From Cellulophaga fucicola (lineage in GTDB: Bacteria > Bacteroidota > Bacteroidia > Flavobacteriales > Flavobacteriaceae), in the NCBI RefSeq assembly GCF_900119145.1, contig NZ_FPIY01000004.1:186001-250000 (forward strand): a stretch of DNA of 64,000 nt. Reading direction: 5' to 3'. The position numbers and the translations under genes are program-made. The notes under the pieces are model-generated. The model was not told the origin of the DNA and made no database searches. It saw only the letters and a list, made by a program, of their open reading frames with translations. Below, one piece after another: positions 1 to 64,000 of this stretch. Each line of letters opens with the position of its first letter. The first letter of the stretch is position 1.

Positions 1-1682
1 CCACAGATATTAGTGGTTATGTTATTGCATCTAAAACAGATACCGACACAGAAAACCAAACCGAGAATAGTTACCAAAACAACAACGATCCTTTTACAGA
101 AAACAGAGCCACCACTGGCAATGCCAATAACTTTTTTACCATTGGTAAAATAACACTAGATTATGACCCAACCTACAAGGAAGATTTTGCTTTTAATACG
201 TTTGTAAAACTAACCAACAACAACGGTTTAAACACCATTAATACAAACAGCCCAACAAATACAAATAGCATACGTACAGCTAATGACATAAATGCACTAA
301 CGCTAAAACAAAATGTAACCTATAGTCGTAAACTAACAGACAACCATACCGGTACTTTAGAGGCTACACACAGTTACACTGTAGACAAGCCCAACACAAA
401 TTGGCAAACAGATAAAGAAATACTACAAGGATTAATTCCGTTACAGGCAGATGATGTGTATAACATACAGCAAACCAAAAAAGTAAAAACACACAGTGTA
501 AATGCCATTGTAAAAGACTATTGGGTGTTAAACAACTACAACCACTTGTATTTTAGTTTGGGTGTAAACTCAACCTTTAACTCTTTTGTAAATGAAGATG
601 TACAGCTCTTAAGTAGCGGAGAAATAAACAATTTTAACACTGCTAATTTTGGTAACAATTTACAGCATAATTTTATAGACACTTATGTAGGTTTAGAATA
701 CAAATTTAGAACCGGTATTTTTACGTTTAAACCTGCCGTATACCAACATTATTTTAATTGGTCTTTACATCAGTTACAAACAAAAACAACCAATACAAAA
801 ACGGTACTTACACCAGAGTTTACTACAGAAATTAAATTTAAAAACGGTGCAAAAGCAACTTTTAAATACAAAGCAAATGCTCGTTTTCCTTCTGTAAATA
901 ACCTTGCAAGTAATTTTATACTCCGTAATTTTAATTCGGTTTTTAGAGGCAATGCCAACCTAGAAAATGAGTTTTTTCATACCACAAGTTTTAATTACTC
1001 TAAAAGAAGTTTATTGCGCGGTTTATTTTACAACTTAAATGTTAGATACAATAAAAAAACAGAGCAATTAAAAGGAGAAACGCAGTTGCAAGGCATTAAC
1101 CAATTTAATTCTTTAATACTATTTACACAACCGGAGGATAGCTGGGTGTTTAGTGGTAATTTTAATAAAAGAATAAAAAAAATAAGGGCTAAATACAGAG
1201 GCTCATACAACTACAGTAATTTTTACCAGCTTGTAAACGCAGAGACACAAAAAAATACCTCTGGGAGATTCTCAAATACCGTAAGCCTAGAGACTGTTTT
1301 TAAAAAGGGCCCAAATTTAGAGGTTGGCTATACACAAACCGATAGTGACTACAACACATCTGTAGGAAAAAACAAGTATAGAAGCACCAACTTATTTACC
1401 TATTTAGATTATGTTTTTCTAGAAAATTTCACCTTAAAAGCAGAATATAATTTTGATAATTATGTGAATAAAGACCGAAACATAGATAATAGCTTTGACA
1501 ATGCTATGGTTTCTCTTTTTTACCAACAAGAAGATAGTCCTTGGGGTTTTGAAATTAAAGCTACTAACCTGTTTGATACACAGTTTAAGCAAGACAATTC
1601 TTTTAGTACATTTTTAATAAGCGATAGTAAAACCTTTATTTTACCACGAATTGTTCTTTTTAAAATTAGCTACAAACTATAA
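1..1682 (+). CDS. Outer-membrane beta-barrel receptor, C-terminal part
   Basis: The frame is open from base 3 to the stop at 1682, so this is the 3' part of a gene that begins before the window; the first in-window start (GTG at 456) is not a real start. The protein is rich in Asn, Thr, Tyr and Phe, with alternating hydrophobic/polar stretches (for example FTLKAEYNFDNYV near the end) that suit transmembrane beta strands, and it ends in an aromatic/hydrophobic strand (KISYKL). This fits the barrel of a TonB-dependent receptor or the related outer-membrane beta-barrel family of Bacteroidota. The plug domain and signal peptide lie outside the window, so the substrate cannot be inferred. It is followed after 45 nt by mfd, which has its own likely promoter. 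Confidence 0.75.
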   Translation, partial: TDISGYVIASKTDTDTENQTENSYQNNNDPFTENRATTGNANNFFTIGKITLDYDPTYKEDFAFNTFVKLTNNNGLNTINTNSPTNTNSIRTANDINALTLKQNVTYSRKLTDNHTGTLEATHSYTVDKPNTNWQTDKEILQGLIPLQADDVYNIQQTKKVKTHSVNAIVKDYWVLNNYNHLYFSLGVNSTFNSFVNEDVQLLSSGEINNFNTANFGNNLQHNFIDTYVGLEYKFRTGIFTFKPAVYQHYFNWSLHQLQTKTTNTKTVLTPEFTTEIKFKNGAKATFKYKANARFPSVNNLASNFILRNFNSVFRGNANLENEFFHTTSFNYSKRSLLRGLFYNLNVRYNKKTEQLKGETQLQGINQFNSLILFTQPEDSWVFSGNFNKRIKKIRAKYRGSYNYSNFYQLVNAETQKNTSGRFSNTVSLETVFKKGPNLEVGYTQTDSDYNTSVGKNKYRSTNLFTYLDYVFLENFTLKAEYNFDNYVNKDRNIDNSFDNAMVSLFYQQEDSPWGFEIKATNLFDTQFKQDNSFSTFLISDSKTFILPRIVLFKISYKL

Positions 1683-1709
1683 TTGTTTAAAATTGTAGCT
1701 TTATATTTG
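1683..1709 (+). promoter_or_regulatory. Likely promoter of mfd
   Basis: A TTG at 1683-1685 is followed after 16 nt by TATATTTG at 1702-1709. This matches the Bacteroidota pattern of a TTG at -33 and TAnnTTTG at -7. It lies between the receptor stop codon and the TTG start of mfd at 1728. Inferred by pattern only. Confidence 0.45.
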
Positions 1710-1727
1710 CAAAAAATGTATTGACTT

Positions 1728-4700
1728 TTGGGAAAATCTCTCATTTTAAAATCGTTGGCACAGCTTCCGCAAATGCAGAAACTGCAAACTACTATTGCCA
1801 AAAATGAAAAAAACACAACACTTACAGGTTTAACAGGCTCTGCCCTATCCTTTGTAATATCTGAAACTTTTAAAGAAGCAGACACCCCTTTTCTGGTTGT
1901 TTTTAGCGACAAAGAAGAGGCTGCTTACCATTTAAATGACTTGGAGCAATTGGTAGGCGAAAAAGATGTACTGTTTTATCCTGGTAGCTACCGTAGACCT
2001 TACCAAATAGACGAGGTAGATAATGCTAATGTACTGCTACGTGCAGAGGTTTTAAACCGAATTAATTCGCGTAAAAAACCAGCATTACTAGTAACGTATC
2101 CAGATGCGCTGTTTGAGAAAGTGGTAACCCGTAAAGAACTAGATAAAAACACACTAAAAATTAAGGTTGATGATACCATTACCCTAGACTTTTTAAACGA
2201 AGTGTTGTTTGAGTATAAGTTTAAACGTGTAGACTTTGTCACCGAACCTGGAGAATTTTCTGTTCGTGGTGGTATTGTAGATGTTTTTTCGTTTTCTAAT
2301 GATGTACCTTACAGAATAGAATTTTTTGGTGATGAGGTAGATAGTATTAGAACTTTTGATGTAGAAACACAATTATCGACAGATAAAGTCACTAAAATTA
2401 CCATTGTACCCAATGTAGAAAACAAATTTTTAGACGAAACAAGAGAAAGCTTTTTAAAATATATTGCTACTAAAACTGTAATATTTTCTAAAAACACTGA
2501 GCTTTTACATGATAGGTTAGACTCGCTTTACACAAAAGCAGAAGAAGCTTTTACAAAACTTACAGGCGAGCTAAAACACGCACAACCCAATGAGTTGTTT
2601 GTAGATTCTAATCAGTTAAAAAAAGAATTTGAGGGGTTTAATGTTATAAGCATTCATCAAACAGCAACAAATGCAGACAAGTCTATTGTTTTTCATTCTA
2701 AACCACAGCCGTCTTTTAATAAAAAGTTCGACTTGCTAATTGAAAACTTAGATCAAAATCACGCTAATAACTACACCAATTATATTTTTTGTTCCACAAA
2801 ACAGCAAGCAAAACGTTTCCATGACATTTTTGACGAAGTAGAACAAGATGTGCATTATCAAACTGTAGTATTGCCTCTTTTTCAAGGTTTTATTTTAGAT
2901 GATATAAAAGTTGCTTGTTATACAGATCATCAAGTTTTTGAACGTTACCATAAGTTTAACCTTAAAAATGGTTACGCTAAAAAGCAGGCCATTACGCTTA
3001 AAGAACTTACCAAATTAGAAATTGGCGATTATGTAACACACATAGATCATGGTGTTGGTAAATTTGGCGGGTTACAGAAAATAGATGTAGAAGGCAAAAA
3101 ACAAGAGGCTATTAAATTAATGTATAGCGAACGAGATGTGCTGTACGTAAGTATACACTCTTTACACAAAATATCTAAGTTTGCTGGCAAGGACGGTAAA
3201 CCTCCAAAAATATTTAAACTTGGTTCTGGCGCTTGGAAAAAACTAAAGCAAAAAACAAAAACTAGAGTTAAACAAATTGCGTTTGACCTTATTAAAGTGT
3301 ACGCCAACCGTAGGCTTAAAAAAGGCTTTAAATACGCTCCAGACACGTATTTACAGCACGAGCTAGAGGCATCTTTTATTTACGAAGATACTCCGGACCA
3401 AAGTACGGCTACAGAAGATATTAAAAAAGATATGGAGAGCGATAGACCAATGGACCGTCTTATTTGTGGCGATGTTGGTTTTGGTAAAACGGAAGTTGCC
3501 ATACGCGCTGCTTTTAAAGCTGTAGATAACGGCAAACAAGTTGCTGTTTTAGTACCTACAACTATATTGGCTTTTCAGCACCAAAAAACATTTGCAGAAC
3601 GTTTAAAAGATATGCCTATTACGGTAGATTATGTAAACCGATTTAGAACTGCAAAAGAGAAAAGAGAAACCTTAGAACGTTTAGCAGAAGGCAAAGTAGA
3701 TATTATAATTGGCACACACCAACTGGTAAATAAAAATGTAAAATTTAAAGATCTAGGACTACTTATTGTAGATGAAGAACAAAAATTTGGAGTTGCCGTA
3801 AAAGACAAATTAAAGTCTATTAAAGAAAATGTAGATGTACTTACTTTAACTGCAACACCTATACCAAGAACATTGCAATTTAGTTTAATGGCGGCCAGAG
3901 ATTTATCGGTTATAAACACAGCGCCACCAAACAGATACCCAATAGACAGTCACGTTGTACGCTTTACAGAAGATACTATTAGAGATGCCGTTTCTTACGA
4001 GATACAACGAGGCGGACAAGTGTTTTTTATACACAACCGCATAGAGAATATTAAAGAGGTTGCTGGTATGTTACAACGTTTGGTTCCTGATGCTAAAATT
4101 GGCATAGGTCACGGACAAATGGAAGGTAAAAAACTAGAGACCTTAATGCTTGCTTTTATGAATGGTGAGTTTGATGTTTTAGTGTCTACCACCATTATAG
4201 AAAGTGGTTTAGATGTGCCAAATGCCAACACCATATTTATAAACAATGCCAATAATTTTGGTTTAAGTGATTTACACCAAATGCGTGGTCGTGTTGGACG
4301 TAGCAATAAAAAGGCTTTTTGCTACTTTATTACACCTCCTTATGACTCTATGAGTACCGATGCCCGTAAACGTATACAAGCACTAGAACAGTTTACAGAA
4401 TTGGGTAGCGGGTTTAATATTGCAATGAAAGATTTAGAAATTCGCGGTGCAGGAGATATTTTAGGTGGTGAGCAAAGCGGATTTATTAATGAAATTGGTT
4501 TTGATGCCTATCAGAAAATATTAGCCGAAACCGTAGAAGAATTAAAAGAAAACGAGTTTAAAGATTTATACGAAGAAGTAGAAGGTAAAGACAAAGTATT
4601 TGTAAAAGAAACTCAGATAGACTCGGATTTTGAACTTTTATTTCCTGATGATTATGTAAATAATGTTACAGAACGATTAAACTTATACACCCAATTAAAC

Positions 4701-5069
4701 CTAATTACAACAGAAGAAGGTTTAGCTAAATTTGAAAAAGAATTGGTAGACCGTTTTGGAGAAATACCTAGTCCGGTTGAAGACTTACTAAACTCGGTTC
4801 GTATAAAATGGATTGCTAACAGTATTGGCCTAGAGAAAATAGTACTTAAAAAAGGTAAAATGATTGGGTACTTTATTGCCGACCAACAATCTGGCTTTTA
4901 CCAAAGTCCAAAATTCACTAAAGTTTTGCAGTTTGTACAAGCCTTTAATTCTATCTGTAAAATGAAAGAAAAAGAGACTAGGACAGGTTTGCGTCTATTA
5001 TTGGTTTTTGATAAAATTACAACAGTAGAAAAAGCGCTAAAGAGTTTAATCCCTTTTAACGCGAACTAA
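1728..5069 (+). CDS. mfd: Transcription-repair coupling factor Mfd
   Basis: Mfd is the ATP-dependent translocase that removes RNA polymerase stalled at DNA lesions and recruits UvrA. The 1113-residue protein has the usual order: an N-terminal UvrB-like region (GEFSVRGGIVDVF), a CarD-like RNA polymerase interaction domain around residues 425-480 (GDYVTHIDHGVGKF), then a superfamily 2 helicase core with Walker A GDVGFGKTE at 581-589, a DEEQ Walker B box, the TATPIPRTL motif and the QMRGRVGR motif VI, and a C-terminal TRCF domain. Length is typical. The start is uncertain: the only upstream in-frame start is TTG at 1728 because the nearby ATG at 1716 runs into a stop at once; an internal ATG lies at 1773. 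It stands alone between the receptor and a thioredoxin-fold gene. Confidence 0.97.
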   Translation: MGKSLILKSLAQLPQMQKLQTTIAKNEKNTTLTGLTGSALSFVISETFKEADTPFLVVFSDKEEAAYHLNDLEQLVGEKDVLFYPGSYRRPYQIDEVDNANVLLRAEVLNRINSRKKPALLVTYPDALFEKVVTRKELDKNTLKIKVDDTITLDFLNEVLFEYKFKRVDFVTEPGEFSVRGGIVDVFSFSNDVPYRIEFFGDEVDSIRTFDVETQLSTDKVTKITIVPNVENKFLDETRESFLKYIATKTVIFSKNTELLHDRLDSLYTKAEEAFTKLTGELKHAQPNELFVDSNQLKKEFEGFNVISIHQTATNADKSIVFHSKPQPSFNKKFDLLIENLDQNHANNYTNYIFCSTKQQAKRFHDIFDEVEQDVHYQTVVLPLFQGFILDDIKVACYTDHQVFERYHKFNLKNGYAKKQAITLKELTKLEIGDYVTHIDHGVGKFGGLQKIDVEGKKQEAIKLMYSERDVLYVSIHSLHKISKFAGKDGKPPKIFKLGSGAWKKLKQKTKTRVKQIAFDLIKVYANRRLKKGFKYAPDTYLQHELEASFIYEDTPDQSTATEDIKKDMESDRPMDRLICGDVGFGKTEVAIRAAFKAVDNGKQVAVLVPTTILAFQHQKTFAERLKDMPITVDYVNRFRTAKEKRETLERLAEGKVDIIIGTHQLVNKNVKFKDLGLLIVDEEQKFGVAVKDKLKSIKENVDVLTLTATPIPRTLQFSLMAARDLSVINTAPPNRYPIDSHVVRFTEDTIRDAVSYEIQRGGQVFFIHNRIENIKEVAGMLQRLVPDAKIGIGHGQMEGKKLETLMLAFMNGEFDVLVSTTIIESGLDVPNANTIFINNANNFGLSDLHQMRGRVGRSNKKAFCYFITPPYDSMSTDARKRIQALEQFTELGSGFNIAMKDLEIRGAGDILGGEQSGFINEIGFDAYQKILAETVEELKENEFKDLYEEVEGKDKVFVKETQIDSDFELLFPDDYVNNVTERLNLYTQLNLITTEEGLAKFEKELVDRFGEIPSPVEDLLNSVRIKWIANSIGLEKIVLKKGKMIGYFIADQQSGFYQSPKFTKVLQFVQAFNSICKMKEKETRTGLRLLLVFDKITTVEKALKSLIPFNAN

Positions 5070-5151
5070 AAATAATGTATGATGCAAGTTTGGTTCGGTT
5101 TTTGAAAATAAACTAAGTAACTAAGCACTAACAATTGCTAAAAAGCAAACT

Positions 5152-6465
5152 ATGAAAAAATTACTACCACTTTTACTTGTCCTTATCACCACAGTTATAT
5201 CTGCGCAACATACTATTTCTGGTACATTTTCACCTGCCAAAGAGTATACTTGGCTTATTGCATACCAGCTTAAACCTGGAACGCAAGTATATGTTGCAGA
5301 CACAAAGATAGAAGATGGTAAGTTTAGCATAGAAATGCCAGCAAATGCTGCTCCTGGAACATACAGGTTGGTATATGCAGTACCACAAGAAGAGTTTAAT
5401 TTTGATATTCTTTATAGTGGTAAAGAAGACATCGTTTTAAATTTTAATGCACAAGATGGTGCAACGTATACAGTATCAGAAGAAAACAAAACACTAAACA
5501 GTTACTTTTTAGAAATTAATGCATTACAAAAACAAGTTATAGATTTTTACACCTCTAGTAATACTGACAAAAAAGAGTTAGCTAAATTATATTCTAAAAT
5601 TGAAAGCATACAAGCCAGATACGAGAATAACGCTAAGAACCTTATTGCTTCTAATTTTATTAAAGCCAACAAGCCATACATTGCTAAAGACTATGAGACT
5701 ATTTATGATTTTGTAGAAAACAAAAAGAAAAACTATTTTGCCGCTATAGACTTTAAAAATACAAACTTACAAGCATCGTCTTTTTTAACAGACAAGACAT
5801 TAAACTACGTGTTTACTTCTTTGCCTTTAAATAAGATAACCAAAAGCGCTACAGAGACTATTCTACAACAAAATATAGAAACCGTTGCAAGTAAGCTAGA
5901 TGGTGTTAAAGAAACATTTAAGTTTAGCTTGTATTACGATTTATGGATTTATGCTGCTAGTGCACAGTATGATAAAACATCTGATTTTATCTATGCTAAT
6001 TATCTAAAAAAACTAGGGAACATTACCAATAATCAAGAACTTATAAAAAGTATAGAAGCGCATTCTAGGTTAAGAATTGGTTCCAATGCACCAGAAATTA
6101 CTTGGAACAATGACAAAAACAGCCTAAGTAAATTAGAAGCTGCAGATAATTATGTCGTTATTTTCTGGAGCAGTACTTGTTCTCATTGTTTAAAAGAATT
6201 ACCGGAGTTAAACAAGGTAATGAAAGAGTATCCTAATGTAAAGGTGCTTGCTGTTGGTTTAGAAGACGAGTACAATTACTGGGATACAGAATCTGCTAAG
6301 CTGGGTAACTTTACGCACGCATTAGCTTTAGGCAAATGGGATAGTAAATATGCAGATTTATACAACGTATCTGCTACACCAACCTATTACATTCTGGACA
6401 AGGATAAAAAAATTGTGAATAAACCAGAAACCTACAAAGACGTTATTGCCTATTTAAAAAAATAA
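5152..6465 (+). CDS. Thioredoxin-fold (TlpA/AhpC-TSA-like) secreted protein
   Basis: A cleavable signal peptide (MKKLLPLLLVLITTVISAQ) directs export. Residues about 20-130 resemble the DUF4369-type beta domain common in Bacteroidota thiol-disulfide proteins (HTISGTFSPAKEYTWLIAYQ...). The C-terminal third is a thioredoxin fold with the active-site motif CSHC at residues 343-346 inside WSSTCSHCLKELPEL, and a cis-proline region (SATPTYYILD). Together these suggest a periplasmic thiol-disulfide oxidoreductase, which would reduce or isomerise disulfides; substrate unknown. The gene stands alone, 82 nt after mfd, and converges with the minus-strand gene that follows. Confidence 0.85.
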   Translation: MKKLLPLLLVLITTVISAQHTISGTFSPAKEYTWLIAYQLKPGTQVYVADTKIEDGKFSIEMPANAAPGTYRLVYAVPQEEFNFDILYSGKEDIVLNFNAQDGATYTVSEENKTLNSYFLEINALQKQVIDFYTSSNTDKKELAKLYSKIESIQARYENNAKNLIASNFIKANKPYIAKDYETIYDFVENKKKNYFAAIDFKNTNLQASSFLTDKTLNYVFTSLPLNKITKSATETILQQNIETVASKLDGVKETFKFSLYYDLWIYAASAQYDKTSDFIYANYLKKLGNITNNQELIKSIEAHSRLRIGSNAPEITWNNDKNSLSKLEAADNYVVIFWSSTCSHCLKELPELNKVMKEYPNVKVLAVGLEDEYNYWDTESAKLGNFTHALALGKWDSKYADLYNVSATPTYYILDKDKKIVNKPETYKDVIAYLKK

Positions 6466-6495
6466 GCAAAGAATCATCTTTTAAAAATTTAGATC

Positions 6496-7155
6496 TTATA
6501 AAGCCTTTAGATCTTTTATAGTTTTAAAGGCTACATCTACCTGCTCATCATTTACTAAAATAGTAAACTCATTTGTAGTAGAAATAACTTCATATAAAAC
6601 AATACCTTCCCAAGCTAAACGCTGAAATATAAAATAGTAAATACCAGGTACAGAAACATTCTCTGCTGGCAACTTTACAGTTATAGAAGACAAGTTTTCT
6701 GCTTTTTGCGTACATCTTTCGTGCTTAAACAACTCTTCAACCGTAGCGTCTAGTGAATTATTTACAACAATATTTAATTCATTTACACCTCTAGAAGACG
6801 TATAAAAAATATCCTTGTTTTTATTTACTTCGCGCAATAAGTTTGTTTGGTTATCTAAAATAGAATCTGATACTAAAAAAGTAAAATCTGTTAATGAAGA
6901 ACGCACAGTAATTTCACCTATATTTTTAAGAACCTTTATTATTTTGTGTGTAGCTCTAAATTCAAGATCGTCAGACAATCTTTTTAAAGCCATAACTATA
7001 GCTCCGTTTCTAATGTCTTTACCTAATTCAGATTCAATTTCTGGCTTAATTATTCTAGATAAAGAAGTTAAGTTAATAATACTCTGTGCTAAAGCGCTTT
7101 GCAGAAAAGGTTTCTTTTTAATGTACTCTTCTACTACTGATGATATTGTTTTCAT
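6496..7155 (-). CDS. ACT-domain protein related to aspartate kinase regulatory part
   Basis: 219 residues without signal peptide. The C-terminal part (ITVKLPAENVSVPGIYYFIFQRLAWEGIVLYEVISTTNEFTILV) has the beta-alpha-beta pattern of an ACT domain of the aspartokinase type, with the PGI...F..LA..GI core. The N-terminal half is helical and predicted soluble. There is no kinase domain, so an aspartate kinase name, which such proteins sometimes receive, would be wrong; a regulatory or ligand-sensing role is more likely. Start ATG at 7155 is followed by MKTISSVVEEYIKKK. It converges with the thioredoxin-fold gene and runs in the same direction as yraN, 167 nt away. Confidence 0.65.
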   Translation of the reverse strand: MKTISSVVEEYIKKKPFLQSALAQSIINLTSLSRIIKPEIESELGKDIRNGAIVMALKRLSDDLEFRATHKIIKVLKNIGEITVRSSLTDFTFLVSDSILDNQTNLLREVNKNKDIFYTSSRGVNELNIVVNNSLDATVEELFKHERCTQKAENLSSITVKLPAENVSVPGIYYFIFQRLAWEGIVLYEVISTTNEFTILVNDEQVDVAFKTIKDLKAL

Positions 7156-7322
7156 CTCGTTAGTGGGGTTTGGTTAAACGTTTTGGTTGTTTGCCTTTAA
7201 TTTAGTTAAAAAAATATTCTTATTCGACCTAATAGAATGAAAAATATTTTTTGAAAGCTCAAAAATAACAAATTGTTTTAAATATAACAATCCTAAATTA
7301 TTAAAAATACCCGCTATAGATT

Positions 7323-7682
7323 TCAAAAATGATAAAAAGCGTCTTTTAAATGCTCAATTTTTAAACTATCATCATTTTTAAGAACTGTGATAATATCAAA
7401 ACGTACATCTACATCTAAATCATACTCAGTTACATAGTGATCTGCAGCCAACACTAAAAGTTTAATTTTTTTAGCTGTAACAGTTTCGGCTATGTACTGT
7501 AAAGCATCACTTCTTCTAGATTTTACCTCAACAATTGCCAAAGTGTTATTTAGTTGTGCAATTATATCTACCTCAGCTTTTAAATACCTGTAATTTATAT
7601 GTCTTATGGTGTATCCATTTTTCTCTAAATGCTGTATAGCAAGGTGTTCTCCTTCTTTTCCAAATTCGTTATGAGCTCCCAC
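7323..7682 (-). CDS. YraN/UPF0102 family nuclease-fold protein
   Basis: 119 residues, the usual length of the UPF0102 (YraN) family. The sequence carries the family's restriction-endonuclease-like core: GKEGEHLAIQHLEKNGY near the N-terminus, then EVDIIAQ..NTLAIVEVKSRRSDA, which contains the D...E-x-K catalytic-type residues. The family is thought to be related to Holliday junction resolvase-type nucleases, but its function is not settled. ATG at 7682 begins MGAHNEFGKEGE, the normal start. Divergent from the DUF1800 gene at 7878. Confidence 0.9.
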   Translation of the reverse strand: MGAHNEFGKEGEHLAIQHLEKNGYTIRHINYRYLKAEVDIIAQLNNTLAIVEVKSRRSDALQYIAETVTAKKIKLLVLAADHYVTEYDLDVDVRFDIITVLKNDDSLKIEHLKDAFYHF

Positions 7683-7810
7683 TTTAAAAGTTTAACTAAC
7701 AAAATACGGTATTTCATCGAAAAATAATGCTTTTCATCATCTAAAATTGCAAATTGTACGTAGGTAATAAAGTTAACTATGTTAAAATTTTTAACCATAA
7801 ATATACTGTG

Positions 7811-7825
7811 CGCTAAATTTTAGCG
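7811..7825. promoter_or_regulatory. 15-nt palindrome upstream of DUF1800 gene
   Basis: CGCTAAATTTTAGCG is a perfect palindrome with seven-base arms around a central base. It lies in the 195-nt divergent region between yraN and the DUF1800 gene, 53 nt before the latter's start, where an operator would be expected. No regulator can be named. Confidence 0.3.
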
Positions 7826-7877
7826 TTAAAAGTTAACACACGACCTAATAACCAATAATACTAATGCAACAATAATT

Positions 7878-9368
7878 ATGGCATATTTTGTGAATTGCAA
7901 CACTGCATCGCTAAACCCCATAGGTGGTTCACTAGACAAACAAAAAGCAGAACACCTTTACAGAAGATTAGGTTTTAGTGCCTCTGTTGACACTATAAAT
8001 GCTGCTATTGGACAACCAATATCCGCATATATAGACAACTTAATAGCCCAGGCAGTTAGTATGCCAGAAATTGCTGCTCCTGTTTGGGGCAATTGGACGG
8101 GCGCAGATTATCCTGAGGATAGTGATGATAGAAATCCTATATTAAATCAGCAAAAAAACGAATTTTACAATTTATATATATCAAGTTTAGTAACCAATAA
8201 TCTTAGAGACCGTTTAAGTTTCTTTTGGAGCAATCATTTTGTTACAGAATACAGAAACTATAGAGCAGCTCCTCTATTATATCGTTATGTAGATTGTTTA
8301 CAACGTAACTCTATTGGCAACTTTAAAACATTTGTTAGTGAAATAGGACTAACAGATGCTATGTTGTATTATCTAGATGGTGTTTACAACAATGGTAACA
8401 ATCCCAATGAAAATTACGGTCGTGAATTATACGAACTGTTTACGTTGGGCGAAGGAAACAACTATACCGAAGAAGATATTATAGAAACAGCAAGGGCACT
8501 TACGGGATACGTAGAAAGAGGTGATGAAAGTTATACTCCAATTACGTTTAACCCAGAAAAGCATGATGCTGAGAGTAAAACTATATTAGGCCAAACTGCT
8601 AATTTTGATTATGATGGTGTTATAGATAATCTATTTACACAAAGACCAAATGAGATTAGCTGGTTTATCTGTAAAAAGCTTTATGAATTCTTTGTGCATC
8701 CAGATTCAGATGATGCAACAGGCAGTAACGCAGAGGAAATAATACAAGGCTTAGCTGCTACTTTTAGAGCTAATGATTTTGAAATTGCACCTGTATTAGC
8801 CCAACTTTTTAAAAGTGAACACTTTTTTGACGAAGAAGCTATTGGTGTTATTATTAAGAGTCCGTTTGACATTTATATAAATCTAATAAACGAAACAAAG
8901 TTTTCTTACGATGATGATACCATTGCTAGTATTGAAAACATTTGTAGATTAATAGGTCAAGAACTATTTAACCCTCCAGGAGTAGAAGGCTGGTACAGAG
9001 ACAGAACTTGGATTAACACCAATTTTATGATTGGCCGTTGGTTATCATCAGAGTTGTTTTTACAAAATGCTTTTAATGCCGACTCTGAACAATTTAGAAC
9101 TTTTGCTCTAGACGCTACAGGTCCAACTGGTATGACTACAAATGACCCTGACGAAGTAAGCAAGGCAATTTTAGACAAACTATTACCTAAAGGTATTGCA
9201 GATGATGAATTACAAAATGCATATGATGTATTTAGGAGTGATGTTCCAGAACAATATTATATTGGTGGAATAGATGGCTCATGGAGTCTTTATTATCCAG
9301 GAGCAGAAAACCAAGTATATTTATTATTACTACACATTGTTAGACAACCAGAATTTCAATTAAAATAA
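7878..9368 (+). CDS. DUF1800 domain protein
   Basis: 496 residues, recognised as the DUF1800 family by the N-terminal AEHLYRRLGFSASVDTI, the LRDRLSFFWSNHFVTEYRNY segment, the NYGRELYELFTLGEGNNYTEEDIIETARALTGY block and the FNPPGVEGWYRDRTWINT block. Members sit next to DUF1501 genes in many bacteria, exactly as here (9-nt gap to the next gene), so the two probably work as a pair at or outside the membrane. No clear signal peptide is visible at this start. The biochemical role of the family is unknown to me. Confidence 0.88.
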   Translation: MAYFVNCNTASLNPIGGSLDKQKAEHLYRRLGFSASVDTINAAIGQPISAYIDNLIAQAVSMPEIAAPVWGNWTGADYPEDSDDRNPILNQQKNEFYNLYISSLVTNNLRDRLSFFWSNHFVTEYRNYRAAPLLYRYVDCLQRNSIGNFKTFVSEIGLTDAMLYYLDGVYNNGNNPNENYGRELYELFTLGEGNNYTEEDIIETARALTGYVERGDESYTPITFNPEKHDAESKTILGQTANFDYDGVIDNLFTQRPNEISWFICKKLYEFFVHPDSDDATGSNAEEIIQGLAATFRANDFEIAPVLAQLFKSEHFFDEEAIGVIIKSPFDIYINLINETKFSYDDDTIASIENICRLIGQELFNPPGVEGWYRDRTWINTNFMIGRWLSSELFLQNAFNADSEQFRTFALDATGPTGMTTNDPDEVSKAILDKLLPKGIADDELQNAYDVFRSDVPEQYYIGGIDGSWSLYYPGAENQVYLLLLHIVRQPEFQLK

Positions 9369-9377
9369 CCATTTATT

Positions 9378-11096
9378 ATGTGCAACACAAATTCTAACGT
9401 ACACCATGCAGACAAAGAGGCTCATGACTTAGAGCATAAAAAATGGAACAGGCGTTCTTTTTTACAAGCAATGGGTATGGTTGGTTCTGGATCTATGCTA
9501 CTAGGTAGTAATGTGCTTAACGCTTCGGCTAAATCGCCTTTAGCAACAGCAATAGCAGATGCAGAATCAGACGGAAAAATATTAATATTAATAAGACTTG
9601 CAGGTGGTAATGACGGTTTAAGTACTGTTATACCAATAGAGCAGTACGATACGTATGCCAATGCAAGACCAAACATATATATACCAGAGAGTAAAGTATT
9701 AAAACTTACAGATAATTTTGGAGTTCCTTCTTATATGACCTCGTTAGAGCGTATGTGGGGAGAAGGACAATTTAAAGCTGTACACGGTGTAGGTTACGAA
9801 GGACAAAGTCTTTCTCACTTTACAGGTTCAGATATTTTTGCAAATACTGATCCAGAAAACACTACAGGTTTTACTGGTGAAAGAACAGGTTGGATGGGTA
9901 GACATTTTGAAGATTGTTTCCCTGATTATTTAATGAATCCACCAGAAGCTCCTGCAGCTATACAAATAGGTCAATATGGCAGTTTAGTTTTTGAAGGTGA
10001 AGAAACAAATTATGCCTTTGTAACTAGTAATATAGATCAATTAGAGAAAATTGCAGAAACTGGGGATAATTTTTCATTAGACCCTACTCTGTTTGATGGC
10101 TGTATGTACGATGATCAACTTAGATTCTTAAGAGGTGTAGCAAATACCACTTATGAATATTCTGGTAAAATACATGAAGCATACAAACGTGGTGAAGCAT
10201 TAGGTTGTGGTATAGAGTACCAAGACAACAGTTTTGCTAAACAATTAGCAGTTTTAGCTAAGCTTATAAAAGGTAACTTAGGTACAAAAGTATATATGAT
10301 TTCTATGGGTGGTTTTGACACGCACGGAAATCAGCCATTGGCACACGAAAAATTAATGACCAACTTATCTGTTGCTGTAAGCGATTTCTACCAAGATTTA
10401 GCCTGTACAGAACAAGATGATAAAGTTTTAAGTATGACGTTCTCTGAATTTGGACGTAGAATATATGAAAACGGTTCTAATGGTACAGATCATGGTAAAG
10501 CTAGCCCTACGCTATTTTTTGGTTCCGCATTAAACGGTAGCGCCTTTATTGGCGATCACCCATCTTTAGAAGATCCTGACGGAAGAGGAAATTTAGAGTA
10601 CACAATGGATTTTAGAGACTTATACGGTACTGTTTTAGCAGAATGGTTATGTGTACCAAGAGAAGCTGTAGAAAGGCATTTACTTGGACGTACTTACACT
10701 CCTGTTAATTTAGGATTTAGCTGTAGCGGAGAAGATTTTCCTGATATTGCTATAGATGATGAAAACCCTGTTTTACCTGGACCAGGTGGTACAGATCCAA
10801 CAGACCCTACAGATCCTGAGCCAATACCAGAAAATGTTATTGTACATAAACCATATTACCCAACAAAAGGAAATCCTTCTATTCATTTAGAGATGCCTTT
10901 TACTGCGCACGTAGACATACAGATTTACAATATATTAGGTCAGAACCTAGGTACTGTTTACAACGCTATGACTACAGAGGGGCAACAAGAAATTAACATT
11001 AGAGAACGTTTACCTGTAAACCTTGCTACTGGTAAATATATTTATAGAATAAGTGTTCAAAATCAGAAAATGAGCAAATCTGTAATGGTATCCTAA
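9378..11096 (+). CDS. DUF1501 protein with Tat signal and type IX secretion C-terminus
   Basis: 572 residues. The N-terminus has a twin-arginine motif, RRSFLQ starting at residue 25, followed by a hydrophobic stretch (GMVGSGSMLLG), which suggests Tat export. The body matches the sulfatase-like DUF1501 family: LIRLAGGNDGLSTVIPI, a GFDTHGNQ block and FSEFGRR near the middle. After a TDPTDPTDPEP linker (about residue 475-485) comes an 85-residue type IX secretion sorting domain (IQIYNILGQNLGTVYNA..., ending KSVMVS). Thus it is probably carried to the cell surface or medium. Forms an operon with the DUF1800 gene; a terminator follows at 11125. Confidence 0.88.
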   Translation: MCNTNSNVHHADKEAHDLEHKKWNRRSFLQAMGMVGSGSMLLGSNVLNASAKSPLATAIADAESDGKILILIRLAGGNDGLSTVIPIEQYDTYANARPNIYIPESKVLKLTDNFGVPSYMTSLERMWGEGQFKAVHGVGYEGQSLSHFTGSDIFANTDPENTTGFTGERTGWMGRHFEDCFPDYLMNPPEAPAAIQIGQYGSLVFEGEETNYAFVTSNIDQLEKIAETGDNFSLDPTLFDGCMYDDQLRFLRGVANTTYEYSGKIHEAYKRGEALGCGIEYQDNSFAKQLAVLAKLIKGNLGTKVYMISMGGFDTHGNQPLAHEKLMTNLSVAVSDFYQDLACTEQDDKVLSMTFSEFGRRIYENGSNGTDHGKASPTLFFGSALNGSAFIGDHPSLEDPDGRGNLEYTMDFRDLYGTVLAEWLCVPREAVERHLLGRTYTPVNLGFSCSGEDFPDIAIDDENPVLPGPGGTDPTDPTDPEPIPENVIVHKPYYPTKGNPSIHLEMPFTAHVDIQIYNILGQNLGTVYNAMTTEGQQEINIRERLPVNLATGKYIYRISVQNQKMSKSVMVS

Positions 11097-11124
11097 TTAG
11101 ATAGCATTACTATATAACACAACT

Positions 11125-11161
11125 AAAAACACCTAGTACTTTTTGTATTGGGTGTTTTTTT
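11125..11161 (+). terminator. Rho-independent terminator after DUF1501 gene
   Basis: AAAAACACC at 11125-11133 pairs with GGTGTTTTT at 11151-11159, and a T-tract follows. It lies 29 nt after the DUF1501 stop codon. Confidence 0.7.
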
Positions 11162-11348
11162 ATGCCAACTTAGAGTTGTTCTTTTTTGTCTTAAAACTTA
11201 ATTCCTTTTTTACTCTATAATTTTTGTCTTTATACACTCTAGTTACATCATCTTCAATTTTAGAGTTCTCTTCAACTTTAGAATTATCTTCAATTGCATC
11301 TAATTTTACCGACTTTAAAATGTCTTTATGTACTGGTTTACCACTCAT
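11160..11348 (-). CDS. Small charged hypothetical protein
   Basis: 62 residues, very rich in Lys, Glu, Asp and Asn, without membrane segments (MSGKPVHKDILKSVKLDA... KKNNSKLA). The pattern SKVEENSKIEDD looks like a short internal repeat. I do not recognise a family. It is supported only by an intact frame in a region with no other gene between the DUF1501 terminator and metG, and by the AT-rich leader upstream; it may not be expressed. Confidence 0.4.
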   Translation of the reverse strand: MSGKPVHKDILKSVKLDAIEDNSKVEENSKIEDDVTRVYKDKNYRVKKELSFKTKKNNSKLA

Positions 11349-11492
11349 AACTTTATGTTTTTATACTATAACAACTAAAAAATAACTCATATATTTTAAA
11401 TTATCGTTGTTCTACACCCCTTTTTCAAACAAAATTGACAATACCTCCTTTATTTATTTCATTCTTTTTCTTTAGAACTGCGCTCTAAAATG

Positions 11493-11500
11493 TATTTTTG
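11493..11500 (+). promoter_or_regulatory. Putative -7 box of metG
   Basis: TATTTTTG at 11493-11500 fits the Bacteroidota -7 consensus TAnnTTTG and lies 18 nt before the metG start codon. The TTG expected near -33 is not clear, so this is a weak call. Confidence 0.35.
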
Positions 11501-11518
11501 CAGCTTAATTCAATTTAA

Positions 11519-13597
11519 ATGGCACAGGAAACTAAAACACCAAGCAGATATACAATTACAGCGGCATTACCCTATACAAACGGACCAATACATATTGGCC
11601 ATTTGGCAGGCGTTTATGTTCCTGCAGATATTTATGCGCGTTATTTAAGAGGCACAAACAAAGATGTTGCTTTTGTTTGTGGTAGTGATGAGCACGGTGT
11701 TGCCATTTCTATGAAAGCAAAAAAAGAAGGTATTACACCTAAAGAGGTTATAGATAAGTATCATGCAATTATAAAACAATCTTTCTTAGATTTTGGAATT
11801 ACGTTTGATAATTACTCCCGTACCTCTGCAAAAGTACACCATGATACAGCTTCTGAATTTTTTAAGAATTTGTATGATAAAGGTGACTTTATAGAAGAAA
11901 CAACAGAGCAGTTATATGATGCCGATGCTAAACAATTTTTGGCAGATAGATTTGTAATTGGTACCTGCCCTAAATGTGGTCATGAAGAAGCTTATGGTGA
12001 TCAGTGCGAAAATTGTGGCTCTACTTTAAATGCTACCGAATTAATAAATCCAAAATCTACTATCTCTGGTGCTGTACCATCTTTAAAGGAAACAAAGCAC
12101 TGGTTTTTACCTTTAGATAGATATGAAGATTTTTTAAAGGAGTGGATTCTTGAAGGTCATAAAAACGATTGGAAACCTAATGTGTACGGACAATGTAAAT
12201 CTTGGATAGACGACGGTTTAAAACCACGTGCTGTAACCAGAGATTTAGATTGGGGAATTCCTGTTCCTGTTCCTGGAGGAGAAGGCAAAGTTTTATATGT
12301 TTGGTTTGATGCGCCTATTGGCTACATCTCATCTACAAAAGAATGGGCTGCTAGAGAAGGTAAAGACTGGGAACCTTATTGGAAAGATAAGAATACAAAA
12401 ATGCTTCATTTTATTGGTAAAGATAATATAGTGTTTCACTGTATAATTTTTCCTAGTATGCTAAAAGCACACGGAGACTTTATTCTACCTGAAAACGTAC
12501 CTGCAAATGAGTTTTTAAATTTAGAAGGTAATAAATTATCGACCTCTAAAAATTGGGCTGTTTGGTTGCATGAGTATTTAGAAGATTTTCCAGATATGCA
12601 AGATGTTTTGCGTTATACACTAACTGCAAATGCTCCAGAAACTAAGGATAACGATTTTACTTGGAAAGATTTTCAGGCACGTAACAACAATGAGTTGGTT
12701 GCTATTTTTGGTAACTTTATAAATAGAGTTGTTGTATTAACAAACAAATATTACGAAGGTGTTTTACCTACACCTGCTGCATTTACAGATATAGACAAGG
12801 CTACCTTAGCTGAGGTTAAAAAATACCCAGAAATAATTTCTAGTTCTTTAGAACGCTATAGATTTAGAGAAGCCGGACAAGAATTGATGAATCTTGCTAG
12901 ACTTGGTAACAAGTACTTGGCAGACGAAGAACCTTGGAAAGTAATAAAACAAGATGAAGAACGTGTAAAAACTATAATGTATGTTGCTTTGCAAATTGCA
13001 TCTGCTTTAGCCGTTTTAAGTGAGCCTTTTTTACCGTTTACTTCAACTAAATTAAAAAGTATTTTAAACATAGACGCATCAGACACAACTGTACAATGGA
13101 ATACTGTTGCTACACTAGATGTGTTATTACCTGCTGGCCACACTATAAATAAGGCTGAGCTTTTATTTAGAAAGGTTGAAGACCAAGAAATTGAAGCACA
13201 ATTAGCAAAATTAGAGGCTACTAAAAAAGCAAACTTACAGATGAACAAAGAGGTTACACCACAAAAAGACACTATTACTTTTGACGATTTTACAAAGTTA
13301 GATATGCGTGTTGGTACTATTATAGAAGCCGAAAAAATGCCAAAAGCTAAAAAGTTATTGGTTTTAAAGGTAGATACTGGTTTAGATACACGTACTATAG
13401 TTTCTGGTATAGCAGAAAGCTTTACTCCAGAAGAAATTGTAGGTAAAAAAGTAACTGTATTGGTAAACCTAGCTCCAAGAGCTTTACGTGGTGTAGAAAG
13501 TGAAGGAATGATTTTGATGACAGAAAATGCGGACGGAAAATTAGTTTTTGTGAACCCAGATGAAGATGGTGTAAATAGTGGCGAAACAATAAATTAA
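11519..13597 (+). CDS. metG: Methionyl-tRNA synthetase
   Basis: Charges tRNA-Met with methionine in the cytoplasm. The 692-residue protein shows the class I signature HIGH at residues 25-28, a zinc knuckle of CPKC...C..C type ([18 protein letters not shown]), the KLSTS version of KMSKS at 339-343, an anticodon-binding helical domain, and a C-terminal EMAP-II/Arc1p-like tRNA-binding domain (about residues 585-692, [16 protein letters not shown]...). This is the two-module form common in Bacteroidota. It precedes a ferritin gene by 29 nt. Confidence 0.97.
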
Positions 13598-13626
13598 TTT
13601 GTAATTTTATAAAAAGCAGAAAAAAT

Positions 13627-14145
13627 ATGTTATCAAAAAATATAGAAAAAGCACTTAACGATCAGATAAAAATAGAAGCAGAATCTTCTCAGATTTATTT
13701 AGCAATGGCTTGTTGGGCAGAAGTTAAAGGTCTAGAAGGTGTTGCTGGTTTTATGTACGACCAGTCTAATGAAGAGCGCGACCATATGCTTAAACTAATA
13801 AAGTTTGTAAACGAACGTGGCGGACACGCACAAATATCTGAGCTTGCTGCACCTAACGTTACATTTACTTCTTTTAAAGAAATGTTCGAAAAATTATTTG
13901 ACCACGAAGTGTTTGTATCTAATAGTATTAACGAACTAGTACACATTAGCCTACAAGAAAAAGATTATGCTACACATAACTTTTTACAATGGTACGTATC
14001 TGAACAAATTGAAGAAGAAGCTATGGCACGTACTATTCTAGATAAAATAAACCTTATTGGTGATGATAAAGGTGGTTTGTATTTGTTTGATAGAGATATA
14101 CAGCAAATAAGCATTTCTACAGCGTCTACAGAAAACCCACAATAA
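13627..14145 (+). CDS. ftnA: Ferritin (FtnA-type)
   Basis: A 172-residue non-heme ferritin, which oxidises Fe(II) and stores iron inside a 24-subunit shell. Ferroxidase-site residues match bacterial FtnA: E17, E50 and H53 (NEERDHML), plus downstream Glu in QIEEEAMA. No heme-binding Met in the bacterioferritin position is evident. The gene lies only 29 nt after metG and may be cotranscribed with it. Confidence 0.93.
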   Translation: MLSKNIEKALNDQIKIEAESSQIYLAMACWAEVKGLEGVAGFMYDQSNEERDHMLKLIKFVNERGGHAQISELAAPNVTFTSFKEMFEKLFDHEVFVSNSINELVHISLQEKDYATHNFLQWYVSEQIEEEAMARTILDKINLIGDDKGGLYLFDRDIQQISISTASTENPQ

Positions 14146-14220
14146 GTTTAACATAATAATCTTATTTAGATTAATTTAAAATAACTACTTTTGCCTTACT
14201 ATTTTTAGGCATAAGTAGTT

Positions 14221-14394
14221 ATGGGCAAAAAAAAGGATAAGAAAAAAGAGAAAAAGGCATTAAAAAAATTACAAAAGGCTACTCCTAAAGTCGCCAATAA
14301 AGTAAAAAGTAAATGCTGTGATAAATACAAGAAATCTGAAAACAAGCGTTGTAAGAAATGCCCTTGTTTTGATTTGCTTAAAAAAGTGGCATAA
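14221..14394 (+). CDS. 57-residue Lys/Cys-rich small protein
   Basis: An ATG at 14221 opens a 57-codon frame that ends at the TAA at 14392-14394. The first 30 residues are almost half lysine (MGKKKDKKKEKKALKK...). The second half has five cysteines, CC followed by C-KKCPC (KSKCCDKYKKSENKRCKKCPCFDL), a spacing that could bind a metal ion or cluster. The position after ferritin hints at a link to iron or metal handling, but that is inference. It is too short for most gene callers. I cannot name a family. Confidence 0.55.
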   Translation: MGKKKDKKKEKKALKKLQKATPKVANKVKSKCCDKYKKSENKRCKKCPCFDLLKKVA

Positions 14395-14567
14395 AGCTAT
14401 GCATTTTATCTAATTTACCTTTTTATTTACATACAATTACTACTTCTTCAAGTATCTTTACCTTAAAATTAGACATCATTTTATATGCATTACTTTTTAT
14501 TGCGTATGAGTTACGTTATGGTCTGGTTTTTGATTTATTTCGTATATACACAAAACAATTAAATATT

Positions 14568-15044
14568 ATGAAACAATTAATAGTACTACTATTTGCAGTA
14601 AGTTTAGTTTCTTGCGGAGCATCTAAAACCGTTAGAACATCTAAAAAAGTAATTAAAGGAGAATGGACACTTAGCAACATTTCTTATAGTGAAGCAGGCA
14701 CATATAATGTAACTCTTTTAAACGATGTATCTAAAGATTGTTTTGAGGGTAGTAACTGGTCTTTTATCCCAAACAATAATACTGGTAAATACAGCATAAA
14801 CAATGCTAGTTGCCCAACAGGAGAGCGCGACTTTATTTTTACGATTCAAGAAATTGATGAAACTACAGGCTTATACGATTTTTTACTTAAGCCAACAGAT
14901 GCTAAAGGTAAAAGTCAAAACAATGTTGGTTTTAGATTATCACTTACATTATTAACAGAGTCTAATATGACCTGGTCACAGACTTTATCTGTAGATGGCA
15001 AACCATTTACAATTACAATGAACTTTACTAAAGGAGACTGGTAG
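14568..15044 (+). CDS. Lipocalin-like lipoprotein
   Basis: 158 residues with a lipoprotein signal peptide (MKQLIVLLFAVSLVSCGAS; lipid-attached Cys at residue 16). The mature part, with GEWTLSNISY at its start and repeated beta-strand patterns ending in TMNFTKGDW, resembles the lipocalin-like family common in Bacteroidota. Probably anchored to the outer or inner membrane facing the periplasm. It lies 36 nt before the OmpA-family gene and the two may form an operon; such neighbours suggest a cell-envelope role. Confidence 0.75.
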   Translation: MKQLIVLLFAVSLVSCGASKTVRTSKKVIKGEWTLSNISYSEAGTYNVTLLNDVSKDCFEGSNWSFIPNNNTGKYSINNASCPTGERDFIFTIQEIDETTGLYDFLLKPTDAKGKSQNNVGFRLSLTLLTESNMTWSQTLSVDGKPFTITMNFTKGDW

Positions 15045-15080
15045 TAAACACATTAAACATTAACTATATAAAATAAACAT

Positions 15081-15788
15081 ATGAAAACTACATTAAAAAA
15101 AATAGCAACTGGTGCATTTGCACTAGTATTAATTGCAAGTTTTACAAACTGTAAAGCAGTACAAAACGCAAACAACAAACAAAAAGGAGCTGCTATTGGT
15201 GCTGCTGGTGGCGCACTTTTAGGTGCTATACTTGGTAACAACATTGGTAAAGGCGGTAACAGCGAATTAGGTGCTGTAATTGGTGGTGTTGTTGGTGGTG
15301 GTGCTGGTGTACTTATTGGTAACAGAATGGACAAACAGGCTCAAGAAATTGAAAATGAAATTCCAGGAGCTCAAGTAGAACGTGTAGATAACGGTATTGT
15401 TATTACTTTTGATGAGAACAGTGGTGTATTTTTTGACACAGCTAAATACAATGTAAATACAGCTTCTAAAGCATCTTTAGATAAATTAGCAAATGTATTT
15501 AATGAGTATCCAGATACAAACATATTAGTAGTAGGCCACACAGATAGTTCTGGTGCTGCAGATTACAACATGACATTGTCTAAAAACAGAGCAAATGCGG
15601 TAACAAATTACCTAGAAGGTAAAGGTTTAGCTGCTAGTAGATTTACAACTCAGTGGTTTGGAGAAGAGCAACCAACTAATGACAATACTACTGCAGAAGG
15701 TAGAGCAAAAAACAGAAGAGTTAACGTTGCTATTTTACCAAATGAAAAAATGATAAATGATGCTAAAATGCAGTCTGGCGAAAACTAG
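15081..15788 (+). CDS. OmpA-family peptidoglycan-binding lipoprotein with glycine zipper
   Basis: 235 residues. A signal peptide ends at a Cys (IASFTNCKAV). Residues about 35-80 are a glycine-zipper membrane segment (GAAIGAAGGALLGAILGNNIGKG, GAVIGGVVGGGAGVLIGN). The C-terminal 120 residues are an OmpA-like domain with the peptidoglycan-contact signature NILVVGHTDSSGAADYNMTLSKNRA and the closing GRAKNRRVNVAI. It likely ties the outer membrane to the cell wall. Follows the lipocalin-like gene; a terminator follows at 15841. Confidence 0.9.
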   Translation: MKTTLKKIATGAFALVLIASFTNCKAVQNANNKQKGAAIGAAGGALLGAILGNNIGKGGNSELGAVIGGVVGGGAGVLIGNRMDKQAQEIENEIPGAQVERVDNGIVITFDENSGVFFDTAKYNVNTASKASLDKLANVFNEYPDTNILVVGHTDSSGAADYNMTLSKNRANAVTNYLEGKGLAASRFTTQWFGEEQPTNDNTTAEGRAKNRRVNVAILPNEKMINDAKMQSGEN

Positions 15789-15840
15789 AAAATTTATAGC
15801 ATAGAAATTCGATTTAATCAATTGAGTTAAATATATTAGA

Positions 15841-15874
15841 GACCTTATAAAACTAAATTTATAAGGTCTTTTTT
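15841..15874 (+). terminator. Terminator abutting the tex start codon
   Basis: GACCTTATAAA pairs with TTTATAAGGTC and is followed by a run of six T. The T-run ends one or two bases before the ATG of tex at 15876, so it either ends the OmpA transcript completely or attenuates tex. Confidence 0.75.
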
Positions 15875-15875
15875 A

Positions 15876-17999
15876 ATGATAAAATATATACTTAAACACA
15901 CGCAGTTACCAGAACTAAGTGTAAAAAATACTATAGAGCTTTTAGATCAAGATTGCACCATACCTTTTATATCTAGATACCGTAAAGAAAAAACCGGAAA
16001 TTTAGACGAGGTTCAAATTGGTGATATTGTTACCTACAAAGCTCAGTTTGAAGCTTTAGAAAAAAGAAAAACTGCCATTGCTAAGGCAATGCAAGAACAA
16101 GGAGTGCTAACTCCAGAGCTCCAAGCTAAAATTACCGCTACAGACAACCTTACTACCTTAGAAGATATTTACCTTCCGTTTAAGAAAAAGCGTAAGACAA
16201 AAGCTGAAACCGCTATTAAAAACGGTTTAGAGCCTTTGGCTAAAATAATAATGGCACAACGCAATGACGAAATTGAATTTACTGCTTCTAAATATTTAAA
16301 TGATGTTATTGTTAATGAAGATTTGGCTTTAGAAGGAGCCAGACATATTATTTCTGAATGGATTAATGAGCGTAGCGATATTAGAAACGGTATACGTTAT
16401 CAGCTTGAAAATTACGCCCTAATTACCACCAAAGTTATTGGCACTAAAAAAGATGACGAAAAAGCGCAAAAATTTAGAGATTATTTTGATTGGAGTGAGG
16501 CTTTAAAACGATCTCCTTCACACAGATTACTAGCTATTTTAAGAGCAGAGAAAGAAGGTTTTATTCGTGTTAAAATAGAAATAGATAATGATAGAGCTTT
16601 AGATAAAATTGAAAGTAGAATTATAAAAAACAACAATGCTTGTGGCAAACAAATAGAACTTGCCATACAAGATGCATACAAAAGGCTACTACTACCCTCT
16701 TTGTCTAACGAGCTTTTAAAAAATGCTAAAGAAAAGGCAGATACAGAAGCAATAGCTGTGTTTTCTAAAAATTTAAAACAATTACTATTAGGTTCTCCTT
16801 TAGGCGAAAAAAGAATATTAGCCTTAGATCCTGGTTTTAGAACAGGTTGTAAATTGGTTTGTTTAGACGCACAAGGAGATTTGTTGCATAACGAAACCAT
16901 TTATCCGCATGCACCACAAAACAAAAGTACAGAAGCAATTAAAAAAATCAGCTCTTTAGTAGATGCTTATAAAATTGAAGCCATAGCAATTGGGAACGGT
17001 ACTGCATCTAGAGAGACCGAACAATTGGTTAAACGCATACAATTTAAAAACCCATTAGAAGTTTTTGTGGTTAGCGAAGCAGGCGCATCTATATACTCGG
17101 CTTCTAAAATTGCTAGAGACGAGTTCCCAGATTATGATGTTACCGTACGTGGTTCTGTTTCTATTGGCCGTAGACTGGCAGACCCGTTAGCAGAATTGGT
17201 TAAAATAGATGCAAAATCTATAGGTGTTGGGCAATACCAACATGATGTAGACCAAACTAAACTAAAACAATCTTTAGATACTGTTGTAGAAAGTTGCGTA
17301 AACGCAGTTGGTGTAAACGTAAACACAGCAAGTACTTCTTTATTAAGTTATGTATCTGGAATTGGACCAAAATTAGCCGAAAACATAGTAAACTACAGAA
17401 ACGAAAATGGTGCTTTTACAAGCAGAACAGCTATAAAAAAAGTACCGCGTTTGGGCGGAAAAGCATTTGAGCAAGGTGCTGCCTTTTTACGAATTAAAAA
17501 TGCAAAGAACCCGTTAGACGATTCTGCCGTGCATCCAGAAAGTTATAGCATTATAGAGCAAATAACAAAAGATTTAAAAATATCTATTCAAGATTTAATT
17601 GGTAACAAAGAAGCCTTACAAAAAGTAAATCTAGAAAAATATTGCACAGATACTATTGGTTTACCCACATTAAAAGATATTGTAAAAGAACTAGAAAAGC
17701 CTGGCTTAGATATTAGAGAAAAAGCTAAAGTATTTTCTTTTAATCAAGATATACGATCTATAACAGACCTTGTTCCTGGGCAATTACTACCTGGTATTGT
17801 AAATAACATTACAAATTTTGGTTGCTTTGTAGATGTTGGCATTAAAGAAAGTGGCTTAATACATATTTCTAATATGTCTACTACTTTTGTAAAAGATGTA
17901 AACGAGCACGTTAGTTTACAACAACAAATTATTGTAAAAGTTTTAGAGGTAGATGTTGCACGTAAGCGCATACAACTAGCTTTACACAAAAATATGTAA
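15876..17999 (+). CDS. tex: Tex-family S1 RNA-binding protein
   Basis: 707 residues. Order: an N-terminal helical Tex domain (ILKHTQLPELSVKNTIELLDQDCTIPFISRYRKEKTGNLDEVQIG), a YqgF/RNase H-like fold (ILALDPGFRTGCKLVCLD), helix-hairpin-helix motifs (VNTASTSLLSYVSGIGPKLAENIVNYR) and a C-terminal S1 domain (LLPGIVNNITNFGCFVDVGIKESGLIHIS). Tex proteins bind nucleic acids and affect transcription. The start is forced close to the terminator hairpin; family members begin near this point, so no long N-terminal part is missing. It converges with ssb across a bidirectional terminator. Confidence 0.95.
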   Translation: MIKYILKHTQLPELSVKNTIELLDQDCTIPFISRYRKEKTGNLDEVQIGDIVTYKAQFEALEKRKTAIAKAMQEQGVLTPELQAKITATDNLTTLEDIYLPFKKKRKTKAETAIKNGLEPLAKIIMAQRNDEIEFTASKYLNDVIVNEDLALEGARHIISEWINERSDIRNGIRYQLENYALITTKVIGTKKDDEKAQKFRDYFDWSEALKRSPSHRLLAILRAEKEGFIRVKIEIDNDRALDKIESRIIKNNNACGKQIELAIQDAYKRLLLPSLSNELLKNAKEKADTEAIAVFSKNLKQLLLGSPLGEKRILALDPGFRTGCKLVCLDAQGDLLHNETIYPHAPQNKSTEAIKKISSLVDAYKIEAIAIGNGTASRETEQLVKRIQFKNPLEVFVVSEAGASIYSASKIARDEFPDYDVTVRGSVSIGRRLADPLAELVKIDAKSIGVGQYQHDVDQTKLKQSLDTVVESCVNAVGVNVNTASTSLLSYVSGIGPKLAENIVNYRNENGAFTSRTAIKKVPRLGGKAFEQGAAFLRIKNAKNPLDDSAVHPESYSIIEQITKDLKISIQDLIGNKEALQKVNLEKYCTDTIGLPTLKDIVKELEKPGLDIREKAKVFSFNQDIRSITDLVPGQLLPGIVNNITNFGCFVDVGIKESGLIHISNMSTTFVKDVNEHVSLQQQIIVKVLEVDVARKRIQLALHKNM

Positions 18000-18002
18000 T
18001 AC

Positions 18003-18041
18003 AAAAAAGGCTTTCTAGTTTAACCCAGAAAGCCTTTTTAT
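18003..18041. terminator. Bidirectional terminator between tex and ssb
   Basis: AAAAAAGGCTTTCT at 18003-18016 pairs with AGAAAGCCTTTTT at 18027-18039, with A and T tracts on both sides, so it can end transcripts from both tex and the converging ssb. Confidence 0.85.
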
Positions 18042-18063
18042 TTAGTTAGTGTTTATGTAATTA

Positions 18064-18399
18064 TTATCCTTTACCAAGCATTAAAATCTCGTTACAATTA
18101 ATTTCTGTAGTGTATTTTTTTTCTCCTTCTTTGGTCTCGTAAGATCTATTTACCAATTTGCCCTCTAAGGCAATTTCTTTTCCTTTAGTTAAATAGTTCT
18201 CTACAATTTCTGCGGTTTTACCCCAAGCAACAACATTGTGCCATTGGGTATCTGTTACTTTTTCGCCAGCAGCGTTTTTATACGTCTCGTTTGTAGCTAC
18301 AGAAAAGCGTGCAAGTTTTTTACCACCATCTAAGTTCATAATTTCTGGGTCGTTACCTAAGTTCCCAATTAACTGTACTCTGTTTCTAAGTGCGTTCAT
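18064..18399 (-). CDS. Short single-strand DNA-binding protein without acidic tail
   Basis: 111 residues covering one OB fold (MNALRNRVQLIGNLGNDPEI..., WHNVVAWGKTAEIVENYLTKGKEIALEGKL). It binds single-stranded DNA in replication, repair or recombination. The Gly/Pro-rich linker and the acidic tip (DDxPF type) that recruits partner proteins are absent; the protein ends EILMLGKG. It is thus a short SSB, probably a second copy in the genome. It is the last chromosomal gene before the cassette array, transcribed away from it. A link to folding or recombination of the array sites is possible but unproved. Confidence 0.9.
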   Translation of the reverse strand: MNALRNRVQLIGNLGNDPEIMNLDGGKKLARFSVATNETYKNAAGEKVTDTQWHNVVAWGKTAEIVENYLTKGKEIALEGKLVNRSYETKEGEKKYTTEINCNEILMLGKG

Positions 18400-18754
18400 A
18401 CTATGTGTGTTTTAATGTTTAACAGTTACTACTACCAAAGCACTATTGCAATGGCACTGCAAACCTAAAACCGCAACCAAACTTTATACGGTTACAAAGT
18501 GCTTACTTTCGGTTGTAAATGTTTGTAGTCGCTTAAAAATGATAAAATACCTACAAACAAAAGTACAAAATGGGTTTATTTTAGTGCATTTTATACATAA
18601 AATTGGGCTAATTACACATTTCCGTAATTGTAGTACAGAAAATAATTATAAATTGTGAGAAAAATAGCAACCAAACAAACAACTAGAATTGTAAAACCTG
18701 CGTTTACTTAGCCATATATGTGGAATAAACGCAATAAAATGAGGTTACTGACTA
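18400..18754. other. Non-coding border between ssb and cassette array
   Basis: The region holds the ssb promoter (minus strand) and, at its right end, the first fold of the array (see 18679-18763). No believable gene is present: a 70-codon frame at 18446-18658 has no family features, and no integrase is encoded. Confidence 0.6.
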
Positions 18755-18763
18755 GTTGTAAGC
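18679..18763 (+). other. Left-end attachment-like site of the array
   Basis: ACAACTAG at 18679-18686 pairs with CTAGTTGT at 18752-18759 and, inside it, GCGTTTA at 18700-18706 pairs with TAAACGC at 18726-18732. The fold ends at the first cassette junction, GTTGTAAGC (18755-18763). It is shorter than, and different from, the 200-nt sites further on, and stands where an integron would have attI or a terminal attC. A primary attachment site is inferred, not shown. Confidence 0.45.
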
Positions 18764-18776
18764 AATTTAAAATCAT

Positions 18777-19322
18777 ATGAATAGGATTCAGAAAACCCTA
18801 ATAATTGGATTTTTAATAATTTCTGGATTTATAGTTTTCAGAATTTTTTTAATGGGCTATTACTATGATTTTCTTGAATATTGGACTTTGAGAGATAAGA
18901 TAGTCTGGACCGAATCAAATAAATTGAGTTGGGAGGATTTCTCAAATACTATAGATAAAGAAGGGCTTTATGCTAAAGTCGGACTTTCATCCCGCTACAA
19001 TGTAGACGACCCCATTTTATTTAGGTCCAAAACAGTTTTTATACCTAAAGAATCATATGTATCTGATACCTCCGACAGTTTTAATCTTAGAGTCTCACAA
19101 GCCAAATTTGACCTTCTAGAAATCTACCGGAGGCAAATGGCAAGAGAAGTAGATAGCCTAAGAGCTGGAAGTGTTGATTATTATAAACCCTCGGATTTTA
19201 AAAAAATGAACGAAAGATATTATGATTTGTTTGAATCGGAATGGGAAGGATTTAGAAATGCGGAAAATGAATCTGATTACCTAGAGAAGATTGAGAAGAA
19301 AATCCAACTCGAGTTGAAATAA
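18777..19322 (+). CDS. Cassette 1: membrane-anchored hypothetical protein
   Basis: 181 residues. A single N-terminal hydrophobic segment (about residues 7-30, TLIIGFLIISGFIVFRIFLMGYYY) is followed by a soluble part with WTESNKLSWEDFSNTID, a pattern loosely reminiscent of the N-terminus of DUF922-type Bacteroidota proteins, and a charged helical C-terminus (YRRQMAREVDSLRAG...YLEKIEKKIQLELK). Not assignable. The cassette begins at GTTGTAAGC (18755), 22 nt before the ATG; the matching box GCTCACAAC follows the stop codon at 19328 (eight of nine bases). Confidence 0.7.
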   Translation: MNRIQKTLIIGFLIISGFIVFRIFLMGYYYDFLEYWTLRDKIVWTESNKLSWEDFSNTIDKEGLYAKVGLSSRYNVDDPILFRSKTVFIPKESYVSDTSDSFNLRVSQAKFDLLEIYRRQMAREVDSLRAGSVDYYKPSDFKKMNERYYDLFESEWEGFRNAENESDYLEKIEKKIQLELK

Positions 19323-19327
19323 AAACT

Positions 19328-19528
19328 GCTCACAACAAAACCTAAACGTAATGCGGACTTTAGGTCAAAATCGAAAGGTCTGTGTATATTTATAAAGTCG
19401 CTAAATCTTATGGATTTAGCTTGAGACAAGAAAAAATAAACCTAAACAATAAGCTTTAGCTTCGTGCGAAGACGGAAACGAAAAGTTTCCTTGCCTCCGC
19501 ACTACGCTTAGCCTAGCCGTTGGCAAAC
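19328..19528 (+). repeat. attC-like site 1
   Basis: Left box GCTCACAAC at 19328-19336, right junction GTTGGCAAAC from 19519. The arm CCTAAACGTAATGCGG (about 19340-19356) pairs with CCGCACTACGCTTAGC (about 19497-19512). The central hairpin is GCTAAATC-loop-GATTTAGC, and a distal arm AAGCTTTAGC lies at 19451-19460. Confidence 0.75.
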
Positions 19529-19549
19529 ATTTAAAAGAAAAAAAACACT

Positions 19550-21286
19550 ATGGAAATAAAAGAATTTACAAGCTTATTAGAAACTCCAGTCAATACACTT
19601 TTAAAATCAATTGGAAGCGAATTAAAACAAGTTGCGAAAAATAGAATACTGGAATATCAAGCTAGTGAATTCAAAAGAAATTATTTTACAAAAACATTAT
19701 TACATAGGTCCGAACCAATTAAATTAACCGAATTTTATCAGCCCTTACATATAGCTCAACAGAAAGATATTAGGAAAATTCCTTCTAAAATAAAGAAAAT
19801 CCCAACTGAAGACGTTTCCAAATTATTCAAAAAATCAAATTACATAACTCTCATTGGAAATGCAGGAAGTGGGAAAAGCACAATAGTAAAATATCTTTTC
19901 ATAAACGCTGTTCAATCAGGTTATAAAATACCTATCAAAATAGAACTGAGATATTTAAATGAATATAAACATTCATTTACTGATTACATCTATAATGAAA
20001 TATTTCTCTTTCACAAGCTTGGATTTACTTCTCAAATAATAGACAGGTTACTTGGAGCAGAATCATTTGTTTTCTTTTTTGATGGTTATGATGAGATAAG
20101 TTCAAGTAAAAAGGAAAAAATTACACAGGAGATTGACCAATTCGTGAGTAGATTTCCCAAAAATGCTTACTTAATCACGTCACGTCCTTATACAAACATT
20201 GACACACTACCTTTATTTTCTAACTATACCGTTTGCGATTTAGATGAAAAAGAAATCCCGGCGTTCGTTAAAAAACAAATATCCAATAGTGAGGAAGAAT
20301 TAGCAGAAAAAATAATTAAAGCTATTAGCCAAATAGATAATAGGTCCTATCGGACATTTTTAAGTAACCCCCTTCTCCTTTCAATGTTCATTTTAACTTT
20401 TCAATCTTACTCTGAAATACCTAAAAAAAGAAGCGATTTTTACAAGCAGGTTTTTGATACTCTTTATTCTGTTCATGATAGTGTTTCTAAACTTTCCTAT
20501 GTTAGAGAAAAAATATCTGGTTTACCTAAAGATGGTTTTGAAGATATTTTGAGATTATTTAGTTTCATTTCCTTTTTTGAAGAAAAATTTATTTTTCAAG
20601 TTAAATATTTAGAGCAAAAATTAAATATCATAAAAGAAAAAAAGAAAAACTTAAAATTTGATAATGAAAATCTCATTGAAGATTTACAGGTAGCTATCGG
20701 GATTTTAAACAAAGAGGGACTTGATTATACTTTCCCTCATAGGTCATTGCAAGAATATTTTTCTGCAAACTATATTAGTAATTTAAGTGACCAAAATAAA
20801 GAGTTGATTTTTAAAAAAATAAAATCAATCATAGAAAAGGAATATTTTTATCTTATAAACAATCATCATTTTCTTGCCTTATTAGGGGAACAGGATTACA
20901 ATTCAATGATGAAATTAGTTGCTATTCCAATTTTAGAATCGATATTCAAAAATCTTGATTCAAGCAAAGAATTTGATATAAATCAAAAATACGATATCGT
21001 ATGTAAAACATTCTTGATAACGGCAGACTTGATGCAACCAGGATTACGCAAAGAATTAATTCATGATGAATTTTGCGATAAAAATAGACCTAAAATCATA
21101 TTAATTGGCGAAAATACAAACACGTTTGTGTTTCCAAAATCAAAAGACGAAGAAATAGTGACTAAAAAAAGTGTCGATAAATCAATAGAGTTAATTAAAA
21201 AAAGAGGTCAATTTTGGATAGAAAATATTAAAAAAAATATTGCAGAACAAGAACAAAGCGATGCAGATATAATTGATATAATATAA
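19550..21286 (+). CDS. Cassette 2: NACHT-domain STAND NTPase, likely anti-phage
   Basis: 578 residues. A NACHT ATPase module carries Walker A GNAGSGKST at 103-111, Walker B FFFDGYDE around 175-182, a sensor-like ITSRPY motif and the NACHT-typical FPHRSLQEYFSA block near residue 400. The first 80 residues have no effector domain I can recognise, and the last 130 form a small helical tail that could be the sensor or the short C-terminal domain seen in bacterial NACHT proteins. Such proteins are known to protect bacteria from phages, but activity here is inferred. The cassette starts at GTTGGCAAAC (19519), 31 nt before the ATG, and is matched ten of ten by GTTTGCCAAC at 21291, five bases after the stop. 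Confidence 0.85.
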   Translation: MEIKEFTSLLETPVNTLLKSIGSELKQVAKNRILEYQASEFKRNYFTKTLLHRSEPIKLTEFYQPLHIAQQKDIRKIPSKIKKIPTEDVSKLFKKSNYITLIGNAGSGKSTIVKYLFINAVQSGYKIPIKIELRYLNEYKHSFTDYIYNEIFLFHKLGFTSQIIDRLLGAESFVFFFDGYDEISSSKKEKITQEIDQFVSRFPKNAYLITSRPYTNIDTLPLFSNYTVCDLDEKEIPAFVKKQISNSEEELAEKIIKAISQIDNRSYRTFLSNPLLLSMFILTFQSYSEIPKKRSDFYKQVFDTLYSVHDSVSKLSYVREKISGLPKDGFEDILRLFSFISFFEEKFIFQVKYLEQKLNIIKEKKKNLKFDNENLIEDLQVAIGILNKEGLDYTFPHRSLQEYFSANYISNLSDQNKELIFKKIKSIIEKEYFYLINNHHFLALLGEQDYNSMMKLVAIPILESIFKNLDSSKEFDINQKYDIVCKTFLITADLMQPGLRKELIHDEFCDKNRPKIILIGENTNTFVFPKSKDEEIVTKKSVDKSIELIKKRGQFWIENIKKNIAEQEQSDADIIDII

Positions 21287-21290
21287 AAAC

Positions 21291-21492
21291 GTTTGCCAAC
21301 AATGCCTAAACGTAATGCGGACTTTAGGGTGAAAACGAAAGGTCTGTGTATATTTATGAAGTCGCTAAATCTTTGGGATTTAGCTTTGGACAAGAAAAAA
21401 ATAAATCAAAACCAAAAGCTTTAGCTTCGTGCAAAACCGAAAGTAAATGTTTATCAACTGCCCTACGTTTCTTATACTTAACGTTAGCATTA
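21291..21492 (+). repeat. attC-like site 2
   Basis: Left box GTTTGCCAAC 21291-21300; junction GTTAGCATTA from 21483. Central hairpin GCTAAATC-TTTGG-GATTTAGC at 21364-21384; distal arm AAAAGCTTTAGC at 21414-21425; right side contains the family motif CTGCCCTACGTTTCTTATAC. Confidence 0.8.
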
Positions 21493-21501
21493 ATTACGTA
21501 A

Positions 21502-21783
21502 ATGAAAATAATACGTTTATTATTTATTCTGAGTGCAATTGGAATGGGATATGTGAGTTATAAACTTCACTCTGAAGATAATTACTCCACTGCTTCGGAG
21601 AAAATCAAAATTCTCCTTTCCGAAAACAAAATAAAAGTTGAAGGAAAAAATGAATTAATAAAAGATTTGGAAAACGAAATCCAAAAAGTTGAAGAGCGCA
21701 ATAGAGTTGTTTATATCCTTGATGCTACAATTTTAGTTTTTATAACTGGACTATATTTCCTTACCCCTAAAAAAGAAAACTAA
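21502..21783 (+). CDS. Cassette 3: small two-helix membrane protein
   Basis: 93 residues: an N-terminal membrane segment (IRLLFILSAIGMGYVSYKL), a charged coiled-coil-like middle (SEKIKILLSENKIKVEGKNELIKDLENEIQKVEERN) and a second membrane segment (VVYILDATILVFITGLYFL) with a short KKEN tail. No family recognised. The start ATG is 19 nt after the junction GTTAGCATTA, and the stop codon TAA is itself part of the matching box TAATGCTAAC (21781-21790), ten of ten bases complementary. Confidence 0.7.
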   Translation: MKIIRLLFILSAIGMGYVSYKLHSEDNYSTASEKIKILLSENKIKVEGKNELIKDLENEIQKVEERNRVVYILDATILVFITGLYFLTPKKEN

Positions 21784-21980
21784 TGCTAACAAAACCTATA
21801 AAAAATGCGGGTTTTGGTGCTTAACCCAAAGTTTAGAACTTTTAATCAAGTCCGCCAAATCTTTGGATTTGGCTTTAGAACAAAAAAGATAAAACAAAAT
21901 AAAAAGATTTGGCTAAGTGCTTAGTCAGAAATTCATTACTTTTAATTCCCGTACTAACCATAGCCTAAACGTTGCCCACA
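21781..21980 (+). repeat. attC-like site 3
   Basis: Left box TAATGCTAAC overlaps the stop codon; junction GTTGCCCACA from 21971. Central hairpin GCCAAATC-TTTG-GATTTGGC at 21854-21873 and an exact distal arm AAGATTTGGC near 21904-21913. Compared with sites 1 and 2 both arms change T/A to C/G together. Confidence 0.85.
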
Positions 21981-21982
21981 AT

Positions 21983-22876
21983 ATGAAAAAACTACCTGCA
22001 ATCATAGTCCTACTAATTTCAAACTTTTGTTTTAGTCAATTAAAATCAGTAATTATTGACAGTGAAACGAAAGAAAAAATACCTTATGTAAATATTTGGG
22101 TGGAAAATGAAAACATTGGAACAACATCAAACGAAAATGGAGAATTTGAATTGGAAATTGATGACACTAAAATCATTCTGTTTTCTGCAATCGGATTTGA
22201 AACAAAAAAAATATCATCCGATTCGATAAAAAATATTTTAGAGTTAAAACCATTAATAACTGAATTAGACGAAATTATTATCAATTCTAAAAAATCATCT
22301 CAAGAGTTGACAATTGGAGAGTTTAAAAAATCTAAAATCAATACTTATTTCGCTTGCGGAAAACAGCCTTGGATTTCAGCTAAATTTTTTGCCTATAACG
22401 AAAAATATGAAAGAACGCCTTATCTTAAAAAGTTAAGAATATTGACAAATAGTGACGTCAAAAATTCAAAGTTTAATATTAGACTTTATGGAGTAAATGT
22501 AAATGGAGAACCTGAAAATTATATTTATAATGAAAATATAATTGGAATAGCTAAAAAAGGAAAAAAAACAACGGAAATTGACCTTTCCGAATTAAATATA
22601 GAATTTCCCAACAAAGGTTTTTTTGTTGCGATTGAATGGCTGATAATAGAAGAAAACAAACACGAATATAACTATACAATGGAAGGCTCAAGGAAAAAAT
22701 TAATTGGAACTTCTTACGAACCTGCAATTGGAACTGTTCCTACTGAAACTAATGAAAATAGTTGGAGATTAAATCAAGGGAAATGGAGAAAAGCCTGGAA
22801 AAACAATAATAAAGCTATGAGAAAATATAGAAATAAATATAATCAGTTAGCAATTGAATTGACATTAACAAATTAA
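21983..22876 (+). CDS. Cassette 4: secreted protein with carboxypeptidase-like regulatory domain
   Basis: The ATG at 21983 is chosen because an earlier in-frame start at 21917 lies inside the upstream repeat, and because 21983 opens a clean signal peptide (MKKLPAIIVLLISNFCFSQ) 12 nt after the cassette junction. The 297-residue product has a CarboxypepD_reg-like beta domain (SVIIDSETKEKIPYVNIWVENENIGTTSNENGEFEL, about residues 22-85), which in Bacteroidota is found in surface and outer-membrane proteins, followed by an unrecognised beta-rich domain. Junction GTTGCCCACA is matched ten of ten by TGTGGGCAAC at 22882. Confidence 0.75.
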   Translation: MKKLPAIIVLLISNFCFSQLKSVIIDSETKEKIPYVNIWVENENIGTTSNENGEFELEIDDTKIILFSAIGFETKKISSDSIKNILELKPLITELDEIIINSKKSSQELTIGEFKKSKINTYFACGKQPWISAKFFAYNEKYERTPYLKKLRILTNSDVKNSKFNIRLYGVNVNGEPENYIYNENIIGIAKKGKKTTEIDLSELNIEFPNKGFFVAIEWLIIEENKHEYNYTMEGSRKKLIGTSYEPAIGTVPTETNENSWRLNQGKWRKAWKNNNKAMRKYRNKYNQLAIELTLTN

Positions 22877-22881
22877 AATAC

Positions 22882-23084
22882 TGTGGGCAACACGGTGTAT
22901 AAAACATAGCTAATAAGTGCTAGACCGGAAGGTTTGTGTATATTTAGAAAGTCCGCCAAATTTTTAATTTGGCTTTTAAAAAAGAGAAAAATTAAAAGCA
23001 AAACATAAAAATTAGGCTCTGTGTTAATCCGAAAATCTAGTGTCTTTTTTCACGCTACGTTTCATACACTAACCGTTACCAAAC
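22882..23084 (+). repeat. attC-like site 4
   Basis: Left box TGTGGGCAAC 22882-22891; junction GTTACCAAAC 23075-23084. Central hairpin GCCAAATT-TTT-AATTTGGC; distal arm AAAAATTAGGC. Both 3' arms show the same change GATTT to AATT, supporting a linked function. Confidence 0.8.
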
Positions 23085-23087
23085 ATT

Positions 23088-23612
23088 ATGAAAAGCAATT
23101 TTAACTATGTCATTATAATTATTATTGGATTAATAATAGCTGGAGCATCGTTTGCTTCCTCAATTTTGACGGAGAATATAAACGCTGGAATATGGCTTGA
23201 CAGGGGTTTGTGGATAGGAGAAATTGCTGGAATCTTTATGTTACTGTTGAATGGAACATTTATAAAAACCAAATACTTCAGAGTTATAAAAGGTATAATG
23301 GCTCTTATAATGATAGGAGCATTATTAAAAATTTTACATTGGGAATTTCAATTTATAACTGGTAATCTGATATTAATAGTTGGATTTATAGGAATAATGA
23401 CAACATACTTTTTTAGCTTCTTGAATAAGCCAATTAAAAAGCGACTTGATTATTTGAAACTTGCCTGGGTAATTACACGATATACTGTAGGGGTTTTAAT
23501 CTTTTTGCATATAATTCATCGAGATTATCAAGTGATTGCATCAATAATTATGTGGGCTGCTATATTTGATTATTTAATAGCAGAAAAGAAGAAAGGAAGA
23601 CTCTTTGAATAA
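23088..23612 (+). CDS. Cassette 5: polytopic membrane protein
   Basis: 174 residues with about five membrane helices (IIIIIGLIIAGASF..., GEIAGIFMLLLNGTF, GIMALIMIGALLKIL, GNLILIVGFIGIMTTYFFSF, WVITRYTVGVLIFLHII). The GALLKILHWEF segment recalls the second helix of GldL-type proteins, but the similarity is slight. No function assigned. The ATG lies four bases after the end of the junction box GTTACCAAAC (23075-23084), so transcription must come from upstream or from within the repeat. Matching box GTTTGGTAAC at 23618, ten of ten. Confidence 0.7.
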   Translation: MKSNFNYVIIIIIGLIIAGASFASSILTENINAGIWLDRGLWIGEIAGIFMLLLNGTFIKTKYFRVIKGIMALIMIGALLKILHWEFQFITGNLILIVGFIGIMTTYFFSFLNKPIKKRLDYLKLAWVITRYTVGVLIFLHIIHRDYQVIASIIMWAAIFDYLIAEKKKGRLFE

Positions 23613-23617
23613 ATAAC

Positions 23618-23823
23618 GTTTGGTAACAGAACCTAAAATTAATACGGTGACTTGGTGTTTAATCGAAAAGCTTGTGTAATTTTATAAGGTCGTCAAATCT
23701 GTTTGATTTGACATTTTAAAAAACAAAAAAATAAACGCAAACAAAAAGCTTTGTCTTAGCGCGAAGACGGAAACGAAAAGTTTCCTTACTACCGCACTAC
23801 GCTTAGCCTAGACGTTGTAAAAC
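23618..23823 (+). repeat. attC-like site 5
   Basis: Left box GTTTGGTAAC 23618-23627; junction GTTGTAAAAC 23814-23823. Central hairpin GTCAAATC (23692-23699) with GATTTGAC (23705-23712), a further compensatory change in the variable pair. The right part shares GAAGACGGAAACGAAAAG with site 1. Confidence 0.8.
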
Positions 23824-23825
23824 AT

Positions 23826-24617
23826 TTGAGAAATAAAATCTACATACTATTAATTTTGATAACATTTAGCTGTTCTGAGTCTAAAGAGAAAGAAACTGAA
23901 CGGATTGAAATGCGGAATTTAACAGTTTTTGAACTTGACTCTTTAATCTATGAATCTGAATACGAATTGACAATTCGGGAAAAAGATAGTGTCATAACAT
24001 ATAGTTACAGAAACAAAACTGACCCGAATAAAAACAAAGGCTTTCGGTACTTAAAAAATTCTGACCTCCTTTTTGCTGGACCATCTGAATTTTATCAAAT
24101 AGACTCAGATAAATTTCCAGTAATTTTTGGTTTTGAATTATATCATTCTGACCCAACAATAATGGATGCAATGGGACCGGTAATATTTAATAAGGAATAT
24201 GGCGTTCTGGGATTTGATAATGGTATGCTTACACAATACTATTTCACCAATGGAAAAACAGACGATATAGAATTACCGATTTTATATAAGGGAGAAAGTG
24301 CTGAATCAAATTTAGAGGGTATTTGGGAATCAAAGAACTCAACTTCTTATAGTAAAATTCATTTTTATAAAAATAACGTTTGGAAACGCACTTTTATAAA
24401 TTATGAGAAAGACACTATTACTGAAAAAGGCAAGTTTACAATGGCCAAAGATAGTGCTATATTCTTCCGCTATTTTGGTTCACAGCATTGGCCAAGTATG
24501 GACACTATAAACGATTATAAAACGTCCATCGGCAGTTTCGTTCTCTTTTTAAATTCAAAGAATGAATTAATCGATAATCAAGAGGATTATAAAAAGATAT
24601 ATATCAAGACGGAATAA
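23826..24617 (+). CDS. Cassette 6: lipoprotein of unknown function
   Basis: 263 residues. The only sensible start is a TTG at 23826, two bases after the junction box, which opens a lipoprotein signal peptide (MRNKIYILLILITFSCSES, lipid Cys at 16). The mature part is beta-rich with WESKNSTSYSKIHFYKNNVWKRTF and DTITEKGKFTMAKDSAIFFRYFG, which look like repeats of a lipocalin-like or DUF-type beta barrel, but I cannot name it. Matching box GTGTTACAAC at 24621 pairs with GTTGTAAAAC at nine of ten bases. Confidence 0.7.
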   Translation: MRNKIYILLILITFSCSESKEKETERIEMRNLTVFELDSLIYESEYELTIREKDSVITYSYRNKTDPNKNKGFRYLKNSDLLFAGPSEFYQIDSDKFPVIFGFELYHSDPTIMDAMGPVIFNKEYGVLGFDNGMLTQYYFTNGKTDDIELPILYKGESAESNLEGIWESKNSTSYSKIHFYKNNVWKRTFINYEKDTITEKGKFTMAKDSAIFFRYFGSQHWPSMDTINDYKTSIGSFVLFLNSKNELIDNQEDYKKIYIKTE

Positions 24618-24620
24618 AAC

Positions 24621-24821
24621 GTGTTACAACAACACCTATAAACAATACGGGTTTCGCGCTTAATCGAAAGGTTTGCCTATATTTATGGTGTCGCGAAATC
24701 TTTGGGATTTCGCTTTTGACGAGAAAAAAGAAAAAACAAAACCAAAAGATTTCGCTATGTGCGTGGCGGAAAGTAAACGCCAGTTTGCTCCCGTACTGTT
24801 CATAACTAACCCGTTGTAACC
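24621..24821 (+). repeat. attC-like site 6
   Basis: Left box GTGTTACAAC 24621-24630; junction GTTGTAACC 24813-24821. Central hairpin GCGAAATC (24693-24700) with GATTTCGC (24706-24713), and an exact distal arm AAAAGATTTCGC (24744-24755). This site carries the G-C version of the variable pair in all three arms. Confidence 0.85.
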
Positions 24822-24901
24822 AATTAAAACCCTACCTCAAATTAAACCTTTTTAATTTATTACAATCAAAGATGTATATGAACCTTAAAAATAAAATAAT
24901 T

Positions 24902-25171
24902 ATGAAAACGACACTTAAATTTATGTTTGCACTTGTTATTATGATAGGATTCACTACAAATGGTTTTTCTCAAAAAAAACATATAGTTGTTTATGTTAAA
25001 ACACCTAAAAAAGTTATTAAACCAACTATTGGATCTATAGTTTATCAGTTATCAAAAAATGCCAAAAAAGTAGTTGTAAACAAATCTCGTTATATAAAAC
25101 ATAATAATGTATTATATACTAAAGTTATAGTTAAAGGAAGAAATGCTTATAAAGTTGTAAGATATTCTTAA
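24902..25171 (+). CDS. Cassette 7a: small basic secreted protein
   Basis: The ATG at 24902 is preferred over 24872 because it opens a signal peptide directly (MKTTLKFMFALVIMIGFTTNGFSQ). The 89-residue product is strongly basic after cleavage (KKHIVVYVKTPKKVIKP... SKNAKKVVVNKSRYIKHNN...) with short beta strands. I do not recognise a family. First of three genes in a multi-gene cassette whose start, GTTGTAACC at 24813, is matched nine of nine only after the third gene, at 27558. Its own terminator follows at 25188. Confidence 0.6.
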   Translation: MKTTLKFMFALVIMIGFTTNGFSQKKHIVVYVKTPKKVIKPTIGSIVYQLSKNAKKVVVNKSRYIKHNNVLYTKVIVKGRNAYKVVRYS

Positions 25172-25187
25172 AAAATATAACAATTAT

Positions 25188-25228
25188 AAACACAGGTTAA
25201 ACTAAGTTTAATCTGTGTTTTATTTTTG
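25188..25228 (+). terminator. Terminator inside cassette 7, overlapping a -7-like box
   Basis: AAACACAGGTTAAAC at 25188-25202 pairs with GTTTAATCTGTGTTT at 25206-25220, followed by a T-rich tract. The tract itself reads TATTTTTG (25221-25228), a good TAnnTTTG box 14 nt before the next start codon, so it may both end one unit and start the next. Confidence 0.6.
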
Positions 25229-25242
25229 CAAAAAATCTAAAA

Positions 25243-27276
25243 ATGAAAAAACATTTAACACTAATAATACTTATTTTAAGCATACAACTTACAGTTTGTT
25301 CTCAGGAGAAAAACCAAGGTTTAACAGCAACAATAATAGGTTCTGGCTCGCCAAAATTTAATACAGAACGTTCTGGTCCTTCTGTATTAATATCATATAA
25401 AAACACTAAAATATTAGTAGATATGGGAAATGGTGCACAAGACAATCTGAATAAATTACGCCTAAAGATTAAAGACCTAGATGGATTACTTTTTACACAT
25501 CATCATTTAGACCATAACGAAGAATTTGCTCCTATTTTTATTCAATCGCTACTAGGCGGAAATAAAACAACTATTGCGGGTCCAAAACATACTACTTCAA
25601 TCATTGCTAATATTCTTGATATTTATGAAGAAGACATTGAGTATAGATTATCAAAATCTGGAAGAAGTTTAAAAAGTGTAAAGTCCAACTATGTTGCTAA
25701 AAACTTGATAGGAAGTAATTCTTTCTATATTGGAGACATAAAAATATCATACACGCCAGTAAACCATACAATTGCCACAAATGCCTATCGTTTTGATGCT
25801 GGAAATCAATCTATCGTGATTTCTGGAGACTTAACATATTCTGAGTCATTACCTATTTTAGCAAACAATGCAGATTATTTAATAATGGATTCAGGAGGTG
25901 TTATTGAATTAGGAAAACAAAGGAAAGCAAGAAATAATCAGCATAAAAGTGGGGCTAAAAATAAAGAACAAGCACACGTAAATTTATCCGAAAGTTCACA
26001 AATGGCTAAAGAAGCTAATGTTAAAAATTTAGTGTTAACACATTTCAACTTTACCAATATTGATGAACAAGCGACAACTACTGAAATACGTAAAAACTAC
26101 ATTGGAGAAGTTTTATATGCTTATGACTTGATGGTTTTACCTTTAGAAGAAGGAATGCATAGTCATGATGGTGTAACACACTCACATAATAATGAACATT
26201 TACCAGAAATCACAAATTCTGCCAAGAAAAAACTATCACTTCAAAACAAAGTTTCGATAACAGAAGACAAACAGAATGATGTTCGTATTATAAAATCTAA
26301 CGCCATTCCAAATCATACAGTTGGTGAATTCCCTACAAGAGGAAATCCAAACACGATTACAGAGCAAAACAAAGTTTATACTATTGATTTAACACCAGAA
26401 CTAGCGAATAAAATCACTTATGTTTATGATTTAACCATTGATAGCGGAAGACCAAGTTATGTATTTGGTGTTGCTATAAATGGTGTAAAATTTGAACCTT
26501 CTGCCAACGAATATTTCAGAAATACAGAAACAAACGAACCTAATTACGAATGGACACTTGAACCTTTAAGTGATGAAGTAAACCTAGGTGAAGATTATAA
26601 CAATGCACACGTTCAGCCCAATGGTGAATATCATTACCATGGAACACCAACAGGATTGGTAGAAGGTTTTGATAAAACCAAAATGACTTTAGTAGGTTGG
26701 GCAGCAGACGGATTTCCTATGTATTATAAAATGGGATATAAAGATCCTATGGACGCCAATAGTGGCGTTATTCAGTTAAAATCTAGTTATACTTTAAAAC
26801 AAGGCGAAAGACCAGGAAATGGAGTTTCTGCACCAAACGGAACCTATTCTGGTAAATTTGTACGTGATTATGAATTTCAAAAGAATTATGGTGATTTAGA
26901 TACTTGTAATGCAAGAACAGGCGTAACACCAGAATTCCCAAACGGAACCTATTATTATATCGTTTCAGATGAATTCCCTTCTGCTAGTAGATGTTTTATG
27001 GGAACACCAAGTAGTGATTTTAAAATTGGTGGAGGAAAAAGTAAAGCTCCAGAAAAGCAAAACAAACCACAACAAAGTCAACAAAAACCAAGAGAAAATC
27101 AAGGAGCCATCACGACTCCAAACTTTACTAATATGCTCAAAAAAATGGATTCAAATAATGATGGAAAAATATCAGAAGCTGAAGCTAAAGGAAAATTAAA
27201 GGAGAACTTTAAAAATAGAGATAGTAATAAAGATGGATTTATTACAGAAAATGAAATGAATAGAAGAAAACGATAA
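25243..27276 (+). CDS. Cassette 7b: metallo-beta-lactamase / YHYH / EF-hand fusion
   Basis: 677 residues with a signal peptide (MKKHLTLIILILSIQLTVCSQ). Residues about 25-300 are a metallo-beta-lactamase fold related to the RNase Z/arylsulfatase type: GSGSPKFNTERSGPSVLI, the metal motif HHHLDH at 86-91, ISGDLTYSESL and a final LTHF. After a His-rich linker (HSHDGVTHSHNNEH) come residues about 340-600 of a YHYH domain (AHVQPNGEYHYHG, YHYH near 463-466). The tail has two EF-hands, DSNNDGKISEAE from about 636 and DSNKDGFITENE from about 660. It is probably a periplasmic or surface metal-dependent hydrolase that binds Ca2+; substrate unknown. The three-part fusion is unusual. Confidence 0.82.
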   Translation: MKKHLTLIILILSIQLTVCSQEKNQGLTATIIGSGSPKFNTERSGPSVLISYKNTKILVDMGNGAQDNLNKLRLKIKDLDGLLFTHHHLDHNEEFAPIFIQSLLGGNKTTIAGPKHTTSIIANILDIYEEDIEYRLSKSGRSLKSVKSNYVAKNLIGSNSFYIGDIKISYTPVNHTIATNAYRFDAGNQSIVISGDLTYSESLPILANNADYLIMDSGGVIELGKQRKARNNQHKSGAKNKEQAHVNLSESSQMAKEANVKNLVLTHFNFTNIDEQATTTEIRKNYIGEVLYAYDLMVLPLEEGMHSHDGVTHSHNNEHLPEITNSAKKKLSLQNKVSITEDKQNDVRIIKSNAIPNHTVGEFPTRGNPNTITEQNKVYTIDLTPELANKITYVYDLTIDSGRPSYVFGVAINGVKFEPSANEYFRNTETNEPNYEWTLEPLSDEVNLGEDYNNAHVQPNGEYHYHGTPTGLVEGFDKTKMTLVGWAADGFPMYYKMGYKDPMDANSGVIQLKSSYTLKQGERPGNGVSAPNGTYSGKFVRDYEFQKNYGDLDTCNARTGVTPEFPNGTYYYIVSDEFPSASRCFMGTPSSDFKIGGGKSKAPEKQNKPQQSQQKPRENQGAITTPNFTNMLKKMDSNNDGKISEAEAKGKLKENFKNRDSNKDGFITENEMNRRKR

Positions 27277-27289
27277 ATAATAAAAAACA

Positions 27290-27553
27290 ATGAAAAAACA
27301 ATTCAAAATTTTAGTATCTACAAGTTTAGTAATAGCTTTTACAGCTTGTAAGTCTAGTCAAGACACAACAGATACTTCAAACAACAGAAAACCTCAAGAT
27401 GCATCTCAATTATTTAAAAAAATGGATACAAACAATGACGGGAAAATTTCAAAATATGAAGCCAAAGGGAAATTGAAAGAGAATTTTCTAAAAAGAGATA
27501 AAAACAATGATGGCTTTATTACTAGAAATGAAATGACAATAAGAAACAGATAA
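27290..27553 (+). CDS. Cassette 7c: small EF-hand lipoprotein
   Basis: 87 residues. A lipoprotein signal (FKILVSTSLVIAFTACKSS, lipid Cys at 20) precedes two EF-hand loops, DTNNDGKISKYE and DKNNDGFITRNE, joined by AKGKLKENFLKR. The EF-hand pair is nearly identical to the tail of the preceding gene, so one arose by partial duplication of the other. The gap between the genes is 13 nt, so they are cotranscribed. Box GGTTACAAC at 27558, five bases after the stop codon, closes the cassette opened at 24813. Confidence 0.75.
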   Translation: MKKQFKILVSTSLVIAFTACKSSQDTTDTSNNRKPQDASQLFKKMDTNNDGKISKYEAKGKLKENFLKRDKNNDGFITRNEMTIRNR

Positions 27554-27557
27554 AACT

Positions 27558-27789
27558 GGTTACAACAAAGAACTGAGGTAAAAAACAAGTAAAAACTCAT
27601 TAATTTTTAACTAAAGTACTTCTATAAGAATCATCATATATTAGTCCTGATTTTGCAATAGCAAAGGCTTAGTCCTCTACAATTTACAAATCTCGAAGCG
27701 TTGGGACTCGCGGATTTTCTATTCGGTTTGTATTTGCTAACTTTAGTGCTTAAACACGTAACAAACCACATACAAACACGTTAGCTATT
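27558..27789 (+). repeat. attC-like site 7 (second class)
   Basis: Left box GGTTACAAC 27558-27566, complementary to GTTGTAACC at 24813. The body differs from sites 1-6: it carries AATCTCGAAGCGTTG around 27691-27705 and TTTGCTAACTTTAGTGCTTA near 27732, and ends ACACGTTAGC with the junction G at 27780. The next 190 nt up to the gene at 27983 hold no feature I can name beyond an AT-rich leader. Confidence 0.7.
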
Positions 27790-27982
27790 ATTTAGGAAAT
27801 GAATTTTAAATATAATTTGATATTATTATTACTTAATATTTATTTTAAAATACTTAAACTATAAAATTATTCGCTCACAGTTTGTTTCTGATAAATTCAT
27901 TAGTACTCTTCATAAATATAAAACAGATAACTACGAATAGTGAAAATAAATACTACATTTAGAAAAAATTGATCTTAACATT

Positions 27983-30232
27983 ATGAGGAGAAAAATAATA
28001 CTTTATGCTTTTACTTTTTTATGTACTAGTCTTTTTTTTAGTTGTGATTTTAAAAAGGAAACTAAGCATGTTACGCCTGTAATTACAGAACCTACACCTA
28101 ATGATTCAGTAATCGTTAAAAAAGAAGCTGAGTTACCAAATAACGATAAGCCCTTACAAAATATATTTAGCACAATAGACTTTAATAAGTTTTCAGATAT
28201 TATTACTGAAAACGATAAAAGGAATTTAAATATTTTTTTACCGATTACAAGAATTGAAAAATACACAAGTTTAGACGAAGAATACTTTGCTGTTTTTACT
28301 GAAGATAAGGCAATACCCGAAAGTCCTAATTTCCCTAACTCTCGTATCAACTTTTATTTATTAAAAAAACTTAATATTGATGAAAATTCTAATAACAATT
28401 ACGAGGTAATTAATAAGTTCTCAGAAAATTCTCAAATTTATAGTAAATACGACGTAAAATATAAATTTTTAAACAAAGTTTGCAACTTTGATACGGTAGA
28501 CGATAACGGTATTATAACTCCAATAATTTTTACTCAAGAAAGAATTATAAAGTATAATACTGAAACGACAACTATCTATATTTTTTCAAAAGAAAAAATG
28601 ATAAAAATAGAGATTGATAATGAAACTGAAGGAACCAACAGCGTTCGAGTTTCTCCTTATTTTTATACACTTTCAAACATCATTCAAAATAAAGTAAAGC
28701 AAACTATTAATAATTTAAATATTATTCGTGTAACACCTTATTCTGAAGAGTATGAAGATTATATTGGATTCGAAGGATTTTGGGATACTAAAAAATGCTT
28801 TTGGGATGGTAGTACTGAACCTATTGTTTATAAAAGCACCCAAATTGCAAATACTAGTCTTGAACTTCCTTCAGCGCCATTAAATTCATTAGAAGAATTA
28901 AAAGATATTTACGAATCTACATTTCCTACATCACAACCTATTAGTTTTAATTTCGGAATTAATCTACATCATGAATTGGAACTACATACTGGTACCATTA
29001 ACAACAATATGGACACCTCTGTGATATTACCTGATACTAAACTTGAATATTTTTTTGTATCCGAAAAGAACAAAGTTTTAACACAAACTATTTTTGAACA
29101 TAATTTTCTACTACTAGAACCAAAATCATCTGACCCTTTTGATGATAATTCTATTGTCTATGACTTGAATGATGGATATCATGCTATAAACTGGGACTAT
29201 CAGAATGGATGGGAAAGCGAAAATCTTCGGTTATTCCCTAAAGGATTGCAGGAAGGTAAATATGTTGTTTACGCTAAGTTGAGTTATTTTGATGGAGAAC
29301 AAGAACAAGTCTTTTTTTCTGAAAAAGAGATTTTAAACTACTTAAAACCACATAATAGAACTAAGAATAAAAAACTTTTAACATTGAAAGTAAAATATGA
29401 CTCTATCTACCCAACTTCAAAAGATTTACAAATAAATACTGGAATTAGATATTATAATAAAGAAGGTTCTTTACAGCAATTTCAGTATATGCCATATATA
29501 AAGAATACTACCAATTACCCTATAAATACCAATGAATCTTCTTTTATTTTTTATTATGTAAATGATAAAGATGAGGTCTTTAAAAAAGAAATATCAAATG
29601 CCTTTTTTAATGTTCTTGAACCTAATGATGATGATATTTTAGGAGACAGTTATTTTACTCATATTGTTGATGACTTCTGGGTTGAAAATAATATGATATA
29701 TGATTCTCCAATAATAAAAGGTTTAGAAAAGGGGGAATACTTAATTTATTCAGAACTTATTTCTAATAAAGGCTATTCATACTATTCTAAAAAAGAGTTT
29801 GTCAACTTTACAAAAACAGCGCTATATGAAAGTCAAAAAACAGATTCGCTATACCAATCTTACCAAGAGTTTAAAAAAGAGTTATCAGAAAACAAATCAA
29901 TTAAAGGAAAGAAAGAAAACAGTTCGAATTGCTTTAATAGAAAATCTAACAACAACCTATACAGTATAACAACTTGTTATTACCCTAAACAGTTCAAAAA
30001 CCTTGAATTATATAGCATCTTAAAATACTCTAATATAAGTTTAACAGATAAACTTATAGAACAGATACCTAAAAGAGATACTATATACCTTACTAAACAT
30101 AACGATCAAGTATCATTTAGTATCCCTAAGAGAACTGTTGACACCTTAAAAATAAAGATTAACAAGACCCAATACCATATATACAAGAAAGATAATTTTC
30201 CTGTTATAGAAAAATACTTTAGGTTAAATTAA
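27983..30232 (+). CDS. Cassette 8: large lipoprotein of unknown function
   Basis: 749 residues. Signal peptide with a lipobox (MRRKIILYAFTFLCTSLFFSCDF, Cys at 21). The middle has two similar segments of Ig/bandage-like appearance: FFVSEKNKVLTQTIFEHNFLLLEPKSSDPFDD...GLQEGKYVVYAKLSYFDG and FYYVNDKDEVFKKEISNAFFNVLEPNDDDILGD...GLEKGEYLIYSELIS, so there is an internal duplication of about 170 residues. No catalytic motif found. The cassette junction lies 200 nt upstream at 27780; the box GCTAAC at 30351 fits only six bases. Confidence 0.7.
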   Translation: MRRKIILYAFTFLCTSLFFSCDFKKETKHVTPVITEPTPNDSVIVKKEAELPNNDKPLQNIFSTIDFNKFSDIITENDKRNLNIFLPITRIEKYTSLDEEYFAVFTEDKAIPESPNFPNSRINFYLLKKLNIDENSNNNYEVINKFSENSQIYSKYDVKYKFLNKVCNFDTVDDNGIITPIIFTQERIIKYNTETTTIYIFSKEKMIKIEIDNETEGTNSVRVSPYFYTLSNIIQNKVKQTINNLNIIRVTPYSEEYEDYIGFEGFWDTKKCFWDGSTEPIVYKSTQIANTSLELPSAPLNSLEELKDIYESTFPTSQPISFNFGINLHHELELHTGTINNNMDTSVILPDTKLEYFFVSEKNKVLTQTIFEHNFLLLEPKSSDPFDDNSIVYDLNDGYHAINWDYQNGWESENLRLFPKGLQEGKYVVYAKLSYFDGEQEQVFFSEKEILNYLKPHNRTKNKKLLTLKVKYDSIYPTSKDLQINTGIRYYNKEGSLQQFQYMPYIKNTTNYPINTNESSFIFYYVNDKDEVFKKEISNAFFNVLEPNDDDILGDSYFTHIVDDFWVENNMIYDSPIIKGLEKGEYLIYSELISNKGYSYYSKKEFVNFTKTALYESQKTDSLYQSYQEFKKELSENKSIKGKKENSSNCFNRKSNNNLYSITTCYYPKQFKNLELYSILKYSNISLTDKLIEQIPKRDTIYLTKHNDQVSFSIPKRTVDTLKIKINKTQYHIYKKDNFPVIEKYFRLN

Positions 30233-30288
30233 ATCGGTTTTTTTTAATTTGGAAACAGATAGAATATACAACCAAAATTAATCGAAAT

Positions 30289-30335
30289 GATACCAACTAA
30301 ACAATGTTGGTTTTGTTGGTATAATTTGTATTACG
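30289..30335. terminator. Hairpin downstream of cassette 8 gene
   Basis: TACCAAC near 30291 and GTTGGTA near 30315-30322 can pair around a T-rich loop. It lies 60 nt after the stop codon, before the attC-like site. A weak call without a clear T-tract. Confidence 0.3.
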
Positions 30336-30350
30336 ACAAGGATAACATTT

Positions 30351-30550
30351 GCTAACAAGGTATAAAAAACATAGAGCGTTTGTGCTTAATTAAAAAGTCT
30401 GTGAATATTAACAAAGTCCGCTAAACATAAAATTTGGCGTTTATAGTAGAAAAGATAAAAAGCAAAATATTTATATTTAGCTAAGTAATAAACCGAAACG
30501 AAAGTGCTTATCACCTGCCCTACGATTTCTTATACTGAACGTTGGCACTC
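30351..30550 (+). repeat. attC-like site 8
   Basis: Left box GCTAAC 30351-30356; junction GTTGGCACTC from 30541. The left arm GCTAAACATAAA and distal arm TTTATATTTAGC (about 30469-30480) are complementary except one position, which would be a G-T wobble on the minus strand. Adjacent ATTTGGCG forms the alternative short hairpin. Confidence 0.75.
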
Positions 30551-30655
30551 ATTGAGCAACGAACTCAAATTGAGGAATGTAAAATGTTTTTTAATAAAAT
30601 TAAAATAATTACTAAAATTACATTCAAAGTGAATATTAATTAAAAAATAAATAAT

Positions 30656-32428
30656 ATGCATTTAAATTTTATCAAACTACTAATCCTAACAATGCTTATT
30701 TCAACAGCAGGAATAGCACAAAACTTCAACGATACGTTTACTGTTTCTAGCTATGGAAATATTAATAAAGATGGAGCAATATTAAATAATATCGTTTTTG
30801 AGTGCAAAGTTAGTAATACCTACAAATGGGATAATTCTGACGGAGCTAAAAAGGAAGATAAATCATGGAAAATAATAGGATCTGTCACAATAGACGGTAA
30901 ACTAAACGCTACAGGTTATGCTTACAAAAATAAAATTTATCCTTATAATGACTATAGTGGTAAAAATCCAAAAATAAATTTACCAGACGCTATTGATGCA
31001 CGTGTTGTGTTTGTAAACGGATTTAATAAAAGCGGTAATTTCACAAGGTACTCTGGAGTTAATTTTGATGGTCACGGTGGGGAAAAATCTACACCACATA
31101 GACTTCAAGATTATCAAATTAGTAGTATTCAAATTACAAGTTCTCGTAACGCATCTACAGAAAGAACAATTCAGAATTTTCTTGATAAAATGTCTCACAA
31201 TCAAAATAACTCTAATTCAGAAAGAAATAATTCTGTTATAAAGAAAAATAATAATGAAAATAACACTAATTCTTCATCTAGAAATATTACCATTAATAGC
31301 AATACTTCAACAAATACTAATTCAAGGTATTTGGAGAATTTAAACAAACAAGTAAAAAAATCTAATAATGATTTTGAAAACGCTAAAAAAAAATTAAACA
31401 CAACCCTTGAAGAATTTGCCTATTACCAAAGAGAACGCTCTGACTTACAAGAAGATAGAGAATACCAAAGAGTTCAAGAAATAGCTGATGAAAGAAAAAA
31501 GGAAAAATCAAGAGAATATGAACAAAAAAGAAATGAAGAGAAATTACTTCGTTTAAAAAAAAATGAAGCCAATTCTTACGAAGACGATTTTGCTTGGAAA
31601 TATCACTTAATTTATCCTAAGGGAAAAAACGATATATTATCAGGTAATCGCGGTGGAAAAGCGGAGTACAATGTTCTTTATTGCCAGATTTTCAGAAATT
31701 CAGAAAAAACTCTGGAAATTGAGAAAAATATGTATACTGTAAAAAAGTATCAATTTGATATTAAAAAAAGTAATATTATAAAATTTATTCGTCCAGAAAA
31801 TTTAGACGGTAAAACTTTTATATCCATCGTTCGATTTACTTTATGGAATTTTGCCTCGCAAGGTGAGACAGAAGAAATTAGTTCAATCGCGGTAACAGAT
31901 AATATTGAAGAAATTAACACAATTGATAAAAAAACTCAAGAACTAAGCAAATTAAGCAATTTAAGCGAAATTAATATCAATCAATACGTCGAGAATATTA
32001 ATCAAATAGAATATAATAAAATGCTTATTAAGTATGGTAAATCATTAAACAATGTAATTGATAAATATGATGAACTGCCCTTATTTCATGGAATGCAATG
32101 GCTTCTAAAAGAAGGGAAATATGATAAAGTTAAAATTTATAATGATTATAAAAATCGATTTGAAAAAAATATTAGAAGAAAAATGGATTTTGATCTAATA
32201 AATAGTAATCGCGACAATGAGAAGAAATCAATTCGCATAATAATAGAATATAAAATAAGTAAAGAAGGTGTTTATGAAATACTATCATCATCGAGCGAAA
32301 ATGCTGTAATTGATAATCATTTTTCTGAAATAATAAAATCAATGAACAATAATGTAAGAACACCTGCTAGAATAAATGGTAATCCTGTTGATTTTGAAGA
32401 TAAATTTAAAATGACTATTAAATATTAA
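30656..32428 (+). CDS. Cassette 9: secreted protein with coiled coil and TonB-like C-terminus
   Basis: 590 residues with a signal peptide (MHLNFIKLLILTMLISTAGIAQ). An N-terminal beta domain (residues 25-175) is followed by a low-complexity Asn/Ser stretch (NNSNSERNNSVIKKNNNENNTNSSSRN), a charged coiled coil (about 225-300, LEEFAYYQRERSDLQEDREYQ...), and a C-terminal region IIEYKISKEGVYEILSSSSENAVIDNHFSEIIKSMNN that resembles the TonB C-terminal or energy-transducer-like fold. No function assigned. The gene begins 115 nt after its junction, and its 3' site has lost the left half. Confidence 0.65.
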   Translation: MHLNFIKLLILTMLISTAGIAQNFNDTFTVSSYGNINKDGAILNNIVFECKVSNTYKWDNSDGAKKEDKSWKIIGSVTIDGKLNATGYAYKNKIYPYNDYSGKNPKINLPDAIDARVVFVNGFNKSGNFTRYSGVNFDGHGGEKSTPHRLQDYQISSIQITSSRNASTERTIQNFLDKMSHNQNNSNSERNNSVIKKNNNENNTNSSSRNITINSNTSTNTNSRYLENLNKQVKKSNNDFENAKKKLNTTLEEFAYYQRERSDLQEDREYQRVQEIADERKKEKSREYEQKRNEEKLLRLKKNEANSYEDDFAWKYHLIYPKGKNDILSGNRGGKAEYNVLYCQIFRNSEKTLEIEKNMYTVKKYQFDIKKSNIIKFIRPENLDGKTFISIVRFTLWNFASQGETEEISSIAVTDNIEEINTIDKKTQELSKLSNLSEININQYVENINQIEYNKMLIKYGKSLNNVIDKYDELPLFHGMQWLLKEGKYDKVKIYNDYKNRFEKNIRRKMDFDLINSNRDNEKKSIRIIIEYKISKEGVYEILSSSSENAVIDNHFSEIIKSMNNNVRTPARINGNPVDFEDKFKMTIKY

Positions 32429-32431
32429 ATT

Positions 32432-32512
32432 TTTATATTTAGCTAAGTAATAAACTGAAAAGACATCGCTTATTTACTGCCCTACGTTTCTTATACGGCA
32501 ACGTTGGAAATA
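32432..32512 (+). repeat. attC-like site 9, left half deleted
   Basis: Only the right half remains: TATATTTAGCTAAGTAATAA, the CTGCCCTACGTTTCTTATAC motif and the junction GTTGGAAATA (32503-32512). It starts right at the stop codon of the preceding gene, so a deletion removed the left box and central hairpin. Confidence 0.7.
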
Positions 32513-32534
32513 ATTTAAAAGAAACAAAAAACCT

Positions 32535-33713
32535 ATGAAGAAATTATGTACTTATCTAGTATTAATTTTTGTATCATCTAGTTTTATTACAAAAAAAGAG
32601 CTTATTGAAAATCAATATATCAAAGAGATTCCATTCAATTTTGATTACGGAGTACCAATTATTAAAGCCTCAATTAATGATATAGAATACAACTTCCTAT
32701 TTGATACAGGAATGCCAACTGTTCTTTCAGAAAACATAACTAAAGAGCTTAAACTAAAAAGTATTCGTACTGTAATGGGAATGGATGTTAATGGTAACAA
32801 AAAAGAGGAAAGTTATGTGATGGTTGATGAAATTAGTATTGGAGAGATTGGTTTTAAACAAATTGAAGCCCTTTCAACTGATTTAAGTACTGGTTTTGAA
32901 ATTGGTTGTTTGAATCTGGATGGCGTAATTGGAAATAATTTAATCAAAAATGCCATTTGGGAAATAGATTATGAAAATAAAGTAATTCGCTTAACTGATA
33001 ATATTGATAATTTTAAAATTCCCGAAAACGCTGCTATTATCAAGTTCAAAACAAATAAAAAAAAGGGATACTATTCGCCTAGCATAGATGTTACAGTAAA
33101 TAAGAAGAAAAGAAAAGGTGTAAAGTTTGATACTGGTTCTAATGGTGGAATTAAATTACCATTGAATTTTTATTCAAGTGTTCTTGATGACAATAAAAGT
33201 GTTGAATATTATGGTAAGGCGGCTGCTGCAATTTATGGCAAAGGCGAAAATAAAAACTATGTAGATTCAAAGGTAAACTCCATTGAAATTGGCGGCTTAC
33301 ATCTTCAAAATAAGATTGTCACTTTTAATGAAAATTTTCCAACAGTTGGCAACCAATTCCTTAAAAATTTTAAGATTATTATAAGTTATGATGAGAATAA
33401 GATATATATGATAACGCAAAAAGAATCCATCAGTACAATATTGGAAAATTTTGGTTTTCAAACTAGTGTGAATGGTCAAAAAGCAATTATAGCAATCATC
33501 TATAAAAATTCTAACGCTGAAAAAAAAGGACTTCAGTTAGGCGATGAAATAATAACAGTAAATGATTTTAATTTTCGAGAATTAATATCGAAAGATGCTT
33601 GTGATTTTCTTTTAAACAATCCAATTAAGAAAATGGACTTAATCAATATTAATTATTCAAGAAATGGAGATGTACAATCTTTGGAACTAGAAAAGGAAAC
33701 TTTGATTGATTAA
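32535..33713 (+). CDS. Cassette 10: aspartyl protease with PDZ domain
   Basis: 392 residues. A signal peptide (MKKLCTYLVLIFVSSSF) is followed by two retropepsin-like halves, each with a catalytic-type triad: FDTGMPTVL at about residue 56 and FDTGSNGGIKL at about 198. The C-terminal 90 residues are a PDZ domain (NAEKKGLQLGDEIITVNDFNF). This layout is known for periplasmic aspartyl proteases of Bacteroidota. Substrate unknown. The cassette start GTTGGAAATA pairs with TATTGCCAAC at 33718 at nine of ten bases. Confidence 0.8.
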   Translation: MKKLCTYLVLIFVSSSFITKKELIENQYIKEIPFNFDYGVPIIKASINDIEYNFLFDTGMPTVLSENITKELKLKSIRTVMGMDVNGNKKEESYVMVDEISIGEIGFKQIEALSTDLSTGFEIGCLNLDGVIGNNLIKNAIWEIDYENKVIRLTDNIDNFKIPENAAIIKFKTNKKKGYYSPSIDVTVNKKKRKGVKFDTGSNGGIKLPLNFYSSVLDDNKSVEYYGKAAAAIYGKGENKNYVDSKVNSIEIGGLHLQNKIVTFNENFPTVGNQFLKNFKIIISYDENKIYMITQKESISTILENFGFQTSVNGQKAIIAIIYKNSNAEKKGLQLGDEIITVNDFNFRELISKDACDFLLNNPIKKMDLININYSRNGDVQSLELEKETLID

Positions 33714-33717
33714 AAAC

Positions 33718-33818
33718 TATTGCCAACAAAGAATAAAAATCATAAACCGTTTGTGCTTAACCGAAAGGTCTGTGTTTATTTATACGCTACGTTTAATACA
33801 CAAGACCAGTTAGCCTTA
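33718..33818 (+). repeat. attC-like site 10, miniature
   Basis: Left box TATTGCCAAC 33718-33727 and junction GTTAGCC from 33809. The body is only about 100 nt: GTGCTTAACCGAAAGGTCTG is directly followed by TATACGCTACGTTTAATAC, so the central hairpin and distal arm are missing. Confidence 0.7.
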
Positions 33819-33826
33819 ATTAAAAA

Positions 33827-34645
33827 ATGAATAAACCAATACTATTATTACTGATTTTAATAACAATTTTATCTTGTAAAACTGAAAAGTCAACTGAAAT
33901 AATTGTTATTGGAACACTTCATAAACCAGAATCTAATTTTAACTCTGAGATTCTCTTTAATATACTAGAAGATGTACAACCCCATTTTATATTAGAAGAA
34001 CTAGACTCTTCTTTCTTTACTTCCAATTTTAGACACAAAAATGTTTCAGATAGTAATGAGCGTATGGCATCTGAAAAATATATTGAAAAATACCCGACAA
34101 CTAAATTGAGACCATATGAATTTGAAGGTAGAAATGAATATAGGATAAATACTGGCTCACGACCTACAGACGGTTTAACAACAAAACTTATAGATAGTTT
34201 AAACAATGTTGGTTTATTATCTAATACAGAAGCTAAAATTGATAATAAATACAAAGCTCTCTTAGAACCATTAATAATATTAGCATCTAAATCCCCTGAA
34301 AACTTTAACAACTCTACAACGGATAGCATTTGCGCAGAAAGACAATATTATCAGTATAAAATGTTGAGGAAAATAACCGATAAAAGAGATGAGTTTGAGA
34401 ATCAATATTATACCAAACCAAATGGAGAAAAAATAAGTTACCGAGATGGGTTTAAGTTGGCTGGTGATTTTTGGGATTTAAGAAATAAAACAATGGCAAA
34501 AAATATAATGAGAATTTCTGAACAGAACAAAGGCAAACGAATTGTTGTTCTCTGTGGATTTATGCACAGATATTATATTTTAAGTGAATTGAAAAAATTA
34601 ACAAAGAACAAAAACATTATCTTAAAAGAATATTACGAGAATTAA
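33827..34645 (+). CDS. Cassette 11: lipoprotein with TraB/ChaN-like motif
   Basis: 272 residues with a lipoprotein signal peptide (MNKPILLLLILITILSCKTE, Cys at 17). The mature start IIVIGTLHKPESNFNSEILFNILEDVQPHFILEE has the GTxH and downstream Glu motif of the TraB/GumN/EreA-ChaN group, and the C-terminus RIVVLCGFMHRYYILSELKKL matches the closing GxxH-type motif. Members include metal-dependent hydrolases, but activity here is unproved. The cassette begins at GTTAGCC (33809); its 3' box GCATAAC does not match, in line with a recombined site after this gene. Confidence 0.65.
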   Translation: MNKPILLLLILITILSCKTEKSTEIIVIGTLHKPESNFNSEILFNILEDVQPHFILEELDSSFFTSNFRHKNVSDSNERMASEKYIEKYPTTKLRPYEFEGRNEYRINTGSRPTDGLTTKLIDSLNNVGLLSNTEAKIDNKYKALLEPLIILASKSPENFNNSTTDSICAERQYYQYKMLRKITDKRDEFENQYYTKPNGEKISYRDGFKLAGDFWDLRNKTMAKNIMRISEQNKGKRIVVLCGFMHRYYILSELKKLTKNKNIILKEYYEN

Positions 34646-34653
34646 AAAACTAC

Positions 34654-34828
34654 GCATAACAACGCATAAAATTCATTGCTAGTAAAAGCCTATTTACCAA
34701 TCCCGAAGCGTTGGGAGGCATTTAGAACAAGAAAATAAAAGCAAAATATTTATATTTAGCTAAGTAATAAACCGAAACGAAAGTGCTTATTTATTGCCCT
34801 ACGTTTCTTATACTAACCGTTGGCATTC
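34654..34828 (+). repeat. attC-like site 11, chimeric
   Basis: The left half has the second-class motif AATCCCGAAGCGTTGGGA (34699-34716), the right half the first-class TTATATTTAGCTAAGTAATA and TGCCCTACGTTTCTTATAC, ending with junction GTTGGCATTC from 34819. The left box GCATAAC does not pair with the start of its own cassette, as expected after recombination between two unlike sites. Confidence 0.7.
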
Positions 34829-34843
34829 ATTATAAAAAAACGA

Positions 34844-35953
34844 ATGAAAAAATATTTAAAAGCATTAATTGGACTTGCACTTTCGAGTTGTTCTAATGGA
34901 CAAACAACCGTTGCTGAAAATGGGATTGAAGTCATAAATAACGGAATTACCAAAAAACAGTCTGAACTTCTATTTGATAACACCAAATCATTTCCAAACG
35001 GAACTCAACTTTCGATTGCTTTAATTAAAAATGGAAAAATTGACTTTATTGGAGTTGAAAGAAGAAATGACACAATTAAGTTAATAGAAAATCGGAAGAA
35101 TACTTTTGAAATAGGTTCTATAACTAAAGTATTTACAGCAACCTTGTTGTCAAATTTTGTAAACAACAAAGAATTGAAATTAGACGACAATATCCAAGAT
35201 TATCTTGACTTTAAAATTAAATCTGAAAACAGCATAACTTTCAAGGAACTTACAAATCATACATCTGGACTACCAAGATTACCTTCTAATTTAAATCTTT
35301 TTCTTGTAGACCAAGACAATCCTTATAAAGATTATGACGAAGAAAAACTCATAAGCTATTTAACGAAAGAAGTGAAACTAAATCAAGAGCCTGGAATTAA
35401 ATATGAATATTCTAACCTTGGTGCTGGAATTTTGGGATTTGAATTAGCTACTATTTCAAAATCATCTTATGAAGCGCTACTACAAGAGAAAATATTTACA
35501 AAGTACAAAATGATAAACTCTACTAGTACAAGAAAAAATGTAGAAAACAAACTTGTCAAAGGATTAAAACCAAATGGAAAAACGGCATCGAACTGGGATT
35601 TTGATGTTTTAGCTGGTGGTGGAGCGATTTTTTCTACTGTAGAAGATTTATCCAAATTTGGTTTAGCTCAATTTGATAATACGAATAGCGAATTAGCTCT
35701 AACCCAAAAGCCTACATTTAAAGTAAATGACAATATGAGTATAGGTCTTGGATGGCATATTTTAAAAAGAAAAAACGGAGGCGAATTGATTTGGCATAAT
35801 GGAGGAACTGGTGGTTATACTTCGTCAATGGCTTTAGATTTAGAAAATAAAAATGGAATTATAATACTATCCAATGTTTCTGCATTTAATAAAAAAATGG
35901 GGAATATTGACCAACTATGTTTCGGATTAATAAAAACATTGAATATAAAATAA
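34844..35953 (+). CDS. Cassette 12: class C beta-lactamase-like serine hydrolase, lipoprotein
   Basis: The ATG at 34844 is chosen because the upstream in-frame TTG at 34820 is part of the cassette junction and 34844 opens a lipoprotein signal (MKKYLKALIGLALSSCSNGQ). The 369-residue product has the class C penicillin-binding/beta-lactamase motifs: SITK with the nucleophile Ser at 92, YSN in YEYSNLGAGI, and HNGGTGG (in place of KTG) near the C-terminus. Substrate could be a peptide, ester or beta-lactam; most chromosomal members are peptidases or esterases. Junction GTTGGCATTC pairs with ATGCCAAC at 35958 at eight bases. Confidence 0.88.
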   Translation: MKKYLKALIGLALSSCSNGQTTVAENGIEVINNGITKKQSELLFDNTKSFPNGTQLSIALIKNGKIDFIGVERRNDTIKLIENRKNTFEIGSITKVFTATLLSNFVNNKELKLDDNIQDYLDFKIKSENSITFKELTNHTSGLPRLPSNLNLFLVDQDNPYKDYDEEKLISYLTKEVKLNQEPGIKYEYSNLGAGILGFELATISKSSYEALLQEKIFTKYKMINSTSTRKNVENKLVKGLKPNGKTASNWDFDVLAGGGAIFSTVEDLSKFGLAQFDNTNSELALTQKPTFKVNDNMSIGLGWHILKRKNGGELIWHNGGTGGYTSSMALDLENKNGIIILSNVSAFNKKMGNIDQLCFGLIKTLNIK

Positions 35954-35955
35954 CG

Positions 35956-36158
35956 AAATGCCAACAATTGCTATAATTAATATGGGTTTTGGTGCTAAAC
36001 CGAAAAGCCTGTGAATATTAACAAAGTCCGCTAAATATAAAATTTGGCGTTTATAGAAGAAAAGATAAAAGCAAAATATTTATATTTAGCTCAGTAATAA
36101 ATCGAAACGAAAGTGCTTATCAACCGCCCTACACTTCTTATAATGAACGTTAACTACC
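35956..36158 (+). repeat. attC-like site 12
   Basis: Left box ATGCCAAC 35958-35965; junction GTTAACTACC 36149-36158. Left arm GCTAAATATAAA (36030-36041) is complementary over twelve bases to the distal arm TTTATATTTAGC (36079-36090), while the adjacent ATTTGGCG gives a shorter alternative hairpin. Confidence 0.8.
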
Positions 36159-36160
36159 AT

Positions 36161-36874
36161 ATGAAAAACAAACTCCCTAACATATTAATATTTCTTTTTT
36201 GTTCATTAATCGGTTCTAGTCAAACAACTGGGGATTTAGTTGACATAGAACAACAAAACATTAAAACTTGGAAAACTGATAAAGAAAAATATTATGGAAC
36301 TTATTCATTTGGTTTTTCTGAAAATGAATCTGAATTGAGAATTTTCGGAAATGATACTATTACTATTGCTCAGCACAAATATATCAGCTGGAATGGAAAA
36401 GGGTGGGACAAAAAATATATAACTTTTACAAATGTTAAAATTAATGACTCTAAATTTTATTCGGACCAATATAATGGAGTATTTATTAAATTTAAGACAT
36501 ATGATGAAGGTGAAATTATAGAAGGATTACATTTAGAAAAATATTTAACATTCCAATATAGAGGAAAAAATGAAAAAGGTGGAGAAATTGGAAATAAAAA
36601 CAAAACTTATATCGAAGGGAAATACCCTAAATCATCTACAAGTATTTTAAGTTATAATTATTTAAACTCCTTAAATATTGACAAACTTAATATAATGAGA
36701 AATGAAATATTTGCGAGGTACGGCTATAAATTTAAAGAAGGTGGGAAAATGAATAATTATTTCTCTAATCAAGATTGGTATTATGGTCAAAACAAAAATG
36801 TGAATGAATTATTGACAATAATAGAGAGAAAAAATATTATTCGAATTAAACAGATTGAAAAAGAAAAACGGTAG
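36161..36874 (+). CDS. Cassette 13: secreted YARHG-domain protein
   Basis: The ATG at 36161 follows the junction box by two bases and opens a signal peptide (MKNKLPNILIFLFCSLIGSSQ); an upstream in-frame ATG at 36113 lies inside the repeat and is rejected. The 237-residue product has an N-terminal beta domain and a C-terminal YARHG domain (LNIMRNEIFARYGYKFKEGGKMNNYFSNQDWY), an extracellular domain of unknown ligand. Its stop codon TAG is inside the 3' box GGTAGTTAAC (36870-36879), which matches GTTAACTACC at all ten bases. Confidence 0.82.
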   Translation: MKNKLPNILIFLFCSLIGSSQTTGDLVDIEQQNIKTWKTDKEKYYGTYSFGFSENESELRIFGNDTITIAQHKYISWNGKGWDKKYITFTNVKINDSKFYSDQYNGVFIKFKTYDEGEIIEGLHLEKYLTFQYRGKNEKGGEIGNKNKTYIEGKYPKSSTSILSYNYLNSLNIDKLNIMRNEIFARYGYKFKEGGKMNNYFSNQDWYYGQNKNVNELLTIIERKNIIRIKQIEKEKR

Positions 36875-37071
36875 TTAACACGGTATAAAAAACATAGGGA
36901 GTTTGTGCTAAACCGAAAATTCTGTGAATATTAATAAAGTCCGCTAAATATAAAATATGGCGTTTATAGAAGAAAAAATAAAAGCAAAATATTTATATTT
37001 AGCTAAGTAATAAACCGAAACGATAGTGCTTATCACCTGCCCTACACTTCTTATAATGAACGTTTTTCATG
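36870..37071 (+). repeat. attC-like site 13
   Basis: Left box GGTAGTTAAC 36870-36879 covers the stop codon; junction GTTTTTCATG from 37062. Left arm GCTAAATATAAA (36943-36954) and distal arm TTTATATTTAGC (36992-37003) are fully complementary. Confidence 0.8.
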
Positions 37072-37087
37072 ATTTGAGATAACCGAA

Positions 37088-37726
37088 ATGATAAAGATAT
37101 TTAAGCGAAATATTAAGTCTGAATATGAGGAAAGATTAAAAAAGTCGTTTCCAAAAGAATTGTATTCGGACTTGAATGAAGTTTTGAAAATTTTACCATT
37201 AGATAAGAATCTAGTTAAATTATGTGATGACCAAACTCATAAAGTTGACAATCTAATTCACGAATCGGAATTGAATATTGAATTTAATAACGAAACCCTA
37301 ATAATTCCTTCTAGGCTTTACTTTAACGAACCAAATCCAGAATTAGAGAAATCTTTGACTGACAAACAAAAAGACATTTTAAATTGTATTTATTTACGTC
37401 ATCACAATGGATATTTAAGAGAAAAACGACTGAATTTAATATCTGATAATTCAGAAAAGTGGACTGTTCCATTTATAATTCAATTAATTGGTGAATATGT
37501 TTATGAATTGCTTCCTATTATTTACAAAAAAATAGACAAAAACACTCTGGATTATTACGTTGATTTTATAGTTGAAAACCCTAAATATTGGCAACAGACT
37601 GAAAGTAGAATGATAAGCTATTGGAATGAATATTATAGATACAAATTTCCGAAATTGAAAGATTATTTGGGATTTGAAATTGTTAACCGAATAAAAAAAC
37701 GAAAGCAGAATAATGGCTATAAGTAA
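37088..37726 (+). CDS. Cassette 14: cytoplasmic hypothetical protein
   Basis: 212 residues without signal peptide or membrane segments, one of few cassette products that appear cytoplasmic. It has a basic start (MIKIFKRNIKSEYEERLKKSFPKEL) and a central LTDKQKDILNCIYLRHHNGYLREKRLNLI followed by an amphipathic helix IIQLIGEYVYELLPIIYKKI. The pattern is seen in small immunity-like or HEAT-type proteins, but I cannot assign it. The 3' site lacks a box matching GTTTTTCATG. Confidence 0.65.
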   Translation: MIKIFKRNIKSEYEERLKKSFPKELYSDLNEVLKILPLDKNLVKLCDDQTHKVDNLIHESELNIEFNNETLIIPSRLYFNEPNPELEKSLTDKQKDILNCIYLRHHNGYLREKRLNLISDNSEKWTVPFIIQLIGEYVYELLPIIYKKIDKNTLDYYVDFIVENPKYWQQTESRMISYWNEYYRYKFPKLKDYLGFEIVNRIKKRKQNNGYK

Positions 37727-37841
37727 TTGCTACTTCTAGCCTACTTACCAATCCCGAAGCGTTGAAATTTTATCTAATTTTTATTTGCTAAATTTAGTGT
37801 TTAAACCAGGCAACTAACCATACACAAACGCGTAGCTAATT
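37724..37841 (+). repeat. attC-like site 14 (second class, shortened)
   Basis: Carries the second-class motif AATCCCGAAGCGTTG (37750-37764), TTATTTGCTAAATTTAGTGT and ACACAAACGCGTAGCTAATT; the junction is near 37832 (GTAGCTA). No left box complementary to the preceding cassette is visible. Confidence 0.6.
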
Positions 37842-37848
37842 AAAAAAA

Positions 37849-38436
37849 ATGAAAAATTTAACGATACTAATCCTATTTTTTCTAGGATTATTTTTAAAAA
37901 CTTACTCTCAAACAAAAACCCATCAATTATGGGAAAATACTGAAATAGGCTCTGTAATAGTATATTATTCATTAGAAGAAGCTTTAAAGAACCCTGAAAA
38001 AGTTAGAGGTTTACAAATAAGAGATAAAGGACTTGAAAAGATACCTAATGACATTTCGAAATTAATAAATCTTGAATATTTAAGATTACATCATAATAAA
38101 TTTGAAAAGATTCCTGATTTTATATTCAAAATGAATAAAATTAAGGTTCTTGAAATTGGAGGTAACAAATTAAAAATTATCCCTAAAGAAATTGGTGAAA
38201 TGACACAACTAAAACATTTAGGACTAAAAGCTAATAACTTAACAACTCTTCCAGAATCAATTGGTAATTTAACTAAATTAGAATCACTTGACTTAGATTT
38301 TAATCCTTTGAAAACACTTCCTAAATCTATAACAAAACTTAAAAATTTAAAAACGCTATATTTTTCTCATAATGATTTATCTAATGATGATAAAGAAAAA
38401 ATTAAAAAATTGCTTCGCCAAAATCGCGGCTATTAA
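37849..38436 (+). CDS. Cassette 15: secreted leucine-rich repeat protein
   Basis: 195 residues with a signal peptide (MKNLTILILFFLGLFLKTYSQ). From residue about 65 to 185 there are five leucine-rich repeats of about 23 residues (LEYLRLHHNKFEKIPDFIF, LEIGGNKLKIIPKEIG, LGLKANNLTTLPESIG, LDLDFNPLKTLPKSIT, LYFSHNDLSNDDKEK). Such repeats bind proteins. Likely periplasmic or surface exposed. The 3' box TAGCTACAAC at 38441 pairs with TAGCTA at the cassette start; its AAC half suggests the original start was GTTGTAGCTA. Confidence 0.82.
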   Translation: MKNLTILILFFLGLFLKTYSQTKTHQLWENTEIGSVIVYYSLEEALKNPEKVRGLQIRDKGLEKIPNDISKLINLEYLRLHHNKFEKIPDFIFKMNKIKVLEIGGNKLKIIPKEIGEMTQLKHLGLKANNLTTLPESIGNLTKLESLDLDFNPLKTLPKSITKLKNLKTLYFSHNDLSNDDKEKIKKLLRQNRGY

Positions 38437-38440
38437 AAGC

Positions 38441-38632
38441 TAGCTACAACACTATATATAACAAATTGGGCGATTAGTACTTAACCGAAAGGCTATTGTC
38501 TATTTAGAAAGTCGTCAAATCTTTTGATTTAGCTTTACATAAAAAAGGAAAAAAATATTGGGCTTGTGTTTAATCCGAAAACTTATCGCTTGTTTACAGC
38601 TCAACTAATCTTATACATAAACGTTGGCAATA
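38441..38632 (+). repeat. attC-like site 15
   Basis: Left box TAGCTACAAC 38441-38450; junction GTTGGCAATA 38623-38632. Central hairpin GTCAAATC-TTTT-GATTTAGC; a TTAATCCGAAAA copy lies right of it. Confidence 0.7.
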
Positions 38633-38690
38633 ATTAGTAACAATGTTTAATTTAAGGCGACTAACTAGTTATTAATTCTAAATCAATAAA

Positions 38691-39080
38691 ATGAATACTA
38701 AAATATTAATGACCTCAAGTGCTTTATTTTTGGCTATTATTGGAATCCTTCTTTCTTTTTTACCAAATGAAATATTGGAATATCTAAATGTTGAGCCAAA
38801 TATTATTACTATACTTTTTGTAAAAATAATGAGCGCATTATATATGGGTTTTGGAATTCTAAATGCGATGGCTAAAGGAACGTTAATTGGGGGGATTTAT
38901 AATAGACCAATTGCAATTGGAAATCTAATGCATTTTGGTGTTGGGGCAATTGCACTAGTTAAAATTGCTTCTAAGATTCAAGTACATTCAGAAATTATCA
39001 TTTCTCTCGCAGCAGTGTATGTGATTTTTGCAATACTTTTTGTCTATGTTTTTAAAACTAATCCGACAAAAGTAAAATAA
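38691..39080 (+). CDS. Cassette 16: small four-helix membrane protein
   Basis: 129 residues, almost entirely hydrophobic, with four membrane helices (MTSSALFLAIIGILLSFL, FVKIMSALYMGFGILNAM, NLMHFGVGAIALVKIA, IIISLAAVYVIFAILFVYVF). The overall look is of the small DUF-type integral membrane proteins common in Flavobacteriaceae; no named family can be given. Starts 68 nt after its junction GTTGGCAATA, which pairs with TATTACCAAC at 39084 at nine of ten bases. Confidence 0.7.
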   Translation: MNTKILMTSSALFLAIIGILLSFLPNEILEYLNVEPNIITILFVKIMSALYMGFGILNAMAKGTLIGGIYNRPIAIGNLMHFGVGAIALVKIASKIQVHSEIIISLAAVYVIFAILFVYVFKTNPTKVK

Positions 39081-39083
39081 AAC

Positions 39084-39260
39084 TATTACCAACAAAGCCT
39101 AAACGTAATGCGGACTTTAGGGTAAAACCGTAAGGTTTGTGTACATTTAGAATGTCGCGAAATCTTTGGGATTTCGCTTTAGAACTAAAAAAAAGAAAAG
39201 CAAGCTAAAAGTTTCTTTGCCTACCCTACCCTACTTGCCATAGTTTAAACGTTAGCTGTA
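39084..39260 (+). repeat. attC-like site 16
   Basis: Left box TATTACCAAC 39084-39093; arm CCTAAACGTAATGCGG; central hairpin GCGAAATC-TTTGG-GATTTCGC; junction GTTAGCTGTA from 39251. Nearly identical to site 19 at 43886, from which it differs mainly by a CCCTA duplication. Confidence 0.75.
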
Positions 39261-39398
39261 ATTAGCTTTACAAAACGGAAGAAGGTCTATAAATAAACCA
39301 ACTTTTTTTGATATTGAATATAAATTAAAAACTAACGAATATAGGTTGGTGGTAACATTAGGTTTAAATAATTCTAATATTTGGAGTATTAGAAATTT
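39256..39398 (+). repeat. 143-nt leader repeat, copy A
   Basis: Begins at CTGTAATTAGC just after a cassette junction and ends at AGAAATTT. It contains a hairpin TTCTAATA/TATTAGAA near its end. Two more copies at 44048 and 47963. A frame without start codon runs through copies A and B (...FFDIEYKLKTNEYR...) but is broken by an extra T in copy C. Followed by GCTAAC at 39457 that could close a gene-less cassette. Confidence 0.75.
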
Positions 39399-39475
39399 AT
39401 AATAAGGGAAAATTGACTCAATAAATCAATGTTTTGAACTTGATTTTGGATATAAAGCTAACACCGTAAAAAATA

Positions 39476-40291
39476 ATGAAGAAAATAATTTATTTTTTAA
39501 TATTGACTTTACTTTTTAATTGTAAAACTGAAAATAAAAAAGATAAAAAGAGTCAAGAAATAATCGAAAATAAACAAGATTGGATATTTATTGAAAATCT
39601 TAAAAACAGAAAAAAAATAGATGTAACCGAACTAAAATTAATAAAAAGCAATATTATTTCAGATGAAATAAAAGCAATTATATCAAATGATTCTGTTCAA
39701 ATATTAGAATATAGAAAAGTAGGAAGTGACGAATACCAAGAAGAAAACTGCACTGTTATAGATTATAGAAACAATACAGATTTTAAATCAATGATGCATT
39801 CTTATACGTTGTCTTCCCTAAAAAATGAAATAGAAAATGGTGAATATGTTTATAAAAATGACTTAAAGAATAAAACAGAAAACACATACAAATTACTAGA
39901 GAACACATATTTTAGGATTAATTCTTATAAGGATAATCCTATTATTAATTCTGGAGGTATTTATTATCCCATTTATTTAAATAATAACGCCATAACTTTT
40001 ACATATATGGATGGAATTGATGTAAGCTATTTTTCTAAAATTGAAAAAACAAAAAATGAAACTTTTATTTATCATTTAGGGGAGAACAAGTTTTATGAAA
40101 TAAAAATCCTTGACAACAATTCTATGCTTCAAATTTGGAAAGACCAAGATAATTCTTATACACTTTTGGCTCCATTAAAAACGGTTTTAAAATTACCTTT
40201 ATTAGAAACAATATACACAGAAATGGACTATTCTTTTGAAGGATTTGATACGATAAATTTAGAACAAATATTTAATTCAGATACTAACTAA
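39476..40291 (+). CDS. Cassette-array lipoprotein of unknown function
   Basis: 271 residues. Lipoprotein signal (MKKIIYFLILTLLFNCKTE, Cys at 16), then a Lys/Glu-rich linker and a beta-rich domain (DWIFIENLKNRKKIDVTELKLIKSNIISDEIKAIISNDSVQILEYRKVG). No motif recognised. It stands downstream of leader repeat copy A, and its own flanking site is reduced to a stub at 40292-40343. Confidence 0.65.
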   Translation: MKKIIYFLILTLLFNCKTENKKDKKSQEIIENKQDWIFIENLKNRKKIDVTELKLIKSNIISDEIKAIISNDSVQILEYRKVGSDEYQEENCTVIDYRNNTDFKSMMHSYTLSSLKNEIENGEYVYKNDLKNKTENTYKLLENTYFRINSYKDNPIINSGGIYYPIYLNNNAITFTYMDGIDVSYFSKIEKTKNETFIYHLGENKFYEIKILDNNSMLQIWKDQDNSYTLLAPLKTVLKLPLLETIYTEMDYSFEGFDTINLEQIFNSDTN

Positions 40292-40343
40292 CTGTGCTTA
40301 ACCCAAAGTCCATTACTTAGCTAATACAAGACCGTTATAATAC
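40292..40343 (+). repeat. Remnant of an attC-like site
   Basis: GTGCTTAACCCAAAG, CTTAGCTAATACAAGACC and the junction-like GTTATAA (40334-40340) are pieces of the repeat family; the centre is missing. GTTATAA is complementary to TTATAAC at 40898. Confidence 0.45.
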
Positions 40344-40452
40344 ACTGAAAACAGGGTAATAGAAAGCATTTATAATATCTACTTTTGTAACTGGAATATC
40401 TCAGAATTTGATCTCGTATGAATATCATTGATAGAGAAATAATAGTAGAATA

Positions 40453-40812
40453 ATGGAAAAATTAATTGGATACTCTTGTATTATAGTAGGTCTTATATTT
40501 ATTCTAGGAGTACTATTTTTTTCTAAACAGCAAATAAGGAGGCCTATTTTTAGAGCCAGTATCTGTTTAACTGTTCCTATATTAGCATTATGGATTTCTT
40601 TTACTTTTGGAGTTTCTTTAGCTGAAGATATAATATTTGAATGGCCATACAACACAATATTTTTAGTAACCCTTACGGTTTTAACTTTTATTTTTAATGG
40701 TTTTAAGATGAAACATCTAGTGTCATTCCTAGTGTTTTTAATTGGTTTTATGATGATATATTTTGGCCTTTTTTGGTCGCTTATTATTGGCAATATGCGT
40801 ATTGGATTTTAA
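40453..40812 (+). CDS. Small four-helix membrane protein
   Basis: 119 residues with four hydrophobic segments (GYSCIIVGLIFILGVLFF, ASICLTVPILALWISFTF, TIFLVTLTVLTFIFNGF, LVSFLVFLIGFMMIYFGLFW). No family recognised. An overlapping minus-strand frame (40425-40793) is of similar length but is basic and lacks protein-like features, so the plus strand, like all neighbours, is chosen. Confidence 0.55.
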   Translation: MEKLIGYSCIIVGLIFILGVLFFSKQQIRRPIFRASICLTVPILALWISFTFGVSLAEDIIFEWPYNTIFLVTLTVLTFIFNGFKMKHLVSFLVFLIGFMMIYFGLFWSLIIGNMRIGF

Positions 40813-40897
40813 TAAAAAAGGATACTAAAATTCAAAAAATTTTATAAAAAAATCTGAAAAGAAAAGATGTAACTAATTAGGAGAAAAAGAAAACACT

Positions 40898-40954
40898 TTA
40901 TAACAAAAAAATAAAGAGCATTAAAATTACTTTTTATGAAATAAGTTGGCATTC
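40898..40954 (+). repeat. Very short attC-like remnant
   Basis: TTATAAC at 40898-40904 is complementary to GTTATAA at 40334, the start of this cassette, and GTTGGCATTC (40945-40954) repeats the junction seen at 34819. Only about 40 nt lie between. Confidence 0.4.
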
Positions 40955-41064
40955 ATTAGATAAATAACGAAAATAAATGATATTTTAAAAAAATTGAAAC
41001 TCTTGTGTTTAACAGAAAACCTACCTATTAATAATAAGGCTGAGTTTATCTTATAATTTTACAT

Positions 41065-41961
41065 ATGAATAAAATACTAATACTACTAATTTTAGCCACC
41101 ACAATTGGGTACGCACAAAGAACTAAAATAGATAAGAACATAACAATAGATTTAGAAGAATTAAACTTAAAGGGTAATGTAAAACGAGTAACGACATATG
41201 AGAAGACATTGGATGTCGATACTACTGCAATCATTTATGAGGAAAAAGAATTTAATGAAAACGGATTTTTATTATTAGAAAAAACCTATCGTCGTGGTAA
41301 ATTGAATACTACTTATAAATACACCTATAAAGACGGAAAAGTAGAAACCTTAATTGAAACCAAATTACCACCTTACGGATATACCACCATTAAAAAGTAT
41401 GTTTATAAAGATAACGTAATAGAGATGAAAGCTTATGAAGATGATAAGCTGACAGAATCTTTTACACAAAAAATGGATAAAAACAACAACATTGTATATT
41501 CAAAACACGACAACTACACCTTCAAATCGTATTGTGAACATTTTTACGAATACGACAATAACAATAATGTTACGCGCCTAAAAAGAGAATGTTACAAAGA
41601 AAATGTAAAAAACGATAGTTATACCGTTGATTATACATATAAAGATAATTTGCTAGTAAAAACGCATCAATCTAATAGTGCTATATATGATGGAAAACCA
41701 ACTACAGATATTTACACCTATGATAAATTAAATAATTGTACTGAATTAAGTACATATATTAATAATGTATTCGAAAATAAAGAAACTAAAGTTTACAAAA
41801 ATAATTTATTAATAGAACACCATTTTTTTGATAAAGATGGCGCTAAAATAACAGTTGTAAACTATGAATATGATAAGAATAAAAATGTTAGTAGTGAAGC
41901 CATTCATAATACAAAATATAAAGAAACTACTATTAAAACCTATGTAGTAGAAGAATACTGA
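41065..41961 (+). CDS. Secreted YD-repeat-like protein
   Basis: 298 residues with a signal peptide (MNKILILLILATTIGYAQ). The body repeats motifs such as YKYTYKDGKVETL, VKKYVYKDNVIEM, HFYEYDNNNNVTRL, VDYTYKDNLLVKT, DIYTYDKLNNCTEL and VNYEYDKNKNVSSE at 20-35 residue spacing, like YD/RHS repeats or MORN-like strands. These usually form beta-solenoid or shell structures. Its stop codon overlaps the next gene's start (TGATG), so the two are translationally coupled. Confidence 0.7.
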   Translation: MNKILILLILATTIGYAQRTKIDKNITIDLEELNLKGNVKRVTTYEKTLDVDTTAIIYEEKEFNENGFLLLEKTYRRGKLNTTYKYTYKDGKVETLIETKLPPYGYTTIKKYVYKDNVIEMKAYEDDKLTESFTQKMDKNNNIVYSKHDNYTFKSYCEHFYEYDNNNNVTRLKRECYKENVKNDSYTVDYTYKDNLLVKTHQSNSAIYDGKPTTDIYTYDKLNNCTELSTYINNVFENKETKVYKNNLLIEHHFFDKDGAKITVVNYEYDKNKNVSSEAIHNTKYKETTIKTYVVEEY

Positions 41962-42593
41962 TGAAGAAAGCCACTAGAAAATATATCAATGAATTTAGTA
42001 AACAGGCAAACAAATTAAATTATACATTAATCACTAAAGACAATTTATATATTGCAACAGGAAATAATATTTATATTACTATAGAATTTAAACTTCAAAA
42101 AGTTGTTATAGAAAATGTTCTTGTTGCAGAATTTACTGTTATAATAGGTGATTACAAAAAAGCATTGGAAGATGGTATTTTAAATCCTGTTTCAGAAGAA
42201 AAAATCATTATACTTGAAAACGATTTTTACAATAGCTATTCTGAAGATCCTGTACATGCAGTTAATAAAGACACCATAAAAAAGCTTAAACCTTTTATTG
42301 GGCTTAACTCACGTATCTACAAAAATTCTGAATACACTTTTTTTCAACAAATAGGTAATCACGATCTTATTTTAAAAGACCCTTTACCTATACAAGTTAT
42401 TAGAGGTAAAGCAGAAATTAATCAAGTTATAGAACAACTAAAACAAATTAACTTGCCTAATGGGTGGCTAATACAAAAATCTAAAGGCATAGGTAAAAAG
42501 AGTAATGTTAAAATATATAAGAATATAATAATAATCACAATTATTATAATGATACTAATTAGAGCTATCATAGCTATTGGTACATTATTCTAA
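41961..42593 (+). CDS. Tail-anchored hypothetical protein, coupled to YD-repeat gene
   Basis: 210 residues, no signal peptide. A soluble part (residues 1-180) is followed by a basic stretch (KSKGIGKKSNVKIYKN) and one C-terminal membrane helix (IIIITIIIMILIRAIIAIGTLF), giving a tail-anchored topology with the bulk in the cytoplasm. The ATG overlaps the stop of the secreted YD-repeat protein. A secreted protein coupled to a membrane-anchored one could be an effector and its immunity protein, but nothing else supports that. Confidence 0.6.
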   Translation: MKKATRKYINEFSKQANKLNYTLITKDNLYIATGNNIYITIEFKLQKVVIENVLVAEFTVIIGDYKKALEDGILNPVSEEKIIILENDFYNSYSEDPVHAVNKDTIKKLKPFIGLNSRIYKNSEYTFFQQIGNHDLILKDPLPIQVIRGKAEINQVIEQLKQINLPNGWLIQKSKGIGKKSNVKIYKNIIIITIIIMILIRAIIAIGTLF

Positions 42594-42600
42594 ATATTTA

Positions 42601-42685
42601 CAAAAAGTTACACTAATTAAATAAGACAGCCCAATTTACGTAATATAAACGCTAATAATTCAGTTTACTAACTAATTAGCAAACT
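42601..42685 (+). repeat. Decayed attC-like site
   Basis: ACAGCCCAATTTACG and TATAAACGCTAATAATT resemble the right end of site 15, and ATTAGCAA at 42675-42682 is complementary, but for the first base, to TTGCTAAC after the next gene (43884-43891). Confidence 0.35.
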
Positions 42686-42696
42686 TTAAAAACAAT

Positions 42697-43878
42697 ATGA
42701 AATTAATACTAATTCTCTCTTTTATTATATTCTCTAGTTGTAAGAATAAAAATTACGCTCAAAAAGAAACTGTAATTAAACAAGAAAAAACATCAAATAT
42801 TTCCACCGAAATATTGACAGATACACTTGATTTTGAAAAAAAATTAGCTTTAGATAACATCTATAGAGAAATTAACCTTGACTCTTTATATAACCAAGCT
42901 AATTTTGAAAATCATCAAATTTCACTTCCATTTCAATATTCTATAAAAGTTGATCTTGAATCTAGTTTTAGTTATTTATTCGGTGATTTGGATATAGATC
43001 CAAAATCTTCAAATTGCAACAAATATAATTTAAGAAATCATATTGAATACAAAGGAAATAATTATTCCGAAGGAAGTTTGTATTTCGTAAAAAATAATGA
43101 TTCTACTGCCCTTACAATTGAAAAATTTAAAACTTTAGATAAGGCTGCTTATAAAAAAATATATTACTCAGATAATGAAAGTATTATTTTTAAAAACAGT
43201 AGAAATAACATTTCGGTTTTACACTATAAATATTTAAAAGACAAAAAAACATATGTTATTTATTATAAAATAAATGAAAACTTTTTTGCCAAAAATTCAG
43301 AAAAAAACATACTTGACCTATCTATTACTAGATTGAGAATGGCTAAAAATTTATTTAGAAAAAATAAAGAAAACCACTCAACTAATTGGGTTACTTATAA
43401 ACAATCTCTTTCTAATTTAGAGTTAGATACAATAAAAAAATCTTTTAATAAATTAATATCTTCCATTGATACTTTAAAAGTAGATTCACCTACACATATT
43501 ACGAACAAAAACCGTCCAACATTCTTTTCGGCTATCAAAATGGCAGAAGAAAGTAAAAAAACATGGACCCAAGTAAATACACTACCAAATCATAAGTTTA
43601 TTGATTTTAATACTTTGGACTACCTAAGAATAAACCAATTTATATACTTTTTGAGCTCAAGTTCGGCAAACAATTTTATTAAAGTCGAATTTAAAAATAG
43701 TTCATCTGTTATATTAAAAAGAAAAGAAAATAGTGGTTTTGGCAACAGTAATTATGCTATTCTTAAAAAAGAAAAAATACAAAAAAATGATATTTTAATG
43801 TATAGTGTTTGTGATATAGAATCAAAAGAAATGGCTTATTTCTATTTCAACTTAATTAATAATTACAACGATTTATAA
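42697..43878 (+). CDS. Cassette-array lipoprotein of unknown function
   Basis: 393 residues. Lipoprotein signal (MKLILILSFIIFSSCKNK, Cys at 15). The mature protein has a beta-rich N-terminal domain (QISLPFQYSIKVDLESSFSYLFG) and a lysine/asparagine-rich C-terminal domain with DFNTLDYLRINQFIYFLSSSSANNF. Not assignable. Its cassette start is decayed; the 3' box TTGCTAAC is intact at 43884. Confidence 0.65.
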   Translation: MKLILILSFIIFSSCKNKNYAQKETVIKQEKTSNISTEILTDTLDFEKKLALDNIYREINLDSLYNQANFENHQISLPFQYSIKVDLESSFSYLFGDLDIDPKSSNCNKYNLRNHIEYKGNNYSEGSLYFVKNNDSTALTIEKFKTLDKAAYKKIYYSDNESIIFKNSRNNISVLHYKYLKDKKTYVIYYKINENFFAKNSEKNILDLSITRLRMAKNLFRKNKENHSTNWVTYKQSLSNLELDTIKKSFNKLISSIDTLKVDSPTHITNKNRPTFFSAIKMAEESKKTWTQVNTLPNHKFIDFNTLDYLRINQFIYFLSSSSANNFIKVEFKNSSSVILKRKENSGFGNSNYAILKKEKIQKNDILMYSVCDIESKEMAYFYFNLINNYNDL

Positions 43879-43885
43879 AACACTT

Positions 43886-44052
43886 GCTAACAAAGCCTAA
43901 ACGTAATGCGGACTTTAGGGTTACAATCTAAGGTCTGTGTACATTTATAATATCGCGAAATCTTTGGGATTTCGCTTTAGAACTAAAAAAAGAAAAGCAA
44001 ACTAAAAGTTTCTTTGCCTACCCTACTTGCCATAGTTTAAACGTTAGCTGTA
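43886..44052 (+). repeat. attC-like site 19
   Basis: Left box GCTAAC 43886-43891; arm CCTAAACGTAATGCGG; central hairpin GCGAAATC-TTTGG-GATTTCGC; junction GTTAGCTG from 44043. With the following leader repeat it forms a direct repeat of about 300 nt with 39089-39398. Confidence 0.75.
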
Positions 44053-44190
44053 ATTAGCTTTACAAAACGGAAGAAGGTCTATAAATAAACCAATTTTTTT
44101 TGATATTGAATATAAATTAAAAACTAACGAATATAGGTTCGTGGTAACATTGGGTTTAAATAATTCTAATATTTGGAGTATTAGAAATTT
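44048..44190 (+). repeat. 143-nt leader repeat, copy B
   Basis: Nearly identical to copy A, again directly after a cassette junction, ending TTCTAATA...TATTAGAAATTT. It is followed by a site stub (GTGTTTATAAAAG...ACGTGCTACTTTTA, 44195-44240) and the next lipoprotein gene. Confidence 0.75.
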
Positions 44191-44282
44191 GGCACTGTGT
44201 TTATAAAAGAATAAGCATCTTATTTACGTGCTACTTTTAAAATGAAAAAGGGTTAGTTTTAATAATCAAGTGAACTAAAAAA

Positions 44283-44948
44283 ATGAGGAAATTACTTATA
44301 GTAGTACTAATTACAATCTTCTACTCTTGTTCTTTTAACAACAAAAAGACAACTACTCAAAGAGAGATTGTTTATGACACAATAAAAGTTATTAATACAG
44401 AAATAGTTTACGACACAATTACAATAGCCGAAAGAGTTATAGATTCTACAAACATTGTGAGAATATTAAATGTGGATTCTAAAAATAAAAACAACCCGGA
44501 TGAAATTCCGCAGGACTATTTTGAGTCAGATTCGCTTATTAGACTAAAGTATAATTTTAATTATGAGATTAATAGTAAATTAAAGACGGTTTCTCTTGAA
44601 GATGATTTTAACGGTGATGGATACTTGGATATTATATATTCAATTAAACATATAGAAACTAAAAAAAAAGGATGGTTAATAATCCATGGAAATACTAACG
44701 AAGCCTTTATAATTTCAGCTGGAAAAGGAATAAAAAACAGAGGAACAATTTGCTCTGATAATTCGGTTGAAAGTTGGAATATTAACAAAGAAAAAATTAA
44801 TAAACCTGGATTAGAAGAATATTCTGGAAATGGAGAAAATGGAGAATTAATTTTAGAAACTTCATCAATTTTTTTGAGAACAGCATGTGGTTGTGGACTA
44901 ATATACTGGGATGGCGAGCAATATGCTTATTTTAACCAATGTGCCTAA
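44283..44948 (+). CDS. Lipoprotein with Ca-binding-like loop
   Basis: 221 residues. Lipoprotein signal (MRKLLIVVLITIFYSCSFN, Cys at 16). The middle has DDFNGDGYLDIIYSI (about residues 107-121), a D-x-N-x-D-G loop as in FG-GAP, dockerin or EF-hand-like calcium sites. Five cysteines near the C-terminus (CSDN, TACGCGLIYW, NQCA) could form disulfides. Function unknown. Preceded by leader repeat copy B. Confidence 0.65.
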   Translation: MRKLLIVVLITIFYSCSFNNKKTTTQREIVYDTIKVINTEIVYDTITIAERVIDSTNIVRILNVDSKNKNNPDEIPQDYFESDSLIRLKYNFNYEINSKLKTVSLEDDFNGDGYLDIIYSIKHIETKKKGWLIIHGNTNEAFIISAGKGIKNRGTICSDNSVESWNINKEKINKPGLEEYSGNGENGELILETSSIFLRTACGCGLIYWDGEQYAYFNQCA

Positions 44949-45121
44949 AAGTTAATAACAAAAGGCCTAAGACATAAAACAATACCCATAATTAATTCTG
45001 CTGTTAGTACTTTAACAATCAAAGATTCTATGTTTAAGTTTTGGCTACGAGCTTAATCAGATAAGCAATTGTATTTTAATACCTTAATAATCTTATAAAA
45101 ACCGCTGTAATAAATTAAAAA
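44949..45121 (+). repeat. Decayed spacer between two lipoprotein genes
   Basis: AATAACAAAAGGCC near the left end and TTTTGGCTACGAGCTTAATC...CTTATAAAAACCGCTGTAATAAATT on the right recall the arms of the repeat family, but neither box pairs with a cassette start. I see no gene. Confidence 0.3.
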
Positions 45122-45805
45122 ATGAGAAAAATACTTTTATTATGTATACTTTTTAGTTTTCTATTTTCCTGTTCTCAAAACATAGAATTAGGAAAAAATA
45201 AGATAGACTTAAAAAAATTCCCTTTAAAAATTGATGTACATTACTTTTATAAAGAACAAATAGAAACACATAAAAAATCTTTAGAATTATACAGTCAAGG
45301 TAAAATAGACGAAGCGTATTCAAATGAATTATTAAAAAATTATAAAAGTGTTGAGAGTATAGACACTTTACATATTAAGGATAATGAATATTTATTGCTT
45401 TATGAAATGCAAGGAATGCAAACTAAAGACACATTAGCAACTTTTGGAAATATAAAATTTGAACAATTAAATATGATCTCCAATAATGAAAATGAATTTC
45501 AATCCTTGAGAGCAGTATCATTTTCATACAAAGACGATAAAAATAATTTTAAGGAATTGATAAAAGCATTAGAAACAGAATACGGTAGCCCCGAGATAAT
45601 TAAAGCAAATGAATCTGAGATTTACAAATGGTCTAATAAAGATTTTATTGTATTAATTACTCTGGTTATTCAAAAAGAAAATGATATTGACTCATATTAC
45701 AATTCAAATTATTTCTTAATAAAGAGAAGCGAATCAAACAAATTAAAAACACATTTTCCAAAAATTTCTGGATATTGGAATATAGACTGGAACTTAGTTT
45801 TGTAA
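45122..45805 (+). CDS. Cassette-array lipoprotein of unknown function
   Basis: 227 residues. Lipoprotein signal (MRKILLLCILFSFLFSCSQ, Cys at 17). The mature protein is charged and mixed alpha/beta (FKELIKALETEYGSPEIIKANESEIYKWSNKDFIVLITLVIQ), a layout common in periplasmic lipoproteins of Flavobacteriaceae. Family not recognised. The flanking sites have decayed, so the cassette limits are unclear. Confidence 0.65.
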   Translation: MRKILLLCILFSFLFSCSQNIELGKNKIDLKKFPLKIDVHYFYKEQIETHKKSLELYSQGKIDEAYSNELLKNYKSVESIDTLHIKDNEYLLLYEMQGMQTKDTLATFGNIKFEQLNMISNNENEFQSLRAVSFSYKDDKNNFKELIKALETEYGSPEIIKANESEIYKWSNKDFIVLITLVIQKENDIDSYYNSNYFLIKRSESNKLKTHFPKISGYWNIDWNLVL

Positions 45806-46000
45806 AACCTATGGCAACATAACAATATAAAATTGCGATCTAGGTCTAACAGAGCTGAACCTGATTCTTAGTAGCAAGGAGAGTCAATTATAAATGTTGT
45901 AGAAGTCTAAAGCTATACCTTAGATAGTAACATTAACTCTTTCTTTTATTCTTTCTGTTTAGTATAAGAATTTAATAAAACTTAAGCCGTATATAATTTA

Positions 46001-46116
46001 TTGCTTGGTTCTAGCCTATTTACAAATCTCGAAGCGTTGAAATTTTATCTAGTTTTTATTTACTAAATTAGGTGCTTAAAACACGCAACTAATCTGATAC
46101 AAACACGTTATCATTC
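46001..46116 (+). repeat. attC-like site (second class)
   Basis: AATCTCGAAGCGTTG (46025-46039), TTTTTATTTACTAAATTAGG and ACACGCAACTAATC...ACACGTTATC, with the junction G at 46107. Very like site 14. The 190 nt before it (45806-46000) show no gene and no clear repeat. Confidence 0.6.
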
Positions 46117-46151
46117 ATTGCAAAACGAATTCTAGTTAAGTAAAACTCATT

Positions 46152-46397
46152 ATGTCCAAATTTCATTTTATTATGGTTCTTATTATTTGGGGCTTGTCTT
46201 TAGACTTACTAGTAAAAACAAAGCGTTCGTTATCTAGCATTTTATTAAATACTGGTCTTGGATTATTTGTTGTGTGTATTTTCCTTAATGTCTTTTTAGA
46301 TTTAAGAAGCCCTCTCTTATACATTATTCGGAATTATGTTTCTGTTATACTTATTGTTATTGGTTTCTTTATGTTGGTAAGGAAACATATCAAATAA
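46152..46397 (+). CDS. Small membrane protein
   Basis: 81 residues with three short membrane helices (FHFIMVLIIWGLSLDLLV, ILLNTGLGLFVVCIFLNVFL, YVSVILIVIGFFMLV) and a basic end (RKHIK). No family recognised. Starts 45 nt after the junction GTTATC. Confidence 0.6.
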   Translation: MSKFHFIMVLIIWGLSLDLLVKTKRSLSSILLNTGLGLFVVCIFLNVFLDLRSPLLYIIRNYVSVILIVIGFFMLVRKHIK

Positions 46398-46430
46398 CAT
46401 GTAATTCTACAGTAAAATAAAAGTCATTTA

Positions 46431-46530
46431 ATATGGCTAAAAAATGAAAACATAAAAATGGCTCTGTGATAAACCAAAAATGTAGTATCTTTTTACACGC
46501 TACATTTTATACACAAGACAATTAGGCATT
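46431..46530 (+). repeat. Right half of an attC-like site
   Basis: GGCTCTGTGATAAACCAAAA, CACGCTACATTTTATACAC and the junction-like ATTAGGCATT (from 46521) correspond to the right half of site 4. The G of the junction is mutated to A, so this site may no longer recombine. Confidence 0.5.
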
Positions 46531-46557
46531 TAAGAAAACATCTCGCTAAAAATTAGA

Positions 46558-47820
46558 ATGAATAATCTGAAGGACTTAAAGATCGAAAAAGAGCTCTTGC
46601 CAATATTTAACTATTCTTTAAATAGGTACGCGAAGGAAAAAATTATTGATATTTTAAAAACGCCTTTAGACTCGATAACCGAAATTGTTGCACGCCAGAA
46701 TATTTTAAAAGGGTTTATTGCCAACAATCAAATTCTTAAAGACTATTCATATACCGTTTTATATTTAAATGAAGTTCATTATTTTTTAAAGGATGAAAAA
46801 ATTGAGGATTTATCTCAAAAAAAACTGAAGTATAAATTATTTGCTTCTAAACAAGAAAAAAATCGGTATATAAGTAAGTTCAATCAACTAGTATTATTCT
46901 TTTATCGGTTAGAGTCAAGATACTTTACAAGGATAAAATTAAATCAGTTCCCAGAAGAATATGCTTCAAAAATAAGAGCAATTTTAAAATTTTTATCAGA
47001 TTTTGAACTTTCTAAATACGAGTATATTATCCGAGAAAAAAGATTAAAGGACAATGACGTTATAGAGCTAACAGAGAAAATTAACACTCTTAAAGATACA
47101 GGTAAAATTATTCCTTTTTGGGAGAATTTATTTCTATTTGAGGCTTATTTATCCATCAATTTAGGGATTCAAAAAAACAATTTCACATTTCCAAACTTTG
47201 ACAAGAAGCACATTAAATTAAAAAACTTTTATCATCCTTTAATTAATAAACCTGTAAAGAACGATTTTGAGACCCAGAGTAATGTAATTTTATTAAACGG
47301 GCCAAATATGTCTGGCAAATCAACTTTTCTAAAAGCAATTGGACTTTGCATATATTTTGGCCATTTAGGAATAGGAATACCTGCGTCTTTTGGAGAGATT
47401 CCGTTTTGTAACAACTTTTCAATAGAGATCAATAGACGTGATGATATATTAAATGGTTACAGTCATTTTATGACAGAAGTTATGAATCTAAAAAGTGTTG
47501 TTCAAAAGGCTTCAAATGGAAAACAATGTTTTGCTATTTTTGATGAGCTATTTAGCGGTACAAATGTGGAAGATGCATTTGAGATTTGCAAAACAACAAT
47601 AAATGGCCTGAGTAAATTTAAAAGTTCATTTTTCTTTATATCAACTCACATTCAAGAATTGAAAAATGTTTCTAATGACCAAATATCAAATTATTACATA
47701 GACTGCGAACTTATAAAGGATAAACCAACATTTACCTACAAACTAAAAAAGGGTTGGTCTGATATTAAAGTAGGGCGAATTTTATTTGATAAAGAAGGGT
47801 TAAATGAATTATTGAACTAA
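46558..47820 (+). CDS. MutS-family ATPase without mismatch-recognition domains
   Basis: 420 residues. The C-terminal half is a MutS domain V ATPase: Walker A GPNMSGKST at 248-256, the INRRDDILNGYSHFMTEV signature loop, Walker B AIFDELFSGT and STHIQEL. The N-terminal half resembles the lever/core helices (domain III), but the mismatch-reading domain I and connector II are absent, so it cannot be a normal mismatch-repair MutS. Short MutS-like ATPases of Bacteroidota share this form. A role in DNA branch or repeat handling is possible. It is one of few likely cytoplasmic array products. Confidence 0.85.
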   Translation: MNNLKDLKIEKELLPIFNYSLNRYAKEKIIDILKTPLDSITEIVARQNILKGFIANNQILKDYSYTVLYLNEVHYFLKDEKIEDLSQKKLKYKLFASKQEKNRYISKFNQLVLFFYRLESRYFTRIKLNQFPEEYASKIRAILKFLSDFELSKYEYIIREKRLKDNDVIELTEKINTLKDTGKIIPFWENLFLFEAYLSINLGIQKNNFTFPNFDKKHIKLKNFYHPLINKPVKNDFETQSNVILLNGPNMSGKSTFLKAIGLCIYFGHLGIGIPASFGEIPFCNNFSIEINRRDDILNGYSHFMTEVMNLKSVVQKASNGKQCFAIFDELFSGTNVEDAFEICKTTINGLSKFKSSFFFISTHIQELKNVSNDQISNYYIDCELIKDKPTFTYKLKKGWSDIKVGRILFDKEGLNELLN

Positions 47821-47962
47821 ATAAAAACGTAGAAAAACGGCTTATAAGAAGAACCATAATTAATACGGCTGGGTCTTAATCCAAGGTTTTATATTTGACT
47901 AAGTAATAAATTGAAACAAAAGCACTTATCAACTGCCCTACGTTTCTTATACTAACCGCTCA
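47821..47962 (+). repeat. Decayed attC-like site
   Basis: AATTAATACGGCTGGGTCTTAATCC, TTATATTTGACTAAGTAATA and AACTGCCCTACGTTTCTTAT are clear pieces of a first-class site; both end boxes have changed (GCTCACAG at the junction in place of GTTAGCTG). Confidence 0.55.
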
Positions 47963-48106
47963 CAGTAATTAGCTCTACAAAACGGAGGAAGATCTATAAA
48001 TAAACCAACTTTTTTTTGATGTTGAATATTGATTAAAAACTAACGAATATAGGTTCGTGGTAACATTAGGTTTAAATAATTCTAATATTTGGAGTATTAG
48101 AAATTT
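47963..48106 (+). repeat. 143-nt leader repeat, copy C
   Basis: Same block as copies A and B with a few substitutions and one extra T in the T-run, which breaks the frame seen in the other two. The end hairpin TTCTAATA/TATTAGAA is unchanged. It precedes another lipoprotein gene, as do copies A and B. Confidence 0.7.
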
Positions 48107-48180
48107 GACTGGTACTAAACCCAAAAAGTAAAAGTTTACATTAAGTGCAACTTTACATAGACTGAACCTTTAACTACAAT

Positions 48181-49488
48181 ATGAAAAAAACTTTAATTAT
48201 ATATTTTATATTCTCTCTTTTAGTTTCTTGTGAAAATAAAAAAAAGGTTAATTCCATAATCCACAATACGGATGTAGTATCATCTGAGAAAGTTTATACC
48301 CCAGAAGAATTAAAAGGCAAAACCTACGAAGAACTACGTTTTTTAAGAAACCAAATATTTGCAAAAAAAGGTTATGTTTTTAAAGACTCTGTTTTAAATA
48401 ATTACTTCCAGAAAAAAGATTGGTATAAACCCAATAAAGATGCAGAAATAGTTTTAGATTCCATTGAAAAAAAGAACATTGAAACCTTTAAGATTGCCGA
48501 AGCCAACCTAATGCCTTTTGACATACCTAAAGGATATGAAGCTATAGCTAAGGTTACAGGTGATATTGATAAAGATGGTATAGCAGACACTATTCAGTCA
48601 GTAAAAAATAAAGATGGTAGCAGTGAATTAATTTTAATTTATTTAAGCACAAAATCAAATTATCAAAAAATAGTATTAATAAGCGGTGATGAATTTGATG
48701 GTGCACATCCACACATAGAGTTAAAAGGTGATATATTGACAATGGAAATTCTTAATGAAGGTTCTGGACATTTTATATATAGTTTTGATTTAAAGTATAA
48801 TCCAAAAATTAAAAATCTTCAATTAACCACTTATACTTCATCCAACCGAATTATGTATGGACATACAGCTAAAAAATATGACTTAATAAAAGGCAGTTAC
48901 GAGGTAACTACAAATGCATCAACTATTTCAGACCCAGAAAATTTTAATACTACCACCAAAAGAGGAGTTCATAACACAAAAGTAATAACTCCTGATTTAT
49001 TTAATCAACAACTTTACTACTATTTAGATAACATAGGTAAAGAATTTGAAGAAGATAATTATCCAGAATACTATTATGGAGAATATTTAGACTGTAGAGA
49101 AGCTATTGCAGAAAAAATAGCATTAGAATTTGAATACGGTGCTCTTAATTATTTAGGTGCCTACAGTGTATTTAAAAAAGAGCTCAAAGATTTTGTGAAA
49201 AATATAAATATAGCTGAATTAGTGAAGTCTGAAGATGATGCTTATTCTAAAACCTATAAACTTCATAGAAATTGGGATTTAGATTACATAGCTAAGGACG
49301 ATTGTGAAGATGAATTATTTTTAATTTTTGATATAAATACTAATACCTTCAGCATTCAAATAAATAATTGTTCGTTGGTTTATGAAGATGGCGAAGTTAT
49401 ACACGCCTCTGAACAATCAATTATATTGGCGTATAACATAGAAACCAATTGCACTTATAAATTTAAAAAAATCGAAGTAGCGGGATAA
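48181..49488 (+). CDS. Lipoprotein with YARHG domain and Ca-binding-like loop
   Basis: 435 residues. Lipoprotein signal (MKKTLIIYFIFSLLVSCENK, Cys at 17). A YARHG domain follows at about residues 40-100 (ELRFLRNQIFAKKGYVFKDSVLNNYFQKKDWYKP), then a loop DIDKDGIADTI (about 128-138) of FG-GAP/EF-hand type, and a large beta-rich C-terminal region. It shares the YARHG domain with the cassette-13 product but is otherwise different. Cassette start CTTTAACTACAATATG recalls that of cassette 13 (GTTAACTACC) with a mutated junction. Confidence 0.78.
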   Translation: MKKTLIIYFIFSLLVSCENKKKVNSIIHNTDVVSSEKVYTPEELKGKTYEELRFLRNQIFAKKGYVFKDSVLNNYFQKKDWYKPNKDAEIVLDSIEKKNIETFKIAEANLMPFDIPKGYEAIAKVTGDIDKDGIADTIQSVKNKDGSSELILIYLSTKSNYQKIVLISGDEFDGAHPHIELKGDILTMEILNEGSGHFIYSFDLKYNPKIKNLQLTTYTSSNRIMYGHTAKKYDLIKGSYEVTTNASTISDPENFNTTTKRGVHNTKVITPDLFNQQLYYYLDNIGKEFEEDNYPEYYYGEYLDCREAIAEKIALEFEYGALNYLGAYSVFKKELKDFVKNINIAELVKSEDDAYSKTYKLHRNWDLDYIAKDDCEDELFLIFDINTNTFSIQINNCSLVYEDGEVIHASEQSIILAYNIETNCTYKFKKIEVAG

Positions 49489-49539
49489 AAAATACTATGT
49501 ATAAACGCAATTACCGCAGATTAGACTACGACTGTATCT

Positions 49540-49593
49540 ACTTGATAAATTAGATGCTAAATGAAACCTATTCTTATACGGGACGATAACAAT
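49540..49593 (+). repeat. Last recognisable attC-like remnant
   Basis: GATAAATTAGATGCTAAATG and ATTCTTATACGGGACGATAACAATAATT match the right end of sites 9 and 15 with the GTT of the junction changed to GATAAC. Confidence 0.4.
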
Positions 49594-49636
49594 AATTAAA
49601 AAAAACAAAAGTTAACAGTTATATATAAAAAAAATT

Positions 49637-50173
49637 ATGAAAAAACAGATTCTAGTATTCACAGTATTTATTAGCCTTTTATTTACTTCTTGTGGTTCGG
49701 GAGGAGAACTTCTTTGGTTAGACAACCCAACAGATGAACCAATTTCGGTTGAAATTGATGGAAAAAAATACGATATAGCACCTGGCGAATTAAAAAGAGT
49801 TCCTGATGGCACAAGTGGTAAGCAAAAATTTAAAGGAGCAGATGGCAAAGAGGTAGAAATAGATATTAATGGAGTTTCATTTATAAACTGTACAAACTCT
49901 ACATATATTGAGTGTGCTGTAGAGTACTCAATTAGCCCTAACACTCCAAGTAAGCTACCAGAACCTGTAGAAGTAGAAATAGCAGGAGACAAATACACGG
50001 GAAACTTTAAAGTCTATACAGACGTTGTTATACCACACGGTAATATTCACTATAAAGTAACTGAACCATTAAAAGATGAGATAACAGTTTCACAGAACAG
50101 TACTATTATAAATAAAATGTACAGAATTAAAGACTTTTTAGTAGATTCTGATATGAAAGATTATAAAAACTAA
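49637..50173 (+). CDS. Lipoprotein of unknown function
   Basis: 178 residues. Lipoprotein signal (MKKQILVFTVFISLLFTSCGSG, Cys at 19). Two beta-rich halves: GELLWLDNPTDEPISVEIDGKKYDIAPGELKRVPDGTSGKQKFKG, which looks like a small beta-sandwich common in surface lipoproteins, and YTGNFKVYTDVVIPHGNIHYKVTEPLKDEITVS. Not assignable to a named family. It is the last plus-strand gene before a strong terminator and marks the probable right end of the array. Confidence 0.65.
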   Translation: MKKQILVFTVFISLLFTSCGSGGELLWLDNPTDEPISVEIDGKKYDIAPGELKRVPDGTSGKQKFKGADGKEVEIDINGVSFINCTNSTYIECAVEYSISPNTPSKLPEPVEVEIAGDKYTGNFKVYTDVVIPHGNIHYKVTEPLKDEITVSQNSTIINKMYRIKDFLVDSDMKDYKN

Positions 50174-50205
50174 TTTTCTCTTTCTAAGAATTGAAAAAAT
50201 ATTTT

Positions 50206-50243
50206 AAACCCTACATATTTTATCTAAAATGTGTGGGGTTTTT
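50206..50243 (+). terminator. Strong terminator at the right end of the array
   Basis: AAACCCTACATATTT (50206-50220) pairs with AAATGTGTGGGGTTT (50227-50241) with G-U wobbles, followed by a T-tract. Confidence 0.8.
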
Positions 50244-50335
50244 AATGCTATTAAATATAATTTGAAAACCACTAAAAAAGATCTAAATTGAAAGTTCAAC
50301 ACTTTTAATAAAAACACTTACCACAATTAAACTAA

Positions 50336-50830
50336 ATGACTCTTAAATATTTAATTTCAGGACTAATACTTGGTATTTCTACATCCTTTATTTCTTGGAT
50401 TATAGGAATGATTGTTAATTCAATTCTTGCCAAAACTAAATTTTATAAGAAAATATCTAACCTTAATTTTATCAGTAATAAAGCCTTTAACAAATACATC
50501 GGACTTAATTATTTTAAGTGGATTGTAAAAAATACTTTCTTTAAGTTTTTCAATCAAAAAATAAAAGTGGAAAATAAAAAAACAGATTTAACGGAGATAA
50601 GAAATGAAATGACATTATCCGAAATTAGTCATTTAATCGGCTTTATATTTGTTACTTTTTTCGCAATATATACGAGCGTCACAAAAAGTTATTTAGTTGG
50701 ACTAGCAATAATGGTAGTTAATATTTTAATGAATTTATACCCCTCTTTACTACAACAAGAAAACAAAAGAAGAATTAACAAATTAATTAAAAGAAACATA
50801 AAGACGGGTACAAATAACGCATTTAATTAA
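50336..50830 (+). CDS. Membrane protein, CrtO-type acyltransferase-like
   Basis: 164 residues with about four membrane helices. The order of motifs recalls the glycosyl-4,4'-diaponeurosporenoate acyltransferase (CrtO) family: a central FNKYIGLNYFKWIVKNTFF, then EIRNEMTLSEISHLIGFIFV and a C-terminal ILMNLYPSLLQQENKRRIN (family pattern N-P-x-x-x-Q-x-x-N-R). In carotenoid pathways that enzyme acylates a glycosylated carotenoid, but no other carotenoid gene is nearby, so the name is an analogy only. Confidence 0.55.
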   Translation: MTLKYLISGLILGISTSFISWIIGMIVNSILAKTKFYKKISNLNFISNKAFNKYIGLNYFKWIVKNTFFKFFNQKIKVENKKTDLTEIRNEMTLSEISHLIGFIFVTFFAIYTSVTKSYLVGLAIMVVNILMNLYPSLLQQENKRRINKLIKRNIKTGTNNAFN

Positions 50831-50980
50831 TTGTTTCATTGATATTTAATTTACAAGCAATTAAAACTTAAAAAGTAAGATACTAATTGTTAATTCACTA
50901 ATAACCATTAGTTAATCTGCTAATCATTTTCTACTTCTACCTTTGGTAACAGTTATTAATAACTTAAACCAAATTTTAAA

Positions 50981-52489
50981 ATGAAAAACCTACTTACACT
51001 AAAAGCAATAACTTTAATTATTGTTTTAGGCAACCTGCAATTTGTTTTTGCACAAGATGCCAATCACCTAAATAAGCAAAGAAGATACGATGAAGTTTCT
51101 TGGCTTATTACTCACAATGCTAACAATAATGATACTGATGCTCCTCAAGGTTTTTTTGGTTGCTTAGGAGGAAGAAACCAAAGCAAAGGAATTAACGCTC
51201 AATTACAAAGTGGCGTTAGAAGTTTTATGGTAGATATACATAGAGTAAACGGAGAATTAAGACTAAAACATGGGTCTCCTAATATGTGTATGATGGATGC
51301 TAAAGATTTTAACAATATAATGGAAGAATGGTTAAGAAATCATCCATTGGATATAATAACACTTCACATACAAACTGGAGCTAATTTAGGAATAAGTGGT
51401 TTAGATGATATTTTTTACGGCAGAAGAACGGGTTACAAAAATATATCTAACTATATATATAACCACAGTACTTTTGTTAGCGCTAGTAGACCTGTAAATT
51501 CTGGCTCGGACACCTACCCTACTATTCAAGAAATGGTTACTAAAAATAAAAGACTAGTTCTTTTTACCGAGACAAACTACAACAGCAACCTTTATAGATA
51601 TGAGTTTTCACATACTGTACAAAACCCTTATCAAGCAAGCCAAGTATCACAATTATGGGATACAAATAAATTTAAAGCTGACAGAGGTGTAGACCACAAA
51701 ACAATACTAACCGTAAACCATTTTGCAGGAGATGCACCAACATATAATGCAGACAAGAATAAATCTAAAGATGCCAACAAAGATGTAAATAAAAAAGCGG
51801 TAACTGCTTGGTTTCAATTTGGACATAGACCTTCTATAGCTGTAGATTATTATAGTTTATCTAATGGTAACGGAACCATACCACAAATTAATGAGGTAAA
51901 TACTTTTAATGAGGTAAGAGGTAAATTTACAGATCCCAGCAACACATCAAAACACATAAGAGATGTAAATGTATACTTAGCAGAACTTGTAAACGGCCAG
52001 TGGCAAAAAGTAAAAAATGTAGCATATAATGGAGTAAGAGCAAAATGGCATTTATTTTATTCTTTTCCGGCAAGACCAAATGACAATAGAGCGCTGTTTT
52101 TTGAACATCCTAACTATAATTTTTCTCCAAGTTTTATTAAAATTGGAGATTATGATGGTGCACAAAGCAAAACATTTACTATAAACATAACTGCCAATCA
52201 AAAAAGCGCCTCAAGATCTTTTGCACAAACTACCGTATTAGATCCTCTAGTAGTATACCCAAATCCGTCAACAAATGGGACTTTAACATTTAAATACAAT
52301 ACAGAAAAGCCTAAAACTCTTATACTAGATTTGTATGATTTAAACGGACAACATATTAAAAACGTAACTCATAAAACAGTTACAGGAGAAAATGAATTGC
52401 AATGGAATTCTAATGGTTTAAAAGGAATTTTTATTCTTAAAGGAAAATTAGGAAAAGAAACTATTAGTAAAAAAATACTATTTAAATAG
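50981..52489 (+). CDS. Secreted PI-PLC X-domain-like phosphodiesterase with type IX signal
   Basis: 502 residues. Signal peptide (MKNLLTLKAITLIIVLGNLQFVFAQ). Residues about 35-330 resemble the phosphatidylinositol-specific phospholipase C X domain: WLITHNANNN with the first catalytic His, GVRSFMVDIHRVNGELRLKHGS with the metal/second-His region, and IITLHIQTGANLG. A C-terminal type IX sorting domain (VVYPNPSTNGTLTFKYNTEKPKTLILDLYDLNGQ..., ending KKILFK) marks it for secretion or surface display. Likely acts on inositol phospholipids or similar phosphodiesters outside the cell. Confidence 0.82.
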   Translation: MKNLLTLKAITLIIVLGNLQFVFAQDANHLNKQRRYDEVSWLITHNANNNDTDAPQGFFGCLGGRNQSKGINAQLQSGVRSFMVDIHRVNGELRLKHGSPNMCMMDAKDFNNIMEEWLRNHPLDIITLHIQTGANLGISGLDDIFYGRRTGYKNISNYIYNHSTFVSASRPVNSGSDTYPTIQEMVTKNKRLVLFTETNYNSNLYRYEFSHTVQNPYQASQVSQLWDTNKFKADRGVDHKTILTVNHFAGDAPTYNADKNKSKDANKDVNKKAVTAWFQFGHRPSIAVDYYSLSNGNGTIPQINEVNTFNEVRGKFTDPSNTSKHIRDVNVYLAELVNGQWQKVKNVAYNGVRAKWHLFYSFPARPNDNRALFFEHPNYNFSPSFIKIGDYDGAQSKTFTINITANQKSASRSFAQTTVLDPLVVYPNPSTNGTLTFKYNTEKPKTLILDLYDLNGQHIKNVTHKTVTGENELQWNSNGLKGIFILKGKLGKETISKKILFK

Positions 52490-52799
52490 TTAAATAAAAA
52501 CTAAAACAAGTAGAAATAAGTCTGTGTATTCTTATAAAGTAATACATTGTAATCTTAAAAAAAATCAACAAAAAAGCTACAAATATTAGCTGATATACTT
52601 TTAACACTAACCTTTTTTGTCATATTCTTCTGGTATGAGTTCTAATGATAAAGAAGGTGATATAAAACTAGATTACAGTTAAGTATAAACAATAAAATTT
52701 ATGCTTAACCGTAATCTTTATAATTTAATCAAAAATCAAAACAAATTAATACACAACCAACTGCTAACAAAATATTTAGCAATTATTTAAACTAAAAAA
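52490..52799. other. Intergenic region with long imperfect hairpin
   Basis: 310 nt without a gene. GATTACAGTTAAGTATAAA at 52671-52689 pairs with TTTATGCTTAACCGTAATC at 52698-52716 with two mismatches, a fold of nearly 20 base pairs. It could be a late terminator of the PI-PLC gene. The first 90 nt are partly repeated at 53956-54060. Confidence 0.5.
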
Positions 52800-53957
52800 A
52801 TGATAAAAAAAAGCATAACTACTATTTTAATTTTTACTGTAATTATTACAACTTTTTTAGGCTGCAATAAGAGTGACAATAACAATACTGAACCTAATGA
52901 AGATATAATTAAAATTGAAGATGCTAAATTATTCGATTTTCCATTATTTGGTATTACACCAATTTCAACAGATATAATACAACCTACTATTATAGATAAT
53001 AAAGAAACAGTATATGGTGAAATTAATATTGTAGTACCAAACAACGTTTCTTTGAGTAAAATTGCTGCTACCTTTACCTCAAATGAATTGAACTTAAGTA
53101 AATTTAATGTTTTACCTGGTAACACCTCATCACTAAATTATGAAACACAAAGTCACATATACACTGTAGTAAATGTGTTAGATGAATCAGAAGAATTGTT
53201 ACATTACACTGTAAATATTAAACAAGAAGTAATACAAACACCACCTACCCTTACAGTAACAGATTTTAAGTTTGAAGCAAGTAAAAATTCGCAATTAACT
53301 AACGATGTCACCATTGAAAAACGAGTAGATGATGTAAACAGCCAAACAATTTATTTATTTGTACCTACTGGCACAGATTTTTCTAATTTAACACCAACAG
53401 CAACATTTGATGCCGAAGAAGTCTTTTATACACAAGACTCCTCTATTGCTATTACAGATGTAAATACAGCATACCCTACTACAGAAACTAGTTTTGATTT
53501 TGCTTACCCAAAAAGATTTATTATTGTATTAAGAGATGATGTAAATAATACTATAAAATGGGTAAATGTATTTGTTGATGTAAAAAACCCTGTGGAAATA
53601 GAAAATACAGATATTACTACGTCAGACATAACAACAACATCAAGTTCAACTTCTTTTAGAGCTATTACTACATGGAAAAATGTTGGGAATCATATCTTAA
53701 AATTTAATTTGGCAACTACCTATGAAAATAAAATACCTACTTCTGACATAGATTTTATTACAGCAAGAAGAAATTTTACTTCAATTGGTCTTGCTCCTAA
53801 AGAAAGTGCTGATATAAACGTGGTAGTGATAAAAGATTTACCAGTAGGTGAATATAAATCTACAGCTGTGTTCCATTCAAAATTTGCTAATCATGAAGCA
53901 ACAGCAGATTTAATAGAACCTGTTAAACTTAATATTACTACAAATGTTAAAAACTAA
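52800..53957 (+). CDS. Lipoprotein with Ig-like domains
   Basis: 385 residues. Lipoprotein signal (MIKKSITTILIFTVIITTFLGCNKS, Cys at 22). Two related N-terminal beta domains of the type found in DUF5018-like surface proteins of Bacteroidota (GEINIVVPNNVSLSKIAATFTSNELNLS and QTIYLFVPTGTDFSNLTPTATFDAEEVFY), then a third beta domain (ITTWKNVGNHILKFNLAT). Such proteins often hold ligands or glycans at the surface; no catalytic site found. Confidence 0.72.
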   Translation: MIKKSITTILIFTVIITTFLGCNKSDNNNTEPNEDIIKIEDAKLFDFPLFGITPISTDIIQPTIIDNKETVYGEINIVVPNNVSLSKIAATFTSNELNLSKFNVLPGNTSSLNYETQSHIYTVVNVLDESEELLHYTVNIKQEVIQTPPTLTVTDFKFEASKNSQLTNDVTIEKRVDDVNSQTIYLFVPTGTDFSNLTPTATFDAEEVFYTQDSSIAITDVNTAYPTTETSFDFAYPKRFIIVLRDDVNNTIKWVNVFVDVKNPVEIENTDITTSDITTTSSSTSFRAITTWKNVGNHILKFNLATTYENKIPTSDIDFITARRNFTSIGLAPKESADINVVVIKDLPVGEYKSTAVFHSKFANHEATADLIEPVKLNITTNVKN

Positions 53958-54060
53958 ATTTTAAAAGAAACCAGTAGTAAAAATACTATTTAAATAGTTC
54001 AACAAAAATTAATACAGCCACAACTGCGTGCGTAGATTCTTATAAATTGCTATATTGGAA
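53956..54060 (+). pseudogene. Remnant of a duplicated type IX signal 3' end
   Basis: AAAGAAACCAGTAGTAAAAATACTATTTAAATAG and the following 70 nt (through ATTCTTATAAATTG) repeat, with changes, the last codons and 3' flank of the PI-PLC gene (52455-52555). It is a leftover of a duplicated or interrupted gene end and encodes no complete protein. Confidence 0.5.
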
Positions 54061-54142
54061 TTATTAAATTAAATATTTACGTAAATGAAAAAACGAAACA
54101 CATTAGATACTTTATTTTTAGTATTGACAAGAAGAAACTAAA

Positions 54143-55528
54143 ATGTCTATAAAAAACACACAAACTTCAAGTGCCAAAATAAGTAACAATATGATTTTGG
54201 CTCTACTTATTTTTTTTACAACCTTAGCGAGTACTGCACAAACCATTAAAGGAACTGTTTTAAATAAAGAAACCAATAAACCAGTTGAAAACGCAAGTAT
54301 TTCTGTCGTTAACACCAGTAACGGCACATTTACCAACGCAAGAGGTATTTTTAAATTAAAGAATACCTCTGGTTTATCGCCATTAACAAAAATAAAGTTT
54401 TCTAGTCTTGGGTATAAAACCTTAGTTACTACAGTGCAATCTATTAAAGATGTAAATTATATTGTTTACTTAGAGTCTAATGCAGAAAAATTAAAAGAGG
54501 TTGTTGTTTCATCTAACAAAAAATTAAAAAAAAATATTAGTTTTCAAATATTGGCAGAAATGCCATTTGGTGTATCAAACTTTGGGTCTTCAATTATTAA
54601 CAATAAACTATATGTTACCGCAGGAGATTTATCTTTTATTGAAGAAAATGAAAAAAGAGCTATAGACAACTCTGAAACAATGGGAGAGTTAATTAACAAT
54701 TTACGAATTAATGGCTCTTGGGTAAGTTACAGTAATAAAATACAGGTTTATAATTTTAAAGACAACTCTTGGGAAGTCTCAAAACAAAAACTGAATAAAA
54801 AAGCTTACCATAAAACAGTTGCTGTAAATGAGGGTTTATATGTTTTTGGAGGAAAAACAATATCTCTAAACAAAAAAAGAGAGTATTTAAATAATAAAAT
54901 TGAAGTTTTTAATACAACTACAAATGCTATTATTATTGATGATGCATACCCGCACCAAGCAGTTAATTTTGCAGCTGTAACCTATAAAAATAACATAATT
55001 ATTATGGGTGGTTCTACCAAGGTATTAGACAACGGAAAAAAATTGTATCGTAACAACTCTTACTTATTTAATACCAGTACTGGCCACTGGTATCAATTAA
55101 CAAAAATGCTAAAGGGCAAAGAGACCAATGGCGTATTGGTAAATAATAAAGTTTTTTTAGTTGGTGGTTTTCATAATGGACCATTAAAAGATATTGAAGC
55201 GTACGATTTAGAAACCGCAGAATGGAAAGCTCAAGGGAACTTATTTGATGGAATTGAAAGGCCTGCTCTAGCATCTAACAATAACATCATCTATATTTTT
55301 GATTCAAAAAAAATACTTACTTACAATACCAAAACAAAACTTTTAAAAGAATACAAAATAGACATCCCTTTAAAATATGCTAATATGCATTATTTAAATG
55401 GTAAGTTATATATACTTGGGGGCTCTAAATACTTTAACTATAAATCTAAAGCGGCAACAAGCCTTTACACTATTAATTTATCAGAGTTTAAAAATACTAA
55501 GCCTCGTAAAGAAAAGTATCTAAACTAA
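54143..55528 (+). CDS. Kelch-repeat protein with carboxypeptidase-like regulatory domain
   Basis: 461 residues. An N-terminal hydrophobic segment (MILALLIFFTTLASTAQ, about residues 17-33, so the real start may be the ATG at 54191) precedes a CarboxypepD_reg beta domain (TIKGTVLNKETNKPVENASISVVNTSNGTFTNARG) and a Kelch beta-propeller with repeats such as YHKTVAVNEGLYVFGGKTI, VNFAAVTYKNNIIIMGGSTK and TNGVLVNNKVFLVGGFHNG. Probably a surface or periplasmic binding protein. It converges with dnaE across a shared terminator. Confidence 0.82.
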   Translation: MSIKNTQTSSAKISNNMILALLIFFTTLASTAQTIKGTVLNKETNKPVENASISVVNTSNGTFTNARGIFKLKNTSGLSPLTKIKFSSLGYKTLVTTVQSIKDVNYIVYLESNAEKLKEVVVSSNKKLKKNISFQILAEMPFGVSNFGSSIINNKLYVTAGDLSFIEENEKRAIDNSETMGELINNLRINGSWVSYSNKIQVYNFKDNSWEVSKQKLNKKAYHKTVAVNEGLYVFGGKTISLNKKREYLNNKIEVFNTTTNAIIIDDAYPHQAVNFAAVTYKNNIIIMGGSTKVLDNGKKLYRNNSYLFNTSTGHWYQLTKMLKGKETNGVLVNNKVFLVGGFHNGPLKDIEAYDLETAEWKAQGNLFDGIERPALASNNNIIYIFDSKKILTYNTKTKLLKEYKIDIPLKYANMHYLNGKLYILGGSKYFNYKSKAATSLYTINLSEFKNTKPRKEKYLN

Positions 55529-55571
55529 AGTTAAAAACAAGCTGTTTAAAGCTTGTTTTTAACTTTAGTTA
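55525..55571. terminator. Bidirectional terminator between Kelch gene and dnaE
   Basis: AAAGTTAAAAACAAGCT pairs with AGCTTGTTTTTAACTTT around a short loop, a perfect stem of 17 base pairs with A and T tracts on both sides. Confidence 0.9.
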
Positions 55572-55589
55572 TTACAAGAAATACTATTT

Positions 55590-58500
55590 TTAATTCAACT
55601 TAAAAATAATATCCTGCGCCTCTAACTCTGCCAGTAATTTAGTGGTTATATTTATTTTTTGCTTACGACTAGCTAAATCTACTTTTATTTGTTCTGCCAT
55701 TTCATAAACTTCAAACTTTAAAGGGTGTTTTCCCTCTATTTCATCAGAAGTAAGTGTTCGCTTTAAGTTATGCACATCTTCCTCTTTAAGGGTATCTATA
55801 TTTAGTTTTATGGTTAGTTTTTTCGCATAATTCTCCATAACATCTTGCAGCAACATAAAGCTATTAAACTGTAGTCTAGGGTCTCCTTTTTTACCCGTAT
55901 CTTTATTTGTCCACCCTTCTCTAATATAAATTTTTACATACACAAAAGAGCTAATCATTAAAAAGTGACGAAACTTTAAGTACTCTTCTCCAAAAATTCT
56001 GAAGTCGTAAGAATCTGTATAGTCTTCCATAGAAAACATTGCCCAACCCTTGCCATTTTTAGACACTCTATGTTGCACGTCTGTAATTACCCCTGCAATA
56101 GATAACTCTTTATTTACATACTGCTCCATATGGTGTACTGCAGATAAACCAGAGTTACAAAACGATTTTATCTCTGATTTAAAATCGTCTAACGGGTGAC
56201 CAGAAATATAAATACCAACCACTTCTTTCTCTTTGCGCAATTTTTCCATTGTTCCCCACTCTTCACAAGGTGGTACAACTGGCTCTGGTATTTGTACATC
56301 ACTAGCTTCGCCAAAAAGACTTACTTGAGATGAGTTTTGACTTTCCTGATACTTAGCACCATACCTCATCACCTTTTCTAAAAACGTAATTCCGTCTCCT
56401 TCATCGTGTAAATATTGTGCTCTGTGCGAATCTCCAAAAGAATCGAAACCACCCGCTAAAGTTAAGTTCTCAAAAGCTCTTTTATTTGCTGCACGTAGGT
56501 CTATTCGTTTTGCCAAATCAAAAACAGATTTATAAGGTCCGTTTTCTTTTCTATTTTCTACAATAGTTTCTACTGCGCCACGACCAACACCTTTTACAGC
56601 ACCCATACCAAAACGTACAGCGCCGGCATCGTTTACCGCAAACTTGTAGTAAGATTCGTTTACATCTGGACCTAAAACTTCTAAGCCCATACGCTTACAC
56701 TCTTCCATAAAAAAGGTAACCGTTTTAATATCGTTCATATTATTAGACAGTACCGCAGCCATATATTCTGCCGGGTAATGTGCTTTACAATATGCAGTTT
56801 GGTATGCAATCCAAGCATAACAAGTAGAGTGAGATTTGTTAAAGGCATAAGCTGCAAAGGCTTCCCAATCTTTCCAAATTTTCTCTAATCTATCTACCGC
56901 ATGTCCTTTTGCCGAAGCCTGTTCTATAAACTTAGGCTTCATCTTATCTAGAACGTGCTTTTGCTTTTTACCCATTGCCTTACGCAAGACATCGGCTTCA
57001 CCCTTTGTAAAGTCTGCTAGCTTCTGAGACAAAAGCATTACCTGCTCTTGGTATACTGTAATTCCGTATGTTTCTGCTAAGTATTCTTCATTTGCTTCAA
57101 GGTCATAAATAATTTCTTCGGTACCGTGTTTACGAGCAATAAAACTTGGAATATATTCCATTGGCCCAGGACGATACAAGGCATTCATGGCAATTAAATC
57201 TGCGAATACTGTTGGTTTTAGCGACCGCATGTGTTTTTGCATCCCAGGAGATTCATATTGGAAAACCCCAACTGTTTCTCCTCGCTGAAAAAGCTCGTAT
57301 GTTTTTACATCATCTAACGGAAAATTCTCTGGATCTAACTCTACACCGTGTTTTGCTTTTACAATTTTTACGGTGTCTTTAATTAAGGTTAATGTTTTTA
57401 ACCCCAAGAAATCCATTTTTAATAAGCCCGCATCCTCTACAACAGAGTTATCAAACTGGGTACAGTACATTTCCGAGTCCTTTGCCAAGGCAACAGGAAC
57501 GAACTTTGTAATATCGTCTGGCGTAATAATTACACCACAGGCGTGTATACCTGTGTTACGTACAGAACCTTCTAATATATATGCTTGGTTTAGAGTTTCG
57601 GACTCTAAATCGTCTCCTTCAGAGATTTCTATTAGTTCATTTATCTTAGCAAGCTCTTCGCTATTAAATTTACTTTTTAGAATCTTCTCATCTATTCCTA
57701 TAATTTTTTTAAGCTTAGACATGTTGGGTATAAGCTTTGCCATACGGTCTGCATCTCCCAACGGTAAATCTAGCGCACGTGCAGTATCTCTAATAGAAGA
57801 TTTTGCTGCCATGGTACCGTAGGTAATAATTTGCGCCACTTGGTTGGCACCATACTTATCAATTACATAGTCCATTACACGCCCACGACCTTCATCATCA
57901 AAATCTATATCAATATCTGGCATAGATACACGATCTGGATTTAGGAAACGCTCAAAAAGTAAATCGTACTTAATAGGATCCAAATTGGTAATCCATAAAC
58001 AATAAGCAACGGCAGAACCCGCAGCAGAACCACGCCCTGGCCCTACAGATACATCCATTGCTCTGGCAGCCCTAATAAAATCTTCAACAATTAGGAAATA
58101 CCCTGGATAACCCGTTTTTTCAATTACTTTAAGCTCAAAGTCTAAACGCTCATCAATCTCTGGTGTAATTTCACCATATCTCTTTTTAGCACCTTCATAC
58201 GTTAGGTGTCTTAAAAATTTATTCTCACCTCGCTTACCATTATCAACCTTATCTTCCTCAAAAACAAATTCTTCTGGAATATCAAAAGCAGGTAACAATA
58301 CATCACGCGCAAGCGTAAACGTTTCTATTTTATCTACAACCTCTTGTATGTTTGTTATGGCTTCAGGAATATCTTTAAAAAGTTCCTTCATTTCATCAGG
58401 AGACTTAAAGTAATATTCTTGATTTGGCAAACCATAACGGTAACCACGCCCACGACCTATTGGTGTAGCTTGTTTTTCACCATCTTTTACACAGAGTAAT

Positions 58501-60029
58501 ATATCATGTGCATGTGCATTTTCTTTATCTACGTAATATGTGTTGTTAGTTGCCACCAACTTAACACTGTGTTTTTTAGCAAACTGAAGTAACACCTGGT
58601 TTACACGATCTTCATCTTCCTGACCGTGACGCATAATCTCTATGTAAAGATCATCTCCAAATTGCTCTTTCCACCAAAGTAAAGCTTCCTCTGCTTGTTT
58701 TTCACCTACGTTAAGTACTAAGTTTGGCACCTCACCATACAAGTTACCCGTAAGTACTATAATATCTTCTTTGTACTGCTCTATTACTTTTTTATCTATA
58801 CGCGGTACATAATACTTACCATCTACAAAGGCAATAGATGACATTTTTGCCAAGTTATGGTAACCGTTTTTATTTTTAGCAAGCAGTACTACCTGGTATC
58901 CGTTATCTTTTTGAGATTTATTTGTATGATCTTCACACACCTGAAACTCGCACCCAATTATTGGTGTTATTTCCTGTTCTGGAACAAATTCATGCAAAGG
59001 TTCTTCTCCTTCTTCTAAACGATTCTCCTTAGTAGCCTCAAAACGTATTTCATTAGCGTCATTACGTGTTTTTACACCTTTGTTATGATTAAGAACACCG
59101 TTAACAAAATGGAAAGCTCCCATCATGTTTGCATGATCTGTCATTGCAACAGCTGGCATATTATATTTAACTGCTGCCTGTATTAAAGCAGGAATACTAA
59201 TAGTAGATTGTAATATAGAAAACTGCGTGTGGTTGTGTAAATGCGAAAACTGAGCCGACTCTAACGTAGCTAAATTTTCTTTTATTTCTTCTTGACTAAC
59301 ACCACCAGTATCTTTTGCCCAAAGTGCATCTGCTATTTTTTTAGAAGCCTTTTTTAGGTTGATGTGTTTTAAACCAATAAGTTCAATTGGCTTAGGATTT
59401 GCCTCTGAGAAGTTTTTAAAATAATCTTCTTGAACATCTAACTGTTCTACAGTATACTGTTGCTTACGAACAAGCTCTAAAAAACAACGCGTGGTTGCCT
59501 CTACATCGGCAGTTGCGTTATGTGCTTCTCCAAAAGGTTCTCCAAATAAAAACTGATGTAACTCTGTTAAGGTTGGCAACTTAAATTTACCTCCACGACC
59601 ACCTGGAATCTGACATAGAGTTGCTGTATGCTCTGTACACGTATCTAAAACAGGTAATTCTTGTAATTGGTTATCTACTTGAAGACGATGAAACTCGGCT
59701 CCCATTATGTTAAGGTCAAACCCAACATTTTGCCCTACTACAAATTTTGTTTTTCCTAACGCCTCATTAAACTTTTCTAAAACCTCTGCTAATGGTATAC
59801 CGTCTTGTTCTGCCAAAGCAGTAGAAATACCGTGAATTTTTTCAGCATCATAAGGGATATTAAATCCGTCTGGTTTAACTAGGTAATCTTGATGTTCAAT
59901 AACGTTACCCATATCGTCATGCAATTGCCATGCGATTTGGATACACCTAGGCCAGTTGTCTGTGTCTGTATAAGGAACATCCCAACGCTTAGGTAATCCG
60001 GTAGTTTCGGTATCAAAAATTAAGTACAT
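55590..60029 (-). CDS. dnaE: DNA polymerase III alpha subunit with N-terminal proofreading exonuclease
   Basis: The replicative polymerase, 1479 residues. The first 180 residues are a DEDDh 3'-5' exonuclease (FDTETTGLP with Asp6 and Glu8; NATADVEATTRCF), normally a separate epsilon subunit in other phyla. Then come a PHP domain (FSHLHNHTQFSIL at about 268), the polymerase C-family palm and fingers (PDIDIDFDDEGRGR near 702, GPGRGSAAGS), helix-hairpin-helix elements (VKGVGRGAVETIVENR) and an OB-fold (LSIAGVITDVQHRVSKNGKGWAMF). The exonuclease fusion is typical of Bacteroidota. ATG at 60029 begins MYLIFDTETTG. Stands alone. Confidence 0.97.
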   Translation of the reverse strand: MYLIFDTETTGLPKRWDVPYTDTDNWPRCIQIAWQLHDDMGNVIEHQDYLVKPDGFNIPYDAEKIHGISTALAEQDGIPLAEVLEKFNEALGKTKFVVGQNVGFDLNIMGAEFHRLQVDNQLQELPVLDTCTEHTATLCQIPGGRGGKFKLPTLTELHQFLFGEPFGEAHNATADVEATTRCFLELVRKQQYTVEQLDVQEDYFKNFSEANPKPIELIGLKHINLKKASKKIADALWAKDTGGVSQEEIKENLATLESAQFSHLHNHTQFSILQSTISIPALIQAAVKYNMPAVAMTDHANMMGAFHFVNGVLNHNKGVKTRNDANEIRFEATKENRLEEGEEPLHEFVPEQEITPIIGCEFQVCEDHTNKSQKDNGYQVVLLAKNKNGYHNLAKMSSIAFVDGKYYVPRIDKKVIEQYKEDIIVLTGNLYGEVPNLVLNVGEKQAEEALLWWKEQFGDDLYIEIMRHGQEDEDRVNQVLLQFAKKHSVKLVATNNTYYVDKENAHAHDILLCVKDGEKQATPIGRGRGYRYGLPNQEYYFKSPDEMKELFKDIPEAITNIQEVVDKIETFTLARDVLLPAFDIPEEFVFEEDKVDNGKRGENKFLRHLTYEGAKKRYGEITPEIDERLDFELKVIEKTGYPGYFLIVEDFIRAARAMDVSVGPGRGSAAGSAVAYCLWITNLDPIKYDLLFERFLNPDRVSMPDIDIDFDDEGRGRVMDYVIDKYGANQVAQIITYGTMAAKSSIRDTARALDLPLGDADRMAKLIPNMSKLKKIIGIDEKILKSKFNSEELAKINELIEISEGDDLESETLNQAYILEGSVRNTGIHACGVIITPDDITKFVPVALAKDSEMYCTQFDNSVVEDAGLLKMDFLGLKTLTLIKDTVKIVKAKHGVELDPENFPLDDVKTYELFQRGETVGVFQYESPGMQKHMRSLKPTVFADLIAMNALYRPGPMEYIPSFIARKHGTEEIIYDLEANEEYLAETYGITVYQEQVMLLSQKLADFTKGEADVLRKAMGKKQKHVLDKMKPKFIEQASAKGHAVDRLEKIWKDWEAFAAYAFNKSHSTCYAWIAYQTAYCKAHYPAEYMAAVLSNNMNDIKTVTFFMEECKRMGLEVLGPDVNESYYKFAVNDAGAVRFGMGAVKGVGRGAVETIVENRKENGPYKSVFDLAKRIDLRAANKRAFENLTLAGGFDSFGDSHRAQYLHDEGDGITFLEKVMRYGAKYQESQNSSQVSLFGEASDVQIPEPVVPPCEEWGTMEKLRKEKEVVGIYISGHPLDDFKSEIKSFCNSGLSAVHHMEQYVNKELSIAGVITDVQHRVSKNGKGWAMFSMEDYTDSYDFRIFGEEYLKFRHFLMISSFVYVKIYIREGWTNKDTGKKGDPRLQFNSFMLLQDVMENYAKKLTIKLNIDTLKEEDVHNLKRTLTSDEIEGKHPLKFEVYEMAEQIKVDLASRKQKINITTKLLAELEAQDIIFKLN

Positions 60030-60126
60030 AGTGTAATGTTTATGGTCTTAAAAAAGCAGTGTATAAAAATACCAAAAACTTATTGCTTTATAAAGGCTTT
60101 TAAGGAAGAGTTATTAACGGAAAAAC

Positions 60127-60160
60127 AAAAAACCAGAGAAGCGAGCTTCTCTGGTTTTTA
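60127..60160. terminator. Terminator after hemD, bidirectional
   Basis: AAAAACCAGAGAAGC (60128-60142) pairs with GCTTCTCTGGTTTTT (60145-60159) around a two-base loop. It ends the minus-strand hemD transcript before dnaE. Confidence 0.85.
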
Positions 60161-60201
60161 TAATTTTATACAAGACTAGCTACACAAGGCAGCATTGCTT
60201 T

Positions 60202-60957
60202 TTACTTTTTATTTGCAGTAGTAATATACTTCTGTAATGCCATTGTCATAGATGGCGTTTCTGGAGTTGGCGCAAGAATATCTATACGCAAACCTGCTTC
60301 TGTAGCTGCATTTACTGTTGTGTTTCCGTAAACAGCAATTCTAGTTTCATTCTGCTCAAAATCTGGAAAGTTCTTTAATAAAGACTCTATACCAGACGGA
60401 CTAAAGAAAACAAGTATATCATAATACACATCTCTTAAGTCAGACAAATCACTAATAACAGTTTTATAAAAAATTGCTCTTTTCCAGTCTAAACCAAGTC
60501 CATCTAACGTTTCAGGAACTATTGGTTTTAAAACATCTGAAGAAGGCAAAAGAAACTTTTCTGTTTTATACTTTTTTAATAAAGGAACTAAATCTGCAAA
60601 CATTCTTTTACCAACATATATTTTACGCTTACGGTAAACTACATATTTCTGAAGATAGTAAGCTACTGCCTCTGACTGGCAAAAGTACTTCATAGAATCT
60701 GGCACTTTAAAACGCATTTCTTCTGCAATTCTAAAAAAGTGATCTACAGAATTTCTACTTGTAAGCACTATAGCTGTAAAATTGTTTAGATCTATTTTTT
60801 GCTGACGCACTGTTTTTGCATCAACTCCTTCTACATGTATAAACGGTCTAAAATCTACTTTTAACTTCTCCTTTTCAATAAGTCTTGAATAGGGAGAGTT
60901 CTCCATTTTAGGTTCTGGTTGAGAAACCAAAATCGTTTTTATCTTCATAGACATCAA
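60202..60957 (-). CDS. hemD: Uroporphyrinogen-III synthase
   Basis: 251 residues of the HemD type, which closes hydroxymethylbilane to uroporphyrinogen III in heme synthesis. Two alternating alpha/beta domains are visible (KIKTILVSQPEP..SRLIEKEKLKVDFRPFIHVEGV; AIVLTSRNSVDHFFRIAEE; ILVFFSPSGIESLLKNFP; RIAVYGNTTVNAATEAGLRIDILAPTPETPSMTMALQKYI). The family is poorly conserved, but these segments are typical for Flavobacteriaceae. The ATG (60957) overlaps the stop of the DUF4271 gene by four bases, so they are cotranscribed. Confidence 0.85.
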   Translation of the reverse strand: MMSMKIKTILVSQPEPKMENSPYSRLIEKEKLKVDFRPFIHVEGVDAKTVRQQKIDLNNFTAIVLTSRNSVDHFFRIAEEMRFKVPDSMKYFCQSEAVAYYLQKYVVYRKRKIYVGKRMFADLVPLLKKYKTEKFLLPSSDVLKPIVPETLDGLGLDWKRAIFYKTVISDLSDLRDVYYDILVFFSPSGIESLLKNFPDFEQNETRIAVYGNTTVNAATEAGLRIDILAPTPETPSMTMALQKYITTANKK

Positions 60958-61607
60958 TATTTTAGGTAACTACCTATTATCACAAAAGGTGAAATTTCGA
61001 GTGCGCAAAGGTACAAAATAAAATAGAAAAAATTGATTGTTATGAATTTTCGATGAATTCTTAGTAGATTAACCCAGCCAATACACATTACAACGATAAA
61101 CAAAACCAGCGCCAAATAAGCAACTAGCTCAGAATTAGGTGTTATATATGTAAGAAAAATATTAGCCAAAAACAGTACTAAACCACTGTAGTTTTGATAA
61201 GAAATCTTATTGAAAACGATATGAACAATAGCAGTTTCCGCATTAAAAATAGAACCATTTATAAACTGTAATAATAACTTTACAATAACAAATAAGCTTA
61301 TAACTCCAAAAATAAAAAGGTAATTTACAGGTGTAAGTTTCTCTCCAAGGTTAAATATTGTTAAGAGATAATAAAGAAATAATGCTACATTTAGCCATAG
61401 AAAAACACTCCACAACGCATTAAACCAGTTAAACAAGATGTGCTTTTTACTATGTAAAAAAATGTACTTGTTATTAAATGGCAACACAACAAAATTTATA
61501 AACTTATTATAAAAAAAAGTTTTGCTTAAAACCAACACAAAAAGACTAACCACGAATATGGCAGTTATCCAATCTATATTATTAAAAACTCTGGCAATAG
61601 ACTCCAT
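60954..61607 (-). CDS. DUF4271 membrane protein
   Basis: 217 residues with about six membrane helices (DWITAIFVVSLFVLVLS, FNALWSVFLWLNVALFLYYLL, YLFIFGVISLFVIVKLLLQF, LVLFLANIFLTYI, LVAYLALVLFIVVMCIGWV, FFYFILYLCALEISPFVII). The gene before hemD in Flavobacteriaceae is usually a DUF4271 protein, and this one fits in topology and length. Function unknown. Confidence 0.8.
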   Translation of the reverse strand: MESIARVFNNIDWITAIFVVSLFVLVLSKTFFYNKFINFVVLPFNNKYIFLHSKKHILFNWFNALWSVFLWLNVALFLYYLLTIFNLGEKLTPVNYLFIFGVISLFVIVKLLLQFINGSIFNAETAIVHIVFNKISYQNYSGLVLFLANIFLTYITPNSELVAYLALVLFIVVMCIGWVNLLRIHRKFITINFFYFILYLCALEISPFVIIGSYLKY

Positions 61608-61761
61608 CTCTCTTCTGTATACTTATAAGCGCTACAAAACTACAAATTAATACTTAGACCAACTTTATTAATTAATACGTGGTAAACAATAAAAAAGATG
61701 CAATACTATTGTAAATAAATCATAAAACGTTCTTTAGGTTTTATGACTTAAATTTAAATAG

Positions 61762-61769
61762 TACTTTTG
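61762..61769 (+). promoter_or_regulatory. Putative -7 box upstream of the mannosyltransferase gene
   Basis: TACTTTTG fits TAnnTTTG, 22 nt before the start at 61792. No clear TTG at -33. Confidence 0.35.
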
Positions 61770-61791
61770 TGCATTCAAGACTAAAAAAAGA

Positions 61792-62520
61792 ATGACAGAT
61801 AGCTTAGTTATAATTCCTACTTTTAATGAGATAGAAAATATAGAGGCTATTATTAATGCTGTTTTTGCATTAGAAAAAGAATTTCATGTTCTAATTGTAG
61901 ATGATAACTCACCTGACGGCACTTCGCAAAAAGTACTAGAACTACAAGAGCAATTTCCTGAAAAATTATTTTTAGAAGTACGTAAAGAAAAGGCTGGTTT
62001 AGGCACAGCATATATTCACGGTTTTAAATGGGCAATTGCAAAAAAATACGACTATATTTTTGAAATGGATGCAGATTTTTCTCATCCTCCTAAAGATTTA
62101 ATTAATCTATACAATGCCTGTGTTAACGGTGCCGATTTATCTATTGGCTCTAGATATGTAAAGGGAATTAATGTAGTAAATTGGCCTCTGTTTAGAATAT
62201 TACTTTCGTACGGAGCATCATTCTACGTAAAAATGATAACCGGTATGCATGTAGACGACCCAACAGCTGGTTTTATATGTTACAAAAGAAAAGTATTAGA
62301 AAACCTTAGCCTAGACACAGTTCGTTTTATAGGTTATGCTTTTCAAATAGAAATGAAATTTAGAGCCCACCTTAAAGGTTTTAAGATAAAAGAAGTTCCT
62401 ATTGTTTTTACAGATAGGGTTCGCGGAAAATCTAAAATGAGTTCCTCAATTATTGGAGAAGCTGTTTTTGGAGTGATAAAAATGAAATACATAAGCTTGT
62501 TTCAAAAAAACAAATTTTAA
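61792..62520 (+). CDS. Polyprenol-phosphate mannosyltransferase (GT2)
   Basis: 242 residues, a DPM1-type family 2 glycosyltransferase, which moves mannose from GDP-mannose to polyprenyl phosphate on the inner membrane face. Motifs: VIIPTFNEIENI at the N-terminus, VDDNSPDGT, the metal-binding DAD in FEMDADFSHPP, and GSRYVKG. No C-terminal membrane helices, as in the soluble DPM1 class. The stop is followed after one base by the dihydroorotase start, so the genes form an operon with the DUF4296 lipoprotein. Confidence 0.92.
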   Translation: MTDSLVIIPTFNEIENIEAIINAVFALEKEFHVLIVDDNSPDGTSQKVLELQEQFPEKLFLEVRKEKAGLGTAYIHGFKWAIAKKYDYIFEMDADFSHPPKDLINLYNACVNGADLSIGSRYVKGINVVNWPLFRILLSYGASFYVKMITGMHVDDPTAGFICYKRKVLENLSLDTVRFIGYAFQIEMKFRAHLKGFKIKEVPIVFTDRVRGKSKMSSSIIGEAVFGVIKMKYISLFQKNKF

Positions 62521-62521
62521 A

Positions 62522-63856
62522 ATGAAAAAGACACTAATAAAAAACGCTAAAGTTGTAAACGAAGGTACAATTACAATGTGCGACATATTGTTGAACGGTA
62601 ATTATATTGAAAAAATAAGTAGTTCTATTAGTGATTCTACAGCTACGATCATAGATGCTAAAGGCAATTACGTATTGCCTGGCGTTATAGATGACCAAGT
62701 GCATTTTAGAGAACCTGGCCTTACCCACAAAGGTAATATTGCTACAGAAAGTAGAGCTGCCATTGCTGGTGGTGTTACTACGTTTATGGAGCAACCAAAT
62801 ACAAATCCGCAGACTACAACAATAGAAAAGTTAGAAGAAAAATTTGCTGTAGCTAAAGATAGCTCTTATGCCAACTATTCGTTTTTATTTGGCGGTACTA
62901 ATGACAACTTAGAGGAACTAAAAAAACTAGACAAAAATGCCTGTTCTGGTGTTAAACTATTTTTAGGTTCTTCTACGGGGAATATGCTAGTTGATAACGA
63001 AGAGGTTATAGAGAAAATTTTTAGAAATACAGAAATGGTAATATCTACACATTGTGAAGATGAAACTACCATACGCCGAAATATGGCTATGTACCAAGAA
63101 AAATTTGGAGACGATATCCCTATAGAATACCACCCAATTATAAGAAGTACAGAGGCGTGTTATTTATCTTCTTCTAAGGCAATTGCCTTGGCTAAGAAAA
63201 CAGATGCTAGACTACACGTTTTTCACTTATCCACAGGAAAAGAAACAAGCCTTTTTAGAAACGATATTCCGTTAAAAGATAAAAAAATTACAGCAGAGGT
63301 TTGTGTGCATCACCTATGGTTTTCTGATGAAGATTACAAAGAAAAGGGCACTCTTATAAAGTGGAACCCTGCGGTTAAAACTGCAGAAGACAGATCTATG
63401 CTTTGGGATGCTCTTTTAGACGACCGTATAGATGTTATTGCTACAGACCACGCACCACATACTTTTGAAGAAAAAGATAACGTTTACACTAAAGCTCCAT
63501 CGGGCGGACCATTAGTACAGCACGTTTTACCAGCTATGCTAGAAAAAGTTTTAGATGGCACTATTACAATAGAACGTATGGTAGAAAAAATGTGTCACAA
63601 CCCAGCCATTCTATTTCAGATTGAAAAAAGAGGATATATAAAAGAAGGGTATTTTGCAGATTTAGTTATTGTAGATACAAACAACTCTTGGCAAGTAAGT
63701 AAGTCTAACATTTTATACAAATGTGGTTGGTCTCCGTTTGAAGACTACACGTTTAAATCTAAAATTTCTCATACATTTGTAAATGGTCATTTGGCTTACG
63801 CAAATGATGAAGTATCAGAAAAAAGAAACGCACATAGATTAACGTTTAATAGATAA
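62522..63856 (+). CDS. pyrC: Dihydroorotase, class I type
   Basis: 444 residues of the amidohydrolase superfamily, acting in pyrimidine synthesis (carbamoyl-aspartate to dihydroorotate). Motifs: GVIDDQVHFREPG near residue 56-68, in which the first His of the usual HxH metal pair is Gln; the Lys in GVKLFLGSSTG for a possible carbamylated Lys; THCEDE; HVFHLST; and the catalytic Asp in ATDHAPHT. The QxH variant occurs in Bacteroidota sequences as far as I recall, so the enzyme may still be active. Immediately follows the mannosyltransferase gene. Confidence 0.88.
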   Translation: MKKTLIKNAKVVNEGTITMCDILLNGNYIEKISSSISDSTATIIDAKGNYVLPGVIDDQVHFREPGLTHKGNIATESRAAIAGGVTTFMEQPNTNPQTTTIEKLEEKFAVAKDSSYANYSFLFGGTNDNLEELKKLDKNACSGVKLFLGSSTGNMLVDNEEVIEKIFRNTEMVISTHCEDETTIRRNMAMYQEKFGDDIPIEYHPIIRSTEACYLSSSKAIALAKKTDARLHVFHLSTGKETSLFRNDIPLKDKKITAEVCVHHLWFSDEDYKEKGTLIKWNPAVKTAEDRSMLWDALLDDRIDVIATDHAPHTFEEKDNVYTKAPSGGPLVQHVLPAMLEKVLDGTITIERMVEKMCHNPAILFQIEKRGYIKEGYFADLVIVDTNNSWQVSKSNILYKCGWSPFEDYTFKSKISHTFVNGHLAYANDEVSEKRNAHRLTFNR

Positions 63857-63888
63857 TTAAACAGCTTACGCATCAATACATAAAAAAA

Positions 63889-64000
63889 ATGAAAAGATTT
63901 TTTAGTTTATTTTTAGTGATTGCAACTATAGCTTCTTGTGCAGAAAAAACAATAGAAGAGCCAGAGAATCTTATTCCTGAATCTAAAATGGTTGATATTT
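63889..64000 (+). CDS. DUF4296 lipoprotein, N-terminal part
   Basis: An ATG at 63889 opens a frame that runs off the window (37 codons seen). It has a lipoprotein signal peptide (MKRFFSLFLVIATIASCAEK, Cys at 17) and then EEPENLIPESKMVDI, the start pattern of DUF4296 proteins, which commonly follow dihydroorotase genes in Flavobacteriaceae. Function unknown. Confidence 0.75.
   Translation, partial: MKRFFSLFLVIATIASCAEKTIEEPENLIPESKMVDI

What the first reader, a model, noticed from the sequence alone, without database searches (positions are those of the whole stretch)
18755..39260. Cassette array in which each gene's two ends are complementary: an integron-like system with unconventional attC-like sites
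Seen directly: after each junction cGTT, 6-10 bases are complementary to the box that follows the stop codon of the same gene, and these bases change from gene to gene. Ten of ten bases match for cassettes starting at 19519, 21483, 21971, 23075 and 36149; nine of ten at 23814, 32503 and 38623; nine of nine at 24813; eight at 34819; eight of nine at 18755. From established knowledge, integron cassettes carry exactly this: the bases after the G^TT cut at the cassette start belong to the same circle as the 3' box. Inference: these cassettes were inserted by a site-specific recombinase using folded sites. The sites (about 200 nt) do not fit RYYYAAC/GTTRRRY well, so standard attC models may miss them. 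I cannot say if the family has already been described.
Basis: partly seen in the sequence, partly recalled or inferred. Interest (0 to 1): 0.95.

Follow-up and report, generated by a model that had tools for sequence, protein, structure and literature searches.

The report
Integron with a dozen docking sites
In a marine Bacteroidota bacterium (genus Cellulophaga), genes lie in exchangeable cassettes that change between species right at a GTT triplet, behind a dozen related docking sites spread round the chromosome, all likely served by one integrase that lacks a hallmark part of known integron integrases, so that a widespread gene-exchange system seems to have been overlooked.

Summary
In the window 14 cassettes have ends complementary at 86 of 98 positions beyond GTT (0 of 200,000 re-pairings reach this); an automatic test on 67 cassettes of other genomes agrees. 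Near-identical cassettes in different places, and the same chromosomal places in different species, break at cGTT. The roughly 190-nt sites show R and L stems by covariation. The same genome carries a tyrosine recombinase followed directly by an attI-like dyad and the same kind of cassette. It lacks about 42 residues present in IntI1; its family occurs in 112 of 395 Bacteroidota genomes sampled. The surprise: the window's array starts at one of 12 related 'leader plus attI' docking sites in this genome; over five genomes of the genus, 45 of 48 copies examined have a box fitting their head at 9 or 10 of 10 positions (controls 102 of 369). That the recombinase works the dispersed sites in trans, and that the leader is a promoter, are inferred. 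I found no description in the papers searched (preprints not held).

The parts
18617..18757 (+). Docking site: conserved leader with promoter-like block, then attI-like dyad, ending at the GTT junction
   Evidence: one of 12 leader-bearing copies in the genome; homology with four other genomes of the genus ends at 18747-18762
18724..18757 (+). attI-like core AATAAACGCAATAAAATGAGGTTACTGACTA^GTT
   Evidence: the 34-base pattern occurs exactly twice in the genome, here and directly behind the recombinase gene (C12:981002); reversed pattern 0
18755..19518 (+). cassette 1 (ORF 18777-19322) with its 3' site from 19327
19519..21482 (+). cassette 2 (NACHT/STAND ATPase ORF 19550-21286), site from 21291
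21483..21970 (+). cassette 3 (ORF 21502-21783), site from 21781
21971..23074 (+). cassette 4 (CarboxypepD_reg-like ORF from ATG 21983 to 22876), site from 22882
23075..23813 (+). cassette 5 (ORF 23088-23612), site from 23618
23814..24812 (+). cassette 6 (ORF 23826-24617), site from 24621
24813..27779 (+). cassette 7, three ORFs incl. YHYH/metallo-hydrolase protein; site of another subtype from 27557
27780..30540 (+). cassette 8 (ORF 27983-30232), site from 30347 (box placed by hand)
30541..32502 (+). cassette 9 (ORF 30656-32428); 3' site truncated, box not found
   Evidence: 55.5 bits
32503..33808 (+). cassette 10 (aspartyl protease/PDZ ORF 32535-33713); body 96% identical to a cassette of genome G010 in another setting
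33809..34818 (+). cassette 11 (ORF 33827-34645; box placed by hand)
34819..36148 (+). cassette 12 (PF00144 family ORF 34844-35953), site from 35956
36149..37061 (+). cassette 13 (YARHG ORF 36161-36874), site from 36870
37062..37831 (+). cassette 14 (ORF 37088-37726), short degenerate site
   Evidence: sequence; box not found
37832..38622 (+). cassette 15 (leucine-rich-repeat-looking ORF 37849-38436), core GTA/TAC, site from 38438 (box placed by hand)
   Evidence: repeat look read by eye
38623..39250 (+). cassette 16 (ORF 38691-39080), site from 39084
39251..44042 (+). continuation of the array with degenerate sites
   Evidence: sequence
43889..44045 (+). site outside the given coordinates
   Evidence: 115 bits
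47846..47960 (+). partial site near the far end of the array
   Evidence: 46 bits

Best explanation
The stretch is a gene-cassette array of an integron-like system that starts at one of 12 related docking sites in this genome, and a tyrosine recombinase encoded on another contig of the same genome likely inserts cassettes there as circles, using their folded ~190-nt 3' sites, at the GTT. Shown: (1) each cassette begins with GTT plus a head and ends in a site whose first box is complementary to that head, as a circle closed at G^TT would require; (2) sites carry covarying R and L stems with a central stem; (3) the docking site is a conserved leader, a dyad and then GTT, and what follows differs between species while the flank is conserved up to the GTT; (4) one further docking core lies directly behind the stop codon of a tyrosine recombinase, followed by a cassette and two sites, all in the same direction. 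Inferred: the recombinase does the work, it serves the dispersed docking sites in trans, the sites act as folded single strands, and the leader's conserved AT-rich block is a promoter that expresses the first cassette. The result would be one integrase feeding about a dozen independent first-cassette positions in place of one.
For: Head/box complementarity. Breakpoints: in ten pairs of cassettes at least 97% identical with different neighbours, all ten agree from the C of cGTT on at the left, and at the right up to the second T in all but two columns, and agreement ends there; at the ssb locus four genomes of the genus match the window at 86-90% up to 18757, 18757, 18762 and 18747 and then carry other cassettes; seven groups of docking sites with matching flanks (one weak), 30 comparisons, alignments end -20 to +31 nt from the G, 19 of 30 at +2 to +7. 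Site structure: complementary-excess pairs on constant sums 202 (R), 200 (L), 207 and 167 (centre) in 118 non-redundant sites. Recombinase, attI-like core and cassette with 10/10 head and box. In 20 integrase regions all 88 model sites are on the integrase's strand; those regions were cut to hold mostly downstream DNA, so position is tested elsewhere: 15 of 17 sites in named loci with both flanks lie downstream on its strand, and head/box chains of 4 or more are found downstream in 41 of 68 and upstream in 4 of 45 loci. Docking sites. In the own genome 32 of 42 sites lie within 30 kb downstream of a docking site on the same strand and 0 behind an opposite-strand one, in intervals covering 7.5% of the genome. 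Recombinase and sites co-occur: both 60, only recombinase 10, only sites 9, neither 40 of 119 genomes (relatedness not corrected).
Against: No recombination was observed. The window array has no recombinase gene of its own, and 10 of 42 sites in the genome have no docking site within 30 kb on their contig (five are on an 11-kb contig, four within 16 kb of a contig end, one on C9); one docking site has no model site behind it. In G015 the short-type recombinase gene is broken although 13 of its 14 docking sites examined have a 9-10 of 10 box. Exceptions to the layout: 2 of 17 model sites in named loci lie upstream of the integrase, and in G067 one lies on the other strand. The dispersed copies belong to five related genomes, so they are not independent; G051, with a 78% identical recombinase, has only the core beside its gene. 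A box at 9 of 10 is common by chance (102 of 369 controls), so the perfect matches (31 of 48, controls 11 of 369) carry the weight. The leader's likeness to a Bacteroidota promoter is by eye.
Confidence: 0.86

Rival explanations
1. Cassettes are exchanged by RecA-type homologous recombination between the 190-nt repeats, without a dedicated recombinase.
For: The repeats are alike within a genome (mean column identity 70% in the window) and could recombine.
Against: Ends would fall anywhere in the repeat; they fall at cGTT. Docking sites carry no 190-nt repeat before their GTT, yet are loaded. Heads and boxes stay matched.
Confidence: 0.04
2. The work is done by XerC/XerD (present in the genome) and not by the third recombinase.
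For: XerD at C8 and XerC at C11 have open frames; the docking core is a dyad like a dif site.
Against: The third recombinase has the attI-like core right behind it in G000 and, read by eye, in most of the 20 regions, arrays behind it, it co-occurs with sites, and recombinase types go with different dyads.
Confidence: 0.05
3. The dispersed docking sites are relics: one attI region was copied, or cassettes spread to secondary sites, and the copies are no longer used.
For: In G015 the recombinase gene is broken; some heads fit their boxes imperfectly; the window's core has four mismatches to the one beside the recombinase.
Against: 31 of 48 copies have a perfect 10/10 box for their head, and at seven groups of matching sites the heads differ in every genome compared, so turnover went on after the sites were in place.
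Confidence: 0.12
4. It is an ordinary, already catalogued integron remnant (CALIN) of the kind software reports.
For: Layout and logic are those of integrons; IntegronFinder authors report integrase-only elements in Bacteroidetes (PMC9024848, passages). NCBI's NF040815 model, named 'site-specific tyrosine recombinase/integron integrase', comes close to its cut-off with the own protein and scores higher in some relatives, which may pass it.
Against: The own protein is below the cut-offs of TIGR02249 and NF040815 and lacks the IntI insertion; the core consensus is not met; sites are longer than the usual 57-141 nt (range recalled); the same paper names one complete Bacteroidetes integron (Salinibacter ruber). 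IntegronFinder itself could not be run here.
Confidence: 0.1

Closest known systems
Sedentary chromosomal integron / superintegron (IntI-attI-attC, e.g. VCR arrays; recalled, and described in PMC11023631, passages)
   Same: Cassettes with head and 3' box that close at G^TT, R and L stems, many alike sites in one genome, attI beside a tyrosine recombinase, cassettes in one direction
   Different: Recombinase lacks the IntI insertion; integrase reads toward the array with attI behind its stop codon; sites ~190 nt without RYYYAAC/GTTRRRY; a dozen dispersed attI-like docking sites in place of one
attG insertion of integron cassettes into genomes (Loot et al. 2024; not held, seen only as described in PMC12901181 and cited in PMC11023631)
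   Same: Cassettes found away from the integrase
   Different: attG sites are described as strongly divergent from att sites; here the dispersed sites are one conserved family with a leader, at matching places in several species, and carry arrays
Integrons of Archaea (PMC9668308, passages)
   Same: attI reported immediately downstream of intI
   Different: Dispersed attI copies are not mentioned in the passages seen; not compared by sequence
NF040815 'site-specific tyrosine recombinase/integron integrase' (XerA group)
   Same: Best NCBIfam match of the recombinase, 209.8 bits
   Different: Below its cut-off of 220 bits for the own protein (relatives may pass); the model implies no array or attI
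Complete integron of Salinibacter ruber M1 (PMC9024848, passages)
   Same: An integron in a Bacteroidetes genome
   Different: Not compared here by sequence

Membership tests
Integron (IntI-attI-attC) | Integrase belongs to the IntI family (TIGR02249 / IntI-specific insertion) | tested here: not met
   206 bits against cut-off 265; best of 18 relatives E 9.4e-63, close to the own value; 63 residues where IntI1 has 105. Positions R153, H242, R245, H268, Y277 invariant in 18 of 18 (catalytic roles recalled). Tree joins it with IntI1-type rows against XerC/XerD at 100/99, but only two Xer rows and long branches
Integron (IntI-attI-attC) | attI site beside the integrase gene, with first cassette inserted at its GTT | tested here: met
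   a GTT within 150 nt of the stop has a 10/10 box downstream in 36 of 83 loci against 19 of 415 control windows (9 or 10: 60 of 83 against 116 of 415); dyad arms of 8 or more in 12 of 14 sites chosen by eye against 6 of 280 random 45-mers
Integron (IntI-attI-attC) | Cassette = gene plus 3' site whose first box pairs with the cassette's own head | tested here: met
Integron (IntI-attI-attC) | attC core consensus RYYYAAC / GTTRRRY | tested here: not met
   9 of 146 and 8 of 146; cassettes were admitted to that set only with AAC and GTT present
Integron (IntI-attI-attC) | attC folds through R and L boxes separated by unpaired spacers | tested here: met
   covariation on sums 202 and 200 in 118 sites
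Integron (IntI-attI-attC) | integrase gene divergent from the array (classical arrangement, recalled; exceptions are known) | tested here: not met
   co-directional: 88 of 88 sites, 15 of 17
Integron (IntI-attI-attC) | cassette promoter Pc upstream of attI | tested here: inconclusive
   leader block with many columns at 90% or more over 48 copies; promoter activity not testable
Integron (IntI-attI-attC) | integrase catalyses attC x attI recombination on the bottom strand | not testable with these tools
   needs an assay
attG insertion | insertion into divergent, unrelated genomic targets | tested here: not met
   dispersed sites share leader and dyad and have counterparts in other species
XerC/XerD | recombinase scores as XerC or XerD | tested here: not met
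   167 and 170 bits against cut-offs 335 and 330; the genome has separate XerC and XerD candidates, themselves slightly below those cut-offs (291 and 323 bits)

The most novel reading that the evidence does not exclude
A distributed integron: one recombinase of a phylum-wide, so far unrecognised integron-integrase branch without the IntI insertion serves about a dozen vertically inherited docking sites (leader-promoter plus attI) round the chromosome, so that a dozen first-position cassettes can be expressed and exchanged in parallel.
Probability: 0.7. Interest if true: 0.93.

Novelty: new variant of a known kind. Interest (0 to 1): 0.88.

Why it matters
The integron survey I could read names one complete integron in Bacteroidetes proper (PMC9024848, passages); here the integrase family is in 112 of 395 sampled genomes of the phylum, and cassette arrays are plain once the site is known. 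Their cassettes are a large unread pool of mobile genes. The dispersed docking sites change the picture of an integron from one platform with an expression gradient to many parallel first positions fed by one enzyme. The enzyme without the IntI insertion makes the question of what that insertion is needed for directly testable.

Tried and rejected
RNAalifold on array-form sites found no structure, as expected because neighbouring cassettes' boxes do not pair; circle-form sites do (without the ribosum option one search gives only the R stem). Rfam found nothing. PADLOC found no defence family in ten window ORFs. I considered that ssb, next to the window's docking site, is an integron component: 3 of 101 integrase regions hold an SSB-like ORF, so it is not a general partner. 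A model-free chain test was meant to have the other strand as control; that is no control, because a head/box chain reads the same on both strands; only the upstream control counts (chains of 4 or more: 41 of 68 downstream, 4 of 45 upstream), and AT-rich DNA gives chance chains, up to 6 in window 1-18000. Pairs were selected from 20 (body at least 97%, site end at least 0.9, upstream 120 under 0.8) and share copies. In one search one copy appears twice (L159/L274) and one junction was registered a few bases off (L165 7720). Of the copies read, one search covered all 12 of G000 and of G002, 14 in G015 (one not listed), 8 of 13 in G003 and 1 of 9 in G011.
Full report
OBSERVATION. With head = 7 bases after GTT and box = 7 bases before the AAC behind the gene, 14 window cassettes match at 86 of 98 positions; the next cassette's head fits the box no better than chance (2.45 of 7), and none of 200,000 re-pairings reaches 86. 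Three boxes were placed by hand and three further heads (30541, 37062, 39251) were left out because no clean box was found. To remove choice, I took sites only from a covariance model and counted 67 cassettes in other genomes automatically: 384 of 469, 38 perfect, 14 at 4 or less, off-diagonal 2.56 of 7, 0 of 20,000 permutations. In the largest set 86 of 146 are perfect and 30 of 146 score 3 or less.

SITES. Eleven window sites gave model R1. It finds 42 sites in the own genome at E up to 0.001, in about eleven places, and sites in 69 of 119 relatives (at most 22 candidates scored per genome). In 118 non-redundant sites written in circle form, complementary-excess column pairs fall on constant sums: 202 for the ten-base R stem, 200 for an L stem (columns 14-31 with 169-186), separated by spacers of three and five bases, and 207 plus 167 for alternative central stems. 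That is the R''-L''...L'-R' plan of attC. Strict GTTRRRY fits 8 of 146 and RYYYAAC 9 of 146. The eleven modelled sites are 168-197 nt long.

BREAKPOINTS. Among 20 cassette pairs at least 80% identical over 85% of both, ten have bodies at least 97% identical and different neighbours. At the left all ten agree from the C of cGTT on, and upstream of it agreement is 1-8 of 10 in all but one of the 23 columns shown; at the right 25 of 27 columns up to the second T agree in all ten (the others 8 and 9), and behind it agreement is 1-8 of 10. Nine pairs lie within one genome, one joins two species (99.4%). The pairs share copies and are not ten independent events.

RECOMBINASE. The genome (G000) has XerD- and XerC-like proteins, a recombinase with a 468-aa frame and a fourth, 297 aa, at C12:980091-980984. 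Directly behind its stop lies AATAAACGCAATAAACTGCGTTTACTAACTA^GTTATATACC; the cassette that follows ends in GGTATATAAC (10 of 10) and an R1-type site (86 bits), and a second, weaker site (34 bits) follows before the contig ends. In 20 regions around relatives of this gene 88 sites were found in 17 regions, all on the gene's strand. Those regions hold only about 1 kb upstream, so that downstream position was not tested there. It was tested in 80 named loci with flanks up to 10 kb on both sides where contigs allow: 15 of 17 R1 sites lie downstream on the gene's strand, two upstream; and head/box chains of 4 or more units occur downstream in 41 of 68 and upstream in 4 of 45 loci. A dyad plus GTT follows the stop in most of the 20 regions by eye; of 14 such sites that I picked, 12 have arms of 8 or more, against 6 of 280 random 45-mers. 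Over 83 loci with enough sequence, a GTT within 150 nt of the stop has a 10/10 box downstream in 36, controls 19 of 415. Named loci with the gene include Flavobacterium, Psychroflexus, Winogradskyella, Algoriphagus, Rufibacter, Pontibacter, Arundinibacter, Terrimonas, and Saprospiraceae and Bacteroidales MAGs (the best 80 of 576 kept). Rufibacter shows a chain of 14 units downstream and 2 upstream. A Pontibacter plasmid carries the gene too. The family model separates the branch (283 bits or more in the rows tried) from IntI1-type rows and a Paracoccus integrase (188-209) and from XerC/D (143-156); it is found in 112 of 395 Bacteroidota genomes at E up to 1e-70. Against TIGR02249 the own protein scores 206 bits (cut-off 265), against NF040815 209.8 (cut-off 220); relatives reach lower E-values with NF040815 and may pass it. 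It has 63 residues where IntI1 has 105. Of the 120 closest proteins listed, those with a name are called tyrosine-type recombinase, (site-specific) integrase or XerD. Open frames of 378 aa or more in 16 of 21 regions show about 95 extra N-terminal residues that the own protein lacks (start codons not determined), without a Pfam match in the one tested.

DOCKING SITES. The attI-like 34-mer occurs exactly twice in the genome as a pattern: behind the recombinase and at window 18724-18757, the very start of the array. With two mismatches allowed it occurs 9 times in G000, 8 in G002, 12 in G003, 5 in G011, 5 in G015, 0 in 13 other genomes of the genus, and 0 times with the pattern reversed; these five are the genomes of the genus with the short recombinase type. 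Reading around them showed a longer shared element: a leader of about 100 nt plus the dyad. A search of 60 genomes with it gives 16 hits in G000, which I read as 12 leader-bearing copies (73-83% identical to the query copy), the core beside the recombinase, one leader fragment and two palindrome hits on the other strand; by the same reading 12 in G002, 13 in G003, 9 in G011 (plus two shorter) and 13 in G015 (one search shows a fourteenth). Four other genomes have only matches of about 40 nt. G051, with a 78% identical recombinase, has only the core beside its gene. Of 48 copies examined (one twice), 31 have a perfect 10/10 box for their head downstream and 45 have 9 or 10; controls 11 and 102 of 369. 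In G000, 32 of 42 sites lie within 30 kb behind a docking site on the same strand, none behind an opposite one; one docking site has no R1 site behind it. Two copies are preceded by terminator-like repeats AAGCCTCTTT...AAGAGGCTTTTTT (by eye).

SAME PLACE, OTHER CASSETTES. The window's docking site sits beside ssb. In G003, G002, G011 and G015 the same flank, 86-90% identical over about 1.4 kb, ends at window position 18757, 18757, 18762 and 18747 and is followed by other cassettes. Seven groups of docking sites have matching flanks in two to five genomes (one group rests on a weak 148-nt match); in 30 comparisons the alignment ends between -20 and +31 nt from the G, 19 of them at +2 to +7, and the heads differ in every case.

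MECHANISM. Shown are the anatomy, the turnover and its ends. Inferred, by analogy with integrons: excision as a circle, insertion of a folded single-stranded site, expression of the first cassette from the leader, and service of all docking sites by one enzyme in trans. The genus name rests on G003 being Cellulophaga sp. 20_2_10 and on the tool's 'same genus'.

WHAT IS KNOWN. IntegronFinder 2.0 (PMC9024848, passages) reports that earlier only integrases without attC were detected in Bacteroidetes and names one complete integron, in Salinibacter ruber; a review lists Bacteroidota among phyla with integrons (PMC8618304, passages); a set of 11 taxon-specific attC models does not include Bacteroidota, and 'bacteroid' does not occur in its main text (PMC8352920, passages); a Tenacibaculum genome was searched with IntegronFinder and none found (PMC10013915, passages). 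Searches for integrons with Bacteroidota, Bacteroidetes, Flavobacteri-, Cellulophaga, attG and multiple attI listed no title or abstract start that describes this system. Preprints are not held, and Cury 2016 and Loot 2024 could not be read, so an unseen description is possible.

Noticed in passing
window 18064-18399 (-): A 111-aa SSB gene is divergent from the docking site. In G013, G009, G005 and G016, which have another recombinase type, a copy of that type's attI pattern (in G005 and G016 ending ATT, not GTT) also lies about 280-300 nt from an ssb-like match, and in G001 the integrase lies 1 kb from one; yet only 3 of 101 integrase regions hold an SSB-like ORF.
   Followed up: partly
window 39251-39450, 44043-44180, 47960-48110: About 150-200 nt behind the junction are nearly the same three times, followed by different genes, as if one cassette start had been copied or shuffled (read by eye).
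   Followed up: no
window 27557-27779, 37726-37831, about 45980-46110: A second site subtype with 'CGAAGCGTTG' (read by eye) that model R1 mostly misses.
   Followed up: no
window 37832 / 38438-38447: A cassette whose core is GTA, mirrored by TAC in its own box: covariation at the core triplet itself.
   Followed up: no
L046-L065 integrases: About 95 extra N-terminal residues (pattern W..-MxY-xNTxxNLxxIF in many) in 16 of 21 open frames, no Pfam match in the one tested; the own recombinase lacks them.
   Followed up: partly
sites, central part (columns 76, 91, 131): One strand segment can pair with either of two partners that covary with it (sums 167 and 207): two alternative central hairpins.
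   Followed up: no
G015:C1:1351690-1394016: Eight docking sites in one direction within 43 kb (a ninth, weaker), in a genome whose short-type recombinase gene is broken.
   Followed up: partly
L168 (Pontibacter kalidii plasmid pls1): The recombinase family on a mobilizable plasmid, followed by small co-directional genes; its head/box chain is short (3 downstream, 2 upstream).
   Followed up: partly
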